The translations under genes were made by a program, and so were the position numbers. Below are positions 1-62,054 of a DNA stretch of 62,054 bases, piece after piece. The DNA is taken from the NCBI GenBank assembly GCA_021791145.1, contig JAJYXE010000042.1:1-62054 (forward strand), in the 5' to 3' direction. The DNA comes from Actinomycetes bacterium. Lineage in GTDB: Bacteria; Actinomycetota; Acidimicrobiia; Acidimicrobiales; RAAP-2. The notes below the pieces were generated by a model. The model had not been told where the DNA came from. It was given only the letters and a program-made list of their open reading frames with translations, and made no database searches. Position 1 is the first letter of the stretch. Every line of letters starts with the position of its first letter.

Positions 1-67
1 CCACCGCGTCACGTTTGAACTCGCCGCTGTAGCGCTTGGTGTACTTGCTCGAAGGCTCCTTCGCCAT
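1..67 (-). CDS. IS3-family transposase OrfA, N-terminal fragment (cut by window edge)
   Basis: Twenty-two codons are visible from an ATG at 67. The encoded start reads MAKEPSSKYTKRYSGEFKRD, the typical opening of the helix-turn-helix OrfA (InsE-like) proteins that bind IS3 ends; the YSGEFK segment is diagnostic. A GGAGGAGG ribosome site lies upstream. The rest of OrfA and OrfB would lie to the left of the window. Confidence 0.75.
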   Translation of the reverse strand, partial: MAKEPSSKYTKRYSGEFKRDAV

Positions 68-127
68 TCCTACATCCTCCTCCAGTCGGAGCTGGCAGGA
101 GGTGTCCGGCGGAAGGGGGCAAGTTCA
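1..127 (-). mobile_element. IS3-family insertion sequence, 5' end only
   Basis: The first 127 bases are the transposase-proximal end of an IS3-type element that continues beyond the window. Read on the minus strand, the element starts with TGAACTTGCCCCC at position 127, the TGA...-type terminus common in this family. A purine-rich GGAGGAGG ribosome site and the start of orfA follow. The other end and any target duplication are outside the window. Confidence 0.7.
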
Positions 128-137
128 GCTCACCGTC

Positions 138-329
138 ATGATCTCGGGTGAGCCCAACGACTTCACCGTGCGCGTGGGCATCGGCAAGTGGCTGGAGCAT
201 CTCGGCGTGGCTGCGGTAGAGACCTTGCTCATCTCCGATCTCTTCCTCGTGGTCGACGTGGCCGACACGGCCTGGAACTTCGAAGTCGAGGACAAGCTCA
301 TCAAGCAGATCGAGTCGCTCATCGGCTGA
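138..329 (+). CDS. Small hypothetical protein, possibly the 3' remnant of a gene interrupted by IS3
   Basis: A 63-codon frame from the ATG at 138 has strongly coding composition, with nearly every third position G or C and many aag, atc and ctc codons. It encodes a mixed hydrophobic/charged protein ending KLIKQIESLIG. The frame is open upstream into the IS3 end at 127, and no good ribosome site precedes the ATG. It may therefore be the tail of a longer gene that the insertion removed. I do not recognise the family. Confidence 0.45.
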   Translation: MISGEPNDFTVRVGIGKWLEHLGVAAVETLLISDLFLVVDVADTAWNFEVEDKLIKQIESLIG

Positions 330-468
330 CCGCGTCGCGCGAGGGTGCGAACGCCCCTCGGACCCCCTTGGACCAGATTAAGGAGCTGACGGCCGGCCGA
401 CAACGCGGTGAGGTGTGGCCGCGACGGACGACGCGCACGTCGGCGCAACCAACAAGGAGCGGGGTGCC

Positions 469-1767
469 ATGGGAGCTAGGACGCCGCGTCATGGGCGGCG
501 CGTCGAGCCAGGCGCTGCGCGCGCGCCTCGCTGGCGCACCCGGGACGTCTGGGCGATCTCCCTCTCAGCGTTCTTCTCGGACACCGGCTACCAGGCGGTG
601 TGGGCGGGCTTCCCCCTCTTCTTGGTCCTGGTCCTGCACCAGCCTGTGTGGGAATTCGGCCTCGCGAGCGCCATCGCGTACGGAGGCGGGACGTTGTTCG
701 CGTGGCTGGGCGCCTTGCTCGGCGACCGGATCGGCCACCGGAAAGTCGCCATCGGGGGCAACGCGCTCATCCCCCTCCTGTCCCTGTCGGCACTGTGGGC
801 GAGCCCCGCGGCAGCGATCGGCCTTCTGTGCGCGGGGTGGTGGGCGCGCAACCTTCGCACGCCCTCGCGCCGAGTGATGCTGGTCGAGGCGGTTCCCGAC
901 GAGAGCGACCGCAACTCGGTGTTCGGCTTCCTGCACGCCCTGGACATCGGTGGCGGAGCGCTCGCAGGGGTCTACGTCCTCATCGGCGTGGTCGAGCATG
1001 TCGCGTTCAGCTGGATCTTCCTGGGCAGCGTGCTGCCCTTGGCCGCGGCGACCTTCTCGCTCACGCGGACCACGACTGCAGCTACGGCGCACCGACGCGT
1101 GCGACCGAGCGGGACCGGACCGAGCGGGACCGGACCGAGCGAGGCCACGGCGCCACCCTTGCCAGGAGCGGTCGCGCTGCTCGCGGCGTCGGCGCTGTTC
1201 GGCTTCACGTACTACAGCATCGGCTTCCCGATCCTCACCACCGCGCGTGACGGGGGGAGCAGAGCCTTGGGGATCGGGGCGTTCCTGCTGTTCAACGCCG
1301 TCTCCGCGGCGACCGGCTATGTGGCGGGACCGCGTCTTGGGAGCCGGATCGCCGGGCGCTTCCGCGACCTCGGCACCTTGGGCTACTTCTTCGCCGTCGT
1401 CGGCGCAGTGCTGCTCGCAGTGGGCGACGCCGCACATCTGACGGTCGCTGTCCTCCTGGTCGGCGTGGCCGCCCTTGGGTTCTCGCTCGGCATCGTGACA
1501 ACCGTCGAGCCCTCGCTGATGTCGATCCTGAGACCCGGTGGTCAGGCGGGACGAGGGTTCGGCGCCCTCTCTGCCGCGAGAAGCGCCGGGCTCTTCCTCG
1601 GCAACCTGATCATGGGCCTCCTCTACAGCCTCGGCGCCGGCTGGGCGTACGGCTATGCGGCGATCATGGGGATGGCCGCGACCATTGTCGTCCTCTCGGC
1701 GATCCCCGCCGCCCGGCGCGCGGACCGCCGAGCGCGCGGCGAGGGACTCCTGGCCCCGGGCGACTAG
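469..1767 (+). CDS. Major facilitator superfamily transporter
   Basis: A 432-residue polytopic membrane protein with about twelve hydrophobic segments, the normal MFS size. The first cytoplasmic loop carries LGDRIGHRKV (about residues 80-90), a version of the MFS GxxxDRxGRR motif. A low-complexity linker of repeated S/G/T/P residues sits mid-protein between the two six-helix halves (about residues 205-225). The start is ATG 469, with AAGGAG nine bases upstream; an upstream in-frame ATG at 415 has no ribosome site. The substrate cannot be told from sequence, and the gene stands alone, so context does not help. A drug or metabolite exporter is the usual role. Confidence 0.85.
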   Translation: MGARTPRHGRRVEPGAARAPRWRTRDVWAISLSAFFSDTGYQAVWAGFPLFLVLVLHQPVWEFGLASAIAYGGGTLFAWLGALLGDRIGHRKVAIGGNALIPLLSLSALWASPAAAIGLLCAGWWARNLRTPSRRVMLVEAVPDESDRNSVFGFLHALDIGGGALAGVYVLIGVVEHVAFSWIFLGSVLPLAAATFSLTRTTTAATAHRRVRPSGTGPSGTGPSEATAPPLPGAVALLAASALFGFTYYSIGFPILTTARDGGSRALGIGAFLLFNAVSAATGYVAGPRLGSRIAGRFRDLGTLGYFFAVVGAVLLAVGDAAHLTVAVLLVGVAALGFSLGIVTTVEPSLMSILRPGGQAGRGFGALSAARSAGLFLGNLIMGLLYSLGAGWAYGYAAIMGMAATIVVLSAIPAARRADRRARGEGLLAPGD

Positions 1768-1898
1768 CCATCGCGCCGCGCACCCCGGCAGGCCGGCGCG
1801 GCAGGCGGGGACGTGGGGACCGCGCGCTGCGTACAATTCGATCCCGGTGGACGGGCCGCCCGCCCCGAGGACTGACGACGAGGCGGTGAAGGGACCCC

Positions 1899-2849
1899 AT
1901 GGACCGCGAGCGGACCGAGGCCGAGGGCGACGTCGCTCAGCCACGACACAGGCGGCAGTTTCTTCGCGTCGTGCTCGTCGTGCTGCTCTCGCTCTTCGTG
2001 GCGGTCGCGACCATCCTCGCCTGGCAGCTCGCCTCCGGACAGCCCGCCCGCGCGAGGTCGGCGACGGTGCCCGGTGCCCCGGGGGCCAAGAAGCCGGGCC
2101 GGACGGTGTCCGCGCCCGTGTCCTCGTCGGGATCGGCACCGACCGGCCCGGGAGCCGGCAGCTCCCCTCCCCCGGTCAGCGCGCCCACGACTACGACCAC
2201 CACGAGCGCCGCACCGCTCCGGGTGCTCGAGATCGGCGACTCCCTCGGCGTCGACCTGGGCATCGCGATGCAGAACCTCTTCTCCCCCACCCGCGTCCAG
2301 CTGACCATGGCCGCTCGCAGCGACACCGGGCTGTCGAACAGCGGCTTCTACGACTGGCCGCGTGTGCTCGCCGGACTCTTGGCCAGCGCACGGCCCCAGG
2401 TCGTCATCGTCCTCCTCGGCGCCAACGACCTCCAGTCGATCGTGACAGGGTCGACGGTCCTCGCCGACGGCACGCCGGCGTGGAACGCTGCGTACGCCGC
2501 GCGGGTCACATCGATCATTTCGGAATCGGTGCGGGCCGGCGCGCGGGTCCTGTGGATAGGAGAGCCGGCGATGCAGGACCCGTTCCTCGATGCGGGCATG
2601 ACGCGCCTCGACGGCATCGCGCAGGAGGTCGTCGCGCGCTACCCGGGCGACTCGGCCTACCTCGCCTCGGACGCAACCCTCGCTCCCGGCGGGTCGTTCG
2701 CCGCGGCAGTCACCGGGCCGACAGGCGGCCAGGTGCAGGTCCGGACGCCCGACGGAGTCCACCTCACGGCCACAGGCTCGGACATGCTCGCGGACGCGGT
2801 CGCAGGGGCGCTCGCCAACGCCTGGGGCATGCAGGTCCTAGGCCAGTGA
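1899..2849 (+). CDS. Membrane-anchored SGNH/GDSL-type hydrolase (DUF459-like)
   Basis: 316 residues. A basic N-terminus is followed by one membrane helix (about 21-43), a Ser/Pro/Thr-rich extracellular linker (about 55-105) and an SGNH domain. Visible catalytic blocks are GDSLG (113-117, nucleophile Ser115), GAND (174-177) and the terminal DGVHL (285-289), which supplies the Asp/His pair. This is the DUF459 arrangement seen in actinobacterial and rhizobial envelope proteins, several of which act on acyl or acetyl groups of cell-wall polysaccharide. Location outside the membrane and esterase chemistry are well supported; the substrate is unknown. The upstream gap (1768-1898) shows no gene. Confidence 0.8.
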   Translation: MDRERTEAEGDVAQPRHRRQFLRVVLVVLLSLFVAVATILAWQLASGQPARARSATVPGAPGAKKPGRTVSAPVSSSGSAPTGPGAGSSPPPVSAPTTTTTTSAAPLRVLEIGDSLGVDLGIAMQNLFSPTRVQLTMAARSDTGLSNSGFYDWPRVLAGLLASARPQVVIVLLGANDLQSIVTGSTVLADGTPAWNAAYAARVTSIISESVRAGARVLWIGEPAMQDPFLDAGMTRLDGIAQEVVARYPGDSAYLASDATLAPGGSFAAAVTGPTGGQVQVRTPDGVHLTATGSDMLADAVAGALANAWGMQVLGQ

Positions 2850-3041
2850 CCGGCCCAGGCGGTGCGGTGGCATCTTCTCGCTGGTGACCGGGCACCACGT
2901 TCCCGCCACGCCGCACCACGCCCCCGCCACGCCCCGGCACGGGGCCGCGGACGGTCGTCAGGACCTTCGACCCTGCCGGCACCACGCCGCGTGCACCACG
3001 ATCCTTCCAAGGCGTGCACCAGGTCCTCGAAGGGAGGTGCA

Positions 3042-3497
3042 ATGGCCGAGTCCGAAGGTCATGCGTGGCTCGAAGAGCTCTCCACCGAGGAGTGCCTGAC
3101 GCTCCTTCGCGGGACAGATCTCGGGCGGATCGCCTTCATGGCCGGCGACTTCCCGGTGGTCCTGCCGGCGAACTACCGGTTCGCCGACGGAGCCGAAGGC
3201 GAGTGGTGGCTGGGGCTCCGGACCCGGCCTGGCGGCACCATCGACGACGCGCCGGCGAACGTCGCGTTCGAGATCGACGGCGTCGATCCGGTCGCGCGGC
3301 GCGGCTGGTCGGTGCTGGTGCGCGGCAAGCTCCACCACGTCGACCCCGCGCCGGGCACGAGCGACTTGGTCGACTCCGAGCCGTGGCTCGACGAGGACCG
3401 CAGCTCCTGGCTGCTTCTGGAGCCGGTGTTCGTCACTGGCCGGAGACTGCACCCCGGACCGACGGCGTGGGCGTTCCACATGCGGGCGTACCTCTAG
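3042..3497 (+). CDS. Pyridoxamine-5'-phosphate-oxidase-like flavin-binding protein
   Basis: 151 residues with the split-barrel PPOX-like pattern. An N-terminal helix containing ECLTLLRGTDLGRIAF is typical of the actinobacterial F420/FMN-binding PPOX-like group, followed by strands ending in AFHMRAYL. The start is ATG 3042, preceded by AAGGGAGGTG. These small proteins bind FMN, F420 or heme; which one cannot be read here. It lies 19 bases upstream of the malic enzyme gene in the same direction and may share its transcript. Confidence 0.75.
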   Translation: MAESEGHAWLEELSTEECLTLLRGTDLGRIAFMAGDFPVVLPANYRFADGAEGEWWLGLRTRPGGTIDDAPANVAFEIDGVDPVARRGWSVLVRGKLHHVDPAPGTSDLVDSEPWLDEDRSSWLLLEPVFVTGRRLHPGPTAWAFHMRAYL

Positions 3498-3510
3498 AGT
3501 CCTCTAGAGT
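3491..3510. repeat. Perfect tandem duplication of a 10-bp unit at the 3' end of the PPOX-like gene
   Basis: CCTCTAGAGT occurs twice head to tail. The first copy contains the stop codon of the upstream gene, and the second provides most of the 19-base spacer before the malic enzyme GTG start. The unit contains the palindrome CTCTAGAG. Confidence 0.9.
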
Positions 3511-3516
3511 GGCGGG

Positions 3517-5202
3517 GTGGAGCCGCGCCCTCTCGACACCGCGCTGCGGGGCCGCCAGCTCCTCTCGGATCCCCGCCTGACGCACGGCGTCGCCTTCACC
3601 CCTGAGGAGCGACGGACGTTCGGGCTCGTCGGGCTCCTGCCGCCCGGCGTGCTCCCGCTCGACGTGCAGGCGGCACGCGCCTACCAGCAGTTCTCGGCGC
3701 AGCAGAGCGACCTGGCGAAGCACGTCTTCCTCACGCTCCTGCACGAGCGGATCGAGGTCCTCTACTTCCGGCTGCTGCAGGACCACCTCGCAGAGATGCT
3801 GCCGATCGTCTACACGCCGACGGTCGGCGAGGCGATCCAGCGGTTCAGCGCGGAGTTCCGCGGCACGCGAGGCGTCTACCTCTCGGTGGACCATGCCGAG
3901 GACATCGAGCAGTCCCTCGCCGCGAGCGGCCTCGGCCCCGACGACGTCGACGTCGTGGTGGCGACCGACGGGGAGGCGATCCTCGGCATCGGGGACTGGG
4001 GCGTGGGCGGCATCGCGATCTCGATCGGCAAGCTGGCCGTCTACACCGCGGCCGGCGGGATCGACCCCGACCGCACGCTGCCGGTCGTCCTCGACGTCGG
4101 CACGAACCGCCAGACGCTCCTCGACGACCCGCTCTACCTCGGCAACCGCCACCCGCGCGTGGACGTCTCCACCTACGACGACTTCATCGACGCGTATGTG
4201 CGCACCGCCGGCCGCCTCTTCCCCCGCGCGCTCTTGCACTGGGAGGACCTCGGCGCTTCCAACGCCCGCCGTGTCCTGGATCGCTACAAGGACGACCGCC
4301 TCACGTTCAACGACGACATCCAAGGGACCGGGGCCATCGTGCTCGCGGCGGTCCTCTCGGCCCTTCGGACGACCGGCGGCCGCCTCGAGGACCAGCGGGT
4401 CGTCATCCACGGCGCCGGCAGCGCCGGCATCGGCATCGCCGAGCAGCTCGCCGCTGCGATCGCCGAGGACGGGGCATCCGATGGACGGGGCGCGATCTGG
4501 GCGTTGTCGAGCCGGGGCCTCCTGCGCGCGTCCACAGGCAGACTGCGCGACTTCCAGCGGCCGTTCGCACGCCCCGAGGAAGAGGTGCGCTCCTTCGAGA
4601 AGGACAGTGACGGGAGGATCGGGCTCGCCGAGGTGGTCCGCCAGGTCCGCCCGACGATCCTCATCGGCACCTCCGGGCAGCCCGGGAGCTTCACCGAGGA
4701 GATCGTTCGCACGATGGCCGCACACTGCGAGCGGCCGATCGTCATGCCGCTGTCCAATCCGACCTCCCTGTCGGAGGCGGAGCCGGCCGACCTGTTGTCG
4801 TGGACGCAGGGCCGGGCGCTCGTGGCCTCGGGAAGCCCCTTCTCCCCCGTGACGATCGGCGCAGAGACCTTCGCCGTCGCGCAGGCCAACAATGCACTCG
4901 TCTTCCCGGGCCTCGGCCTCGGTGTGATCGTGGCGCGCGCGTCGCGGGTCACTCCACGGATGCTCCACGCCGCCGCCCGCGCCGTCGCCGGGGAGGTCGA
5001 CGCCTCCAGTGCAGGCGCGCCTCTCCTCCCCCCCGTGGACACGTTGCGGCAGACCTCTGCCGCCGTGGCTGCCGCGGTTGCGCAGGCTGCGGCGGAGGAC
5101 GGGGTCGCCGGCGTGGACCGGATCGGCTTCGACGACGCGGTCGCCGCGGCCATGTGGGAGCCCGCCTACCGGCCGCTCCGACCCGTGCCCCCCGCGCGCT
5201 GA
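3517..5202 (+). CDS. maeA: NAD-dependent malic enzyme (malate oxidoreductase, decarboxylating)
   Basis: 561 residues, the length of the large ScfA/MaeA-type enzymes. It converts malate to pyruvate and CO2 with reduction of NAD(P)+. Visible blocks are YTPTVGEA (99-106), the substrate-site segment GIAISIGKLAVYT with the catalytic Lys (about 172), the metal-binding EDL (243-245) and FNDDIQGTG (about 265-273), the Rossmann motif HGAGSAGIG (298-306) and the C-terminal LSNPT block. The start is GTG 3517, inferred because homologues begin a few residues before this RPLDTALRG region. It links the TCA cycle to the pyruvate pool. The gene is convergent with the DUF2017/clpS pair. Confidence 0.93.
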   Translation: MEPRPLDTALRGRQLLSDPRLTHGVAFTPEERRTFGLVGLLPPGVLPLDVQAARAYQQFSAQQSDLAKHVFLTLLHERIEVLYFRLLQDHLAEMLPIVYTPTVGEAIQRFSAEFRGTRGVYLSVDHAEDIEQSLAASGLGPDDVDVVVATDGEAILGIGDWGVGGIAISIGKLAVYTAAGGIDPDRTLPVVLDVGTNRQTLLDDPLYLGNRHPRVDVSTYDDFIDAYVRTAGRLFPRALLHWEDLGASNARRVLDRYKDDRLTFNDDIQGTGAIVLAAVLSALRTTGGRLEDQRVVIHGAGSAGIGIAEQLAAAIAEDGASDGRGAIWALSSRGLLRASTGRLRDFQRPFARPEEEVRSFEKDSDGRIGLAEVVRQVRPTILIGTSGQPGSFTEEIVRTMAAHCERPIVMPLSNPTSLSEAEPADLLSWTQGRALVASGSPFSPVTIGAETFAVAQANNALVFPGLGLGVIVARASRVTPRMLHAAARAVAGEVDASSAGAPLLPPVDTLRQTSAAVAAAVAQAAAEDGVAGVDRIGFDDAVAAAMWEPAYRPLRPVPPAR

Positions 5203-5210
5203 CCGACGTC

Positions 5211-5232
5211 GCCGACCGGGGGGACCGTCGGC
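5211..5232. terminator. Possible bidirectional hairpin between convergent genes
   Basis: GCCGAC and GTCGGC form a six-pair stem around a ten-base G-rich loop in the 59-base gap between maeA and the convergent DUF2017 gene. There is no T tract, so intrinsic termination is uncertain. Confidence 0.35.
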
Positions 5233-5261
5233 CTACCAGCCACGGCGCGGCGAGCCGACGG

Positions 5262-5720
5262 CTAGCTCTGCGGGTCGTCGAGCGCGTCGATGAGGCCGAC
5301 CTGGAGCGCGTAGGCGACCCGGATCACCGCCTCGTCCTGGGCGTCGAGCTTCGCCCGGTCCTCCTCGGTCCGCAGCCCGCGTTCCGCGCACTGGCGAGAC
5401 AGGGTCATCCCCAGGACCTTCAGCCACGCCTCGGCCTCGCCGGCGTCGATCACCGGTGCGCGCGCGCTCGCCGAAACGGCATGCACGATCTCGTCGACCG
5501 CGAGCTGGCGCGCGAGGACGTAGGCGGGATCGTCCATGTCTGCGCTCTCGTCGATCCGGCCGTAGAGACGCTCGAAGGCCGCCGAGCCGGGCGCCTCCAC
5601 GGTCTCGCGCAACCGCTCGGCTGCTGCGGCCATGAATTCCCGCACCCCAGGCGAGAGATCGAGCTCGATCCTGCCGTCCGGCAACCGCCGGAACGGCGCC
5701 TGGCGCCGACGCTTGGTCAC
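5262..5720 (-). CDS. DUF2017 family protein, partner of ClpS
   Basis: 152 residues, mainly helical and acidic, matching the actinobacterial DUF2017 family (conserved RGLRTEEDR-type segment and VRVAYALQV-like C-terminal helix). The GTG start at 5720 overlaps the clpS stop in a GTGA junction, so the two are translationally coupled. The family is nearly always found next to clpS, which suggests a role connected with Clp adaptor function or regulated proteolysis, but no biochemical activity is established. Confidence 0.8.
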   Translation of the reverse strand: MTKRRRQAPFRRLPDGRIELDLSPGVREFMAAAAERLRETVEAPGSAAFERLYGRIDESADMDDPAYVLARQLAVDEIVHAVSASARAPVIDAGEAEAWLKVLGMTLSRQCAERGLRTEEDRAKLDAQDEAVIRVAYALQVGLIDALDDPQS

Positions 5721-6040
5721 GCAGCCCGCGCGACGGTCGACTGCAGGCCGTTCGTCCCGAGCTCGAGGCAGTAGCGGACGGCGCGATCGCGCTCGCCGCT
5801 CCACACGACGACCTTCCCCTCGTGGTGGGCGGTGAGCATCAGGAGCTCCGCCTTCTTCGTGTCGTACCCGAAGACCTTGCGCAGCACGCGCACGACCACT
5901 TCCATGAGCGTGATCGGGTCGTTCCACAAAAAGACGTTGTAGGGAACGTCGATCGACGCTGTGGGATCGCCTCCGAGGTGGCGGACCACCTCCGGCTCGG
6001 CTTCGACCACGCCGGAACGTGCGACGGGCGTACTCGGCAC
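5717..6040 (-). CDS. clpS: ATP-dependent Clp protease adaptor ClpS
   Basis: About 107 residues. The core carries the ClpS signature: YNVFLWNDP near the N-terminus, MEVVVRVLRKVFG and AHHEGKVVVWSGERDRA. ClpS binds N-degron substrates and hands them to the ClpC/ClpA ATPase. The start is uncertain. The frame stays open through the repeat array upstream; GTG 6040 is the best available start, since it gives the usual length and a GGAG lies immediately upstream, although it is closer than ideal. The gene is coupled to the DUF2017 gene downstream. Confidence 0.88.
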   Translation of the reverse strand: MPSTPVARSGVVEAEPEVVRHLGGDPTASIDVPYNVFLWNDPITLMEVVVRVLRKVFGYDTKKAELLMLTAHHEGKVVVWSGERDRAVRYCLELGTNGLQSTVARAA

Positions 6041-6090
6041 CTCCGCAACCCTAGGTCGAACCCACGGCCAGCGCGCCCGAGTGTCGCAAG

Positions 6091-6176
6091 ACGGTCCCGG
6101 GCACGGTCCCCGGGGACGGTCCCCGGGGACGGTCCCGGGCACGGTCCCCGGGGACGGTCAGAGAGACGGTCCCAGC
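6091..6176. repeat. 12/13-bp minisatellite between clpS and a methyltransferase gene
   Basis: Seven consecutive units begin with ACGGTC. Most read ACGGTCCCGGGC (12 bp) or ACGGTCCCCGGGG (13 bp); the last two have diverged. The array fills most of the divergent promoter region between clpS and the 6233 methyltransferase, and its self-complementary units (CCCCGGGG) could fold into alternative hairpins. Confidence 0.9.
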
Positions 6177-6232
6177 ACCACCCGGGCGGCGCTCGACAGG
6201 CCGGGCGCTGGCCCGCGGCCTCGATGTGTGGA

Positions 6233-6973
6233 ATGGTCGGGGCCGTGCGGGCCACGTCGAGGTCAGGTCCCGGCAACGTGGTGGCGAGGCGGGTCTTCCG
6301 GGGTCTCCCCGAGCGCTACGACCAGCTCGCCGAATGGCTGTCGTTCTGGCAGAACCGCAGATGGCGCGCCGCGCTGGTGGACGCCGTCGCCGCGGGGCAC
6401 CCGCGCCTCGTCGCGGACGTGGCGACGGGTACCGGGGGCGTGGCCCTCGCGCTCGCCGCGCGCACCGGCGCGGAGGTGATCGGCTTCGACCTCGACGAGG
6501 GGATGGCGCGCCAGGGGCTGCGCAACGTGCGGCGGGCGTCGGATCCCCGGATCTCGATCGCCGTCGCCAAGGGGGAGCAGCTCCCTCTTCCGGACCGGTC
6601 GGTGGACGCGCTCAGCTTCACGTACCTCCTGCGCTACGTCGACGACCCGCAAGCGACGATTGCCGAGCTGGCCCGCGTCGTGCGCGCGGGCGGCGTCGTG
6701 GCGAACCTCGAGTTCGCCGTCCCCGACTCACCTCTCTGGCGGCCGCTGTGGTGGCTCTACACCCGTTCGGTCCTACCGCTCGCGGGCCTTCTCACGGGTG
6801 GTCCGGCCTGGTACCGCGTGGGGCGCTTCCTCGGGCCGAGCATCACCGGCCACTATCGGCGCTACCCGCTCGACTGGACCGTCGAGGCGTGGGAACGTGC
6901 GGGCATCGGCGAGGTGACCGTGCAGCGGATGAGCCTCGGCGGCGGGCTCGTGATGTGGGGTCGCCGGAGGTGA
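6233..6973 (+). CDS. Class I SAM-dependent methyltransferase, UbiE/MenG-like
   Basis: 246 residues from ATG 6233 (an alternative ATG lies at 6224). The early segment VFRGLPERYDQLAEWLSFWQ resembles the opening of demethylmenaquinone methyltransferases, followed by SAM motif I VADVATGTGG, the acidic GFDLDEGM, the LPLPDRSVDALSFTYLLRYV block and an LRVGG-like ARVVRAGG. The C-terminal part (SITGHYRRYPLDW) departs from classical MenG, so quinone methylation is likely but not certain. It overlaps the next gene by GTGA. Confidence 0.75.
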   Translation: MVGAVRATSRSGPGNVVARRVFRGLPERYDQLAEWLSFWQNRRWRAALVDAVAAGHPRLVADVATGTGGVALALAARTGAEVIGFDLDEGMARQGLRNVRRASDPRISIAVAKGEQLPLPDRSVDALSFTYLLRYVDDPQATIAELARVVRAGGVVANLEFAVPDSPLWRPLWWLYTRSVLPLAGLLTGGPAWYRVGRFLGPSITGHYRRYPLDWTVEAWERAGIGEVTVQRMSLGGGLVMWGRRR

Positions 6974-7704
6974 GGCGCGACCGGACGCGCCCCGCCTTCT
7001 ACGCCGCGCGTCCGGGGGGTTGGCGCGACTGGTGGACCCTGCTCCACCCGCCCTACACCGCATGGCACCTCTCGTACGTGGTCGTGGGTGCCTGCCTCGC
7101 TCCGCAGGTGCGGGTGAGCCGACTGCTCGCCACGCTCCTTGCGTTCTTCCTCGCAGTGGGAGTCTCCGCGCACGCCTACGACGAGTTGCAGGGCCGGCCC
7201 CTGCGGACCAGGATCCCGACGTGGGCGCTCGTTGCCGCGTGCGCCACGGGTCTTTTGTCTGCTGTGGCCCTGGGCGTGCTCGGGGTCGTCGAGACCGGCA
7301 TCGTGCTCGTCCCCTTCCTCCTCGTCGGGCCTCTCCTCGTGATCGCCTACAACGCCGACCTCTTCGGCGGCGCGTTCCACACCGACCTCGGGTTCGCACT
7401 GTCGTGGGGCGCCTTCCCGGTGCTGACCGCCTACGTCGCGCAGGCAGGGACCCTGTCGGCGAGCGCGGCGCTCGCCGCGCTGGGCGCGACGGCGCTCTCG
7501 CTCGCCCAGCGCGCCCTCAGCACCCCCGCACGGCGGCTTCGCCGTGGGGTCTCGGCAGTGCACGGGGAGGTGGTGGGCGCCGACGGCGTCGAGGAACCCC
7601 TCGACCGTGAGCGGCTCCTGCAGCCCTTGGAGCGCGCGCTGCGAGCGCTCACCACGGCCGCGGTCCTCGCGGCTGCGGCGCTCGCGGTGTTCCGGCTCGG
7701 TTGA
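6970..7704 (+). CDS. Polytopic membrane protein, UbiA-prenyltransferase-like
   Basis: 244 residues with about seven to eight hydrophobic helices. The start is GTG 6970, overlapping the upstream methyltransferase stop (GTGA). The opening LLHPPYTAWHLSYVVVGA and the loop AHAYDELQGRPLRTRIP resemble UbiA-family prenyltransferases, but the canonical NDxxDxxxD aspartate motif is reduced here to AYDELQG. It may be a divergent or non-catalytic member. Coupling to a UbiE-like gene supports a quinone or lipid pathway; this is inference. Confidence 0.5.
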   Translation: MRRDRTRPAFYAARPGGWRDWWTLLHPPYTAWHLSYVVVGACLAPQVRVSRLLATLLAFFLAVGVSAHAYDELQGRPLRTRIPTWALVAACATGLLSAVALGVLGVVETGIVLVPFLLVGPLLVIAYNADLFGGAFHTDLGFALSWGAFPVLTAYVAQAGTLSASAALAALGATALSLAQRALSTPARRLRRGVSAVHGEVVGADGVEEPLDRERLLQPLERALRALTTAAVLAAAALAVFRLG

Positions 7705-7721
7705 GCCGGCGCGGCGATCTC

Positions 7722-7794
7722 GTCAGGACCCCGTCGTCGCCTCGACGGCGGCCCCCGTCGTCGCCCTGTCAGGACCCCGTCGTGGCCTCGACGG
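7722..7794. repeat. Direct duplication at the 3' end of a methyltransferase gene
   Basis: A 27-bp segment beginning GTCAGGACCCCGTCGT occurs at 7722-7748 and 7768-7794 with one mismatch and a 46-bp period. The second copy encodes the last residues and stop codon of the minus-strand methyltransferase; the first repeats them beyond the stop. It is a recent tandem duplication or slippage product in the convergent gap. Confidence 0.85.
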
Positions 7795-8533
7795 GCTTCG
7801 TGCCCTCGACGACGGCCGCTTCGGCCACCACGCGCCTTGCGTGCACGTCCGACAGCCCTGCGTCGCGAAACATCGCAAGCCACGTCTCCATCGGAAGGGG
7901 GCGCTCACGCATGCGGAACGTGAAGCGCGCGACGTTCTTGGCGATGCGCCACCAGCCAGCCGGCCCGCGGCGGAGCATCAGGCGCACCTTGGAGCCGATG
8001 ATCTCGCGGTCCTGCTTGGTCGCCCCTCTTCCGAACATCATGTCCCCTACGACGACCCGTCCTCCGGGCCTCAGCCAGGTGACCGCTGCGGCGAGCACCG
8101 CGCGCTTCTCGTCGTCGTAGAGGTGGTGCATGGCGTAGTTCGACACGACGACATCGACGCTCGCCGGCGCGATCGTGAGCTCTTGGGCGGGGACGGCCCG
8201 CGTCTCGATCTCGAGCCCCTCTTCTTCTGCCTTGCGCTCGATGCTCTCGATCATCCTCGTGCTGATGTCGACGGCCAGCACATGAGCGCCGTTGCGAGCG
8301 AGCGGCAGGCTCAGCTGCCCGTTGCCGCACCCGAGGTCGACGACCCGCTTGCCGTCGACGGGCGCCGCCGCGGTGACGACAGCCTCGATGACCCGCTCGA
8401 GCCCCGCAGCCCCATGGTGCTCCCAGGCGTGCACCCGGCGGTCCCAAAGACGCCGAACGCGGCCGGCACCACGGGCGACCGCGGGAGCCCGGTCCTCGTA
8501 CCCCGGGCTCACGACGTGCACAGCGGCGGACAT
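7769..8533 (-). CDS. SAM-dependent methyltransferase
   Basis: 254 residues. Motif I VVDLGCGNGQLSLPLA is followed by VLAVDISTRM (acidic adenosine-ribose contact), SVDVVVSNYAMHHL and WLRPGGRVVVGD, the order of class I small-molecule methyltransferases (UbiE/COQ5 group). The C-terminal third, rich in Arg and Trp, has no signature I can name. The start is ATG 8533; the frame continues upstream but loses coding composition there. It is divergent from the secreted hydrolase gene across a 135-base region that must hold both promoters. Confidence 0.8.
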   Translation of the reverse strand: MSAAVHVVSPGYEDRAPAVARGAGRVRRLWDRRVHAWEHHGAAGLERVIEAVVTAAAPVDGKRVVDLGCGNGQLSLPLARNGAHVLAVDISTRMIESIERKAEEEGLEIETRAVPAQELTIAPASVDVVVSNYAMHHLYDDEKRAVLAAAVTWLRPGGRVVVGDMMFGRGATKQDREIIGSKVRLMLRRGPAGWWRIAKNVARFTFRMRERPLPMETWLAMFRDAGLSDVHARRVVAEAAVVEGTKPVEATTGS

Positions 8534-8668
8534 CCGGTCGTCGTCCTGCGCGAGAGCACCCACAGGACCGATCCTGGCAGACGACCATGACGCCCACGTG
8601 AATGGGCGGCGCTGCCGGGGACCTCGGTGCCGCCTGGGACCGCGCGCGCTGAGGTAGGTTGCGCGCGA

Positions 8669-10030
8669 ATGCCTGGGTCCCGCCACCACCTGCGGCGTTC
8701 CCATCTCCTCGCCGGCGCCATCGCCGTCGTCGTCGTCGCGGCCGCGTCGACCACGGGGGTCCTGCTCGCCAATCACCGCGCGGCCGCTCCGGGGCCTACG
8801 ACCACGACGAGCACCACCAGCGCCCCGACGACCACGACGACCCTTCCGCGCCTCACCGCCATCGGCACCTACTCGGTCGCCACCACGTCGCTGACGGTCA
8901 GCGTGCCCGGGCTCCCGCCCACAGACGGTCAGCTCCCCACCACCGTGTGGTACCCGGTCACCAAGTCGGCGGGGCAAGGCGGGCACGACGAGCGCCACGA
9001 CGAGCGGCACCGCGAGCGGCACCGCGAGCGGCACGGCTACCCGCTCCTCGTCTTCTCCCAGGGGTTCGCCCAGCCGGTCATCAGCTATTCGGCCCTGATC
9101 GTCGACTGGGCCTCGGCGGGCTTCGTCGTGGCGGGGCCCTCCTACCCCCACACCTCGCCGTCGACCCCTACATCCTTGGACCGCGCGCCCGCCGAGCTCA
9201 CGCGCCACCCGGGGGATCTGCGAGCGGTGATCGCCGCGGTGATCGCCGCGGGGCGCACTCGCGGCTCGGCGCTGTCGGGGAAGGTCGACGCCGCCGAGGT
9301 GGGACTGGTCGGGCAGTCGGACGGGGGTGACGTCAGCCTCGCGGTCGCCGACGACTCCTGCTGCCGGTACAAGGGCGTGAAGGCCGCGGCGATCCTGTCG
9401 GGTGCCGAGTACGGCTACTTCGACGGCAGGTACTTCACACCGGCCACACCGCCAGGCCCGCCGCTTCTCGTGGTCCAAGGCGACGAGGACACGGTGAACC
9501 CGCCGGTGTGCAGCGTCGAGGTCTACGACGCGGCGAGGCCTCCCAAGTACTACCTCGACCTCCTCGGCGCGACACACCTCAGTCCCTATGAGGACGCCAA
9601 CGCCTGGGAGGCGGTGGTCGCGAGGGTGACGACCGACTTCTTCGACGCAGAGCTCGCCGGGCAGGCTGCCGCCCTCGCCCAGATGACCACGAGCGGCAAC
9701 GTGGCGAACGTCGCGGTGCTGACCACAGCGTCGACGGCGCCGCCAGCCGAGGGCGCGTGCCCCACAGGACCCGCCACAGCCGGTGCCGCCCCCGAGCCCA
9801 CGACGACCACGCCGCCAGCCTCGACCACGCCGCCAGCCTCGACCACGCCGACGACCTCGACCACGCCGCCGACCTCGACCACGCCGCCGACGACGAACAC
9901 GCCTGCGACTGCGAGCACACCCGGCGCGTCGAGCGCGACGAGCACACCCGGTACGTCGAGCGCGACCAGCACACCCGGCGCGTCGAGCGCGACGAGCACC
10001 GCGGGCTCGGTGAGCCCGGCAGGGCAGTGA
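8669..10030 (+). CDS. Secreted or membrane-anchored alpha/beta-hydrolase with repeat-rich linkers
   Basis: 453 residues. An N-terminal membrane helix (about 14-29) is followed by a Thr-rich linker and a lipase/chlorophyllase-type alpha/beta-hydrolase domain. The nucleophile elbow is GQSDG (Ser217); the acid is probably within GDEDT (272-274) and the base is His303 in ATHLSPY. Two repeats are unusual. One is a charged HDER/HRER stretch (106-122) encoded by 12-bp units. The other is a long C-terminal tail of TTPPAS and TPGASSATS repeats (about 360-450). Such Thr/Pro tails usually span the envelope. The substrate is unknown; esters or lipids are plausible. Confidence 0.78.
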   Translation: MPGSRHHLRRSHLLAGAIAVVVVAAASTTGVLLANHRAAAPGPTTTTSTTSAPTTTTTLPRLTAIGTYSVATTSLTVSVPGLPPTDGQLPTTVWYPVTKSAGQGGHDERHDERHRERHRERHGYPLLVFSQGFAQPVISYSALIVDWASAGFVVAGPSYPHTSPSTPTSLDRAPAELTRHPGDLRAVIAAVIAAGRTRGSALSGKVDAAEVGLVGQSDGGDVSLAVADDSCCRYKGVKAAAILSGAEYGYFDGRYFTPATPPGPPLLVVQGDEDTVNPPVCSVEVYDAARPPKYYLDLLGATHLSPYEDANAWEAVVARVTTDFFDAELAGQAAALAQMTTSGNVANVAVLTTASTAPPAEGACPTGPATAGAAPEPTTTTPPASTTPPASTTPTTSTTPPTSTTPPTTNTPATASTPGASSATSTPGTSSATSTPGASSATSTAGSVSPAGQ

Positions 10031-10095
10031 CACCCCCCTTCGACTGAGCAGGAATCCTTCACTTCTTCGTCACGGGATCTCGCGAAGCTGCTTTC

Positions 10096-11490
10096 GTGAG
10101 CACCGTCGTGTCCGAACGCACCGCTCCGCGCTACCGCGCGGGCATGGGGCGGCGCCCGGGTCTCCGGCCTGCACCGCTGCCACGACCGGCGCTCGGCCGG
10201 GCGGCCGTGGCCGCCGGCGTACTGGGCCTGGTGGCAGTCGTCGTCCTCGGGATCGCGAGCGAGTCATCCGCTGACCTGCATGTCCGCGGCGGAGTGGCGA
10301 TGTTCCTCGGCGGCATGGCGGGGCTCGTCGGGATGTACCTCGCGCTCGTCCAGCTCCTTTTGATCAGCAGGATCCCCCAGCTCGAGCGGATCCTCGGACA
10401 AGACGGCCTCGTGCGCTGGCACCGGCGCGTCGGGCCATGGCCGATCAGCCTCCTCGTCGTGCATGCGCTGGTCATCACCATCGGCTTCGCTGAGGCCGCG
10501 CGCACCGGCGTGCTGCACGAGCTCGACGTCTTCCTGCGCTCCTACCCCGACATGCTCGCCGCCACGGTCGGCCTCGCGCTGATGGTCGCCGCGGGGATCG
10601 CGTCGATCGGTGCGCTCAGGAGACGGATGCGGCGTGAGACCTGGTGGGTCCTCCACCTGTACATGTACCTCGCGCTGGCGCTCTCCTTCGCGCACGTCCT
10701 CGCGCTGGGGCCGACGTTCGTCGGACATCCCGTCACCCAGGCCGTGTGGGCCTTCGTGTGGGCGGCGACCGCGGGAACGGTCCTCGTCTACCGCTTCGGG
10801 CTTCCTCTGGTGCGGTCCATGCGCTACCAGCTGCGCGTCGCCGAGGTCCACCAGGAAGCCCCCGGGGTCGTCTCGATCATCTGCACCGGGCGGGAGCTCC
10901 ACCGCCTGCGCATCTCGGGGGGGCAGTTCTTCTCCTGGCGCTTCCTCGCCCGCGGGCTGTGGTGGCAGGCCCACCCCTACACGGTCTCCGCCCTGCCCCG
11001 GCCGCCCCACCTCCGGCTCACGGTCCGCAAGGTCGGCGACCACTCGGCCGCGGTCGCCCGCCTCCGGCCCGGCACCCGCGTCGCAATCGAAGGACCCTAC
11101 GGCGCAGCGACTCCCGAGGCACGGCGCCACGAGAAGGTCGTCCTGGTCGCGGGCGGTATCGGGATCACCGCCATCCGCTCCATCCTCGAGGACCTCCCCA
11201 AGAGCGCGCGGCCGATCGTGATCATGCGCGCACCGACGAACGAGCAGCTCGCGCTGCGCGACGAGACCGAGTCGCTCGTGCGAAAGCTGAACGGCAAGCT
11301 CCACGAGCTCGTCGGGCCCCGCTCCTCTGTCGGGTCCCCCCAGAGCTTCCTGCGCCGGCTCGTCCCGGACCTGGCCCAGCGCGACCTCTACGTCTGCGGG
11401 CCGCCGGGCTTCGTCCGCGACGTCGTCGCGGCGGCTCACGACCTCGGGGTCCCCCACGAATGCGTGCACTACGAGGAGTACCAGTGGTGA
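10096..11490 (+). CDS. Ferric-reductase-like transmembrane flavin oxidoreductase
   Basis: 464 residues. Six membrane helices occupy roughly 35-235 and contain His109, His123, His187 and His200, the pairs expected to bind two b hemes. A ferredoxin-reductase module follows: the FAD-binding HPYTVS (293-298), the NAD(P)-site VAGGIGITA (351-359) and the C-terminal CGPPGF. This is the NOX/FRE architecture that moves electrons from cytoplasmic NAD(P)H across the membrane. The start is GTG 10096. The next two genes encode an FMN-binding domain protein and ApbE, implying that electrons are passed to a covalently flavinylated extracellular carrier. Confidence 0.88.
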   Translation: MSTVVSERTAPRYRAGMGRRPGLRPAPLPRPALGRAAVAAGVLGLVAVVVLGIASESSADLHVRGGVAMFLGGMAGLVGMYLALVQLLLISRIPQLERILGQDGLVRWHRRVGPWPISLLVVHALVITIGFAEAARTGVLHELDVFLRSYPDMLAATVGLALMVAAGIASIGALRRRMRRETWWVLHLYMYLALALSFAHVLALGPTFVGHPVTQAVWAFVWAATAGTVLVYRFGLPLVRSMRYQLRVAEVHQEAPGVVSIICTGRELHRLRISGGQFFSWRFLARGLWWQAHPYTVSALPRPPHLRLTVRKVGDHSAAVARLRPGTRVAIEGPYGAATPEARRHEKVVLVAGGIGITAIRSILEDLPKSARPIVIMRAPTNEQLALRDETESLVRKLNGKLHELVGPRSSVGSPQSFLRRLVPDLAQRDLYVCGPPGFVRDVVAAAHDLGVPHECVHYEEYQW

Positions 11491-11518
11491 TGGGGCGCGG
11501 CCGCCTCGAGGTGACGCG

Positions 11519-12055
11519 ATGAAGCGGTACCCGGTGGTGATCGGCGTCACGGCCGCAGGGCTCGCCGGCGTCCTCAGCTTCCACAGCCACAGCGGGAGCG
11601 TGGCCCTGCCGGCCCGAGCCGCCACCAGCTCGGGCAACTCGCCCGCCACACGCGCGTCGCAGACCAAGCCGCCCGCGAAGGGGACGTCGCGCAAGACGAC
11701 GCCGACCGCCGGCCCCTCGTCGCAAAGTGCGTCGTCGCAAAGTGCGTCGTCGCAAAGCGGGTCGTCGCAAAGTTTGTCGACGAAGAGCGCGACCGGCAGG
11801 CTCGAGCAGTACGGCTACGGGCAGCTGTCGGTGCGCGTCACGATGTCCGGCGGGAAGATCACCCACCTCTCGGTCGCGTCGCTCCAGACGGCGGACACAT
11901 ACTCCCAGCAGCTCGCCGCGCAGGTCATCCCCATCCTCCAGCGAGAGGTCCTCTCGGCGCAGAGCGCCCGCATCAACGGGCTCTCCGGCGCCACTTACAC
12001 GAGCGAGGCGTACGCGTACTCGGTCCAGTCCGCGCTCGACAAGCTCCGCAAGTGA
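11519..12055 (+). CDS. Extracellular FMN-binding domain protein (flavinylation target)
   Basis: 178 residues: an N-terminal signal/anchor (about 5-20), a Ser/Gln-rich linker with four SSQSA-type repeats (66-85) from a 15-bp DNA repeat, and a C-terminal FMN-binding domain. SGATYTS (156-162) is the ApbE flavinylation motif; FMN is expected on Thr159. It lies 28 bases after the ferric-reductase-like gene and 4 bases before apbE, so the three probably form one operon in which this protein is the covalently flavinylated electron acceptor outside the membrane. Confidence 0.85.
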   Translation: MKRYPVVIGVTAAGLAGVLSFHSHSGSVALPARAATSSGNSPATRASQTKPPAKGTSRKTTPTAGPSSQSASSQSASSQSGSSQSLSTKSATGRLEQYGYGQLSVRVTMSGGKITHLSVASLQTADTYSQQLAAQVIPILQREVLSAQSARINGLSGATYTSEAYAYSVQSALDKLRK

Positions 12056-12059
12056 GCGC

Positions 12060-12854
12060 ATGACCGCCGGAACGACGCTCTCCTCTTCGACCCACGAGCT
12101 CGTGCACGTCGAGCACGTGATGGGCACGGCGGTCTCGCTCCATCTCCGCGTCCGAGCGTCGGCGCGGGAGCTCTCGGCAACCGTGGGACCGGCCCTCGAG
12201 CGCGCCTGTGCCGCGCTCCACGACGCCGACGCCGTCTTCAGCACCTGGAACCCCCAGAGCCCTCTCAGCAAGGTGCGGAGCGGGACGCTGGCACTCGAGG
12301 CCGCCCCGGAGGAGATCCACGAGGTGCTCGACACCTGCAGGTACGTGCGTGCGCTGACGGGCGGGTGGTTCGACCCCTGGGCGATGCCCGGCGGCGTCGA
12401 CCCGACCGGGATCGTGAAGGGGTGGGCGGTCGAGCGCGCCCTGGGCGCGCTCCGGGTCCCCGACATCGTCGCAGCCTCCGTCAACGCCGGTGGAGACATC
12501 GCGGTGTTCGGGCGCCCCGCCACAGAGGGTTCCTGGCGGATCGGCGTCCGTCATCCCTGGAGGCCGGACGCGCTCGCCTGCGTCGTCCTGGTCGACCACG
12601 CGGTGGCGACGTCGGGCACCTACGAGCGCGGGCCACACCTCGTGGACCCGCGCACGCACGAGCCGTTGGCGCGCGGCGCGTCGGCGACGATCGTGGGGCC
12701 GAGCCTGACGCTCGCAGACGGGTTGGCCACCGCGCTGGCGGTCGGTGGGAACGAGGTGCTGTCCCGCCTGGTCGAGGTCCCCCGCTACGAGGGCTACCTC
12801 GTGCGCGCCGACGGCACCGAGGCTTGGACGGAGGGCATGACCTTCGCAGCGTGA
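12060..12854 (+). CDS. apbE: FAD:protein FMN transferase
   Basis: 264 residues from ATG 12060. ApbE features are HVMGTAVSLHLR near the N-terminus, FDPWAMPGG, the DPTGIVKGWAVERA block, SVNAGGDIAVFG and ATSGTYERG. ApbE transfers FMN from FAD to a Ser/Thr in secreted proteins. The only visible substrate is the SGAT-containing protein encoded immediately upstream. I see no clear lipoprotein signal, so its own localisation is open. Confidence 0.9.
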   Translation: MTAGTTLSSSTHELVHVEHVMGTAVSLHLRVRASARELSATVGPALERACAALHDADAVFSTWNPQSPLSKVRSGTLALEAAPEEIHEVLDTCRYVRALTGGWFDPWAMPGGVDPTGIVKGWAVERALGALRVPDIVAASVNAGGDIAVFGRPATEGSWRIGVRHPWRPDALACVVLVDHAVATSGTYERGPHLVDPRTHEPLARGASATIVGPSLTLADGLATALAVGGNEVLSRLVEVPRYEGYLVRADGTEAWTEGMTFAA

Positions 12855-12855
12855 C

Positions 12856-13896
12856 TCATGTCGCGGGCTCCCAGGGCGTCGGGGGCAGTCCCTGCATCTG
12901 GTCCGCGACTTGCTGCGCGTACCAGGAGCGGAAGCGCCGCAACCTCGGTGATGACTCCAAGGTGAGCAGCTTGCCTGCTGCGCAGTAGCGATCGACCTCG
13001 TCCAGCCAGTCGGCAAGGCCGAGGAGCGCTTCCCAGCCATGGCGCGGGACGGCCATGCGGACGTCCACCGTGCCATCTCCACGGCGTCGTGCGTCCTCCA
13101 CCTGCTCGCGCAGCTTGTCGCTCGCCGGAGCGAACGCCGCCCGCACTCGGTCCGCCAGCTCGAGCAGCTGCTTGGACTCCTCGAGGGGGCGCGCGTCGTT
13201 GGCCGACTGCACGATCAAAGTCAGCTCGCGGACGACCGCGTCGTGGTGCTGCTCGGCCTCCAGGTACACGTCGACCGGCAGGTCGAGCACCAGTACGTCG
13301 ACCGTGTCGTCGGCTGCGGCCCGGTGGCGCGCGTGCTCGCGATCCCGAGCGCGCCGCGGCGCAGGGAAGCCCGGCTCGCCCGACACCGACGCCGCACCTC
13401 CCCGGCGCCTCTCCTCGGGTGGTCCTCCTGGGTCTCGCCCAGCCGCGACGCCCGTCTGCGCGGCGTCGGATCTCAACGCGACGCGGGTCGAGCGGCTCAA
13501 GATGAACCACACCGCCTTGCCTCCGCGCTCGGTGAGGTCACGCTCGACGCCCCAGTCCTCTGCAAGCGACGCGACCAACCGCATCCCGCGCCCGGTCGGG
13601 GAGTCGGCCGCATAGCGCTTGGGCGTCGGCCCAGCATGGTGCTGGTCGTGGACATCGAAGCGGGCCCGGGGTCCCTGCGTGCGGCAGACCACCGCGATCG
13701 GGGTGCGGGCATGGAGCACCGCGTTCGTGACGAGCTCGGAGACGAGGAGCCTGGCAGTCTCGAGGCCCTCGGGGGGCCAGTCGGCGAGCACGTCGCCGAC
13801 CCACGCCCGGGCGACGCCGACCGCGCCGGGTTCGGGCGGGAGGTGCAGCGGGTTGGGCACCGGCATCTCGGGGATCGTGGAGAACGAGCGGCTCAT
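12856..13896 (-). CDS. Anti-sigma-factor-type ATP-binding protein with C-terminal extension
   Basis: 346 residues from ATG 13896. The first 140 form an RsbW/SpoIIAB-like HATPase_c_2 fold: the N-box LLVSELVTNAVLHA, then FDVHDQH and the glycine loop TGRGMRLVASLAEDWG. Family members sequester sigma factors or act in partner-switching signalling in actinobacteria. After a basic low-complexity stretch (about 160-200) comes a helical C-terminal region of about 140 residues (LELADRVRAAF, LGLADWLDEVDRY) that I do not recognise and that is not part of a minimal RsbW. No anti-anti-sigma or PP2C gene is adjacent. Confidence 0.75.
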   Translation of the reverse strand: MSRSFSTIPEMPVPNPLHLPPEPGAVGVARAWVGDVLADWPPEGLETARLLVSELVTNAVLHARTPIAVVCRTQGPRARFDVHDQHHAGPTPKRYAADSPTGRGMRLVASLAEDWGVERDLTERGGKAVWFILSRSTRVALRSDAAQTGVAAGRDPGGPPEERRRGGAASVSGEPGFPAPRRARDREHARHRAAADDTVDVLVLDLPVDVYLEAEQHHDAVVRELTLIVQSANDARPLEESKQLLELADRVRAAFAPASDKLREQVEDARRRGDGTVDVRMAVPRHGWEALLGLADWLDEVDRYCAAGKLLTLESSPRLRRFRSWYAQQVADQMQGLPPTPWEPAT

Positions 13897-14058
13897 CACA
13901 TCGATGCCGACGTCTTCTGATCGCAAGACCGATGGACAGGGGCCACGGGTACATGTGTGTCGGTCCTCACGCGGCCACTCATTCTGCCAGGTGGCGCCTG
14001 CCGGCACGCGAATCCTCGCTCACCTCAAGACCTGCGCCGGGCCTACACTCGAGCTCCC

Positions 14059-15036
14059 GTGCGCGAGTCGCCCCTTTCGTCCGAGCCGCTGCGCCGACGC
14101 GGCGGTGCCGGCAACGCCGCGCCGTGCCCCGTGCACATTGCGATGCGCGCCGCGCGCGCGCTCACGTCTCCGCTCGGGCTTCCCCTCGCCGCCGGGGCGC
14201 GCCTGGTCGCGCCCGTGCGCGCCGACGTGGGACGCAGCATCCGGCGCTCGCTCGGGTTCCGCGGCGACCCTCCGCCCCGTGAGGAGCGCGACGCTCGCGC
14301 CTTCCTTGCGCCCGGGAGCGTGGCGCGCCTGGTCCACAGCGACCTCCCCTCGATGGTGGTCGGCGGTCTCGCAGCCTTGCTGCTCCAGACGCTGCACCCG
14401 CTCGCGATGGCGGGGGTCGCGGACTTCTCCAGCTACCAAGAGGACCCGATCGGACGGCTGCGCCGAACGGCCGCCTTCGTCGGGGCCACCACCTTCGGCA
14501 CCGCTGAGGAGGCCGAGCGCGCGATCGCGCACGTGCGCGAAGTACACCGCCACATCCGCGGCCGCGCGCCGGACGGCCGGCGCTACTCCGCCAGCGACCC
14601 AGCGCTTTTGACCTGGGTCCACGTCGCAGAGGTGTCGAGCTTCCTCGCAGCCTCCATGCGTTACGGCCCGCACCGGCTCGGCCCCACCGAGCGCGACCGG
14701 TACTTCGCCGAGACCGCTGTCGTGGCCCGCTCGCTGGGCGCTCGCTGGGTCCCCGAGACCCAAGCCGAGGTCGAGGACTACTTCGTGTCGATCCGCCCCG
14801 AGCTGCACGCGGGACTTCAGGCGCTCGAGGCTCGAGACTTCCTCTTGCGAGGCGTGGCGCGAACGCCGAAGGACCGAGCGGTCTACCTCGGCATCGTCGC
14901 ATCGGCGCTCGCGGTGGTGCCCCGATGGGCGCGCATCGAGCTCGGGATCCCCGCGCCCCCGCTCGTCGACGAGACGCTGGTCGCGCCCGCCGCCCGCGTC
15001 TTCTGCGGCGCCCTGCGCTGGACGCTTCGGCCCTGA
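14059..15036 (+). CDS. Oxygenase MpaB / rubber-oxygenase-like DUF2236 protein
   Basis: 325 residues if started at GTG 14059 (ATG 14143 is the alternative). DUF2236 hallmarks are the QTLHPLAMAGV helix, SSYQEDPIGRLRRT, then EVHRHIRGRAPDGRRYSASD and LLTWVHVAEVSSFL. Characterised relatives (the latex-clearing protein Lcp and fungal MpaB) are b-type heme oxygenases that cleave isoprenoid double bonds; the His residues in these blocks are candidate heme ligands. No substrate can be assigned here. Confidence 0.8.
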   Translation: MRESPLSSEPLRRRGGAGNAAPCPVHIAMRAARALTSPLGLPLAAGARLVAPVRADVGRSIRRSLGFRGDPPPREERDARAFLAPGSVARLVHSDLPSMVVGGLAALLLQTLHPLAMAGVADFSSYQEDPIGRLRRTAAFVGATTFGTAEEAERAIAHVREVHRHIRGRAPDGRRYSASDPALLTWVHVAEVSSFLAASMRYGPHRLGPTERDRYFAETAVVARSLGARWVPETQAEVEDYFVSIRPELHAGLQALEARDFLLRGVARTPKDRAVYLGIVASALAVVPRWARIELGIPAPPLVDETLVAPAARVFCGALRWTLRP

Positions 15037-15065
15037 GAGGAGCAGCCCCTGCAGGGACTCGACGC

Positions 15066-15998
15066 TCAGCGGGGGTGCAGTCCCCAGCTGCCTTCCCAGG
15101 TCTCTTCGGGCTCGAGCACGATGAGGTCCTTCCTCGAGCGGAACGCGTCCGGCGGGCACGTCATCGGCTCGATCGCCACGGCGCGCCGCCTGCGCTCCTC
15201 TTCGACCGTGTCAGCCGTGTAGCACATGAGGTAGCGGAACTGGTCGTCGACCCACAGCTCCACTCCGCGTCCGGTCGCGGGATCCTCCAACGAGGCGCGG
15301 GCCAGACCGTCCGGGCCGCGCACGAGCGCGGTGAAGGCCGTGTCCAGCTGCGTCGCCCCGATGGTCCTCCCGGCTCTGAAGTCCTTGTCGCTCCCCGCGA
15401 CGTCCCGCTGCTCCCCGGTCGGCAGCTTTCGGGAGTCGCACACGAGCCAGCGCGACGCTGAGATCACGAGCGTGGCGGAGTCGATCGGTCCGTCACCGGC
15501 GACGAGATAGGGATGGAAGCCGATGCCGAAGGGTGCTGCCGCGTCACCCGCGCCGGTCGCCCGGGTCGTCACGACGAGACCGTCCCGTCGCAGCCGGTAC
15601 TCGCAGCGCAGCTCGACCGAGAAGGGGTAGCCGGGCGTGGGACGGATCGTGCAGCCCAGCGCGACCACGTTCTGCGCGTGGGCCTCGAGCCGCCACGGGA
15701 GCCAGCGCACGAGCCCGTGGATCGCGTTGCCGAGCGAAGGCTCGTCGAGCGCCGCCTGCGCGTGGACGCCCTGCCATTCGTACGATCCGTTGCCGAGCCG
15801 GTTCGGCCAAGGGGCGAGCACCTGGCCGCGCCCCGCATGGCTCCACTCCGACGGGCCGAAACCGCTCACGACGTCCTGCCCGCCAACCGTGTAGCTGCGC
15901 AGGGTCGCGCCGACCTCGGTGACGACAGCCTCCTGGCGGCCGTGCGCGATCACCCACCCCTCCCCCGTCGGCGAGATCGGCGAAACGCTCCGTGACAT
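15066..15998 (-). CDS. Aldose 1-epimerase (mutarotase) family protein
   Basis: 310 residues from ATG 15998. Galactose-mutarotase features are VLAPWPNRLGNGSYEWQG, NAIHGLVRW (with the catalytic-region His), FGIGFHPYLVAGD and LDTAFTAL, ending EPMTCPPDAF with the expected glutamate-containing block. It interconverts sugar anomers or acts on a related sugar. It is divergent from surE with only 48 bases between the starts. Confidence 0.85.
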   Translation of the reverse strand: MSRSVSPISPTGEGWVIAHGRQEAVVTEVGATLRSYTVGGQDVVSGFGPSEWSHAGRGQVLAPWPNRLGNGSYEWQGVHAQAALDEPSLGNAIHGLVRWLPWRLEAHAQNVVALGCTIRPTPGYPFSVELRCEYRLRRDGLVVTTRATGAGDAAAPFGIGFHPYLVAGDGPIDSATLVISASRWLVCDSRKLPTGEQRDVAGSDKDFRAGRTIGATQLDTAFTALVRGPDGLARASLEDPATGRGVELWVDDQFRYLMCYTADTVEEERRRRAVAIEPMTCPPDAFRSRKDLIVLEPEETWEGSWGLHPR

Positions 15999-16046
15999 GC
16001 GGCGTCCTCCCGGCAGGGCAAGGGTCGCCGGGTATCGTAGCGGCGC

Positions 16047-16913
16047 GTGCGAGTCCTGGTCACCAACGACGACGGGGTGCACGCGCCCGGCCTGGCCGCA
16101 TTGGCGCGCGCGCTCGCGCGGTGGGCGGACTCGCACGAGGGTCGTCACGAGCTCGTCGTCGTGGCGCCTCTTGCCAACCACAGCGGCGCCTCCGCGGCGG
16201 TCGGCACGGTCTACGAGCGAGAGGTCATCTCCTATCGCCGGGTCCGCATCGCGGGGGCCGACGACGTGCCGACGTACGGCGTGGACGCCACGCCCGCGCT
16301 CTCGGTCCTCGTCGGTACCCTCGGAGGTTTCGGGCCCCGCCCCGACATCGTCGTGTCGGGGATCAACCTCGGCGCGAACGTGGGCCGCTCGGTCCTCCAC
16401 TCGGGGACGGTCGGCGCAACGCTGGCCGGAGCGCAGCTCGGTCTGCGCGGTCTCGCGGTCTCCTTGCGGGCGGGCTTCCCCCCGGAGCAGTGGGAGACTG
16501 CGTCGGGCATCGCGGTGGCATTGCTGCCGGCGCTCTGCGACGCACCTCCCAGGACCGTGCTGAACCTCAACGTGCCGTCGGTGCCCTTGGACGAGCTGCG
16601 GGGCGTCCGACGCGCGCGGATCAGCACGTCGGGCATCGTCAAGCACGCGAGCAGCAGCATCCTGCACGGCGACGGCGGGCCCGCCCGCGGGGGCGACCCC
16701 GATGAAGGGGAGGTCCGCCTCACGCTCGGCACCGCGATCCCCACCCTCGGCCACGCCGACGAGTCCGAGGACCCCGAGGACGACGCTGCGCTCGTGGCCG
16801 CGGGCTACGCCGCGCTCACTCCCATCGTCGGCGTGCGCGAGGACACCGACCCGGACTCCGACGAGCTGGTACGTGCAGCGCTCTCGACGGTGCACCGGCT
16901 GCTCGGGCGCTGA
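16047..16913 (+). CDS. surE: 5'-nucleotidase SurE
   Basis: 288 residues from GTG 16047. The N-terminal VLVTNDDGVHAPG with the metal-binding Asp pair, APLANHSGAS, SGINLGANVGRSVLHSGTVGAT and LNLNVPS are all diagnostic of SurE. It dephosphorylates nucleoside monophosphates and needs a divalent metal. It is convergent with arfB (34 bases). Confidence 0.93.
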   Translation: MRVLVTNDDGVHAPGLAALARALARWADSHEGRHELVVVAPLANHSGASAAVGTVYEREVISYRRVRIAGADDVPTYGVDATPALSVLVGTLGGFGPRPDIVVSGINLGANVGRSVLHSGTVGATLAGAQLGLRGLAVSLRAGFPPEQWETASGIAVALLPALCDAPPRTVLNLNVPSVPLDELRGVRRARISTSGIVKHASSSILHGDGGPARGGDPDEGEVRLTLGTAIPTLGHADESEDPEDDAALVAAGYAALTPIVGVREDTDPDSDELVRAALSTVHRLLGR

Positions 16914-16947
16914 GCCATCACCGTCCGCCTGGGGGTCGGGGCCGGTG

Positions 16948-17355
16948 TCACTCCTCACCCGGGCGCGGGGTCCTGCGCCGCTCCTTCGTGAGGGAGCGGC
17001 GGTGCTTTCCCTCGAGGCGGCGCGCCCGCCCCGCCGCGGTCGGGGCGGTCGGGCGACGGCGCCGCGGAACCCGGAGCGCCGCGGCGAGCCGCTCGGCGAG
17101 CCGCTCCAGCGCGACCTGCCGGTTGCGCGCCTGGGAGCGCTCCTCAGCCGCCGAGGCGCTCACGACGGGACCGAGACGCTCGATGAGGCGCGCGCGCTGG
17201 TGCGCGCCGAGGGAGGCGGAGCGCTCGACGTCGAACCGGACCTCGACCCTGCTCGCGGTCCGGTTCGCATGCTGGCCGCCGGGCCCTCCCGGCGTCGTCG
17301 CTCGCCAGCTGATCTCGTCGAGCGGGATCTCGAGGGACGGCGAGACTCGCAACAC
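16948..17355 (-). CDS. arfB: Ribosome-rescue peptidyl-tRNA hydrolase ArfB (YaeJ-like)
   Basis: 135 residues from GTG 17355. The catalytic loop TPGGPGGQHANRTASRVE carries the GGQ that hydrolyses peptidyl-tRNA on stalled ribosomes. The C-terminus is a basic tail (GRARRLEGKHRRSLTKERRR) that enters the empty mRNA channel in the E. coli homologue. The frame is open upstream through a 36-bp repeat array encoding RADEGGGIAAGR-like units, so a longer form of up to about 176 residues with a repeat N-terminus is possible; the short form matches family length. Confidence 0.85.
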   Translation of the reverse strand: MLRVSPSLEIPLDEISWRATTPGGPGGQHANRTASRVEVRFDVERSASLGAHQRARLIERLGPVVSASAAEERSQARNRQVALERLAERLAAALRVPRRRRPTAPTAAGRARRLEGKHRRSLTKERRRTPRPGEE

Positions 17356-17360
17356 CGCCC

Positions 17361-17468
17361 GGCGCCCCGACGCGATCCCGCTGCCCTCGTCCGCCCGGCG
17401 CCCCGCCGCGATCCCGCCGCCCTCGTCCGCACGGCGGCCCGCCGCGATCCCGCCGCCCTCGTCCGCAC
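17361..17468. repeat. Three tandem copies of a 36-bp unit upstream of arfB
   Basis: Units at 17361-17396, 17397-17432 and 17433-17468 differ at only a few positions. The period is a multiple of three, so the arfB reading frame passes through the array without stops (12-residue repeats). The array occupies the place where the arfB promoter and ribosome site would be. Confidence 0.92.
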
Positions 17469-17538
17469 GGGCTCCCACCGTCCAAAGCCTAGGGACGGAT
17501 GACGCAACCGCGAGCCTCCCCAGTTACGCTCGGCGACC

Positions 17539-18537
17539 ATGGAATATCGACACCTCGGACGGAGCGGCCTCGTCGTGTCCGCCATGGCCTACGGCAACTG
17601 GATCACCCACGGCGGGCAGGTGGAGGAGGACGCTGCCCGCGCGTGCGTCGAGAAGGCCCTCGAGCTCGGGATCACCACGTTCGACACGGCAGACGTCTAC
17701 GCGCAGGGTCGCGCCGAGGAGGTGCTCGGGCGCGCGCTGAAGGGCCAGCGGCGCGAGTCGCTCGAGATCTTCACCAAGGTGTACTGGCCAACCGGGCCCG
17801 GGGCCAACGACCGGGGCCTTGCGCGCAAGCACATCATGGCGTCGATCCACGGCTCGCTGCGCCGGCTCCAGACCGACTACGTCGACCTCTACCAGGCGCA
17901 CCGCTACGACTTCGAGACGCCGCTCGAAGAGACCCTCCGGGCCTTCGACGACCTGGTCCGCCAGGGCAAGGTCCACTACGTCGGAGTGTCGGAGTGGACG
18001 GCGGACCAGATCGAGTCGGCGTTGCAGATCGCCGACGACATGGGCTTCGACCGCCTGGTCTCCAACCAGCCCGAGTACTCGCTTCTCTGGCGCGTGATCG
18101 AGTCCGAGGTGGTCCCACTGTGCGAGCGCGAGGGCATCGGCCAGATCGTCTGGTCGCCCCTCGCCCAGGGGGTGCTGACCGGAAAGTACCTCCCCGGTGC
18201 CCCTCCGCCTGCCGGCTCGCGCGCCACGTCGGAGAACGGCCGGAACTTCATCGCCGATCTGCTCACCGACGAGGTGCTCGTGCCGGTCCAGGAGTTCGCC
18301 GCCCTCGCGCGCGCTGCCGGCCACACGCCGAGCGCCGTCGCGCTCGCGTGGGTGCTCTCCAATCCCAACGTGTCAGCGGCGATCGTCGGCGCGACCCGTC
18401 CCGAGCAGCTCGAGGAGAACGTGAAGGCGCTGGACGTCCAGCTGGAGCCGGAGCTCGCGCGCGCGATCGACCAGGTGCTCGACCCAGTCGTGCGACGCGA
18501 CCCTGCGCTGACCGAGAGCCCGCCCACCCGGCCCTAG
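17539..18537 (+). CDS. Aldo/keto reductase, YghZ / Kv-beta-like
   Basis: 332 residues from ATG 17539. It opens MEYRHLGRSGLVVS, with TFDTADVYAQGRAEEVLG (catalytic Asp/Tyr), FTKVYWP (Lys), VDLYQAHRYD (His) and the NADPH-site GATRPEQLEENV. The NQPEYSLLWR segment matches the potassium-channel beta-subunit/YghZ branch of the superfamily. It reduces carbonyl compounds with NADPH; the physiological substrate is unknown. Confidence 0.9.
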   Translation: MEYRHLGRSGLVVSAMAYGNWITHGGQVEEDAARACVEKALELGITTFDTADVYAQGRAEEVLGRALKGQRRESLEIFTKVYWPTGPGANDRGLARKHIMASIHGSLRRLQTDYVDLYQAHRYDFETPLEETLRAFDDLVRQGKVHYVGVSEWTADQIESALQIADDMGFDRLVSNQPEYSLLWRVIESEVVPLCEREGIGQIVWSPLAQGVLTGKYLPGAPPPAGSRATSENGRNFIADLLTDEVLVPVQEFAALARAAGHTPSAVALAWVLSNPNVSAAIVGATRPEQLEENVKALDVQLEPELARAIDQVLDPVVRRDPALTESPPTRP

Positions 18538-18545
18538 CAACGTCC

Positions 18546-19025
18546 GTGGGAGCCCCCGCGTCCCGCGGTGGACCGGAGCTGCCCGCGGCGGACCGTCCGC
18601 GCCGCCAGCGCGTCGGCGCCTACGGCATCGCCCAGGACCCCGAGGGACGCCTCCTCCTCGTGCGCGCCGCCGACTACCTCTCGGTGGCAGGCATGTGGTT
18701 CCTGCCCGGTGGCGGCGTGGAGCACGGGGAGACACCCGCGGACGCACTGAGAAGAGAGGTGCGCGAGGAGACCGGCCTCGCGGTCGGCGGCGTGTCGCTC
18801 CTGGGGGTCCTCTCGGACACCTGGCCCATCTTCGACGGGACGCTCCTCCACACGGTCCGGCTCGTCTATCGCATCGACGACTGGCGAGGCACCCTGCGCC
18901 ACGAGACCGAGGGGTCGAGCGACCTGTCGGCCTGGTTCCTTCCCTCCGAGCTCGGGTCACTGCGCCTCGTCGGCTACGTCCGAGAGGCGCTCGACCGTTT
19001 CTCCGGCGAGGCGCGCCGGCGCTGA
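18546..19025 (+). CDS. Nudix hydrolase
   Basis: 159 residues from GTG 18546, eight bases after the aldo/keto reductase stop. The full Nudix box is visible: the GGGVEHGE segment followed by REVREETGL, which binds the catalytic metals. Nudix enzymes hydrolyse nucleoside diphosphates linked to other groups; the substrate cannot be read from this sequence. It is probably cotranscribed with the reductase. Confidence 0.88.
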   Translation: MGAPASRGGPELPAADRPRRQRVGAYGIAQDPEGRLLLVRAADYLSVAGMWFLPGGGVEHGETPADALRREVREETGLAVGGVSLLGVLSDTWPIFDGTLLHTVRLVYRIDDWRGTLRHETEGSSDLSAWFLPSELGSLRLVGYVREALDRFSGEARRR

Positions 19026-19101
19026 GTCACTTCCGGGGGGTCGAGCTCTTGGACTTCAGCGGGCAGGCACCGCACTGCGCCCGGCCGGCCGCGCCCGGGG
19101 C

Positions 19102-19154
19102 ATGCCCGCCGGCGGCCGTGTGCACCCGGGGTATGCCCGCCGGCGGCCGTGTGC
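19102..19154. repeat. Tandem 22-bp repeat, 31-bp period, upstream of the kinase gene
   Basis: ATGCCCGCCGGCGGCCGTGT plus GC is present exactly at 19102-19123 and 19133-19154. Each copy contains the self-complementary GCCGCCGGC-type core, so both could form hairpins in the leader of the 19213 kinase gene. Confidence 0.88.
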
Positions 19155-19212
19155 GGCGACCCCGCCTGCAACGGGGCGTTTAGCCTCCTCGGGAGCCGGG
19201 AAGGGCCCGTCC

Positions 19213-20733
19213 ATGCAGACGAAGGACCTCGTCGGCACGCGCTACCGGCTCGACCAGCGCATCGCCTCGGGGGGCATGGGCGACGTCTGGGCCGCACGTG
19301 ACGAGCTGCTCGGACGCCAGATCGCGCTGAAGCTCCTCCATCCTCACCTGGCCGCCGAGCAGGGTTTCCTCCAGCGGTTCCGCGCCGAGGCGCAGGCGGC
19401 GGCGCGGCTCTCCCATCCGGGCATCGTCGCCGTCTACGACTACGGCGAAGAGCCCGGCACGGCGTACCTCGCGATGGAGCTCGTCGACGGGGACCCATTG
19501 AGCGCGGTGATCCGCCAAAGGGGGCGACTGAGCGCCGAGGAAGCCTTGCACGTCGTCTCGCAGACCGCAGAAGCTCTCGCCGCGGCTCACGCCGAAGGGC
19601 TTGTCCATCGCGACGTCAAGCCCGCGAACATCCTTCTCTGCCCTGACGGCCGGGTGAAGGTCACCGACTTCGGGATCGTCCGTGCCATGGACACCCCCAC
19701 GGTCACCAAAGACGGGACGGTCTTCGGGACCGTCGCCTACATGTCGCCCGAGCAGGTCCGGGGCGAGCGGGTCACCGCCGCGTCCGACCTCTACTCCCTC
19801 GGCGTGGTCGCCTACGAGTGCCTGAGCGGGTCACGCCCGTACCACGGCGGCGAGTCCATCGCTGTCGCGCTCGCGCACCTCCACGACCCGGTCCCGCCCC
19901 TGCCCGCAGACGTCCCCGCCGGCGTCCGCAGGCTCGTGCTGGGAATGCTCGAGAAGCGTCCCCGCGCCCGGCCGGCGTCCGCTGGCGCCGTGGCCGAGGC
20001 CGCGCGCCGGCTCGCCGGTGCCGGCGAGGCACCTTGGGCGCGCGGCGGGGTGCGCGCCGCATCGCCGCAAGGAGGCGTCGACGGGAGCCAGGCGGCCGAG
20101 CAGACGGCCCCCGGGGAATTCGGCCTCCCGACCCAGCCGTTCGCCCGCGACGCGGGCTCCGGGCACACGACCCGCGCGGTCACGCTCCCGGGCCTCGCCG
20201 AGCCGCAGACGAAGGCGATGGCGCCGCCCCCGCGTCCGACGGTCTTGCGTCCGGGGACTGCGGAGCGCCGGTGGGCTCGGCTCGCAACGGTCTGTGCCGG
20301 TGCGCTGCTCCTGGCACTGCTGCTGGCCGCCACCTTCTCGGGCGGAGGAGGAGGCGGCGTGCGCGCACGGCCGGAGGTGACGGTCCCCCGGTTGCAAGGC
20401 GTCGCCCTGGGGGACGCCGAGCACCAGCTCGAAGCGCTCGGCCTCCATCCGGTCCTGGGGACCGGCGACCCCTCACCGTCCGCCATCGTCGTGGGCGAGC
20501 AGCCCTCCGCCGGAACCCGGGTGCCGCGGGGATCGAAGGTGCGCCTCGTCGTGCGAGCCTCGACCGTCCGCCAGACGACCACCGACACCACGAGCTCGGC
20601 GAGCGCCACCACAAGGTCGGCACCGCCTGGCGCCACCACGCCGGGACCCACCCCCCCGCCGAAGGGCCCTCCCGGGGGCGACGGACCACCCGGTCACAGC
20701 GGCGGGCCCCCCGGCCGCGGGCACGGCCACTGA
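19213..20733 (+). CDS. PknB-type serine/threonine kinase with one PASTA domain
   Basis: 506 residues from ATG 19213. Kinase domain 11-270: GGMGDVW glycine loop, catalytic Lys40, HRDVKPAN (Asp134), DFG (152-154) and the activation loop ending GTVAYMSPEQ. A membrane helix (about 356-376) separates it from a single extracellular PASTA domain (about 389-448) and a Pro/Gly/Thr tail ending in HSGG/GRGHGH. PASTA kinases sense muropeptides or lipid II and coordinate growth and division. A single PASTA repeat is fewer than the four in mycobacterial PknB, and no FtsW/PBP/PP2C neighbours are present, so it is probably an accessory kinase. Confidence 0.9.
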   Translation: MQTKDLVGTRYRLDQRIASGGMGDVWAARDELLGRQIALKLLHPHLAAEQGFLQRFRAEAQAAARLSHPGIVAVYDYGEEPGTAYLAMELVDGDPLSAVIRQRGRLSAEEALHVVSQTAEALAAAHAEGLVHRDVKPANILLCPDGRVKVTDFGIVRAMDTPTVTKDGTVFGTVAYMSPEQVRGERVTAASDLYSLGVVAYECLSGSRPYHGGESIAVALAHLHDPVPPLPADVPAGVRRLVLGMLEKRPRARPASAGAVAEAARRLAGAGEAPWARGGVRAASPQGGVDGSQAAEQTAPGEFGLPTQPFARDAGSGHTTRAVTLPGLAEPQTKAMAPPPRPTVLRPGTAERRWARLATVCAGALLLALLLAATFSGGGGGGVRARPEVTVPRLQGVALGDAEHQLEALGLHPVLGTGDPSPSAIVVGEQPSAGTRVPRGSKVRLVVRASTVRQTTTDTTSSASATTRSAPPGATTPGPTPPPKGPPGGDGPPGHSGGPPGRGHGH

Positions 20734-20762
20734 GCGGACGCCCGACCTCCAGGACGTCGCGG

Positions 20763-22040
20763 TCAGCCTCTCGCGCTGAGGACGATCCTCTGGGCGCTCG
20801 CGACGGGCACCCCATCGCGTTCGCCGCCCACGAGCCACACGGCACGGCCGACGACCGCCACCGCGGCGTAGGCGACGGGCGCTGCGAGGTGACCGGCCAC
20901 CCGGAAAGAGTCGTTCGCCGGATCGAACGACCAGATCGTCGAGCCCGAGCTCGGCGTCGTGCCCGGCTCGTTGCTGTCGCCGCCCGCCAGGTAGATGTGC
21001 CCCCCGAGCTCGAAGGCGGCGGCACCCTGCACCGCGTGAGGGAGATAGCCCACGACGCTCGCCGAGCCCGTCTGCGGGTCGATCACCTGGACGACAGCGA
21101 CCTGCTGACCAGGTGGCGGTGTTGTGGTCCCTGTAGGTGTCGTGTACTCGGTTGTCGTGCCGCCCGACGTGGCTTCGCCGCCGAAGACGTAGATCCTGCC
21201 CCCGGCGGCCGCGACGGCGGGATAGCGCACGCCAACCGGCAGTGTGACCACCGTCGAGAAGTTGACGCCGTCTTGGGTCGCGAGCACCGCCGGGTCCCCG
21301 GCCGCGCCGTCGTAGCCGCCCACGACGTACGCAGTGCCCCCGAGGGTCACCGCCTCGTCGTCCGAACGGGCTTGGGGGAGCTGTCCGGTGACGACGCCGG
21401 CGCCGCTGCCCGACGCTGCGCTCGCGACCGGCAGTGTGACGGCCTGGACTGTGGCGACCGGTGCGCTCTGCCCGCCCCCGAAGAGGAAGGCCTTCGCGCC
21501 CAGCACCGCGCTCGCTGCATCGTGGGTGGGTGAGGGAAGCGTCGCGATCGACGTCAGCTTCCCGGTCGACACGGAGAGCAGGCCCACGTCCGAGGAGCTG
21601 GCTCCCGAGGCGAGCATCCCGCCGAGCAGGACGACCTGCCCCCCCGAGATCGTTGCGGCACCCGCCCTCGACAGAGGCTCGGGGAGGTGCCAGCGAGCCA
21701 GCGACGCCGTCACCGACGAGCCGCCAGCCGCTCGAGGCTCGCTCCCAGCACCCCCGGCGCTCCCAGCACCCCCGGGGCTCCTCGGCTTGACACCGGGCGC
21801 GGCGGACCCCGGCACCCGCGTCGTCGATCCCGACGATGCGACGAACCACGCGACGAGCCCGACCACGACGACCGCGACGACAGCCGCGAACGAGCGACGC
21901 CGGCGCCGTGCGCTGGCCGACTGGGGCATCTGCCAGCCGGACCTGCGCTCGGCGGCGTGGCCCGGACGCCGCGCGGCCGGACGCCGCGTGGGCGGTCGGC
22001 CCGTGGGCGGTCGCGTCCGAGGGCTTCTCGAAGAGCTCAT
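20763..22040 (-). CDS. Membrane-anchored kelch-repeat beta-propeller protein
   Basis: 425 residues from ATG 22040. A basic, Arg/Pro-rich cytoplasmic N-terminus (about 1-49, RPPTGRPPTRRP repeats) precedes one membrane helix (51-68). The extracellular part has about six kelch motifs, seen as recurrent paired glycines: VVLLGGM, AFLFGGG, AYVVGGYDG, IYVFGGE, IYLAGGD and VWLVGGERDG. A six-bladed propeller is expected; it probably binds protein or carbohydrate at the cell surface. It is convergent with the PASTA kinase; a functional link to the kinase is possible but not shown. Confidence 0.82.
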   Translation of the reverse strand: MSSSRSPRTRPPTGRPPTRRPAARRPGHAAERRSGWQMPQSASARRRRRSFAAVVAVVVVGLVAWFVASSGSTTRVPGSAAPGVKPRSPGGAGSAGGAGSEPRAAGGSSVTASLARWHLPEPLSRAGAATISGGQVVLLGGMLASGASSSDVGLLSVSTGKLTSIATLPSPTHDAASAVLGAKAFLFGGGQSAPVATVQAVTLPVASAASGSGAGVVTGQLPQARSDDEAVTLGGTAYVVGGYDGAAGDPAVLATQDGVNFSTVVTLPVGVRYPAVAAAGGRIYVFGGEATSGGTTTEYTTPTGTTTPPPGQQVAVVQVIDPQTGSASVVGYLPHAVQGAAAFELGGHIYLAGGDSNEPGTTPSSGSTIWSFDPANDSFRVAGHLAAPVAYAAVAVVGRAVWLVGGERDGVPVASAQRIVLSARG

Positions 22041-22161
22041 CTTGGCGTCCGGTCGACGATGCGCAGGCACCACTGCGCACAGGGGGCGCTTCGCCACCAG
22101 CTTGGGACCCAGCGGCACGCACGACGCAGCGCGCCCCGCACGTGCTCGATCTCCGAGCACG

Positions 22162-23574
22162 TCACGACGGGGTTCCCGATCGGCCGGGCGCGTGCCAACC
22201 CTTGGGGTCGACCCCCCCGGGGACCTCCCCCGGCGGACCGTAGGGCTCCCTCGTGAGGACGAACGACGCGAGGTCCAGGTGCAAGACCGCGCCGTCCGCC
22301 CCTCGCACCGGCACGAGCCGCTCGCCCGCGAAGGAACCGAGCTTCCCGACGTAGGTGCCGTCGCCTGCAGCCACGAAGTCGCCTTCGTCACCGGGAACCG
22401 CGCCGCGCAGCACGAGGGTCGCATCCGCGCCGACCCCGAGGTGGAGCTCGACTGGTCCCCAGTACCAGGTGCCGAGGAGCTCGAGAACCGCCGTGCCGGC
22501 CAGCGCGGACGGCGAGAACGGCACGGTCCGGTGCGTCGACGCGAGCGCCGAGAAGAGATCGTCGTAGAGCTCCAGGCGGTGCCCCTGATAGGTCGAGTTC
22601 GCGCATGCGACGAGCGTGTCGTTGGACGCCTGGTCGATGAGGAGCATGGCCCAATGGCCGGGCATCGCCCCGGCGTGGCCCACCCGCACGCTGCCTCCCG
22701 TGTTGCGCACCTGTAGCCCGAGCCCATACGCCGCGGTCCACGGCTGGCCGGGGACGTCGCTCAGGGCGAGCGGCTCGGCCATCTCCGCCAAGGTCCCAGG
22801 CGACAGCACCGCTGCGCGCGCTCCCGAGAGCACACCCGACCAACGAGCGAGGTCGGCGACGGTCGACCAGAGCTGGCCCGCGGGCGCCATGGCTCCGGCG
22901 TCGTGCTCGGGCTCGGTGAGCACGAGGGGCGCATGCGGATGGACGGCCAGCCCCTCGGCGTACGGCGCGACGGGACGCACAGAGGTGCGGGTCATGCCGA
23001 GCGGCTCGAGGAGCTCGCCACGGACCACCTCCCAGAAGGGAGCGTGACGGATGCGGCTGACGAGCTCTCCGAGTGCGGCGTAGCCGACGTTGGAGTAGTG
23101 GAAGCGCCTACCCGGGCGCCACCGCAGATCCTCGCGCCGCAGTGAGGACGCGGCGAGCGACGCGAAGTCGCCTCCCGCCACCCGTTCCCACCAGGGTGCG
23201 GGCGTCTCGGCGGGGAGGCCCGAGGTGTGCGAGAGCAGATGTGCGACGGTCACCGGCAGGTCCGCGAGCTCCGGGACGTGCCTGCCAATCTCATCGGAGA
23301 GGTCCAGCCTCCCCTCATCGCGCAGCCGCAGGACGCACACGGCCACGAACGTCTTGGATATCGAGCCGATCCGATACTGGGTGTCGTCAGTCGGACCGCC
23401 GTCGGGAACGCCCGTCGTCCCCGCAGCCGTCCACCACGTGAGCGAGCCGTCGCGCGCGACGCCGACGACGAGGCTCGGGAGCCGCTGGGACGCCTGCTCC
23501 TCCCTCACGCGCGCCGCGAGCCGGCGCGCGAGCTCGTCATCGATGGGACCGGGGGTCGAACCCATGGGACTCAT
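22162..23574 (-). CDS. Serine hydrolase of the beta-lactamase / class C penicillin-binding protein family
   Basis: 470 residues from ATG 23574 (ATG 23565 possible). SxxK is S71-I-S-K74 and the second motif is Y160-S-N. The LLSHTSGLP and VGHAGAMPGH (third box region) segments are typical of the EstB/AmpC-like group. A C-terminal domain of about 120 residues (LLGTWYWGPVELHLG) resembles the DUF3471-like beta domain found after such hydrolases. No signal peptide is visible. Esterase, peptidase or lactamase activity cannot be separated by sequence. It lies just upstream of the kelch gene on the same strand. Confidence 0.82.
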   Translation of the reverse strand: MSPMGSTPGPIDDELARRLAARVREEQASQRLPSLVVGVARDGSLTWWTAAGTTGVPDGGPTDDTQYRIGSISKTFVAVCVLRLRDEGRLDLSDEIGRHVPELADLPVTVAHLLSHTSGLPAETPAPWWERVAGGDFASLAASSLRREDLRWRPGRRFHYSNVGYAALGELVSRIRHAPFWEVVRGELLEPLGMTRTSVRPVAPYAEGLAVHPHAPLVLTEPEHDAGAMAPAGQLWSTVADLARWSGVLSGARAAVLSPGTLAEMAEPLALSDVPGQPWTAAYGLGLQVRNTGGSVRVGHAGAMPGHWAMLLIDQASNDTLVACANSTYQGHRLELYDDLFSALASTHRTVPFSPSALAGTAVLELLGTWYWGPVELHLGVGADATLVLRGAVPGDEGDFVAAGDGTYVGKLGSFAGERLVPVRGADGAVLHLDLASFVLTREPYGPPGEVPGGVDPKGWHAPGRSGTPS

Positions 23575-23590
23575 GCTCGCAGAGCCGACA

Positions 23591-24808
23591 TCAGCGCTGC
23601 GCCACGCCGTCCTTCCACACACCTCTGACGCGTCCGGTCAGGTCCTCCAGGTCGCGCGGGTCACCGTCGATGACGGTGAGATCAGCAAGGAAGCCGGGCT
23701 CGATCCGGCCGAGCTGCTCGTCGACGCCGCAGAGCGCCGCCGCGCTCGAGGTGGCAGCGACCCACGCGTCGAGCGGCTCCATCAGACTGCACGCAGCCAT
23801 GAGGGAGAGCTCGTCGAGGTTGTGCCCGTGCGGGCCCACGCCGCTGTCGGTCCCCATCGCGATCTTGACGCCAGCCCGGACGGCACGCGCGAACGACTCG
23901 GTATGGACGTCGACGACGTCGCGCGCCTTGCGCACGACCAGGTCGGGAAGCCTCGCGCCGCGCTCTGCCGCCGCGATGACCGCACGGGGCGCGGACAGGG
24001 TGGGCACGAGCCAGGTGCCCCGCTCGAGCATCATGGAGATCGCCTCGTCGTCGAGAAAGATGCCGTGCTCGACCGAGCGGACGCCGTTGCGCACGGCGGC
24101 TTTGATGCCGTCGGTCCCCTGCGCGTGGGCCATCACGAAGCGCCCCGCCGCGCTCGCCTCTTGGACCAGCACGACAAGCTCCTCGTCACGGAAGTGCCCG
24201 TGACGAGGATCGTCGTTCGTCGACAGCACCCCGCCGGAGGTCGCGACCTTGATCACGTCGGCGCCGTCCCTGATCAGCTCGCGCACGCGCCGTCGCATCT
24301 CGTCGGGACCGTCCACGAGCCCGCCAGGGTTGCCCGGAAAGGCGCGGTCCCAGCCGAAGCAGCCGCCAGAGGGCGCGCGCTGGTCGCCGTGGCCGCCGGT
24401 CTGGCTCAGCATCGCGATCGAGATCTGCATGCGCGGGCCCGGTACGAGACCTCGCTCGACCGCGGTCTTCACCCCGAGGTCGGCGCCCGACGCCTCGCGC
24501 ACCGAGGTGACCCCGCCACGGAGCGTCGCCGACATGTTGGCGATCGCCTCGTAGTAGCGGAGCGAGAAGGGGCGCATCATCCCGGCGAGCAGGTCGAGGT
24601 CTCCCGAGAAGGTGAAGTGCACGTGGCAGTCGAACACCCCGGGGAGGACGGTGCCAGCGGTGAGGTCGACGGCGTCATCGCCGTCGAGCCCCCGCCCGAC
24701 GTCCAGGATCCGGTTTCCTTCGATCACGACGTCGGCGTCGGCGGGAGGCGAGCCCGTGCCGTCGAACACTGCGGCACCCCGCAACACCGTCCTTCGCCTG
24801 GTCGTCAT
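23591..24808 (-). CDS. Metal-dependent amidohydrolase, imidazolonepropionase/prolidase-like
   Basis: 405 residues from ATG 24808, with AAGGAAAGAG upstream. Amidohydrolase signatures are GTVLPGVFDCHVHF (metal-binding HxH), DVIKVATSGGVL (the carbamylated-Lys region), MAHAQG and SVEHGIFLDD (His ligands) and MGTDSG (catalytic Asp). The composition places it in the Xaa-Pro dipeptidase / imidazolonepropionase-like branch; the substrate is unknown. It ends 16 bases upstream of the serine hydrolase start, so the two are probably cotranscribed. Confidence 0.86.
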   Translation of the reverse strand: MTTRRRTVLRGAAVFDGTGSPPADADVVIEGNRILDVGRGLDGDDAVDLTAGTVLPGVFDCHVHFTFSGDLDLLAGMMRPFSLRYYEAIANMSATLRGGVTSVREASGADLGVKTAVERGLVPGPRMQISIAMLSQTGGHGDQRAPSGGCFGWDRAFPGNPGGLVDGPDEMRRRVRELIRDGADVIKVATSGGVLSTNDDPRHGHFRDEELVVLVQEASAAGRFVMAHAQGTDGIKAAVRNGVRSVEHGIFLDDEAISMMLERGTWLVPTLSAPRAVIAAAERGARLPDLVVRKARDVVDVHTESFARAVRAGVKIAMGTDSGVGPHGHNLDELSLMAACSLMEPLDAWVAATSSAAALCGVDEQLGRIEPGFLADLTVIDGDPRDLEDLTGRVRGVWKDGVAQR

Positions 24809-24825
24809 CGCGTGCTCTTTCCTTC

Positions 24826-24900
24826 CGTGCGACCGCCGTGCTCGCGACCGCCTTGCGTGCCACCGCCTTGCGTGCGACCGCCTTGCTTGCGACGCCGCCA
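24826..24900. repeat. 15-bp minisatellite between a DedA-fusion gene and an amidohydrolase gene
   Basis: Five consecutive 15-bp units are variants of CGTGCGACCGCCTTG; the last one has diverged. The array fills the short gap between the DedA-fusion stop (24906) and the amidohydrolase ribosome site, both genes on the minus strand. Confidence 0.9.
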
Positions 24901-24905
24901 TCGTG

Positions 24906-26654
24906 TCACGGTCGGTGCTGATCGGCGCTGGGCACCAAGAGCGCGTGCGCATGCGCCGCCTTGGGCGTCTTGTGGTAGCCCGCGAGCCACGGGCCCACCT
25001 TCGGCGCGACCACGATCGCGAGCAGGATCCCGACGCACACCGCGCTCACGATCGCCCACTGCCGCTTGCTCGCGCCGCGGACCTGGCCCCTGGTGCGGCG
25101 GTAGAAGTCCCTCGGCGCAAGGCTCGCCACGTCGAGCAGGTGGCCCAGGACGTGGACGACCATTGCGAGAAACCACAGGACGAAGGTCACCTTGTGGACG
25201 AGGAGCAGCTCGTTGCGAAGGGGTGTGGCCGTCACCAACAAGGTGGCGATGCCGCTGGCGACGACGGCGATCGTCGACACCACGACGAAGGGGCCGAGCA
25301 GCCTGAGCAGCGGGGGCGGCGGACCCTTTCGCCGGTACTCGGGAGCTCCGAGGTAGTACTTGGCGAACCGCCAGCCCGTGCTCCCGATCTTGAGCACGAT
25401 CACGGGGACGAGCACCATCCCGACCACGACGTGGATGGTGAGGAGCGGGCTGATGCGCAGGATCGTGATGCCTTCGATCGCCAGCAGCACGAGGAGCAGG
25501 GCACCGAGCATGGCCGTGAGGCGGCCGTTCGCCTCGACCCCTTCACCGCCTTCTTCGAGAAGGTCCTCGACCCGGACGCCGGAGTCCCTGCGACCGCGCA
25601 CGACCGCCGCCTCCCAGGCAGCGATCGGCGAGTTGGGGAACTCGTTGTGCCGGACCCGCGTGAGCTGTCGTCCCGAGGAGCTTGCCAGCCACCGGTCGTC
25701 CTGGCCGGCTGCCACCGAGCGGGCGGGAGCGGGCGGCGGGCGGCCAGAAGAGCTGGAGAGCCAGCGGACGTTGCCGAGATCGGCGTAGGCGGGCGCGCGA
25801 TGGCGTCCGCCCGAGCCGTTCGGACGAGGGGCGCTCGGGACGCCCCGACCCGGCCCGCCTCGACCCGGGCTGTCAGCACCCGGGCGGCCTCGACCCAGGC
25901 TGTCGGCACCCAGGCGGCCTCGACCCAGGCCGCCAGCACCCAGGCGGCCTCGACCCAGGCCGCCACCAACCAGGCCTCCACCAGCCGGGCGGCCCCCGCC
26001 TGGATCGGCTCCAGCGCCTTGCACGTCCTCGGCTGCGGTCGCCTGGATGTAGTTGCGGTAGCGGTGGTACACGGCGACGGCGATGACACCGACCGCCACG
26101 ACGGCGAGGACATAGCCGATGTCGCTGAAAGCCTTGGCGATCGTGTGCCAGTGGACCCCCACGCCGTAGCCGATGCCGGCCCACGCCCCGTCCCACAGGA
26201 GCGAGCCCGCGGCCGTGAGCACCCCGAAGCGCACGAGCGGCACCTCGGCGATGCCCGCAGGCAGGGCCACGAAGTTGCGGATGACCGGAAGCAGCCGGCT
26301 GCCGAAGACCCCGAAGCGTTGGTGGCGGTCGTACCAGGCCTCCGCCCGGTCCAGGTCGTGGTGGCTGAGGAGGACGTAGCGACCGAACCGGTCGACTGCC
26401 GCGCGCCCCGCGTAGCGCCCCACGGCCCAGGCGATGTACGCCCCGATCACCTCACCGAGGGCTCCGACCACGACGACTCCGGCGAGGCTGAGCTTCCCCT
26501 GGGCGGCCAGGGCCCCGGCGAAGCCCATCGTGAGCTCCGAGGACGTCGGCACGCAGCAGGACTGCAGGACGCAAAGGACGAAGATCGCCGCATAGCCGGC
26601 GGTCGAGACCAGATGGGTGAAATTCAGCAGCGCGAGCACGCCGGTGTCAGGCAA
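24906..26654 (-). CDS. DedA-family membrane protein fused to a b561-like heme-binding membrane domain
   Basis: 582 residues from TTG 26654. Residues 1-200 are a DedA/SNARE-associated domain (VPTSSELTMGFAGALA, GEVIGAYIAWAVGRYAG, FGSRLLPVIRNFVALPAG), a family linked to lipid translocation and proton-motive-force maintenance. A linker of about 130 residues rich in Gly and Arg (LGRGRLGA repeats) follows. Then comes a four-helix domain (about 360-560) with well-placed histidines (LLTIHVVVG, LLLVHKV, MVVHVLGHLL), consistent with a cytochrome-b561-like heme domain. The linker is encoded by a 30-bp minisatellite, which may have joined two former genes. Function is inferred only. Confidence 0.75.
   Translation of the reverse strand: MPDTGVLALLNFTHLVSTAGYAAIFVLCVLQSCCVPTSSELTMGFAGALAAQGKLSLAGVVVVGALGEVIGAYIAWAVGRYAGRAAVDRFGRYVLLSHHDLDRAEAWYDRHQRFGVFGSRLLPVIRNFVALPAGIAEVPLVRFGVLTAAGSLLWDGAWAGIGYGVGVHWHTIAKAFSDIGYVLAVVAVGVIAVAVYHRYRNYIQATAAEDVQGAGADPGGGRPAGGGLVGGGLGRGRLGAGGLGRGRLGADSLGRGRPGADSPGRGGPGRGVPSAPRPNGSGGRHRAPAYADLGNVRWLSSSSGRPPPAPARSVAAGQDDRWLASSSGRQLTRVRHNEFPNSPIAAWEAAVVRGRRDSGVRVEDLLEEGGEGVEANGRLTAMLGALLLVLLAIEGITILRISPLLTIHVVVGMVLVPVIVLKIGSTGWRFAKYYLGAPEYRRKGPPPPLLRLLGPFVVVSTIAVVASGIATLLVTATPLRNELLLVHKVTFVLWFLAMVVHVLGHLLDVASLAPRDFYRRTRGQVRGASKRQWAIVSAVCVGILLAIVVAPKVGPWLAGYHKTPKAAHAHALLVPSADQHRP
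25861..25980. repeat. Four 30-bp repeats encoding the linker of the DedA fusion
   Basis: Units at 25861, 25891, 25921 and 25951 are each 30 bp long. The first three differ from one another at only a few positions, and the last diverges at its end. The period keeps the reading frame, giving 10-residue Leu-Gly-Arg-Gly repeats between the two membrane domains. Confidence 0.92.
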
Positions 26655-27067
26655 TGTTTCTCTCGGGGGTGGTTCCGGGTGATGGGGTCGTGGGGGTGGG
26701 TGGTGGTGCTGGGCGGTGGATCAGCCGGTACACGCAGAACGGCTGTCCGAGCCACGATGGTAGGCAGCGCGCGACGACCAGCGGTCCTCGCGCCCATATC
26801 TCACGCCCGGATCTTGAAGAACAGGTAAAGGCCCCGTCCAGGGAGGATGCATCCCCAGGGCCCGGCGGCGTTCACCTGGCACGCCATCCGGGGCTCCCGA
26901 AAGGTCATAGGGCCAGGTGGCGAGGCCGCCCGGCGCGTCCCAGGTCGGTGTCCTCGACGAGCGTCTGCCCGTCGGCTCGGCCGAGAGACGACCTCCGTCC
27001 CTGCGGGCTTTCCTGCGGGCTTTCCTGCGGGCTTTCCTGCGGGCTTTCCTGCGGGCTTTCCTGCTGG
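26655..27067. other. Gene-free stretch upstream of the copper operon
   Basis: No frame here has convincing coding composition; the open frames through it are kept open by the 12-bp repeat array. It includes a perfect 10-bp palindrome GGATGCATCC (26845-26854) flanked by CCAGGG on both sides, the minisatellite at 27001-27060, and a G-rich tract near 26680-26720. I see no RNA fold that I can name. Confidence 0.6.
27001..27060. repeat. Five perfect tandem copies of a 12-bp unit
   Basis: CTGCGGGCTTTC is repeated five times without mismatch and ends eight bases before the CsoR-type operator of the copper operon. Perfect identity implies recent expansion. It occupies the position of the -35 region and upstream promoter. 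Confidence 0.97.
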
Positions 27068-27084
27068 ATACCGGGTAGGGGTAT
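27068..27084 (+). promoter_or_regulatory. CsoR-type operator overlapping the copper operon promoter
   Basis: ATACCGGGTAGGGGTAT is an imperfect inverted repeat of the ATACC...GGGGTAT type bound by copper-sensing CsoR tetramers. TATACT (27082-27087) at its right edge could be the -10 hexamer, so bound repressor would block initiation. Since csoR is the third gene of this operon, autorepression relieved by Cu(I) is the natural model. Confidence 0.75.
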
Positions 27085-27090
27085 ACTTGG

Positions 27091-27124
27091 CCCAAGTGGG
27101 TGAAGAGCCCAAGTGGGTGAAGAG
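27091..27124. repeat. Exact tandem duplication of a 17-bp unit in the copper operon leader
   Basis: CCCAAGTGGGTGAAGAG occurs twice in a row between the operator and the copZ ribosome site. Each unit contains the inverted repeat CCCAAGTGGG. Confidence 0.95.
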
Positions 27125-27142
27125 AGAGACAAGGAGCGTGCG

Positions 27143-27346
27143 ATGCCGGAGACCACCGTCTACACGGTGCCAGGGATGTCCTGCGACCACTGCAAGCACG
27201 CAGTGAGCGAAGCCCTTTCCTCGGTGCCTGGCGTGCGCACCGTCGAGGTCGACATCGACACCAAGGTCGTCACGATCCTCGGGGACGGTCTCATCGATTC
27301 GGCGCTGCGCGCCGCGATCGAAGAGGCCGGCTACGAGGCGGAGTGA
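27143..27346 (+). CDS. copZ: Copper chaperone CopZ (heavy-metal-associated domain)
   Basis: 67 residues forming one HMA ferredoxin-like fold. The metal site is GMSCDHC (MxCxxC), which binds Cu(I) for delivery to the ATPase encoded next. AAGGAG precedes the ATG at 27143. The stop overlaps the GTG start of copA (GTGA), so translation is coupled. Confidence 0.92.
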
Positions 27347-29550
27347 CTAACACCCCCATGGCAGCCGTCGGCACCGAGGCTCAGGCGCCCTCACGCGCAC
27401 ACGTCGAGCTCGCCATCGGCGGGATGACGTGCGCGTCGTGCGCCGCGCGCATCGAGAAGCGGCTCAACAAGCTCCCGGGAGTCGACGCCACGGTCAACTT
27501 CGCCTCCGAGCAGGCCGCGGTCGCCTTCGACCCCGCGCAGGCGAGCATCGAAGAGCTGATCGGTGCGGTCGAGGCCGCCGGCTACGACGCCAGCCTCCCA
27601 GAAGCCGTCACCGACGAAGATCCTGCCCGCCCTTACCGGCGAAGGCTGCTCCTCGCCGTCTCCTTGAGCGTCCCTTTGGGGATCTTCGCCTGGATCCCGG
27701 CATCGCGCCCACCCGGCTGGGCGTGGATCTCGCTCGCCCTTGCGACCCCGGTGGTCTTCTACGCCGGGTGGCCTTTCCACCGCGCCGCCGCGCAGAACGC
27801 CCGCCACGGCGTGGCCACGATGGACACGCTCATCTCGGTCGGGACGCTGTCCGCGTGGGTGTGGTCGGCGGTCGTGGTCACCGCGGGGATCTCGACGAAC
27901 GTCTACTTCGACACGGCCGGAGCGATCACGGCTCTGATCCTTCTCGGGCGCTACCTCGAGGCGAAGGCGAAGCGGCGGTCGGGGGAGGCGATCCGCAAGC
28001 TCGTCGAGCTCGGGGTCAAAGAGGCGCATCTCCTCCGCGAGGGCGAGGAGGTGCTGGTGCCCGTCTCGGCGCTCAATCCGGGCGACCGGTTCGTCGTGCG
28101 GCCCGGCGAGAAGGTCGCGACCGACGGAGTGGTGGTCTCGGGCACCTCGGCGATCGACCAGTCGATGCTGACTGGCGAGCCGGTCCCCGTCGAGGTCGGC
28201 GCAGGCGACGCGGTGGCCGGCGCGACGGTCAACACGTCGGGCCGCCTCGTGGTGGAAGCGACGCGCGTCGGGGCCTCGACCGCGCTCGCGCAGATCACCC
28301 GGCTGGTCGCCCAGGCCCAGGCGGGGAAGGCGCCCGTCCAGCGCCTGGCGGACCGGGTGTCGGCGGTCTTCGTGCCGGTCGTCATCGCGGTCGCCACGCT
28401 CACCTTGGTGGGATGGATCCTGCTCGGCTCGGCCTCGGTGGCCGCCGCCTTCACCATCGCGGTGGCCACGGTCGTGATCGCCTGCCCGTGCGCCCTCGGG
28501 CTCGCGACCCCCACCGCGCTGATGGTCGGCACCGGCAGGGGCGCGCAGCTCGGGATCGTGATCAAAGGCCCGGAGATCTTGGAAGAGACGCGCCAGGTCA
28601 CCACCATCGTGCTCGACAAGACCGGCACCTTGACGGAGGGGAGGATGGCCGTCTCGGCGCTCGTCCCCGCCGACGGCGTCGACGGCGAACAGCTCGCGCG
28701 CCTGGCCGCGGCCGCCGAAGAGCCGAGCGAGCACCCCATCGCCAGGTCGATCGCCGCATTCGGCCGGGAACGCCTCGGGCGCCTTCCCAGCGCCGAGGAG
28801 TTCTCCGCGGCGGCCGGCCTCGGTGTTGAGGCGGTTGTCGAGGGCCATGCGGTGGTGGTCGGTCGCCCGTCGTTCCTCGGCGAGTGGGGCCTGGCGCTGC
28901 CGGGGCGTCTCGCCGAGGAGGCCGAGCACCTCGAGTCCAAGGGTGCGACCGTGGTGGGGGTCGCCGCCGACGGCGCCGTCCTCGGACTGATGGCAGTGGC
29001 CGACCGGGTCAAGCCGTCGAGCCGGCGGGCCGTCACGGAGCTGCGGGCGCTCGGGCTCACCCCGGTCCTCCTCACCGGCGACAACGAGCGGGCCGCCCGA
29101 GCCGTCGCCGACGAGGTCGGGATCGACCGCGTGCTCGCCGGCGTGCTGCCCGGCGACAAGGCGACCGAGATCGCCCGCCTCCAGGGCACGGGCGAGGTCG
29201 TCGCGATGGTCGGCGACGGCGTCAACGACGCTCCCGCCCTCGCCCAGGCGGACCTGGGCATCTCGATCGGCACCGGCACCGACGTCGCGATCGAGGCCTC
29301 CGACGTCACCTTGGTCTCCGGCGACCTCCTGGCCGCAGCGGACGCGATCCGTCTCTCCCGCGCGACGCTGCGCACGATCAAGGGCAACCTTCTCTGGGCG
29401 TTCGGCTACAACGTCGCCGCGATCCCGCTGGCAGTGGCCGGCGTGGTCAACCCGATCGTCGCTGCGGCCGCCATGGCGTTCTCCAGCGTCTTCGTGGTCA
29501 CGAACTCGCTGCGTCTGCGCCGCTTCTCCCGCGTCGAGGAGGGACGATGA
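27343..29550 (+). CDS. copA: Cu(I)-exporting P1B-type ATPase CopA
   Basis: 735 residues from GTG 27343. One N-terminal HMA domain with GMTCASC (27-33) is followed by eight membrane helices with the CPC transport motif (381-383), the phosphorylated Asp425 in DKTGT, the P1B SEHPIA histidine motif and [10 protein letters not shown]. The CPC motif with a single HMA identifies a monovalent copper or silver exporter. It is the central gene of the copZ-copA-csoR operon and overlaps csoR by ATGA. Confidence 0.95.
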
Positions 29551-29915
29551 CGAGCACCGGCTCAGCCCGAGACACAGACGAGGCACGCCATGCGCCCGGA
29601 GCTCGCGAGCTCGCGGCTCCCGTGCACGGCTACGTTGCCGAGGGGGACAAGGAGTCGCTCATCAGGCGGATGCGCCGGATCGAAGGCCAGGCCCGCGGGA
29701 TCGAGAAGATGATCGCCGAGGACCGTTACTGCATCGACATCCTCACCCAGGTCGCCGCGATCGAGACCGCGCTCGAAGCCGTCGCGTTCAAGATCCTCGA
29801 CGATCACGTCAACCACTGCGTGACGCGAGCGCTTGCGTCGGGAGACGAAACCGTCGCCGCAGAGAAGAGCAAGGAGCTGCTCGAAGCTGTGCACCGATTC
29901 GTCCGGACCCGCTGA
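29547..29915 (+). CDS. csoR: Copper-sensing transcriptional repressor CsoR
   Basis: 122 residues from ATG 29547, with GAGGAGGGA upstream. Conserved features are [15 protein letters not shown], the first Cys ligand in RYCIDIL and the His-Cys pair in HVNHCV (the C-H-C Cu(I) site). An N-terminal extension of about 30 residues precedes the family core. It probably represses its own operon through the 27068 operator. It is the last chromosomal gene before the transposon boundary. Confidence 0.93.
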
Positions 29916-29927
29916 GCGCGCCGGCGG

Positions 29928-29954
29928 GCCGACGTCACCGGACGCGGTTTCTCA
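29928..29954. repeat. Remnant right end of an earlier transposon copy
   Basis: This 27-bp segment is identical to 51455-51481, the right end of the island, and is in the same orientation. It ends CGCGGTTTCTCA and is followed by TCACG, just as at the right end. It covers the whole outermost 22-bp site plus five bases of the next. The rest of that earlier element is missing; csoR ends 12 bases to the left. Confidence 0.88.
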
Positions 29955-29959
29955 TCACG
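29955..29959. repeat. Target-site duplication, left copy (TCACG)
   Basis: TCACG lies immediately outside the TGTGGAACCGCG left end and matches the five bases immediately outside the right end (51482-51486). Confidence 0.85.
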
Positions 29960-30004
29960 TGTGGAACCGCGTAGAAAGTCAGTGAGAAACCGCGTGCGGT
30001 GACA
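29960..30004. repeat. Left transposon end: two 22-bp transposase-site repeats
   Basis: L1 (29960-29981) begins TGTGGAACCGCGT and L2 (29983-30004) begins TGAGAAACCGCGT and ends GGTGACA. L2 matches the outermost right site at nearly every position. No further copy is evident in the next 200 bases. Confidence 0.82.
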
Positions 30005-30093
30005 TGCTCCCAATAGTTAGCACCCCTGGCTGGCTGAGGTAGCTGACCTTGGCCACCGGCATGCCGGCCGGGGTGGCCGCACAGTCGTCGCCT

Positions 30094-30252
30094 ATGACGG
30101 TTCCCGCCGGCTGGTACCAAGACCCACACGACCCTGCACGAGTGCGGTGGTGGGATGGGACCAAGTGGACGGAACACCAGCAGTCGCTGACCAGTCCGCC
30201 GTCTGCGATGACCCCGTCGCCGGCTCCAATCCCTTCACCGACGGCACCTTAA
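30094..30252 (+). CDS. Small DUF2510-domain protein
   Basis: 52 residues from ATG 30094. AGWYQDPHDPARVRWWDG followed by TKWTEH is the complete DUF2510 signature (paired Trp residues around a WYxDP core), common at the N-terminus of actinobacterial membrane proteins. Here it ends after a short Ser/Pro/Thr tail without a membrane helix, so it is either a minimal member or the 5' part of a gene truncated by a stop. It is the first gene inside the transposon. Confidence 0.6.
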   Translation: MTVPAGWYQDPHDPARVRWWDGTKWTEHQQSLTSPPSAMTPSPAPIPSPTAP

Positions 30253-30381
30253 GCGCCCGTCCCATCCCCACCGGATGCCCGAGCCCCAAGAGCTCGCCCG
30301 CCGGCGACTGCCAGTACCCTGTTGAACCCGCTGACAAAGTCGACCTGTCCCGAAGTCGCGCCCGGCTCGATGACCCGGCAA

Positions 30382-31314
30382 TCAGTCAGACGGCTGCGGC
30401 CCCTCGAGGCCGGCGGCCAGTGCCGGGCGCACCGACTTGGTGTCGGTGTAGGCGTCGAGCTCCCGGCGGGCCGTGGCGATGGCTGCCAAGAGTTCAGGGT
30501 CGCCGGTTGCCTGGGCGACCTGGGCTCGTGCTGCCTCGATCGGAGCCGTCTGCGCTTTAGCTGAGGCCAGCGCGTTCTCGGCTACGTGGATGCGCTGGGG
30601 CCGCTGCGCTTCACTGGCGGGAGCCTGGGCCGCGGCGGTGTTGATCGCTGCGGCAAAGGAGCGGATCCGGGCGCCCTGGTCCGGCGGGCACTTCACCACG
30701 CACGAGAGCCGGGGTGACTCGATGCGCAGATACAGCTCTCGGGTATCGATCTTCTTGGTCTTCTTGAACCCTGCTCCCCCGACCACCGCCCCCACCGGTC
30801 CGGCGACAAGAAAGCCGGCCCCGGTGCGCGTCAGGGTGGCCCGCTTAGTCACAGCCAGGTTGCCGGCGGTGTCGACGTGGGCTCGCACCCCGATGAGCGG
30901 CACCGTGCCCTGCGGGGTGGCGATGGTCCGTTCGTAGAGGGTGACGCCGCGGCAGCGCCGCAGCCGCTTGCCGTTGGGATCGCGAAGGGCCGCCAACTGG
31001 GCCTCGGCGTCGGCTACGGCCTTGGCGTAGGCGCTCTGGCGCCGGGTGAGCTCGGCCTGGGCCGCGGCGACGGCCGACCGGTGGGCCCGTTCGGCTTCGT
31101 GCAGCCGGTGGCGCAGGGTGTGCGACTGGCGGCCGCTCTTGGCCGCGTCGATCAGGAGCCCCCCGGTCGCAGCGACCAGCAGCCAGAGGATCCACAAGAC
31201 GGTGGCCGACCAGACGAGCTGGGCCATGAGCACCAGGGCGATGCCCCTGAAGTGCTCGAGGGACGACCGGGCCCAGCCCGTGGCCCGGGCGACGGCCTTC
31301 GAGTAGCGACCCAT
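30382..31314 (-). CDS. Unknown membrane protein with coiled-coil segments
   Basis: 310 residues from ATG 31314. Two adjacent hydrophobic segments (about 24-55, GIALVLMAQLVWSATVLWIL) are followed by an Ala/Arg/Glu-rich coiled coil (about 62-112), then a compact domain with RGVTLYERTIATPQGTVPLIG and a Gly-rich GAGFLVAGPVGAVVGGAG stretch, and a second helical region. The middle part resembles proteins that sense or process at the membrane, but I cannot assign a family. It is cargo near the left end of the transposon. Confidence 0.65.
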   Translation of the reverse strand: MGRYSKAVARATGWARSSLEHFRGIALVLMAQLVWSATVLWILWLLVAATGGLLIDAAKSGRQSHTLRHRLHEAERAHRSAVAAAQAELTRRQSAYAKAVADAEAQLAALRDPNGKRLRRCRGVTLYERTIATPQGTVPLIGVRAHVDTAGNLAVTKRATLTRTGAGFLVAGPVGAVVGGAGFKKTKKIDTRELYLRIESPRLSCVVKCPPDQGARIRSFAAAINTAAAQAPASEAQRPQRIHVAENALASAKAQTAPIEAARAQVAQATGDPELLAAIATARRELDAYTDTKSVRPALAAGLEGPQPSD

Positions 31315-31531
31315 GATGCCCCCTCTTCTTGCGCGCTGTTCGCAATGTTAGGAGCCGGGCGCGACGCCTGCCACGGGTGACTGGCCCGGTGGACGCGGGC
31401 GGAGGACGGATCGTGTGCTCAGAGGAGCAGCGGCCGCGCTCAACGGCCGTGCGTGGTGGTGGCGGAGTGTTCGAGAAGTAAGTCCCGCAACCGAGAGGTG
31501 CGTACGACAACGAACCGGCCAGCTACCCCGT

Positions 31532-32071
31532 CTATATCAATGTTGAGGGCAGGGCATTGTGGCTCGCAACCAGCCACTCCTCGGCGGCTGTGGCGTTGAC
31601 TGCTGAGAGCCTGTGAGCCCCGCAATGCCACTGCTTCTCCAGGAAGATGTTGACGACTGTGTCCTCGAAGACGACCACGTGCATGGGCGTGCACGGCTCG
31701 AACAACGCTGGAGCGATGAAGAGCTCACCGCGGTAGACGACGTGGCCGAGGTAGATGGGAACACTGAATCCTTCGACGCTCCATCCCCAGATCGGGGGTT
31801 CGGCGCGCTGTGCGAGGAGGACCACACGCTCGGCAAGGGTCAACCACGCGTCACTCCTATCCGGTGCGCCCAGGGTGACGCAGGCCGTCCGATCGCGCCC
31901 CTCCGGAGTTGTCTCGGGGTCCCAGTCGAGATTGTCGAGCGCGCCGGTGCCCGGCAAGCACGGCTGCCTCGCAAGGTCAAGTGGGCCTGAGCGCCACAGG
32001 GCTTCTTCAGCATCGTAGTCGGCGTCACTCGGGTAGACGGGCGGGTTGGCTTGGTTACGGTATGTGCTCAT
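31532..32071 (-). CDS. Hypothetical protein, transposon cargo
   Basis: 179 residues from ATG 32071 (a GTG two codons earlier is possible). It is acidic and soluble, with several aromatic-rich strands (WGWSVEGFSVPIYLGHVVYRG, HVVVFEDTVVNIFLEKQWHCG). The third-position pattern is weaker than in the core genes, consistent with acquired DNA. No motif is recognised. Its upstream region is interrupted by the IS21 insertion 76 bases away, so its promoter may have been displaced. Confidence 0.6.
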   Translation of the reverse strand: MSTYRNQANPPVYPSDADYDAEEALWRSGPLDLARQPCLPGTGALDNLDWDPETTPEGRDRTACVTLGAPDRSDAWLTLAERVVLLAQRAEPPIWGWSVEGFSVPIYLGHVVYRGELFIAPALFEPCTPMHVVVFEDTVVNIFLEKQWHCGAHRLSAVNATAAEEWLVASHNALPSTLI

Positions 32072-32147
32072 GGGCACTACTTGTCAGCCGTCGTCCGCAG
32101 GTGGCAGTCGCCGAAACGGCGGTTTTGGGCGCATTCTCCGCGCGTGG

Positions 32148-32218
32148 TGCTGATTCCGATGAATCCGGACGCTCATTCCGACCGAATCCGGACAGCTGGT
32201 CCGATGGAATCCGGACAC
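32148..32218. repeat. IS21 left terminal repeat array
   Basis: Three consecutive copies of a motif of about 23 bp, TTCCGA-(2-3 nt)-AATCCGGAC, follow the left IS end; the third begins GTCCGATGG. Confidence 0.85.
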
Positions 32219-32255
32219 GGGGCGCCGGAGGCCGCGTAGCGGCCGACGTCGACGG

Positions 32256-33071
32256 TCAGCGGTCTCCCGACTTCACCTCCTCTTCGCTGTCGGTCTGTGA
32301 TTGGTTCTTCGTCTCCTCCGAGCGCGCCCGCCGGGTCTTCGGCGCTGAGGACTGTCGGCGAAGCGACTCTCCCTCGAGTGCGATCCGGTGGGCATGCTGC
32401 AGCAGGCGATCGAGTATGGCGTCCGCGATCGTCGCATCGCCGATCGACTCGTGCCAGTGGGCGACAGGCAGCTGGGACGCTGCGATCGTCGCTCGCAGCT
32501 GGTGGCGGTCCTCCACCACCTCGAGCAGGTCCGCCGCCTGCTGGATGTCACAGGGCCGGATGAACAGATCGTCGACGACGAGGACCTCGACACGAGCGAG
32601 AGACGCCATGAGCTTCGCCAGCCGTCCATCCGCGCGAGCGAGTGCCAGATCCTCGATCAGGCGCGGGGCTCGGACGTAGAGTGCTGGGTGCCCGTGGCGG
32701 ATCGCCGCGTTGGCGAGCGCGCAGGCGACGTAGGTCTTCCCCACGCCGGTCGGACCCGTGACGACGACGTTGTGATGCGCACCGACCCAGTGCGACTCGG
32801 CGAGGGACAGGACGAGGGATCGGTCGAGACCCCGATGCGCGCTGAAGTCGACGTTCTCGATGACCGCGTCGCAGCGCAGCTTGGCCGCCTGGAGGAGCCG
32901 GCGCAACCGGCGGTTCTTGCGCTCACAGAGCTCCTGGTCGACCAACAGGCCGAGTCGCTCTTCGAAGGCCAGTCCGTCGTAGAGCGTGCTCGTTCGCTGC
33001 TCCTCGAGGCTCCGGGCCATGACTGTGAGCTTCAACTCGCGCAGTCCCTCGATCGTGGGGCTCATCAACAT
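32256..33071 (-). CDS. istB: IS21 transposition helper ATPase IstB
   Basis: 271 residues from ATG 33071, chosen for GGGAG seven bases upstream; ATG 33086, overlapping the istA stop, is the alternative. AAA+ features are Walker A GPTGVGKT (106-113), Walker B VLVVDDLF and the IstB/DnaC-specific opening LRELKLTVMARSLEEQ. IstB binds DNA and stimulates the IstA transposase. A charged tail of about 30 residues extends past the usual end. Confidence 0.92.
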   Translation of the reverse strand: MLMSPTIEGLRELKLTVMARSLEEQRTSTLYDGLAFEERLGLLVDQELCERKNRRLRRLLQAAKLRCDAVIENVDFSAHRGLDRSLVLSLAESHWVGAHHNVVVTGPTGVGKTYVACALANAAIRHGHPALYVRAPRLIEDLALARADGRLAKLMASLARVEVLVVDDLFIRPCDIQQAADLLEVVEDRHQLRATIAASQLPVAHWHESIGDATIADAILDRLLQHAHRIALEGESLRRQSSAPKTRRARSEETKNQSQTDSEEEVKSGDR

Positions 33072-33082
33072 GGGTGCTCCCT

Positions 33083-34636
33083 TCATTGGTAGTAGTCGCC
33101 GCCACGCACGTTTCGGTGTTGACGGCGGTGCTGGGTCAGCTGGCTGGTGGTCTCGGTGGGAAGTGGCTGGCGGTCGAGGCCGTGCTCGAGAATCGACTTG
33201 ACCGAGGTGTAGGAGTAGGCGTTGAGGGCGCTCGCTCGCCGGCACGCCGCCTCGATGCGGCTGGGCTCGTAGTGCTTTGCGAGGCGGATCACACCGAGGA
33301 TCGAGCGGTAGCCGTGCTCTGGGTGGGGACGCAGCTCGATCAGCTTCTTGGCGAACTGGGCGGTCTCGGGCCCGGTCTTCTCCGCCCAGGCGATCATCCG
33401 AGACGGCGTCCACTCTTGGTGGCGGCGATGGGACTCGGGCATGTGCTGTGGTGTCGTGGTGAACCCGCCGACCTTGAAGGATCGTATGTGGGACGCCACT
33501 CGTCTTCCCTTGAAGAACACCTCGATGCTTGCTGCAGACGTGCGCACGTCGAGCCGCTTCCCCACGAGCTGGTGGGGAACCGAGTAGTAGTGGTGATCCA
33601 CGTCGACGTGGTAGTCGATATTGCAGGACACCTGCTTCCATCGGCCGATCACGTAGGGAGAGGCCGGCAGGGGCGTGAGGGCGGGGCGGTCGATCGCCTC
33701 GTAGAGGGTGCGGCGAGAACCCTCCAGCTTCTTGAACGGCTTGTCGTTGATCGCCTCCACCAGCCCGGCGATCCTGCGGTTCAACTGGCCGAGCGAGGTG
33801 AAGCGTTCGTTTCGGAGCTTGGCCAGGATCCATCGCTCGCAGAGGAGCACGGCCGCCTCCACCTTGGCTTTGTCACGTGGTCTGTAACTTCTCGCCGGGA
33901 TCACCGCCGCGCCATAGTGGGTAGCCATCTCCTCGTAGGTCCGGTTGAGCTCAGCCTCGTAGCGGTTGGGCTTCTTCACGCCGCTGCGCAAGTTGTCGTC
34001 AACGAGGATCTTGGCCGCACCATCCATGTACTCGAAGGTGTGCACGTTGGAAGTGACGAAGTCTGTGAGCCCCTGGGTCGCAGTCGCCTCCGCGTAGACG
34101 TAGGACGACGCGCCGAGGGCGGCGACGAACAGCTGGGCTGTGACGAGCACCTCGCCGGTCAGGTAGTCGTAGACGGGGATGGTCGGCCCGGCGTAGTCGA
34201 TGAAGAGCTTCTCTGTGGCACGGTGCTCCTGGCGCATCACGACGCCGAGGGTCTTGGTCCACTCCCGATACAGGTTGCAGAACTGGCTGTAGGCGTAGCC
34301 GTCGGGATGGGCCTCTCGGTATTCCTCCCACAAGAGCCACTTGGTCACACCGGTCCTTGCGAGCTCGGTGCGCACGTAGTTCCAGTCCGGCACGGCACGC
34401 GTTGTCGTCGGCGGCGCCACAGAGGGGAACAGGCGGTGCTCGAGGGCAGCTGTGTCGAGCTCGGCGGGCAGCGGCCAGCTGAGCCCGGCGGCCTTCGCGC
34501 GCTTCACGTGGTCGGCGACCGTGGAGGCCGCCAGGTGGAGCGCGTCGGCCACCTGCCGGCGGGTGAGGCCCATCGCGAACGTGAGCCGGAGAACGTCTCG
34601 GATCTTTCGCATGTCGCTGCGGGGACGTGGTGACAC
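33083..34636 (-). CDS. istA: IS21 transposase IstA
   Basis: 517 residues from GTG 34636, with GAGGAGG eight bases upstream. An N-terminal helix-turn-helix (about 10-48, GLTRRQVADALHLAASTVADH) is followed by a DDE integrase core: the Asp in LFIDYAG (147), the Asp in LVDDN (213-214) and the Glu in DKAKVEAAV (260). A Mu-transposase-like C-terminal beta domain follows. The complete length and intact acids suggest an active copy. The stop overlaps the alternative istB start (ATGA). Confidence 0.93.
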   Translation of the reverse strand: MSPRPRSDMRKIRDVLRLTFAMGLTRRQVADALHLAASTVADHVKRAKAAGLSWPLPAELDTAALEHRLFPSVAPPTTTRAVPDWNYVRTELARTGVTKWLLWEEYREAHPDGYAYSQFCNLYREWTKTLGVVMRQEHRATEKLFIDYAGPTIPVYDYLTGEVLVTAQLFVAALGASSYVYAEATATQGLTDFVTSNVHTFEYMDGAAKILVDDNLRSGVKKPNRYEAELNRTYEEMATHYGAAVIPARSYRPRDKAKVEAAVLLCERWILAKLRNERFTSLGQLNRRIAGLVEAINDKPFKKLEGSRRTLYEAIDRPALTPLPASPYVIGRWKQVSCNIDYHVDVDHHYYSVPHQLVGKRLDVRTSAASIEVFFKGRRVASHIRSFKVGGFTTTPQHMPESHRRHQEWTPSRMIAWAEKTGPETAQFAKKLIELRPHPEHGYRSILGVIRLAKHYEPSRIEAACRRASALNAYSYTSVKSILEHGLDRQPLPTETTSQLTQHRRQHRNVRGGDYYQ

Positions 34637-34731
34637 CGCTGCCTCCTCTCGTCGCCCCCCACGGCGGGGGGAACGAGATGAAGGTGCTGCGTCGGCTCAG
34701 CTCAGCGGTGGATCCTCCGGGTCAGGCCTGG

Positions 34732-34796
34732 CGCGTCCGGATTCGTCGGAACGCTGTCCGGATTGGATCGGAACGCTGTCCGGATTCCATCGGAAG
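34732..34796. repeat. IS21 right subterminal repeat array
   Basis: Three consecutive copies of GTCCGGATT-(2-3 nt)-TCGGAA, the inverse of the left-end motif, lie between the istA start and the MITE-like insertion; two further copies lie beyond it (34940-34979). Confidence 0.82.
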
Positions 34797-34938
34797 GGCT
34801 CGCGAGATAACTACGCGGACACAAGATGTAGTGGTTGGATGGGTGGTAGGTTCACCAGGAGAAATGGACATCTCTGCAGGTCACCGCATCGGCACTGCGA
34901 CAGAAGATGTTGGGGCCGCGTAGACAGCTCGCGAGCCC
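34796..34938. mobile_element. 143-bp MITE-like palindromic element inside the IS21 terminal repeat array
   Basis: The ends are GGGCTCGCGAG...CTACGCGG in inverted orientation, about 19 of 23 positions matching, with no coding capacity. It is flanked by the 11-bp direct repeat TTCCATCGGAA (34785-34795 and 34940-34950). The flanks could be a target duplication or two members of the surrounding IS21 repeat array. The interior (about 97 bp) is AT-richer than its surroundings. Confidence 0.6.
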
Positions 34939-35072
34939 TTTCCATCGGAACAGCTGTCCGGATTGGGTCGGAATTCACACGTGGTAGGGAAAGACCGCTC
35001 GACGCGCGGACATGGGACCCCTTGCCGGCGCCCCCGGACGGGCACCGGGCGGCTGGGTCGGTCACTCAGCGA

Positions 35073-35918
35073 TCACGAGCAGCCGGGTACTGCCTCGTCG
35101 CTTGGCGGACCCGGTCTCTCCGGCATCTGGCGGAGCCAGGCGCGCGGCGGGCGGAGAACCTCGAGGCTCTCGCTGATTCCTCGCAGGCGCGCCCCGGTGT
35201 CATTCGTGAGGAAGACGACCCGCGCACCGGTCATGTGCTGCACCTCATGGGCGACGTCGAGGATCTCCTCGTCGGCGTCGTCTGGCCGGTAGCGAGGGCG
35301 CTCAGCAAGGAGGATCTCAAGGGTGGCTGTATCGCGAATGGCCACCGGCCCCTTGTCGCCTTGCGGAAAATGCGCCTCGATCCACGGCAACAGGTCCCGC
35401 GCTGCCCGGGCAAGGCGCCCCGAGTCGCTGTACTTCTTCATGTCGAGCTCCTCGATCACCCGCAGCGGCAGGAGCAGCCTGGCGTTGTCACCGAGAACCG
35501 GCTTCCAGGCGATGCTGTCGGGGCGCTGGCAGTGCAACAGGATGTTGGAATCCGGAAGTACCGGCACACCGGGTGCCCTTCGCATGCGGTCCCGCGTGGC
35601 CTTGAGCTGGTCGGCAAGCTCTCGGAAGGTGTCAGCCTTGGCGTTGACTTCGGCGTTGACCAGTGCGAGGAGCTGGGTACCCGCCGGCATCGAGCAGACG
35701 TCGCGGTGCTGCGGATTGGAGAAGAGGGCGGCCGCGTCCTCGGGCCGGAGGAAGCTGTGGAGTTCCTGCTCGGTCCTCGTTGCCCAGAGCACGTACTGGT
35801 CGCGCACCTTTGTCGCCGGGGTGCCAGCCGGGATGGCGTTGTACGTGTTCCACCCGAGCGCTGTGAGGCGCTGGGCGGCCTCGTCCACGTCGGCGCCGGG
35901 CCGCAAGCGCAGCTTCAC
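35073..35918 (-). CDS. PIN-domain protein, last gene of the type I restriction operon
   Basis: 281 residues from GTG 35918 (overlapping the upstream stop as GTGA, with GGAG upstream). The N-terminal 110 residues are unassigned. A PIN nuclease fold then follows with the expected acids: D123 in LPDSNILLH, E156/E157 in RVIEELD, D213-E217 in DDADEEILD and N239/D240 in FLTNDTGAR. PIN domains are metal-dependent RNases, often toxins or RNA-processing enzymes. Its position after hsdM-S-R and two other genes suggests a role as effector or guard of the restriction system. Confidence 0.78.
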   Translation of the reverse strand: MKLRLRPGADVDEAAQRLTALGWNTYNAIPAGTPATKVRDQYVLWATRTEQELHSFLRPEDAAALFSNPQHRDVCSMPAGTQLLALVNAEVNAKADTFRELADQLKATRDRMRRAPGVPVLPDSNILLHCQRPDSIAWKPVLGDNARLLLPLRVIEELDMKKYSDSGRLARAARDLLPWIEAHFPQGDKGPVAIRDTATLEILLAERPRYRPDDADEEILDVAHEVQHMTGARVVFLTNDTGARLRGISESLEVLRPPRAWLRQMPERPGPPSDEAVPGCS

Positions 35919-36484
35919 CGCGCACTCCGCGTCATGGCTTGAGGAAGACTTCCACCGAGTGGCGCGAATTCGCCGGCGCTCGTGACGATCTCGGCATAAT
36001 TGCGCTGGGTGAGCCCCAGACAAACGTCGAGATCACGATGGCGCCTGGCCAGCCGAGCGTTCACTGCCGCGATGGTGTCCGCCGAGAACACGAGCAGCGC
36101 CCGGGCATCGAGAGCCTCGTAGACGACCAGTGCGAAGCGTTCGCAGCCGCCCCGGAAGTCGATGAGAGGCTCGTTCACCCAAGCACCAGCAGGATTCGCC
36201 ACATAGCGCACCTGCACCGTGCGGCCCTGCGGGTCGCAGAAGTCCCAGCCCTTCTGCACTCGGTTGGTCGCAAGGGTGCCGCCGAGCTGGGCGTGGGCGA
36301 TCCGCTCGGCGAACTCGGCGAGCGGGTCGCGGTTGGACCCGTCGGTCCCAATCGCGGTCAGCAGGGCGCGACGCGCAGCGCGGTACTGGCGAAGGGCAGC
36401 GAGCAGGCGTTCGGCCTCAACGACAGGCCCCTCGGTTGGCCCAGGCGACTCGCCGTCTACCGCGTCTCGATCTGTCACAGTCAT
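35915..36484 (-). CDS. Restriction-associated protein, DUF6998/PDDEXK-like
   Basis: 189 residues from ATG 36484, which overlaps the preceding stop (ATGA). The block AQLGGTLATNRVQKGWDFCD followed by GRTVQVRYV has the layout of a PD-(D/E)xK nuclease core (the Asp of WDFCD, and Q-V-R where E-x-K is usual), as in DUF6998 proteins found beside restriction genes. The catalytic Lys is not obvious (R in QVRY), so it may be inactive or I may have misread the fold. Confidence 0.55.
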   Translation of the reverse strand: MTVTDRDAVDGESPGPTEGPVVEAERLLAALRQYRAARRALLTAIGTDGSNRDPLAEFAERIAHAQLGGTLATNRVQKGWDFCDPQGRTVQVRYVANPAGAWVNEPLIDFRGGCERFALVVYEALDARALLVFSADTIAAVNARLARRHRDLDVCLGLTQRNYAEIVTSAGEFAPLGGSLPQAMTRSAR

Positions 36485-37281
36485 GGCGTCGTCTCACCTG
36501 GTGACTTCGCTCGCTTTGAGAGGATCTCGCGAGCACGATCCGCGTACTCTCTCCACGTCCACCCGTTGGGCTCCTTGGAGTCGGCGATCGACTTCATGGT
36601 CCACAAGTCGAGAACGTAGAGCCCGCGCTCAAGCGCCAGCAGCTTGTCCTTCGAGGAAGCCGACTTACGGAGGCACTTCCGCGCCCAAGCGTAGAGTTCC
36701 CAGTCCTGGTTCAAGGGAAGGCTCTTGCCATCGAGGGTTGGGTCGCTCGCCCACTTCGGCCCACAGACCAACCCGATGACGGCGAAGCGGACACGGCGAT
36801 CGAAGATGAAGTGCTCGCCGCGCCACAGTGCCGCAAGGATCGCCGTTGCCGTCGGAACACCGACCCCGGGAATGGAAGTGAGTGCACGCCACATCTCGGG
36901 TTCTTGCCGATTGCCCGGATCGACCTTACTTGTCATGGCAACGGTCTGGCCGCGCGTCGGGATCGTGAACGAGTCACGCGACGGCGGGGCGGCAGAAGGG
37001 ATCGTGACGCCAACACCGATGGGGCTCTGGCGCTTGAAGTTTCCGACGCCCACGAGAAGGTGGTGCCACTCGACGCCCCCGTCGTCGGGGCCGTCGGCCG
37101 CGGCAAGGAACCGGGACCCCAAGGCCTGGAGGTTCTGCCACTCCTTACGCCAGTCGACGTCCTTGTAGTCGTCACCCTTCTTGTCGCGGTCCCAACAACT
37201 CTCGAGCAAGCGGACTGTTGCGGCCTCGGTGAGCGGCGCGCTCGGTGCCAGGTCGCTGATGGAGAACCGGGACTTTCCCAA
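36481..37281 (-). CDS. HhH DNA-glycosylase-like protein in the restriction operon
   Basis: 266 residues from TTG 37281, six bases after the hsdR stop. The segment LTSIPGVGVPTATAILAAL is a helix-hairpin-helix like that of OGG/MutY-type glycosylases; FIFDRRVRFAVIG follows with an Asp at about the catalytic position, then RGLYVLDLW. The N-terminal half is unassigned. Similar OGG-fold proteins occur beside defence genes. It may recognise modified or damaged DNA; this is inference from fold and context. Confidence 0.55.
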   Translation of the reverse strand: MGKSRFSISDLAPSAPLTEAATVRLLESCWDRDKKGDDYKDVDWRKEWQNLQALGSRFLAAADGPDDGGVEWHHLLVGVGNFKRQSPIGVGVTIPSAAPPSRDSFTIPTRGQTVAMTSKVDPGNRQEPEMWRALTSIPGVGVPTATAILAALWRGEHFIFDRRVRFAVIGLVCGPKWASDPTLDGKSLPLNQDWELYAWARKCLRKSASSKDKLLALERGLYVLDLWTMKSIADSKEPNGWTWREYADRAREILSKRAKSPGETTP

Positions 37282-37287
37282 GACTTG

Positions 37288-40200
37288 CTACTCGGTCGTG
37301 TTCGGCTCTGGGGGCTCGGCGCGCAGCTCTCGGTAGGTCTCACGCATCAGCTCGCGTTCCACCACTGCGGCGAGATCCGGCTTCGACAGCAACAGCTCGT
37401 ACAGGCGCCGGTTGCGCTCCTCCTGGTCGAGGACCGCACCCTTGAACACCGTCCCGAACTCGAGCGCGTAGTTGTCCTCGGTGTTGGCGTTCGCGAACGC
37501 CTTCAGATCCTCTCGGTCGAGGAGGCCCACCTTGATCTTCTCGAACTCCAGGCGGTCTGAGTCATCGAGGTCGGCGCCGAAGCGCTCGTTGATGACTTCG
37601 ATCACCGTTGCCAGGCTTTCAAGTTCCTCGGGCAGCGGTCCGCCCGAGTGGCCCTGACCCGGGAACGGCTTCCCGGCTTCGATGTCGTCGGCAGTGAGCT
37701 CGAGTGTGGCTCGACCAGCCTCCTCCAGCCGCAGATGGGTGAGGACCAGATCACTCCCGAGCTCGAGAGCGCCGGACACCTGGTTCGGAAGACAGGCAAC
37801 GAGTGCCTTGGCGTAGACATAGAGCCGTTCAAGCTCCGCGTCGGTCCAAGGCATCACCTGAGACAGGAACGAGTACGCCCGGATGAAGCGGTCGAGGGCG
37901 TCGCGTAGCTCCGCCTGCGCATCGTCATCGAGTGCGTTGAAGCGCTCGACCGCCGGATCGACGTTGGCGTAGATGACCTTCAGGCTGCGCTTGGCCGGAT
38001 CAACGCCAAAGAAAGCGTCCGATGCCGCGACGATCTCGGCGTCGTCCAGGATGCCGACGGTCAGGATGCGGTTGCGAAGGTCGTAGAGGACGTTCGGGTC
38101 CGTGGGTTCGGTGATGACGGCCTCGTAGTAGCGCTGGAAGGCCTTCTGCACCTCCTCGGCCGAGTTGCGGAAGTCGAGGACGAAGGTGGCGTCCTTGCCC
38201 GGGGCCTTCCGGTTCAGGCGAGACAGCGTCTGCACGGCGTTGAGCCCGCGCAGCTGCTTGTCCACGAACATGGTGTGCAGGTACGGCTCGTCGAATCCCG
38301 TGAGGAACTTCTCTGCCACGACGAGTACCTGGTAGTCTTCTGGCGAAAACGGCGGGTTGGGCACGCCTTGGAAACGCCCGGCGGTCTGAGACTCGGGAAA
38401 CTCGTTCATCTTCGACTCGGTCTGCTCTGTGCCGAGGTCGTCGACCACCGTCCCCGAAAACGCCACCAGCGCGTGCACATCGGTGATGTGGTTGTCGGTG
38501 ATGTGCTTGTCGATGGCCTGCTTGTAGCGCACCGCGGCAGGCCGGGACTCGGTGACGACCATGGCCTTCGCTCGGCCACCGAGTGCTTTCGCCGTGTGCG
38601 CCCGGAAGTGCTCGACGATGATGGCCGCCTTCTGTGAGATGAGGGTCGGGTTCTTCGAGATGTAACGCCAGATGGCCGAAGCAGCCTTGCGGACATCTAC
38701 CTCCTCGGCGGCCGCGTCCTCAGAGGCTGCGTTCAGGCGGAAGTAGAGGTTATAGGTCGTGTAGTTCTCAAGGACGTCGAGGACGAACCCCTCCTCGATG
38801 GCCTGACGCATCGTGTAGAGGTGGAACGGCCCCTTCACGCCACCCTCGCCGAGGGTACCGAACAGCTCGACGGTGCGGTCCTTGGGCGTCGCGGTGAAGG
38901 CGTAGTAGTTGAGGTTGGGCTGGCGGCCCCGTGCCGCCACCACTGCAGCAAGGGCGGTCTCCGAGTCGATCTCTTCGTCGGCGAGCTCTGCTGTCGGGTG
39001 TCCGGCGCCCAGGGCCTGCTTCAAGGCGTTGGCCGCGTCCCCGGTCTGGGAGGAGTGTGCCTCGTCGACGATGATGGCGTAGTTCGCCTTCGAGACGTCC
39101 GCTTCGCCCAGCTTTGTGATCACGAACGGGAACGTCTCCAACGTGACGGTCACGATGTGGGCACCACCGGTGAGGGCTTCGGCGAGCTCTTGGGACTTGG
39201 GGCCGGACTTCCCCTCGACAGAGACGATGGTCCCCCGCACGCTCTCGAACTGCTGCACCGTCGCCCGCAGTTGCGTGTCGAGGACCCGGCGGTCGGTGAC
39301 CACGATGACCTTGTCGAACATCTTGGTGTCGTTGTCGTCGTGGAGCACCGACAGGCGGTGGGCCAGCCACGCGATCGAGTTGGACTTGCCAGAACCCGCC
39401 GAATGCTCAACCAGAAACGCGTGGCCGGGACCTGTGGCCCTGCTCGCCTCGACGAGACGGGTCACCGCGTCCCACTGGTGGAACCGGGGGAAGATGACCG
39501 AGCGAGGCTTTCCCTTACCGGCGTGGAACGACTCGACGAACGATCCTAGGATGCCGAGCCAGGGGTGGTAGGCCCAGATCTGCTCCCACAGGTACGAGGT
39601 GGCGTAGCCATCGGGGTTGGGTGGGTTCCCCTCCCCGCAGGAGAGCTTGCCGGGGTCACTGCCGCGGTTGAACGGCATGAACTCGGTCGCCTTCCCCGCC
39701 AATGCCGTCGTCATGTACACGAGGTGGGGGTCCACAGCGAAGTGGACGAAAGCGCGTCGAGCAAAGAGGAGCTCCCTCGGATCCCGGTTTGTCTGGTACT
39801 GGATGATGGCATCGGTCACATCCTGGCCGTTGAGCGGGTTCTTCAGCTCGGCGGTGGCGACCGGGAGGCCGTTTACGAAGAGACAGAGGTCGATGCTGTT
39901 GGCGTTGTCGGTCGAGTAGTGGAGTTGGCGGGTGACCGTGAGGCGGTTTCTCTCGTACAGATCAGCCAGCGTCGGGTTGAGCCCAGAGGCTGGCTTAAAC
40001 TGGCAGAGCGAGAGCCGGATCCCCTTGTCTGTCACGCCATGGCGGAGCACGTCGACGGTCCCTCGTTCGTCGATCGAAGAGGCAAGGCGGGAGACGAAAC
40101 CCTGCTGTGCGGTATCGGCTTCGCCCCCATAACGGGTGATGAGCTGGTTCCAGCGCGCGCCCTGGGTGTGACCGAGATAGGCGAACAGTTCGGCCGTGTC

Positions 40201-40314
40201 GAGACCAAGCTTGCGGTCGTAGTGGCTGTCCGCGCCCTGGGAGTACCCGCCCTCCGTCGTCAGCCACGCGACGATGTTTGTCTCGAGCTGTTTCTCCTTC
40301 ACGTGCGCCGGCAT
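37288..40314 (-). CDS. hsdR: Type I restriction endonuclease subunit R
   Basis: 1008 residues, a normal HsdR length. An N-terminal nuclease domain carries ATAELKN (E156-x-K158). The superfamily 2 motor has Walker A HSAGSGKS (304-311), DEAH (417-420), the FTATPKD motif and the C-terminal FDEP...LQTLSRLNR block. HsdR translocates DNA and cuts remote from an unmethylated site. The ATG at 40314 overlaps the hsdS stop (ATGA), so subunit synthesis is coupled. Confidence 0.95.
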   Translation of the reverse strand: MPAHVKEKQLETNIVAWLTTEGGYSQGADSHYDRKLGLDTAELFAYLGHTQGARWNQLITRYGGEADTAQQGFVSRLASSIDERGTVDVLRHGVTDKGIRLSLCQFKPASGLNPTLADLYERNRLTVTRQLHYSTDNANSIDLCLFVNGLPVATAELKNPLNGQDVTDAIIQYQTNRDPRELLFARRAFVHFAVDPHLVYMTTALAGKATEFMPFNRGSDPGKLSCGEGNPPNPDGYATSYLWEQIWAYHPWLGILGSFVESFHAGKGKPRSVIFPRFHQWDAVTRLVEASRATGPGHAFLVEHSAGSGKSNSIAWLAHRLSVLHDDNDTKMFDKVIVVTDRRVLDTQLRATVQQFESVRGTIVSVEGKSGPKSQELAEALTGGAHIVTVTLETFPFVITKLGEADVSKANYAIIVDEAHSSQTGDAANALKQALGAGHPTAELADEEIDSETALAAVVAARGRQPNLNYYAFTATPKDRTVELFGTLGEGGVKGPFHLYTMRQAIEEGFVLDVLENYTTYNLYFRLNAASEDAAAEEVDVRKAASAIWRYISKNPTLISQKAAIIVEHFRAHTAKALGGRAKAMVVTESRPAAVRYKQAIDKHITDNHITDVHALVAFSGTVVDDLGTEQTESKMNEFPESQTAGRFQGVPNPPFSPEDYQVLVVAEKFLTGFDEPYLHTMFVDKQLRGLNAVQTLSRLNRKAPGKDATFVLDFRNSAEEVQKAFQRYYEAVITEPTDPNVLYDLRNRILTVGILDDAEIVAASDAFFGVDPAKRSLKVIYANVDPAVERFNALDDDAQAELRDALDRFIRAYSFLSQVMPWTDAELERLYVYAKALVACLPNQVSGALELGSDLVLTHLRLEEAGRATLELTADDIEAGKPFPGQGHSGGPLPEELESLATVIEVINERFGADLDDSDRLEFEKIKVGLLDREDLKAFANANTEDNYALEFGTVFKGAVLDQEERNRRLYELLLSKPDLAAVVERELMRETYRELRAEPPEPNTTE

Positions 40315-41579
40315 CAGGCCGCTCTCCCCAGCGCCTCTAGCCCGCCGGTCACTGCTGCGGTGATGAGCGCTTGACGATGCTCGCGGAGAAGGCGTCCTTG
40401 GTTCTCAACCTCTTCAAGTAGTGCCATGAGGTGCGCCTCAGACTCGTCGAGTACGTCCGCGATCCTTCGTTGTTCGCTACCTGTCGGCATCCACACCGTC
40501 TCGCGTCCAAGAGCAGCCTGCGTAAAGATCGGTAGCGTCGTATTTGGAGCGATCGCTGCCACCCGATGTCCCAACGCCCAAAGCGTCCACGCCAGAAAAC
40601 GAGCATCTACACCGTCACCGGGAACCACGGCGGTCATCTGCTGGTTACACGAACCTGGCTCAAGCAGCTGCGCAACGCGTCCAATCGTGGCTCCGATCGT
40701 TACCATCATGGTTGCCTTCGCGGGAATGAGCGGCGCTTCTCCGTCATCGATCGCCTCTTTGCTGAGCAACTTGACGGGTTGTCCCAGGCTCAGGTGTCGG
40801 TCTACCGAGGAAGGGCTATACCAAGGTACGGTGCCCTCTTCGAAGTACTCAGGTCGAACCGTCGGAGGCGTTCCGCCAGTCTGAATAGATTTTACTGCTC
40901 GCTTCAATGCGACGGCAGCTGATACATCGTGCGCGGTAGTGGCCAGGGTCTCCAGGACGAGTGCACGATGGCGCTCTTCAGCTAGCGCGGCGATTGCTTC
41001 CTGTTCTACAATGAGCTCGTCGATCCGTGCAGTTTCGGCGTCGAGGTAATGGGCAATCCGTTCTTGTTCCTCGCATGGTGGAACTGGAGCTGCAATGTCG
41101 GCGATGTCTGACCCATTGACAGCCGGGTAGCTGACACCAATCGACCGGGCTACAACTTCGTCTACAAACGCCTTGCTCCGGAGCCACCAGTAGAGGAAGC
41201 GTGGGTGCATTCCACGCTTAGCAGTGATGGTAGCAAAGCCAGTGGATACGATAAGGTCGTTCGCTGGCGTCGGAACTTGCGCTATGGCACGAAGATACGT
41301 ACGGACCATGGAAACGATCGAGTCTCCTTCAGCAACAATCCTCCGCGCCCGACTCGGTGCATCGGCGAACGTCATCTCTTCCGTTTCCAGAATGCGACCA
41401 AGCCGATCAACACATCCGATGTCGATGTAGCGAAAGGTGAAGTCCGGGTCCGTATCCTCGGGCAAAGATGAACGGTTAATCTGAGCAACGTCCTTCAAGC
41501 GACAGCGTTCCCAGTGCGCGGGCCATGAGCTGAGGGAAGACCACACTGGCAAGGCTTGATAGCGTAGTCCCGTAAACAT
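40314..41579 (-). CDS. hsdS: Type I restriction specificity subunit S
   Basis: 421 residues. Two target-recognition domains are each followed by a conserved helix: IAAPVPPCEEQERIAHYLD (about residue 170) and VWMPTGSEQRRIADVLDE (about 370), the two half-subunits of HsdS. Base composition is visibly poorer in G+C than in hsdM and hsdR, common for specificity genes that exchange by recombination. It lies two bases after hsdM. Confidence 0.93.
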   Translation of the reverse strand: MFTGLRYQALPVWSSLSSWPAHWERCRLKDVAQINRSSLPEDTDPDFTFRYIDIGCVDRLGRILETEEMTFADAPSRARRIVAEGDSIVSMVRTYLRAIAQVPTPANDLIVSTGFATITAKRGMHPRFLYWWLRSKAFVDEVVARSIGVSYPAVNGSDIADIAAPVPPCEEQERIAHYLDAETARIDELIVEQEAIAALAEERHRALVLETLATTAHDVSAAVALKRAVKSIQTGGTPPTVRPEYFEEGTVPWYSPSSVDRHLSLGQPVKLLSKEAIDDGEAPLIPAKATMMVTIGATIGRVAQLLEPGSCNQQMTAVVPGDGVDARFLAWTLWALGHRVAAIAPNTTLPIFTQAALGRETVWMPTGSEQRRIADVLDESEAHLMALLEEVENQGRLLREHRQALITAAVTGGLEALGRAA

Positions 41580-41581
41580 CG

Positions 41582-43531
41582 TTACTCGGCCACCTCCGAC
41601 AGCAGTTCAAGGATGCGGGCCTGGCTCGCCTTGATGTCAGCGTCGATCTCGGCGAGCGGACGGGGCGGCACGTACTTGTAGAAGTAACGGGTGAAGGGGA
41701 TCTCGTACCCGACCTTCGTCTTGGACTCGTCGATCCAGGCGTCAGCCACGAAGGGCGTGACCTCACGCTCTACGAATGCTTCGATGTCCTCGTTGAGAGG
41801 CACGTTCTCGGTGTCGCGCAGCTCAGAGTCAGACTCGATGCGGCCTTTCGGGCCTCTGGCCGGTTCTGCAGAAGGGTCTCTGACGGCCACAGCCGAGAGA
41901 ACGGCCTTCCTCAGTGGGGCCGACACCTTTGCGAGTTTCGCAAAGACGGGCACTAGAGCCGCTTCCATGGCAGCTGCGGTGGTGTAGCTCTGGCCGACGA
42001 GGCCGCGCAGACCATCAACGAGAGCCGCGGTCTCGTCCTCGGCGAGGCCCGCAACCGGTTTCGCGGACGCAATCTGCTCGAGGCCGGCGTCGGTCACCTC
42101 GTAGCGCACCCGGAGCGGGCGCTCGACGGTGATCCTGCGATACCCGAACGCTTCGTTCGCCAGCACCCGCGAGCGTTCACCTTCGACGAAGGACTCGTAG
42201 ACGGAAACGACCTCGGCGATGTGCGCGGGCAGGAGCTCGTTGCGCTTGTTCCCGAGGCTCTTTCGCATCTTGGCGAAGAGGTCCCGGGCGTCGATGAGCT
42301 GCACGTAACCCTGTCGCTCCGGACGCTTGCGGTTCGTGAGGAGCCAGACGTAGCTGAAGATGCCGGTGTTGTAGAAGAGCTGGTCGGGAAGGCCGACGAT
42401 GGCCTCCAGCCAATCGTTCTCGATGATCCACCGGCGGATCTCACTCATGCCCGATCCGGCGTCCCCGGAGAAGAGCGGGGAGCCATTGAAGACGATGGCG
42501 ATCCGGCTGCCACCCTCCTCGACCGGGCGCATCTTGGAGAGCATCTGGCAGAGGAAGAGGATCTGGCCGTCCGAGGTAGGAGGCAGGCCCGCACCGAAGC
42601 GGCCGCCGAAGCCGAGCTGTTCGTGCTCCTTCTTGATGGCTTGCTCGATGGTCTTCCAATCCTTGCCGAATGGAGGATTGGCGAGCATGTAGTCGAACTG
42701 CTCACCCTTGAACCCGTCCTGGGTGAAGGAATCACCGAAGACGATCCGGGAGGCGTCTTGTCCCTTCATCAGCATGTCGGCACGGCAGACGGCGAACGAC
42801 TCGGGCTGTAGCTCCTGGCCGTAGAGGTGGAGCCGGGCAGAGGAGTTGATCTCGCGCAGGTGCTCCTCGGCGACCGAGAGCATGCCGCCGGTTCCACAGG
42901 CCGGGTCGTACACCTTGGCGATGCGCCCGGGTACGAGGAGCTGGTCCTCGTCGGCGAAGAGCAAGTCCACCATGAGGTGGATGACCTCGCGAGGCGTGAA
43001 GTGCTCTCCGGCCTCCTCGTTGGAGAGGTCGGCGGTGACCCGGACGAGTTCCTCGTAGATGTAGCCCATCTCGAGATTGGAAACCCGCTCGGGATGGAGG
43101 TCGACCGACGCGAAGCGCTGGACGACCATGAAGAGGATCCCAGCATCCCCCATGCGCTCGATGTGGCGGACGAGGTCGAACTTGTCAAGGGCCTCGCGCA
43201 CGGAGGGGCTGAAGCCTCTCAAGTAGTCCAAGACGTTCTGGGCGATGTGATTCTGGTCGCCAAGCAAGGTGGCGAACGTAAACCGGGAGATGTTGTAGAA
43301 GGGCTGGCCGGCCACATGCGCCAGGAGGTCGGCTTGGGCATCGAGATCGCCCGAGAGCGTGGCTGCCTTCGCTATGACCTTGTCCTTGGTGGGCTCGAGA
43401 ACGCAGTCCAGGCGCCTGAGCAGGCAAAACGGCAAGATGACCTCGCCGTATTGGTGGCGCTTGTAGTGGTCCCTGAGGACCTCCTTCACCGACCAGATGA
43501 AGTTGACCTTGTCGCTGTGGTTAACGGTCAA
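41582..43531 (-). CDS. hsdM: Type I restriction-modification methyltransferase subunit M
   Basis: 649 residues from TTG 43531, chosen because GGAGGGGG lies about nine bases upstream and homologues begin near HSDKVNFIWSVKEVLRDHYK. ATG 43570 would give 662 residues. SAM motif I is DPACGTGGML, and catalytic motif IV NPPF marks an N6-adenine methyltransferase. It methylates the recognition site defined by HsdS. It is the first gene of a six-gene operon (hsdM, hsdS, hsdR, HhH, DUF6998-like, PIN) in which all junctions overlap or are separated by at most six bases. Confidence 0.94.
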   Translation of the reverse strand: MTVNHSDKVNFIWSVKEVLRDHYKRHQYGEVILPFCLLRRLDCVLEPTKDKVIAKAATLSGDLDAQADLLAHVAGQPFYNISRFTFATLLGDQNHIAQNVLDYLRGFSPSVREALDKFDLVRHIERMGDAGILFMVVQRFASVDLHPERVSNLEMGYIYEELVRVTADLSNEEAGEHFTPREVIHLMVDLLFADEDQLLVPGRIAKVYDPACGTGGMLSVAEEHLREINSSARLHLYGQELQPESFAVCRADMLMKGQDASRIVFGDSFTQDGFKGEQFDYMLANPPFGKDWKTIEQAIKKEHEQLGFGGRFGAGLPPTSDGQILFLCQMLSKMRPVEEGGSRIAIVFNGSPLFSGDAGSGMSEIRRWIIENDWLEAIVGLPDQLFYNTGIFSYVWLLTNRKRPERQGYVQLIDARDLFAKMRKSLGNKRNELLPAHIAEVVSVYESFVEGERSRVLANEAFGYRRITVERPLRVRYEVTDAGLEQIASAKPVAGLAEDETAALVDGLRGLVGQSYTTAAAMEAALVPVFAKLAKVSAPLRKAVLSAVAVRDPSAEPARGPKGRIESDSELRDTENVPLNEDIEAFVEREVTPFVADAWIDESKTKVGYEIPFTRYFYKYVPPRPLAEIDADIKASQARILELLSEVAE

Positions 43532-43885
43532 CCGCCCGACCCCCTCCGCTAGCCCTCGTTGCTGGCCCATGCCGGGCACCGTCCGCGGGACCGGTCGACC
43601 GTCACGGCATACCCGAGCGTAGCGAAAAGGTGTCCCGTCTCTAGGCCCGGCTACCTGTGCCGGGGCGCCGGAGAGCCCCGAGCTGCGCTCTTCCAGCCGA
43701 AGGCGCCACCCATTCCAGATGCGACTCAGCCCTTGCTCCGCGCGTCTTCCGCACTTTGCCTGCAACGCGCGGAGCGTCCACCCCGTCGTGTGGGCGGCTC
43801 CGGACTATGGGCGAAGTCCCAGGTCAGGGACTTGCACAGAAATTACACGGCTGTAATCGAGACAACGGAAGAGCAGGCTGAAACC
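43532..43885. other. Divergent intergenic region between hsdM and the transposition operon
   Basis: 354 bases that must contain both promoters. No frame through it looks coding near the operon start. The 43842 palindrome is the only clear signal; it lies 28 bases before the first start codon of the operon. Confidence 0.6.
43842..43857 (+). promoter_or_regulatory. Palindromic operator candidate upstream of the transposition operon
   Basis: ATTACACGGCTGTAAT is a perfect 6-bp inverted repeat with a 4-bp centre in an otherwise GC-rich region. TTGCAC (43832-43837) lies just upstream and could be a -35 element, with TGTAAT as the -10 at a short spacing. The HTH protein encoded by the fifth gene of the operon is an obvious candidate ligand. 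Confidence 0.55.
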
Positions 43886-44410
43886 GTGAAATGCATAGAA
43901 GTGGGCATCGACCGGGCAGCAGTGGAGGTGGATGCCTCTACCCCCAACCCGAAGAACGAGGACCTCTACCCGCGGCTCCTCGACGAAGTGGTCGCTCGGC
44001 TGCTGAGCGAGCGGATGGAGCCCACGGCCGCTTTGGCCGTTGCGGGTCACGTGGTCCGCGGCACCCCGTGGGCGAGCTACCGAACGGGTCGGATCCGGCT
44101 TGCTTCGGCCGCCGCCAGTTACCTGACGTGGCTGGTACCGCCTGCGAACTGGACTCCCGGAACGGCCCCCGCCATCGCAGGACGCCAGCCAGTTGCCTGG
44201 TGCTCGCCCGCCGGCGAGACGATCGTCGACTTGCTGGGCGGTGGCCGCACCTACGTGAAGCAGCTGGCACACCCTCTGGCGAGGCTCGGCCACTTCGCCG
44301 CTGTCCGCGCTATCGACCTCGTGGCACCGACCAAGAGCGTCGCTTACCCCTCCGGCGCGCACTCGCTCCCTCTCGTGGAGTCCGAGTGGTGGTTCGGGGG
44401 TGCACGATGA
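43886..44410 (+). CDS. Unknown first protein of the transposition operon
   Basis: 174 residues from GTG 43886 (start uncertain; no ATG is available in the coding part). The N-terminus KCIEVGIDRAAVEVDAS is followed by a helical region with PRLLDEVVARLLSE, then strands and GGRTYVKQLAHPLARLGHFA. It shows no TnsA-like endonuclease motif that I can see. It overlaps the transposase gene by ATGA, so equal production with the transposase is likely. I do not recognise the family; an accessory or target-selection role is inferred only from position. Confidence 0.65.
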   Translation: MKCIEVGIDRAAVEVDASTPNPKNEDLYPRLLDEVVARLLSERMEPTAALAVAGHVVRGTPWASYRTGRIRLASAAASYLTWLVPPANWTPGTAPAIAGRQPVAWCSPAGETIVDLLGGGRTYVKQLAHPLARLGHFAAVRAIDLVAPTKSVAYPSGAHSLPLVESEWWFGGAR

Positions 44411-45966
44411 CGATCACCCCGATCAACGCCGCCGCGACCGCTTTCCTGGCCGGCAGCGACACCGCAGACAAGCTCGTCATGGGAGCACCCAACGAGGTGC
44501 TCGGTCGACTTCTCCGCATCCAAGCCAAGACTGGAGCGGTTCCGCGTGCCGACTACGAGGAGGCGTCTCGGACCCTCGGGATCAGTGTGCGCCAGATCCA
44601 GCGTCACCTCGCAGGGCTCCGCGAAGGACGGCGCCCACCAGGCCGTCAGCCGTTCGTGCTCACCACTCATCACGAACAGGTCATTTTGGCGTGCAACGGC
44701 AACGTGGCACTGGCCTACCGAGAGCTCAAGAAGGCGGGGGAAGATCTGCCTGGCGAGGACACCTTCTGGAGGGCTTGGTACTGCCAGCCGATGGCAAAGC
44801 AGGACTACGCCCGCCACGGAGCCAAGGGACTCGTGGAGTTCCTGCTCTACCCGCCATGGGAGGCACCCGAGCGCAACTCGGTGTGGCAAGCCGACCACTT
44901 CGAGCTTCCGATCGACGTGATCGCAGACGGGTGTACCACCCAGACGGTGAAGCCGTGGCTGACTGTGTTCGAGGACGACCGCTCCCGACTGGTGTTGGCG
45001 GCGACGCTCACCGCCACCGCTGGACGCCGGCCCGACGCCGACATCGTCTGCGCGACCCTCGTCGCCGGCATTCGTACGCGGATGGAAGGTGGCGTCGAGG
45101 TCGGCGGGGTTCCTCGCATTGTCCGCTGGGACAACGCCGCCGAGTTCAACGCCGGCATGGTGATCGATCTCGGCGTCCGGGTGGGTTTCGAGTGCCACGC
45201 CGTACCTCCGTACTCGGGCCACATGAAAGGAAAGGTCGAGCGCTTCGGACGCCGCGTGCAAGAGCAGTTCTGCGTCCTGCAGCCAGGCTTCACCCACGGT
45301 CCGAAGACCCACACGACGAAGGACCCGTTCCGGGACACGACTCCGCTCACTGCAGCCGAGCTTCGCCCACGCCTGGGCCTTTGGATCGCCGAGTACAACT
45401 CGACGCACCATCAAGGAATCGGTGAGACGCCGCTCGAGCGGTGGGCGTCGGACCAAACGCCGCTGCGCCGGGCGAGCCCGACACAACTGCGCTCGGCCCT
45501 CCTCGTCGCCCCGCGCGCCTACAAGGTCGAAAAGCGCCGGGGCATCTGGTTCCGTGGCGGCTACTGGCAGTCGGGGAGCCTGATGGACCTCGTCGGAAGG
45601 ACGGTGGAAGTGCACTACCCCGTGGGCACAGACATCGACTTCATCGAGGTCTACAAGGAGGGCAAGTGGCAGTGCACCGCCTGGCCGGCGGCAAAGCTGA
45701 CCGACAGCCAGCGCCGGGAGATCTTCGACGGGCGACGCGACCTCTACACCGAGGTCCGAGAGCTGCACGAGCAAGCCAAGCGGATCCGCACAGGCGCCGA
45801 TGCCCAGATGGGCGACACCGACGCGACGCCGGCAATCGCCTCGATGCCAGCGGTCGACCCATTAGCTCCCAACACAGGCGACCTCTACGACTTGTTGCGC
45901 CGAGCAGCTGCGTCACCCGACGACATCACGGACGAGGACCATCGCGACGCGGAGGAGGGATCGTGA
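44407..45966 (+). CDS. DDE transposase, TnsB/TniA/MuA-like
   Basis: 519 residues from ATG 44407. An N-terminal helix-turn-helix (ASRTLGISVRQIQRHLAGL, about 53-71) precedes an RNase-H integrase core: D163 in WQADHFELPID, D242 in RWDNAAEF and E278 in KGKVERFG, the DD(35)E spacing of the retroviral/Mu/Tn7 group. A Mu-type C-terminal beta-barrel (RGIWFRGGYWQSGSLMDLVG) follows, then an acidic tail that could contact the ATPase. It would bind the 22-bp end repeats and carry out strand transfer with 5-bp staggering. Overlaps on both sides are four bases. Confidence 0.9.
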   Translation: MTITPINAAATAFLAGSDTADKLVMGAPNEVLGRLLRIQAKTGAVPRADYEEASRTLGISVRQIQRHLAGLREGRRPPGRQPFVLTTHHEQVILACNGNVALAYRELKKAGEDLPGEDTFWRAWYCQPMAKQDYARHGAKGLVEFLLYPPWEAPERNSVWQADHFELPIDVIADGCTTQTVKPWLTVFEDDRSRLVLAATLTATAGRRPDADIVCATLVAGIRTRMEGGVEVGGVPRIVRWDNAAEFNAGMVIDLGVRVGFECHAVPPYSGHMKGKVERFGRRVQEQFCVLQPGFTHGPKTHTTKDPFRDTTPLTAAELRPRLGLWIAEYNSTHHQGIGETPLERWASDQTPLRRASPTQLRSALLVAPRAYKVEKRRGIWFRGGYWQSGSLMDLVGRTVEVHYPVGTDIDFIEVYKEGKWQCTAWPAAKLTDSQRREIFDGRRDLYTEVRELHEQAKRIRTGADAQMGDTDATPAIASMPAVDPLAPNTGDLYDLLRRAAASPDDITDEDHRDAEEGS

Positions 45967-46721
45967 GCACGCAGACTGACACCCTCAACGATGCTCTCTC
46001 CCTCGTCGAGCAGCCGGCGAGCACCGTGCACACGAAATCGTTCGTACTCGCCCAGACCATCGCCAACCAGGCGCTCGCCCAGAGAGCGATCGCAGGCTTC
46101 TTCGGCGACCCCGGAACCGGCAAGACCCATGCTATGCGGTACTTCTGCGACCACTGCCCCACAGAGGCGATCTACATAACGGCTTCCGCCTCTCCGCAGG
46201 CCAAGGAGATCTACGAGGAGATCCTCTTGCTCACCCGCGGCGAGGTGCCCAAGGGCACCGCCCGGGAGCTCCGTCGCCAGTGTGCCGAGGTCTTGGGCGA
46301 GCGCCGCAGGGTGGTGGTGGTCGACGAGTGCCAGAACCTGAGCTACCTGTGGCATCAGCAGCTCCGGAGTCTGCACGACTTCCCCGACGCGCAGTTTGCG
46401 CTGCTCTTGTCGGGAGGTGTGAACGCTGAGCGCACGCTGAAGCGCGACGCGCAGCTGTGGAGCCGGGTCAAGATGCGCATGCACTTCCAGGAACTGCGGG
46501 ACACAGAGCTCATCGAGACGTTGGCACTCCTTCACCCGGTGCTCGCACTGACGGACCCGGCGCTCCTGGTCGAGATCGACCGCAAGCACTGCCGCGGCAA
46601 CCTTCGGGACTGGGTCTCGTTTCTCGAGCTGGCCCTGCCCCTGCTGCCAGGGAGCCGAAGGAAGGATCGGTTGACGTCGCAGATCGTGCGAGCAGTCTTC
46701 ATGCTGCGTGGTGTGACATGA
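45963..46721 (+). CDS. AAA+ transposition ATPase, TnsC/TniB/MuB-like
   Basis: 252 residues from GTG 45963 (GTGA overlap). Walker A is GDPGTGKT (48-55), Walker B RVVVVDECQNL (about 116-126) and the sensor-1 region FALLLSGG; LWSRVKMRMHF carries the arginine segment. This size and order match TniB/MuB-type regulators that select target DNA and activate the transposase. It is smaller than Tn7 TnsC (about 555 residues), closer to the Tn5053 and Mu proteins. It is coupled to the downstream gene by ATGA. Confidence 0.88.
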   Translation: MSTQTDTLNDALSLVEQPASTVHTKSFVLAQTIANQALAQRAIAGFFGDPGTGKTHAMRYFCDHCPTEAIYITASASPQAKEIYEEILLLTRGEVPKGTARELRRQCAEVLGERRRVVVVDECQNLSYLWHQQLRSLHDFPDAQFALLLSGGVNAERTLKRDAQLWSRVKMRMHFQELRDTELIETLALLHPVLALTDPALLVEIDRKHCRGNLRDWVSFLELALPLLPGSRRKDRLTSQIVRAVFMLRGVT

Positions 46722-47965
46722 ACCGGGCCCACATCCGCACGGCGACCCTCCACCACACAACTGAGGCCGTTCGGAGGCTCCGTAGCGCGACGAACCCCGA
46801 CGCCGGGCTCCTGGTGGCCGCAGTCCCGCCAGACCTTCGACGGAGCTACGCCCTCACGTGGGAGCTCTTGGCAGGTCTCGGCAAGCAGTCAGGAGTCTCG
46901 GGCGCTGCCAAGCGCGAAGATCTGAACTGGGAGGTGCTCGCCGCCTGGATCTTCTCCCATGGTGTCCGACATCTCGTCGTTGTGGACGCCCAATGGATCG
47001 GGGCTCGGGTCCTTCCCGAGTTGGTCGGCATGGCCGCCGCCACCGGCGTGACGCTCTGGTTGGTCGCCCACCACCCAATCACAGACGACTACTTCTGCGC
47101 ACTCGGCGACTGGCCGACGACCCCTGCGACACCCACTGAGCTCGCCAACATCGTGGAGGCAGCCATTGCGCAGCGCTCGGCGAACGCGGACGAGTACGAC
47201 GAGGACGTCTTCCCCTCACTTCCCGCTGATCCGTTCGTGACCTTCCGCGCCGAAGCACGCCAGCGACTCCCCGAGGACGTCTTCGGCCGCCTTGATGCTC
47301 GCTACCGCTCAGCACATGCGGCCGGTCGCGACTGGTTCGCTGGCCGGGAACCCGGCGAGGTCGATGCTGAAGGGCTGGTGCGGCACCTTCGAGGCCGGCT
47401 TCAACGCTGCGCAAGCGCCGAAGCGATGTTGATCGAGGTGCGGGCGCTACAGGCGGCCGCGTACTCGGCTGACTGGTCGCTCTCCGTCGACCTTCCCCGC
47501 TTCAAGGCCATGGCCGAAAACGTGTCAGCTGCGGCCGTCGAGTCACCTGAGACCTGGCGTCGTCTCCGGGCCTACCGAGAGCCCTACCGGGGAGCCGCTT
47601 GCGCCCTCGTCGCCCGGGAACTTGCCGTCGACACAATGCTGGCACTGCGCATCGACGACGTCAGCGGCGACGGGCGATCGGTCAGTGTCGAGCGCAACGG
47701 CGTCCGGGAGGAGTTCTCGGTACCTCCGGGCGCAGAGCTCTACCTGCGAGCGCAGGTGTGGCACCGGCGCCTCCAGGGCGCGGTCGGGACAGAGCTGCTG
47801 TTTGCGACCGAGGAAGGCCCGATGACGGACCGCTACTTGAGCTCGGCGATCCGTGCGCCAGCGTCCGAAGTGGCCGTTCCCCTCTACTCCCAGCAGGTAG
47901 AGCGCGGCGAGGTAACCGCCAAGCGCTGGGTACGGCGGTGGGGACTGGCGGTGCAGGCACTGTGA
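46718..47965 (+). CDS. Unknown transposition-operon protein with degenerate ATPase-like and tyrosine-recombinase-like parts
   Basis: 415 residues from ATG 46718. The N-terminal half has a Walker-B-like strand HLVVVDAQWIG and a following LWLVAHHPI resembling a second AAA+ core, but no P-loop is visible. The C-terminal third (about 295-415) reads like the catalytic-domain fold of tyrosine recombinases (GAACALVARELAVDTMLAL then RIDDVSGDGRSVSVERNG, ELLFATEEGPMTDRYLS) without the R-H-R-Y tetrad. It may be a DNA-binding target selector that replaces TniQ. All functional statements are inference. Confidence 0.6.
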   Translation: MNRAHIRTATLHHTTEAVRRLRSATNPDAGLLVAAVPPDLRRSYALTWELLAGLGKQSGVSGAAKREDLNWEVLAAWIFSHGVRHLVVVDAQWIGARVLPELVGMAAATGVTLWLVAHHPITDDYFCALGDWPTTPATPTELANIVEAAIAQRSANADEYDEDVFPSLPADPFVTFRAEARQRLPEDVFGRLDARYRSAHAAGRDWFAGREPGEVDAEGLVRHLRGRLQRCASAEAMLIEVRALQAAAYSADWSLSVDLPRFKAMAENVSAAAVESPETWRRLRAYREPYRGAACALVARELAVDTMLALRIDDVSGDGRSVSVERNGVREEFSVPPGAELYLRAQVWHRRLQGAVGTELLFATEEGPMTDRYLSSAIRAPASEVAVPLYSQQVERGEVTAKRWVRRWGLAVQAL

Positions 47966-48678
47966 GCTCCAACACTCCCCGCCTCAACCCCGTACTGCTG
48001 CGCCGGCGGCGTGCAGAGCTGGGACTCACCGCGAAGGCGCTGGCCGATGCGCTCGGCATCCTTCCGGCCACCTACATGTTCCTGGAAAACACGGGTGGGA
48101 AGACGCTCGACCTGCGTCTAGTCGTCCGTCTCGCCCGCATCCTGGGCGTCTCGCTGGACTCGCTGGTGACGCCGGCCGTCCTCGACGAGGCCCCGGACGT
48201 CCCGACGGTCGACGACGACGCGAAGGCTCTCGGTTCCCTCCTCTACTCCGCGGAGACGCTGATCCCGATCGGTGCGCTCTGCGACGCCCTTGACTGGCCG
48301 CTGGACCGTCTCCATGCGGCCGAGGAGAGGCTCGGGGCGCAGCTCGAGGCCTGCGGGCTCCGGCTACGCCGCTCCAACGCTCGGCTCGCCATCACCCGTG
48401 ATCCTGACCCGGTAGACACGACGTCGCTCAAGACCGCGATCCGTCGCCACCTCGGTCGGCACAACGTGGGCCGTCGCGAGCTACGCCTGCTCCGCCGCAT
48501 CGAACAGGAGCGCGTGCCCAAAGCCACCTCCAACCCAGACATCGTCGCTCTCGGGGTCCTGGTGAACGCCGAGCTGGTCACGTTCCAGACAAGCGGAGCT
48601 CCACGCAGCGAGACGCCGATGACCTTGAGCGAGGACGTGCGCTTCAGCCTGATGCTCGACAAGGAGCCAGAAACATGA
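47962..48678 (+). CDS. XRE-type helix-turn-helix protein ending the transposition operon
   Basis: 238 residues from GTG 47962 (GTGA overlap). Residues 8-70 form a Cro/CI-type HTH (RAELGLTAKALADALGI then LPATYMFLENTGGK). Two further winged-helix-like segments follow (LIPIGALCDALDWPLDRLHAAEERL, and HNVGRRELRLLRRIEQE then LGVLVNAELVTF). Three DNA-binding-like units suggest recognition of an extended site: either the operon operator or the attachment site. Confidence 0.68.
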   Translation: MSSNTPRLNPVLLRRRRAELGLTAKALADALGILPATYMFLENTGGKTLDLRLVVRLARILGVSLDSLVTPAVLDEAPDVPTVDDDAKALGSLLYSAETLIPIGALCDALDWPLDRLHAAEERLGAQLEACGLRLRRSNARLAITRDPDPVDTTSLKTAIRRHLGRHNVGRRELRLLRRIEQERVPKATSNPDIVALGVLVNAELVTFQTSGAPRSETPMTLSEDVRFSLMLDKEPET

Positions 48679-48773
48679 CATTTGCGCAGGGGAAGCCGCC
48701 AGTACCGCTCCTGCCGTCCAGCGATGCTGTCAATCCACCGGCGATCCGGGAGGAGCTCGAACACGCGCCCGTG
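48675..48773 (+). pseudogene. Possible truncated sixth ORF of the transposition operon
   Basis: ATG 48675 overlaps the preceding stop as ATGA, the same junction used throughout the operon. The first 33 codons give a plausible soluble N-terminus (MTFAQGKPPVPLLP...). After 48773 the open frame lies opposite the minus-strand PIN gene and is almost certainly its shadow. I read this as the stub of a gene cut off by insertion of the cargo gene; it could also be accidental. Confidence 0.35.
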
Positions 48774-50840
48774 TCAGAGTCCAAGCGACCTTCGCTCGTG
48801 CTCCTCGAACCTCTTCTCCAGGTGTCGCCTCCCGCGGGATGCAAACTCCCACAGGCTGCTGTTCACGAGACTCTGCCTGGTGTTGAGAACCGCCGCCACC
48901 AGAACGAAGAACGTCGCCAGGCCTCCGCCGATCAGACCAGCCCCCGCGACAGCCCCTCCGATGATGACCATGGCAAGAATCACGTAGATGACTTTCGCGA
49001 TGCGCAAGGCTTTGCGATGCGCCTTGTTGCTGATTCGCCGAGCGAGTTCATCCTTGTGCGCCTGCTCGCTGCTCTGCAGGGCTTTCTCGTGCGCCCCGCG
49101 CTCAGCGCTCAGCATCGTCTCTGCAAGCTCCGCGCGCCGGGATTCCTCGTCCGCGCGAACCTCCGCCTCCCGGCGTCTCAAGGCCTCCGTCTGGACCCGC
49201 TCCTGCGCCTCTCGGGTCATGGTCTCTCGGGCGCGCCGCAAAATGTCGGCAACCGAGCCGACGACGAGCGCATCCTCGTGGCCAAGCGTCTCTTCCATGA
49301 GCGCGCGACGTGCGCTAACCGTGTAGCGGAGCGTGGCGTAGTCCTCCTCGGAGACTCCGCCATCCGCCCGCGCTTGATCCACCACCTCGAGGAAGCGCTC
49401 CCAAAGCAGGTTGCCAGGCTCAAGCGCTGCGATGCAGTCGGCCACGAGTTGCCGCTTCGGCAGGTCCGGTGCCGCCATCGGCCTCTTCAACCAGGCGACG
49501 GTTCCAAGTTCGGAGGCGAGCGTCGCTACAGGAACTTGGGACCCATTGGGCGTCTCTTCGAAGAACTGGATGCTGGCCCGCACGAGCCTCGCGTTCGACG
49601 TGACGAAGATCGCTCGGGCCGACTCCAGATGACGTTGGCTTCTTCCTTCTCGCAGGCGCCAGATCGCGGTGAGCGACCTTACGTCGTACAAACGCGTCTC
49701 GGGTCGTACGTACCCGACGACGTTTTGCAGCACCTCCTCCAAGCGCCTCTCGTCCAAGCTCAGCCTGACGCGATAGTCGGGCGCATCCCCTACCGAGATT
49801 CCGAGAGCTTGCAAGTCTTTTTCGACTTGCGCGGCCTTCAACTCGAGCTGAGTTCGCCCCCATCCGCGGCTTGCGGCGTAGGAGACAACCTCGTTTACGG
49901 TGTGGCCATCGGCGACGGTGGTCGCCAGCGCCGGAGCTGAGGCATGCAGCAGGTTCTCCGTCTCCTGGAGCGTGTGCGAGAAGCACCTCACCCGCGCACC
50001 AAGGTCTTGAAGAAGCTTCACCAATTCACACGCCGCGTCACGCCGCGCATCGTCAGTCAACCCCAGGATGTCGATGAGAACGGGCGTGTCGACATAGACC
50101 GTCAAGTCAGTGACCGCTCGGGCTCGATCGTTAGGATCGGGCAAATACAAGGCGGTGGCCAGCATGCAGCCTCGAACGATCATGTCCAGCAGGTTGAAGC
50201 CCTCGACGTCGGTACGGGAGAGGTGCACGATGAAGTCGGCGACCAGCAGTTCCAGGTCGCCGAGGTTCGCTAGGTGCGGTTGATACCCCTCTCCGAGCAA
50301 CGTCGCTCGGACGATCGGGATGGCTCGGTCGGTCACGTAGGTAAGGAATGCGTCGTCTACTTGGTCTTCTGTGAACTGCCGGCCATGCTTTGCTTTGGCG
50401 AAGTCGACGAACTTTTGCAGTAGCTGTGCATACGCGCGTTGCGCTCGCTGCTGAGCAGGTTCAAGGTTCGTACCCACCAGCGCCTCCTCGTCCGGAACGA
50501 GCATGTGATTCTCCAGGCGAAACAGGCCCTGTCGAACGCCTCGCTTGATCACCGTGTTGAGCGCGTACTGGGGAAGAGCCAGTCCGAAGCGCGATTGCAG
50601 TTGATTCTGGACCTCCTGCGTGGCAATCGCTCGGGCGCCAAACGTCTTCACGCAGTGAGCTACGAACGGAACAAAGTTGTCGATGTACGAGCTGTTCTGG
50701 TTATCCCAGCGAACCTGGAGCATGGCAAAACTGACGAGAAGTGCCCTGCCCCGTTCCTCGGCCTTCGGTTGCTCCGATGCCCCGGCACCCGAGTCCGCCT
50801 GCTCCAAGGGTGCACCATTGTGGGCTGGCGACGACGTCAT
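48774..50840 (-). CDS. PIN-domain, coiled-coil, membrane-anchored protein of unknown function
   Basis: 688 residues from ATG 50840. The order is: a winged-helix-like N-terminal region (about 50-120, VQNQLQSRFGLALPQYALNTVIKRG), a helical domain, a PIN nuclease fold (about 248-425: D251 in VYVDTPVLIDIL, E293, D386, N416 in FVTSNARLV), a long Arg/Glu coiled coil (about 540-615) and two membrane helices near the C-terminus (about 628-665). A predicted RNase tethered to the membrane beside transposition genes suggests abortive-infection-type defence or element maintenance; this is inference. Confidence 0.72.
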   Translation of the reverse strand: MTSSPAHNGAPLEQADSGAGASEQPKAEERGRALLVSFAMLQVRWDNQNSSYIDNFVPFVAHCVKTFGARAIATQEVQNQLQSRFGLALPQYALNTVIKRGVRQGLFRLENHMLVPDEEALVGTNLEPAQQRAQRAYAQLLQKFVDFAKAKHGRQFTEDQVDDAFLTYVTDRAIPIVRATLLGEGYQPHLANLGDLELLVADFIVHLSRTDVEGFNLLDMIVRGCMLATALYLPDPNDRARAVTDLTVYVDTPVLIDILGLTDDARRDAACELVKLLQDLGARVRCFSHTLQETENLLHASAPALATTVADGHTVNEVVSYAASRGWGRTQLELKAAQVEKDLQALGISVGDAPDYRVRLSLDERRLEEVLQNVVGYVRPETRLYDVRSLTAIWRLREGRSQRHLESARAIFVTSNARLVRASIQFFEETPNGSQVPVATLASELGTVAWLKRPMAAPDLPKRQLVADCIAALEPGNLLWERFLEVVDQARADGGVSEEDYATLRYTVSARRALMEETLGHEDALVVGSVADILRRARETMTREAQERVQTEALRRREAEVRADEESRRAELAETMLSAERGAHEKALQSSEQAHKDELARRISNKAHRKALRIAKVIYVILAMVIIGGAVAGAGLIGGGLATFFVLVAAVLNTRQSLVNSSLWEFASRGRRHLEKRFEEHERRSLGL

Positions 50841-50926
50841 CTCTTCCAGCCCTCAGCGGTGAACAAGCCGGCAAGCACCTTCGCAAGTCGAGCTCGATCG
50901 CGCGGGTCCATCTGCAGCACCAATCC

Positions 50927-51310
50927 CTACCGCCCGATGCTGAGACGGGGGACGAACACCTGTGCCGACCTCCCAAAGAGCTCTTCGGGCCTGTAGGTGC
51001 GGCGCTGCTCATCGAGGAACCAGCACCAGGTGATGATGTCGTTCTCCTGGGCCGGCACGTAGCCGGCGACCTTCCTACCGAGGTTCCCGCGCGGGACTCC
51101 AAGGCGTGCGGCGACGTCTGGGATCGAGAGACCGAGCTCTTTGCTGCGGTAGTACATGAGGAACGCCAGCTCGTGCTGCTCCCGGGCACGAGCGAGTCGG
51201 ACTGCGCCCGCAAGGTCGGCGGCGTAGATCCACACCGGATCTTCCTGCTCGCCGAAGAAGCCTGGGACCCGGAGGAGCTCCCGAGGGACGAACGCCGGCG
51301 TGCCGGACAC
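50927..51310 (-). CDS. Small helix-turn-helix protein next to the right transposon end
   Basis: 127 residues from GTG 51310 (AGGGG upstream); a TTG at 51337 would add nine residues. A helical N-terminus with FGEQEDPVWIYAADLAGAVRL precedes a clear HTH (KELGLSIPDVAARLGVPRGNLGRKV, quoted here as KELGLSIPDVAARLGV plus PRGNLGRKV), then WCWFLDEQRRTYRPEELFG. It is transcribed away from the end and toward the PIN gene 86 bases downstream, so it may regulate that gene. Alternatively it may bind the end repeats. Confidence 0.62.
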   Translation of the reverse strand: MSGTPAFVPRELLRVPGFFGEQEDPVWIYAADLAGAVRLARAREQHELAFLMYYRSKELGLSIPDVAARLGVPRGNLGRKVAGYVPAQENDIITWCWFLDEQRRTYRPEELFGRSAQVFVPRLSIGR

Positions 51311-51392
51311 CGCTACCCCTAAAAGCCGCCTGCGCAAGCCACCGGGCCCGGGGGTTGCCCGGGCCTGGTGCTTGCAAAAGTGAGCACGCCGA

Positions 51393-51481
51393 TGTCATCG
51401 CACGCGGAAACGCGTGTCACTTGACGCGGAAACGCGTGACACTTGCCGCGGAAAGCCGACGTCACCGGACGCGGTTTCTCA
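51393..51481. repeat. Right transposon end: four abutting 22-bp transposase-site repeats
   Basis: Read inward on the minus strand the sites are R1 51460-51481 (TGAGAAACCGCGTCC...), R2 51437-51458, R3 51415-51436 and R4 51393-51414. R2-R4 share TTTCCGCG and end in GTGTCA, GTGACA and ATGACA; R1 shares CCGCGT and GTGAC. R3 and R4 also contain the palindrome ACGCG-GAAA-CGCGT. Confidence 0.85.
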
Positions 51482-55480
<3,999 letters not shown>

Positions 55481-55651
55481 GGATTCCCAGCTCCTCTGCT
55501 CGCTCGGCTGCCCGTTCGTTGCCCAGCTCCACCGGCCCGCCGGTGCCGTCGAGACGCCGCGATGGCCCCCGACGCCGGCCGGGCTGCCGACTGCACCCCC
55601 CGGCTGGCCGATGCGCTCTCCCACCCCCCTGTCGGTCCTGCATAGGCACCG

Positions 55652-55669
55652 ACCACTACATCTTGTGGT
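55652..55669 (-). promoter_or_regulatory. NrdR-box-like palindrome upstream of nrdJ
   Basis: ACCACTACATCTTGTGGT resembles the NrdR box (consensus near acaCTAtATcTtGTGt) that controls ribonucleotide reductase genes in actinobacteria. It lies about 170 bases upstream of the nrdJ start codon. NrdR normally binds a pair of boxes; the second candidate here is weaker. Confidence 0.6.
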
Positions 55670-55704
55670 CCGAGGCCTCAGGGACGCGAGATCGTGGGGT
55701 TCAT

Positions 55705-55716
55705 TACAGCACTGTA
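55705..55716. promoter_or_regulatory. Second palindrome in the nrdJ/glpK divergent region
   Basis: TACAGCACTGTA is a perfect inverted repeat (5-bp arms, 2-bp centre). Its centre is 50 bp from the centre of the first box, about five helical turns, so it could be the partner NrdR site, or an operator for glpK. Confidence 0.4.
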
Positions 55717-55881
55717 GTTACGGGCTTGTCAACGCCGAGCACCCGATTCGGGGTCTCCAGCACCGGATCGCAAAGGTTCGCACCACCGTGCGCCTCTGGC
55801 GGCGCGCGCCCCCAAGGCTCACTCTTTCTCCCCCAGACTGCGCTTCCCCAAGGCCGCGACCCGTCGCTAGCCTGCGCCCCG

Positions 55882-57426
55882 GTGGCTTGCCTGCTCGCCG
55901 TCGACGCGGGGACGACCGGCGTCCGCACGCTTGCGTTCGACGAGTCCGGGGCGGTGAGGGCGGCGGCGTACCGGCCCCTCAGCACCCAGTTCCCCCGGCC
56001 GGGCTGGGTGGAGCAGGACCCCGAGGAGATCTGGGCGCTCGTCGCGACGACCCTCGCCGACGCGGCGAGGATGATCCTTGGAGAAGGTGAGACCGTTGCG
56101 GCGATCGGCCTCGCCAACCAGCGCGAGACGGCGATCGCCTGGGACCGCAAGACGGGTCGTCCGCTCCACTCGGCGATCGTGTGGCAAGACCGCAGGACCG
56201 CCGCGCGCTGCGAGGAGCTCACCGGCGCGGGTCTCCTCCCACTCGTGCGCGACCGGACCGGGCTCGTGCTCGACCCGTACTTCTCGGCGACCAAGTTCGA
56301 GTGGCTGCTCGGCGATGGGGGCGTGGACGCGGGCTCCCACCTGGCGCTGGGGACGGTCGACGCGTGGCTCCTCTTCTGCCTGACCGGAGGCGCCGTGTTC
56401 GCGACGGACGTCTCCAACGCGTCGCGCACCATGCTCTTCGACATCCGCGCCCGCTCCTGGACACCCGAGCTGTGCGAGGCCTTCGCGGTGCCGCGCGACG
56501 CGCTGCCCGAGGTCCGGCCATCGTGCGGCCGGCTGGGCACCGTCTCGTCGGGCGGCGCCCCGCTCGGGTCCCTCGGGATCTTCCCAGCGTTGCGCGGTGT
56601 CCCGATCAGCGGGGCCGCCGGAGACCAGCAGGCGGCGCTCTTCGGCCAGGTCTGCGACGAGCCTGGCATGGCCAAGGTCACCTACGGCACGGGGAGTTTC
56701 CTCCTCGCCCACGCCGGGACGTCGTGCCCCGCGCCGCGCGAGGGCCTCCTCACGACGGTCGCCTGGGACCTCGACGGGCACGAGCTGCGCGAAGGTGCCG
56801 GAGGTCTCGCCTATGCGTTCGAGGGGTCCACGTTCGTCGCAGGCGCGGCGATCCAGTGGCTGCGCGACGGCCTGGAGGTCATCGAGCGGTCCGAGGACCT
56901 CGGCCCGCTCGCCGCGTCCGTCCCCGATGCAGGCGGCGTCGTCGTGGTCCCCGCGTTCACCGGCCTCGGCAGCCCGTGGTGGGACCCCCACGCCCGCGGC
57001 GTCGTGACGGGGCTCACGCGCGGGACGGGGCGGGGACAGCTCGCTCGCGCGGTTGTCGACGCCATGGCCTTCGGCGTGCGGGACATGGCCGACGCGATGA
57101 CGCGCGCGCTGCGTGACGAGACGGGCAGCGCGATCACCGAGCTACGTGCTGACGGCGGCGCCTCCGCCATGGATCTCCTCCTCCAGCTCCAGGCCGACCA
57201 GCTCCAGCTCCCGGTCGCAAGACCGCGTTGCGTCGAGTGCAGCGCGCTGGGTGCCGCGATGCTCGCCGCGCTCGCCGAGGGGGTGTGGGACGCGCGCGAG
57301 CGCGCCTCGCGTTGGGAGCCCGACGTCAGGTACGTCCCCCGCACGAACAAGGAGCTCGCGGACCTCGAGCACGCTGCGTGGCTCCGGGCGCTCGACAGGT
57401 CGAGGAGCTGGGCACGGCCGTCGTAG
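55882..57426 (+). CDS. glpK: Glycerol kinase
   Basis: 514 residues from GTG 55882. FGGY-kinase signatures are LAVDAGTTGVRT (phosphate 1), GLANQRETAIAWDRKTG with WQDRRT (glycerol contacts), SNASRTMLFD, GAAGDQQAALFGQ, YGTGSFLL and FTGLGSPWWDPHARG. The combination with NQRET is specific to glycerol kinase within the family. It phosphorylates glycerol to glycerol 3-phosphate. No glpF or glpD is adjacent; the nearby minus-strand acyltransferase uses the same metabolite pathway. Confidence 0.92.
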   Translation: MACLLAVDAGTTGVRTLAFDESGAVRAAAYRPLSTQFPRPGWVEQDPEEIWALVATTLADAARMILGEGETVAAIGLANQRETAIAWDRKTGRPLHSAIVWQDRRTAARCEELTGAGLLPLVRDRTGLVLDPYFSATKFEWLLGDGGVDAGSHLALGTVDAWLLFCLTGGAVFATDVSNASRTMLFDIRARSWTPELCEAFAVPRDALPEVRPSCGRLGTVSSGGAPLGSLGIFPALRGVPISGAAGDQQAALFGQVCDEPGMAKVTYGTGSFLLAHAGTSCPAPREGLLTTVAWDLDGHELREGAGGLAYAFEGSTFVAGAAIQWLRDGLEVIERSEDLGPLAASVPDAGGVVVVPAFTGLGSPWWDPHARGVVTGLTRGTGRGQLARAVVDAMAFGVRDMADAMTRALRDETGSAITELRADGGASAMDLLLQLQADQLQLPVARPRCVECSALGAAMLAALAEGVWDARERASRWEPDVRYVPRTNKELADLEHAAWLRALDRSRSWARPS

Positions 57427-57502
57427 ACGGCGCGGGCTGCGCAGCGCGTCTGGAGAGAGTCACCGCTCGCTCCGCGCCGCGCCGCCGCATCGGCGCTCGG
57501 TG

Positions 57503-58186
57503 TCAAGCCGCCGATGGCGAAGGGGCCCGCTTCGGCACGTACTCGTCGACGTACTGGCGACCCGAGAGCCGCGCGATCTCCCGCATCAGCTCGTCGGTGA
57601 ACGCGCGGCACTCCCGGTGGTCGTGGTCGTCGAGCGGGTGGAGCCGGTCCGCTGCCGGTCTCATCCGCATCGGCGGCCCGAAGCGCACGTAGACGGTCCT
57701 GCCCGGCCGCAGCAATCGCTTGCCGACCGGCTGGACGTCGGCGGTCCCTTGGATCCCAACCGGCACCACGGGGACGCCGCATTCGCGCGACAGGCGCGCG
57801 ACCCCGGTGCGCCCGCGGTGCACGAACTCGTCGAGCGTCCGAGTCCCCTCCGGGTAGATCGCGACCAGCTTCCCCTCGCGCAGCGCCTCCGCAGCGGTGT
57901 CGAGCGCTCGCTCCGTCTCCTTCCCTCCGCCGCGTCTGATCGGGATCTGCCCGACAGCCCGGAAGAACCACGCGGTTTTGGCAGAGTCGAAGTACTCGGC
58001 TTTCGCGAGGAACGTCACCTTGCGCCTCACGACGAGCGGGAGGAAGAGCGAGTCGCAGAAGGACTGGTGGTTCGCGGCGAGGACGGCCGCGCCGCTGGGC
58101 GGAACGTGCTCGCCGCCTTCCACCCGCACCCGCCACAGCAGGTGGAAGATCGGCGTGAGCACCAGCTTCAGCAGCCAGTAGGCCAC
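57503..58186 (-). CDS. 1-acyl-sn-glycerol-3-phosphate acyltransferase (PlsC-like)
   Basis: 227 residues from GTG 58186. The acyltransferase motif I is NHQSFCD (HxxxxD), with IPIRRGG and motif III YPEGTRT; a hydrophobic N-terminal helix anchors it to the membrane. It would acylate lysophosphatidic acid in phospholipid synthesis. It is last in a six-gene minus-strand run; the order glycosyltransferase, SRPBCC, kinase, acyltransferase resembles the mycobacterial Rv2182c-Rv2188c region. Confidence 0.87.
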   Translation of the reverse strand: MAYWLLKLVLTPIFHLLWRVRVEGGEHVPPSGAAVLAANHQSFCDSLFLPLVVRRKVTFLAKAEYFDSAKTAWFFRAVGQIPIRRGGGKETERALDTAAEALREGKLVAIYPEGTRTLDEFVHRGRTGVARLSRECGVPVVPVGIQGTADVQPVGKRLLRPGRTVYVRFGPPMRMRPAADRLHPLDDHDHRECRAFTDELMREIARLSGRQYVDEYVPKRAPSPSAA

Positions 58187-58248
58187 GCCACAGGCTACTG
58201 CCGGGTCGCGGGGAGGGGCCTCGTGCGCTCGTGACCGGCGCGGGTGCC

Positions 58249-58923
58249 TCAGCCTCTCCCCGCATCCGCCAGCTCCTCGACGTCGACCGGCCAGGCGAAC
58301 ACCGCCCAGGTAGCCCCCGCGTCGGCGAGGCGCGCGACCGCCGGCGCGAGCGGGCCGCGGGCCGGGCCGGCCCAGGTGACCTCCACGCAACCCGCTTCGG
58401 CGCGGACCTCGTCGCAGGGCGCGTCCCACAAGTTGAGCGCCGCACCCTCCTCGAGCGCGATCCGCCGGGTGCGTGCGGTGCCGTCGCCGACCCAGACCAC
58501 GAGCCCGAGATCGAGCGCGCCGCGCACACAGCGCCGCAGCCGAGCCCGGCGGGCTCGAGCGGGCTCGAAGTCGACGCCGTAGGCCTCGTTCTCCCCGGCG
58601 CTCAAGCGGTCACCCGTCCCGATCCCCGCCACGACCCGTCCGGGAGCGATCGCAGCAAGCCCCGCGAGCTCGCCCAAGAGGACGTGGTCGGGGACGAGCC
58701 CCACACGGGCGACGAGCGTCCCGACAGCGATCCGCTCCGTGAGCGACGCGACGAGCCCGAGGACTGGGAACGGGGCGAGCGCGGGTCGAGACGGCTGGCC
58801 CATCGGCCAAAGATGGTCATAGCAGAAGACCCCGTCGACGCCGGCCTCCTCCGCTCGGCGGGCTGCGTCGAGCGCCCGGTCTGCGCGGTCCTCGAAGGTC
58901 GGGAGCAGGAGGCCAGTCCGCAC
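58249..58923 (-). CDS. Luciferase-like (LLM class) flavin/F420-dependent oxidoreductase
   Basis: 224 residues from GTG 58923. Characteristic segments are VRTGLLLPTFEDRADRALDA, EEAGVDGVFCYDHL, the TERIAVGTLV beta strand, and APGRVVAGIGTGDRLSAGENEAYG. It is shorter than usual (about 280-350 residues); the region after GVDF is compressed, so part of the barrel seems reduced. The cofactor is probably F420 or FMN; the substrate is unknown. It lies 11 bases after the ROK gene. Confidence 0.78.
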   Translation of the reverse strand: MRTGLLLPTFEDRADRALDAARRAEEAGVDGVFCYDHLWPMGQPSRPALAPFPVLGLVASLTERIAVGTLVARVGLVPDHVLLGELAGLAAIAPGRVVAGIGTGDRLSAGENEAYGVDFEPARARRARLRRCVRGALDLGLVVWVGDGTARTRRIALEEGAALNLWDAPCDEVRAEAGCVEVTWAGPARGPLAPAVARLADAGATWAVFAWPVDVEELADAGRG

Positions 58924-58934
58924 GCCCGCGCCGG

Positions 58935-60017
58935 TCAACGCAGATCGACGCCGCCGGTGGCCGCCGCGAGGGCAGCCCCCACTGCGCCTGCCTGCTCGCC
59001 CAGGCCCGCTTCGAGCACTGGCACCACGTCGCGGGCGCACCCGCCCTCGACCAGTGCGCCGAGCGCGCGTCGCGACGGCGCGAGGAGCACCTCACCCACA
59101 TGGCCGAGCCCGCCGCCGAGCACGATCCACTCGGGGTCGAACGCCGCGACGAGGTTGGCGAGGCCGAGGCCCACCCACCAGCCGAGCTCGTCCATCACGC
59201 GCTGTGCACCGGGGTCCCCAGCTGCGGCGGCGGTGGTGACGTGCTCGGCGGTCACGTGCTCGGCGTCGCCGCCGGCGAGACGCACCACCTCGTCCAACGT
59301 CCCCGCCAGCGCGGCTTCCCGCGCGAGGCGCGCGAGACCGCCCCCCGACGCGAAGCGCTCCCAGCATCCCCGCTTCCCGCAGGGACAAGGAGGCCCATGG
59401 GGATCGACGACCATGTGGCCGAACTCGCCGCCGAAGCCGTGGGCGCCGAGGCGCACCCGATCGTCGGCGATCTGCGCACCACCGATGCCGGTGCCGAGCG
59501 TGAGGACCAGGCCCTCGCGCATGCCACGTGCCGCACCCAGGCGGAGCTCCGCGAGCGCGGCGCAGGTGGCGTCGTTGTGCGCGTCCACGGGCACCCCGTC
59601 GAGCTGCCCGCCAGCGAGCCTCGAGGCGACGAGCGCCCCCATGTCTGCGCCGCTCACCGTCGCGAGGTTGGGTGAGAAGCGCAGCACGCCTGCGGCGTCG
59701 ACGAGCCCGGCAATCCCGATCCCGACGGGCGGCGCTGCGTCCTGCTCCAAGCGGCCCCCCGGCTCGACGGTGTCTTGGCGGAGCTGTTCGAGGAGCCGGG
59801 CGACGGCGTCGGCCACCGCGCCTCCCGGGTGGTCGCCGCTCGTCGTGGCACCTGCACCGCGCGACCGGCCTCGCGCCGCGGTCGATGCCGCCTCCCCGGG
59901 CGTCGGGACGCGCCGCTCGGCCAGCACCGCTCCGTGGTCATCGATCGCGACCCCCAGGATCTTCGTGCCCCCGATGTCCACCCCGAAGGCTCGCGTGCGG
60001 GCCTTTTGACCGGTCAC
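58935..60017 (-). CDS. ROK-family glucokinase
   Basis: 360 residues from GTG 60017. ATP-site FGVDIGGTK, the sugar-site HNDATCAAL and GEFGHMVV, and the ROK zinc motif CPCGKRGCWE are all present; LTLGTGIGG and VLGGGLGH complete the fold. A low-complexity insert (about 45-65) is unusual. ROK glucokinases (GlkA in streptomycetes) phosphorylate glucose and often sit beside an SRPBCC gene, as here (4 bases downstream of its stop). Confidence 0.88.
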   Translation of the reverse strand: MTGQKARTRAFGVDIGGTKILGVAIDDHGAVLAERRVPTPGEAASTAARGRSRGAGATTSGDHPGGAVADAVARLLEQLRQDTVEPGGRLEQDAAPPVGIGIAGLVDAAGVLRFSPNLATVSGADMGALVASRLAGGQLDGVPVDAHNDATCAALAELRLGAARGMREGLVLTLGTGIGGAQIADDRVRLGAHGFGGEFGHMVVDPHGPPCPCGKRGCWERFASGGGLARLAREAALAGTLDEVVRLAGGDAEHVTAEHVTTAAAAGDPGAQRVMDELGWWVGLGLANLVAAFDPEWIVLGGGLGHVGEVLLAPSRRALGALVEGGCARDVVPVLEAGLGEQAGAVGAALAAATGGVDLR

Positions 60018-60021
60018 CGGC

Positions 60022-60465
60022 TCATGCTGCCGACTCGACCCGGGCCTTCAGCTCACGAAGGGCCGTGGACATGATGCGGCTCGCCGCTCGCAGCTTGATG
60101 AACCCTGGGATCGGCACCCGAAGCTCCACCTCGAGGTGATAGGTGACGTCCGTTCCTCCTCCGACGGCCGGCTCGAACACGTAGCGCCCGTCGAGCTTCG
60201 TCGCGATGTCCCCCCGGGTCTGGCGCCAGGCGAGGACGTGAGGCGCGTCGGAGTAGTCGTACTCGAGCGTGTAGCTCGTGCTGCGCCCGAACGCGGCTGC
60301 CCGGAAGGTGCACAGGAGCGCCCGGCCCTCTGGGTCGCGCCGCTCGACCGTGACCTGCTTGATGTCGGCCGCCCACTCGGGGTAGCTCTCGATGTCGGTC
60401 ACGACCGCGTAGCACCGCTCCGGAGGTGCTGACACCGTGATGTGCTCCGTGGCCTGTTCCGCCAC
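60022..60465 (-). CDS. SRPBCC / polyketide-cyclase-like lipid-binding protein
   Basis: 147 residues from GTG 60465, with GGGGAGGAG upstream. The START-like fold is seen in ITVSAPPERCYAVVTDIESYPEWAADI, split here as ITVSAPPERCYAVVTD and IESYPEWAADI, then the beta strands TSYTLEYDYSD and GTDVTYHLEVEL and a C-terminal helix. It matches the TB16.3-type actinobacterial family, which binds hydrophobic ligands; the ligand is unknown. It is coupled closely to the ROK kinase gene. Confidence 0.82.
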   Translation of the reverse strand: MAEQATEHITVSAPPERCYAVVTDIESYPEWAADIKQVTVERRDPEGRALLCTFRAAAFGRSTSYTLEYDYSDAPHVLAWRQTRGDIATKLDGRYVFEPAVGGGTDVTYHLEVELRVPIPGFIKLRAASRIMSTALRELKARVESAA

Positions 60466-60505
60466 CCTCGCTCCTCCCCGTCGTGTTGCCTGCTCGAAGG
60501 CCCGA

Positions 60506-61669
60506 TCAGCCTTGCACTTCCGCGAGGGCGGCGGCCAGCTTCGAGCTCAGCACGCTGTAGTCGAAGGCACGGCACGCCCGTTCGCGTGCGGCTTCCCCCA
60601 TCCGCTGCCGCTGGCACGCGTCAGCGAGAAGCCGCCGCAAGGCGGCGGCAACCGCGGCCGGATCGCGGGGGTTGCGCACGACGAGCCCCGTGATGCCGTC
60701 TTCCACCGCCTCGGCCGCGCCGCCGCTCTCACCCGCCACCTGCGGGACGCCCGACGCTGCCGCCTCGAGGAACACGATGCCGAAACCCTCTTCCTCGAGC
60801 CCCATCCAGCGGCTCCGGCACACCATGGCGAAGACGTCGGCACCCGCGAGGAGCGCACGCTTGTCAGCTTCGCTGACCGCTCCGAGGAAGTGCACCGGCG
60901 CGGACGTACGGCGCGCAAGGGCGGCGAGCCGCTCGGCGTCGCGGCCCGAGCCGGCAATCGCCAAGACGAGGTCCGGGTACGACGTCCCCAGCCGGCGTAC
61001 CGCGTCGATGAGGACGTCCATCCCCTTTCGAGGGACGAGCCGGCTCACGCTCGCGACGAGGAGAGCGTCTTCTGGCAGCCCGAGGCGGCGGCGTGCAGCG
61101 ACACGCTCTGCCACCGGCAGCGGAGAGAACTGCGTGCAGTCCACGCCTGGAGGCACCTCGACGTGGCGGGGGCGGGCGCCCGGCGCCGCACGCGCGAGGG
61201 CGAGCACCGCTGCCTGCGCGGGGTAGTGCCCCGCCGACACGATCAGCGACGAGCCCGAGAGCACCCGGCCGACCACCCCGCGCGTCAGCGGGAGCCGGGA
61301 AGGGAGCGCCGCTTCCGCGCCGTGGAGCACGACTCCGTAGCGAAGGCCGAGAGAGGGGCCGAGGAGGCCGAGCGGCACCGCGGGATCGAACAGCACCAAC
61401 GTGGCGCCGATCTCTGCCGCGAGCGACCTGACCGCGGCCCGGGCCCCCGGCGTCGGGAAGTACAAGAGGCGTCCAGGCACGCGCTCGATCCGGATGCCCT
61501 GTGCCGCCGCCTCGGCGTCGAAGGCGCCGGCGCCAGGGTCCGAGCGCGCGGTGAGGACGACGAAGCTGGCCGGGTCGAGCCGCCGCCAGAGCTCCCAGAG
61601 GTAGGCCTGGATCCCGCCGACCTTCGGCGGGAAGTCGTTGGTGACGAGCAGATGGCGCGGCGCGCTCAC
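60506..61669 (-). CDS. GT4 glycosyltransferase, PimB'-like mannosyltransferase candidate
   Basis: 387 residues from GTG 61669. GT-B fold: the N-terminal LLVTNDFPPKVGGIQAYLWEL (quoted as NDFPPKVGGIQAYL) acceptor loop, the mid-domain VSRLVPRKGMDVLIDA and the nucleotide-sugar site EEEGFGIVFLEAAASGVP with the E-x7-E pair. NDFPP...GGIQ is typical of phosphatidylinositol mannosyltransferases of actinobacteria. Gene context (SRPBCC and PlsC downstream) agrees with PimB', which adds the second mannose to PIM1. The exact sugar is inference. Confidence 0.82.
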   Translation of the reverse strand: MSAPRHLLVTNDFPPKVGGIQAYLWELWRRLDPASFVVLTARSDPGAGAFDAEAAAQGIRIERVPGRLLYFPTPGARAAVRSLAAEIGATLVLFDPAVPLGLLGPSLGLRYGVVLHGAEAALPSRLPLTRGVVGRVLSGSSLIVSAGHYPAQAAVLALARAAPGARPRHVEVPPGVDCTQFSPLPVAERVAARRRLGLPEDALLVASVSRLVPRKGMDVLIDAVRRLGTSYPDLVLAIAGSGRDAERLAALARRTSAPVHFLGAVSEADKRALLAGADVFAMVCRSRWMGLEEEGFGIVFLEAAASGVPQVAGESGGAAEAVEDGITGLVVRNPRDPAAVAAALRRLLADACQRQRMGEAARERACRAFDYSVLSSKLAAALAEVQG

Positions 61670-61693
61670 CGGCGCCCGTTCGCCGGTGCCGGG

Positions 61694-61891
61694 TCAGCCC
61701 GCGCGTCCTTTGAACTTGAGCGTGGGCAAGAGGCCCGCCTGCTCGAGCATCCGCATCGCCCGCGCCTCGTCGGCGTCGATGACGACCGCGTCATCGGGCT
61801 CACGGCCGAGGAGGAACGTGACGACGCAGTCCTCGCATGCCGAGGTCCCCTGCATGACGCAGTCGTCGCACTCCACCGTGATCGTGTCCAT
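61694..61891 (-). CDS. Small conserved Cys-rich protein
   Basis: 65 residues from ATG 61891, with AAGGGG upstream. Four Cys in the first 22 residues (VECDDCVMQG, ACEDCVV) form a likely metal or redox site, followed by a short helical tail (EARAMRMLEQAGLLP). I recognise it as a type of hypothetical protein found upstream of PimB'-like genes in actinobacteria, but its role is unknown. It is the first gene of the minus-strand run. Confidence 0.7.
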   Translation of the reverse strand: MDTITVECDDCVMQGTSACEDCVVTFLLGREPDDAVVIDADEARAMRMLEQAGLLPTLKFKGRAG

Positions 61892-62054
61892 GGCCGTCCC
61901 CTTTCACCCGGCACCCGGTGTGCCGCTGTCCAACCGCTGGGTGCAGCATGACAAGGGGGTGTGACTCTCATGATGTTGGGGTGTGGAGCAGGTCGGTAGT
62001 AGTAGCCGGGGAGGGGGGTCCGGGGGGAGGGGGTGGACGACGGTGGATCCTGTG

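Follow-up and report, generated by a model that had tools for sequence, protein, structure and literature searches.

A Tn7-like transposon at the nrdJ stop codon, probably brought there by a target selector other than TniQ

How does a transposon that is built much like Tn7, yet in which no TniQ is found, come to sit exactly at the stop codon of a conserved gene? Tn7 itself combines a DDE transposase with an AAA+ ATPase, has several end sites of ~22 bp, makes a 5-bp duplication and homes with large cargo to the 3′ end of the housekeeping gene glmS without breaking it. TniQ is near-universal in Tn7-like transposons, according to PMC11406308. The locus that raises the question lies on contig JAJYXE010000042.1 of an Acidimicrobiales bacterium, analyzed from position 1 to 62,054 (“the window”). 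An earlier note on this DNA had proposed a complete, self-bounded transposon at positions 29960-51481. Here we describe the element as Tn7-like and inserted at the stop codon of nrdJ. It was probably brought there by a TniQ-less selector, a 415-aa protein predicted to consist of a TnsC/MuB-type AAA domain devoid of a P-loop and a tyrosine-recombinase-like DNA-binding domain that is inactive.

A complete element with its own ends

Read directly, the transposon comprises 21,522 bp (29960-51481). Its left end starts TGTGGAACCGCG at 29960, and its right end is TGAGAAACCGCG, inward from 51481. The TG...CA ends and the 5-bp target duplication TCACG that had been claimed are present at exactly these limits. 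The left copy of the duplication occupies 29955..29959, and the right copy (51482..51486) is made up of the five bases that close the nrdJ coding sequence, stop codon included. One correction applies: the two TCACG copies belong to a longer perfect direct repeat of 32 bp (29928-29959 and 51455-51486), since the last 27 bp of the element’s right terminus are present a second time, outside the left end (29928..29954).

Ends of this kind are not rare. When all TG/CA pairs around the operon that are flanked by a 5-bp duplication were scanned, five in the window matched at 10 of 12 terminal positions (the element’s own pair and four others), and in 27 of 30 Markov sequences the best such pair scored 10 or 11 of 12. 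Ends and duplication, not above chance in an open scan, were dropped as sole evidence for the element, and the 22-bp repeats carry the weight. Two had been proposed at the left end (L1, 29960..29981, and L2, 29983..30004, plus strand) and four at the right (R4, 51389..51410; R3, 51411..51432; R2, 51433..51454; R1, 51460..51481; all minus strand). In a leave-one-out weight-matrix test, five of the six had no equal among 124,059 other window positions, but the terminal left repeat L1 is weak, with 228 of the 124,059 positions scoring as high. L1 has TGTGGAAC in common with the left end of a Pseudonocardia relative. L2 is also an inverted match to the right end, and R1, which abuts the nrdJ stop codon, is seen as well by direct reading and in the 32-bp direct repeat. 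Support from outside the window comes from right ends of this type at the identical nrdJ nucleotide in other genomes. The end repeats, the relatives at the same site and a complete related element with its own duplication (below) bear out the proposal that the segment is a complete element, has ends of its own and falls in the Mu/Tn7/Tn5053 transposase class.

Insertion at the nrdJ stop codon and an older end beside it

The gene at the right junction, nrdJ (51482..55624, minus strand), carries an intein in frame and encodes a class II ribonucleotide reductase. Its Pfam matches are Ribonuc_red_lgC, the class II N-terminal domain and LAGLIDADG_3; the match for intein splicing is sub-threshold. 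Position 51482 is the final base of the nrdJ stop codon, which thus forms the element’s right junction. Since the duplicated bases are nrdJ’s own last five, the gene keeps its stop codon and stays intact.

The 27-bp copy outside the left end is likely a relic of an earlier insertion. In the simplest history, which we consider likely, an older element at the same site was reduced to the terminal 27 bp of its right end, and the present element then inserted between this relic and nrdJ. A related genome, G436, may show the pre-insertion state of the site. At its nrdJ stop it has CGTGA (equal to TCACG), followed by a solo right-end relic resembling that of the window and then by a homolog (88% protein identity) of the window gene at 17503-18534; a transposase match was sought in G436 and none was found. 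The search for an empty site that the earlier note had suggested was thereby answered in part, as a clean empty site of the same species was not found. The nrdJ junction, the relatives at the same site and the older adjoining end had all gone unnoticed in that note, although its reading of a complete element is supported.

Genes of the transposition operon

Four genes, encoding the transposase, an AAA+ ATPase, the 415-aa protein and a helix-turn-helix protein, form an operon in which each overlaps the next by 4 bases. The tnsB-like transposase (44407..45966, plus strand, 519 aa) was identified by profile and database matches, alignment and a tree. The DD(35)E triad ascribed to it is D163, D242 and E278, invariant in 32 aligned sequences. 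Among solved structures it is by profile nearest to TnsB (E 4e-23 for ShCAST and 5e-6 for Tn7 TnsB). In a transposase tree, from which G602 was omitted because its reading frame is broken, the window sequence groups with its close relatives. IS21, Mu, Tn7 and Tn402 stand on long branches that make deep placement unsafe, so the phylogeny called for in the earlier note yields the grouping with close relatives, and only that was used. The second gene (45963..46721, plus strand) encodes a tnsC/tniB-like AAA+ ATPase of 252 aa with an intact P-loop, GDPGTGKT. Matches to the TniB model (E 2.6e-6) and to type V-K TnsC (E 1.5e-11) agree with what had been claimed for it.

The genes beside the transposase had been called unrecognizable as Tn7 genes, and this too stands: searches revealed neither TniQ nor TnsD, and the product of the third gene matched nothing in Pfam or NCBIfam. 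The fourth (47962..48678, plus strand) encodes a 238-aa protein with an N-terminal helix-turn-helix (HTH_3, E 8.8e-8). The tnsA position, overlapping the tnsB start, is taken by a gene for a protein of ~180 aa (43880..44410, plus strand, start approximate), conserved in position across relatives. In its model a PD-(D/E)XK-like fold is weakly discernible, and no canonical catalytic motif was recognized. A Foldseek search gave no match at E 0.001 or better, and in the fold comparison PD-(D/E)XK-like chains appeared in the middling band only, mixed with unrelated chains.

Neither TniQ nor, by Pfam, a serine resolvase was detected in the 17 scanned ORFs of the element. The TniQ family PF06527 is absent from seven of eight related genomes, and the eighth, G602, has a TniQ on another contig; 14 named control genomes have none either. 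No Cas12k or CRISPR array turned up in Pfam and PADLOC scans, neither of which was aimed at them, and no phage structural gene was recognized by eye in the ORF list of the window.

A putative target selector

The third gene (46718..47965, plus strand) encodes the 415-aa protein that we regard as the likely target selector. The assignment draws on an AF2 model (pLDDT 83.3) and on fold and profile comparison. Residues 1-140 are predicted to form a P-loop-less AAA domain of the TnsC/MuB type (fold match over 2-140), and residues 265-396 a tyrosine-recombinase-like domain, by fold match and profile alignment. The latter is predicted to be inactive, as the catalytic residues are missing; the first arginine is absent in 23 of 24 sequences. 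A selector profile had no match among PDB sequences up to E 10, and the comparison of TnsC and selector profiles is weak. When 17 selectors were run against Pfam, one matched AAA_22 at E 0.0017 and the others gave nothing consistent. Two apparent fusions of the 415-aa and helix-turn-helix proteins (P0015 and P0017) were not used, because on visual inspection they resemble frameshift read-through.

Relatives and their insertion sites

Besides the window’s own proteins, a protein search returned 22 sequences homologous to the 415-aa protein and 41 homologous to the transposase. Scanning genome contigs gave two loci, one close (L003 in G001, Acidimicrobiaceae) and one distant (L004, 26% identity), and the viral contigs searched held no relative. 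Of 397 genomes from the order, 7 matched the selector profile, as did 9 of 396 from the phylum; G001 is in both sets, and G964, G974, G976, G944 and G1142 of the phylum set gave partial matches only. The transposase profile matched one of 395 genomes of the class and one of 172 of the family, in both cases G001.

Gene order is shared. At G001 and six other loci the selector gene follows tnsC and precedes the helix-turn-helix gene, and in G1014 and G854 tnsB and tnsC precede the selector; a contig end truncates tnsB in G705b, and in G602 its reading frame is broken. G916 has a partial selector only and no transposase match. There tnsB and tnsC were not found as separate genes; a single frame matches the TnsC profile (E 2e-10) and, in addition, the latter half of the selector. 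Two Pseudonocardia plasmids carry the operon with a recombinase-family (resolvase-type) gene and without the helix-turn-helix gene. Comparison of these plasmids (L001 and L002) places the element ends at TGTGGAACGACG on the left and TGTGGAGCGTCG on the right, with a 6-bp duplication in one plasmid and none in the other.

An nrdJ-anchored search showed that G639 holds a complete element of 22,398 bp that is flanked by two copies of its duplication, CGTAG, and whose ends agree at 12 of 12 and at 21 of 24 positions; it likewise has several end sites of ~22 bp. The left ends of the G001, G1014 and G916 elements were sought and not found. A blind end scan of G388, L121-L124, L001 and L002 produced no pair that stood out; the G639 piece in that scan, L121, falls short of the left end.

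Six of the 14 inspected selector loci, from five lineages, end exactly after the nrdJ stop (the window, G001, G639, G799, G1014 and G916; G639 and G799 share the same ORFs). The gene next to the G916 and G1014 elements aligns with the window nrdJ over most of its length, and that in G639 and G799 over the C-terminal end left on the contig. In the 5-32 kb retrieved, none of the other eight (G388, G692, G705 twice, G602, G854 and the two Pseudonocardia plasmids) sits at nrdJ; the plasmid copies lie upstream of mobF. Thus, nrdJ is a recurrent target of the wider family and not its sole one. On a selector tree of 16 rows (G916 partial, G639/G799 entered once) the nrdJ-linked rows need two changes, a number as low in 18 of 500 shuffles; a single nrdJ clade is not supported by the tree.

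Ends without elements were also found at this site. An nrdJ match is present in 154 of the 172 genomes of G001’s family. We took 70 nrdJ 3′ ends (the 30 best matches and 40 hand-picked lower down), located 69 and had enough downstream sequence for 67. Window-type ends follow the nrdJ stop in seven of the 67 (L014, L016, L017, L019, L025, L027 and L032) and none of 282 control stops; because the end patterns were written after the sequences had been seen, this count and those for other arrays below are descriptive. Element genes adjoin the end in G001 (L032) and G392 (L027), and none were in reach at the other five (~100 bases for L017, 3-20 kb for the rest).

How the element may be directed to nrdJ

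We envisage that the tyrosine-recombinase-like half of the selector reads the 3′ end of nrdJ, and that its AAA-like half takes the part that TniQ plays in Tn7-like elements, docking on the TnsC filament or capping it. TnsC would then recruit TnsB bound to the end repeats, and TnsB would join the ends across the nrdJ stop codon, with the duplication restoring the stop. Older copies may decay to solo right ends, such as the one left of the window element. In every new host, the cargo would thereby arrive at a conserved location.

An alternative that we consider unlikely is that the helix-turn-helix protein of the fourth gene, alone or together with the 415-aa protein, reads nrdJ, the latter being a scaffold or a regulator of TnsC. 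The fourth-gene protein does have a recognizable DNA-binding domain, found also in the fourth gene of seven other operons (one below the Pfam cut-off) in a scan that left out G1014, G916 and G854. However, such domains are common in self-regulators, the Pseudonocardia relatives do without the gene and have the right end directly after the selector, and in G799 the fourth gene encodes only 144 aa although the element is still at nrdJ.

It is also conceivable, though rather improbable in our view, that the host drives the targeting, i.e., that transposons of several kinds are drawn to the 3′ end of nrdJ by a structure, a terminator or a bound host protein there, and that the selector of the element lacks sequence specificity. 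Besides the window-type ends, two further kinds of end-like array follow nrdJ stops, in 5 and 8 of the 67 cases (0 and 1 of 282 controls; L017 counted twice), and profile searches found no relative of the family’s genes in the 2.9-20 kb beside seven arrays of the second kind (five pattern-matched, two by eye). Yet by eye the other arrays resemble the ends of the family members G1014 and G639, and so may themselves be relics of this transposon family. The same insertion nucleotide in five lineages argues for sequence reading, and two family members whose selectors are divergent are located at mobF instead. That the element is IS21- or Tn5053-like, inserting near gene ends with little specificity and seen at nrdJ through ascertainment, is very improbable: the match to Tn5053-type TniB and the Pseudonocardia relative with a resolvase-type gene beside mobF speak for it, but the selector loci came from a protein search blind to nrdJ, four lineages besides the window still end at the nrdJ stop, and neither TniQ nor resolvase appeared among the scanned ORFs.

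The best reading is a family of TniQ-less homing transposons, frequently found at nrdJ though elsewhere as well, in which the 415-aa protein is the likely selector.

Cargo genes

The cargo includes a nested insertion of the IS21 family (32150..34975, minus strand), which has its own multiple inverted end repeats and whose outer limits are approximate. It encodes IstB (32256-33116; IstB_IS21, E 4.7e-67) and IstA (33083-34636; IS21 transposase, E 3.4e-72), both on the minus strand. A PIN-domain protein follows (35073..36023, minus strand; PF13638, E 2.1e-12). PADLOC and Pfam matches predict a type I restriction defence system, encoded on the minus strand by hsdR (37288..40314), the specificity gene hsdS (40314..41579) and the methyltransferase gene hsdM (41582..43765; these are ORF limits, and the true start is likely further in). 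Type I restriction systems lie directly upstream of the operon in G001 and G388 as in the window, and the G639 cargo includes a DISARM-type gene (DrmD). Near the right end are minus-strand genes for a 688-aa protein without a significant Pfam match (48774..50840), whose homologs in G001 and G392 likewise adjoin the right end, and a 136-aa protein (50927..51337) with homologs in the same two genomes.

Comparison with known systems

The window element resembles Tn7 (TnsABC+D) in its core of a TnsB-type DD(35)E transposase and a TnsC-type AAA+ ATPase, its ~22-bp end sites and 5-bp duplication, its homing to the 3′ end of an intact conserved gene and its large cargo. TnsD of Tn7 binds the end of the glmS coding region (PMC2918618). 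In contrast to Tn7, no TniQ or TnsD was found, insertion is at the stop codon itself, the attachment gene is nrdJ, TnsB is distantly related and the TnsA equivalent is uncertain. As the element works like Tn7 but no TniQ was found, we file it as a variant and not as a Tn7 member.

Tn5053/Tn402 elements (TniABQR) have a TniA/TniB-type core, a 5-bp duplication and end repeats of ~20 bp. The window element shares such a core, duplication and end repeats, and its Pseudonocardia relative carries a resolvase-type gene; it differs in its target and in that neither TniQ nor a resolvase was found. The ShCAST/type V-K system provides the closest solved TnsB by profile and the best PADLOC match of the window AAA protein, but again no TniQ was found here. 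IS21 (IstAB) and Mu (MuAB) belong to the same transposase superfamily, and the selector’s predicted N-terminus has the MuB/TnsC fold. Mu, however, is a phage, both stand on very long branches in the transposase tree, and the window element has a four-gene operon and cargo, not istA-istB alone. According to PMC10293859, no selector is reported for IS21.

The nearest precedent for the selector is TnsF of Tn6022, a tyrosine recombinase that has been inactivated, bears N-terminal zinc fingers and, acting through TniQ, selects comM (PMC10293859). The 415-aa protein is like TnsF in its predicted tyrosine-recombinase domain without catalytic residues, a likeness that comes from fold match and profile alignment. 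It differs in having a TnsC/MuB-like AAA N-terminus instead of zinc fingers and in that no TniQ was found with it. The terms nrdJ, “ribonucleotide” and “XRE” are absent from the main text of PMC10293859, and no word in PMC11406308 begins with “nrd”. We found no relevant publication on an nrdJ-homing family; subscription literature was outside the scope of the search, and an earlier description is possible.

Implications

We lean toward seeing in these elements a distinct actinobacterial class of homing transposon without TniQ. A fusion of two dead parts, a TnsC-like AAA domain and a tyrosine recombinase, would serve as a one-piece adaptor that reads the nrdJ 3′ end and seats or caps the TnsC filament, repeatedly bringing defence islands to the nrdJ stop, and relatives with other selectors would home elsewhere. 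TniQ has been treated as a near-universal hub between target recognition and TnsC. If our reading is true, a DNA reader and a TnsC-type ATPase can be coupled in a second manner, within one protein, in a compact four-gene system that is directly testable. The gene nrdJ would then join the known attachment genes, and the arrival of restriction and DISARM-type islands at one fixed place in actinobacterial genomes would be explained.

Neighborhood and internal structure of the window element

The relic end, a 27-bp copy of the right terminus of the Tn7-like transposon that lies outside its left end (29928-29954), is adjoined on its left by a gene for a heavy-metal P-type ATPase and a small gene that resembles csoR by eye (window 27343-29915). 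These genes could be chromosomal, or could be cargo of an older element that has since been lost. Short tandem repeats, with periods of 24, 18 and 25, occur outside the element at window positions 27000, 9819 and 6089. Nested inside the transposon is an IS21-family insertion (32150-34975). It has three repeat blocks that look like ends, and the block at 34940-34974 lies past the expected end. The adjacent class II ribonucleotide reductase gene nrdJ (51482-55624, reverse strand) contains an in-frame LAGLIDADG-type intein. The nrdJ frame of the related genome G916 is longer than that of the window, at 1764 aa.

Related copies in other genomes

In G916, similarity to the TnsC profile and to the putative target selector's second half falls within a single frame (9109-10332 on the reverse complement of locus L145), which may represent a remnant, a fusion or decay. 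Left of the element's restriction genes in the related genome G001 (locus L007, 4870-8804) lie defense-like genes, among them a Pnkp/Hen1 pair resembling RNA-repair genes, all named by eye. They may be cargo; the left end of the G001 element was not found. The Pseudonocardia plasmids pLS2-2 and pLS1-1 share a 10.9-kb transposon, which lies upstream of mobF in both; its two copies are 99.1% identical. The pLS2-2 annotation splits the selector gene into two pieces.

Repeats and motifs downstream of nrdJ

Among the 67 nrdJ 3′ ends with enough downstream sequence in the family of G001, eight (loci L012, L017, L031, L034, L037, L085, L091 and L095) carry a short motif of a third kind (TGTC followed by CC) 9-22 bases past the stop codon. 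A second kind of array, with ~20-bp repeats (TTGCA...TTCAGTG), directly follows the nrdJ stop in L075, L086, L093, L099 and L102, and was also recognized there by eye in L083, L096 and L098. Beside the seven such arrays read further, we found no genes related to the window transposon family. The array is similar to the right end of the element in G1014, and such arrays may have been left behind by members of the same wider transposon family.
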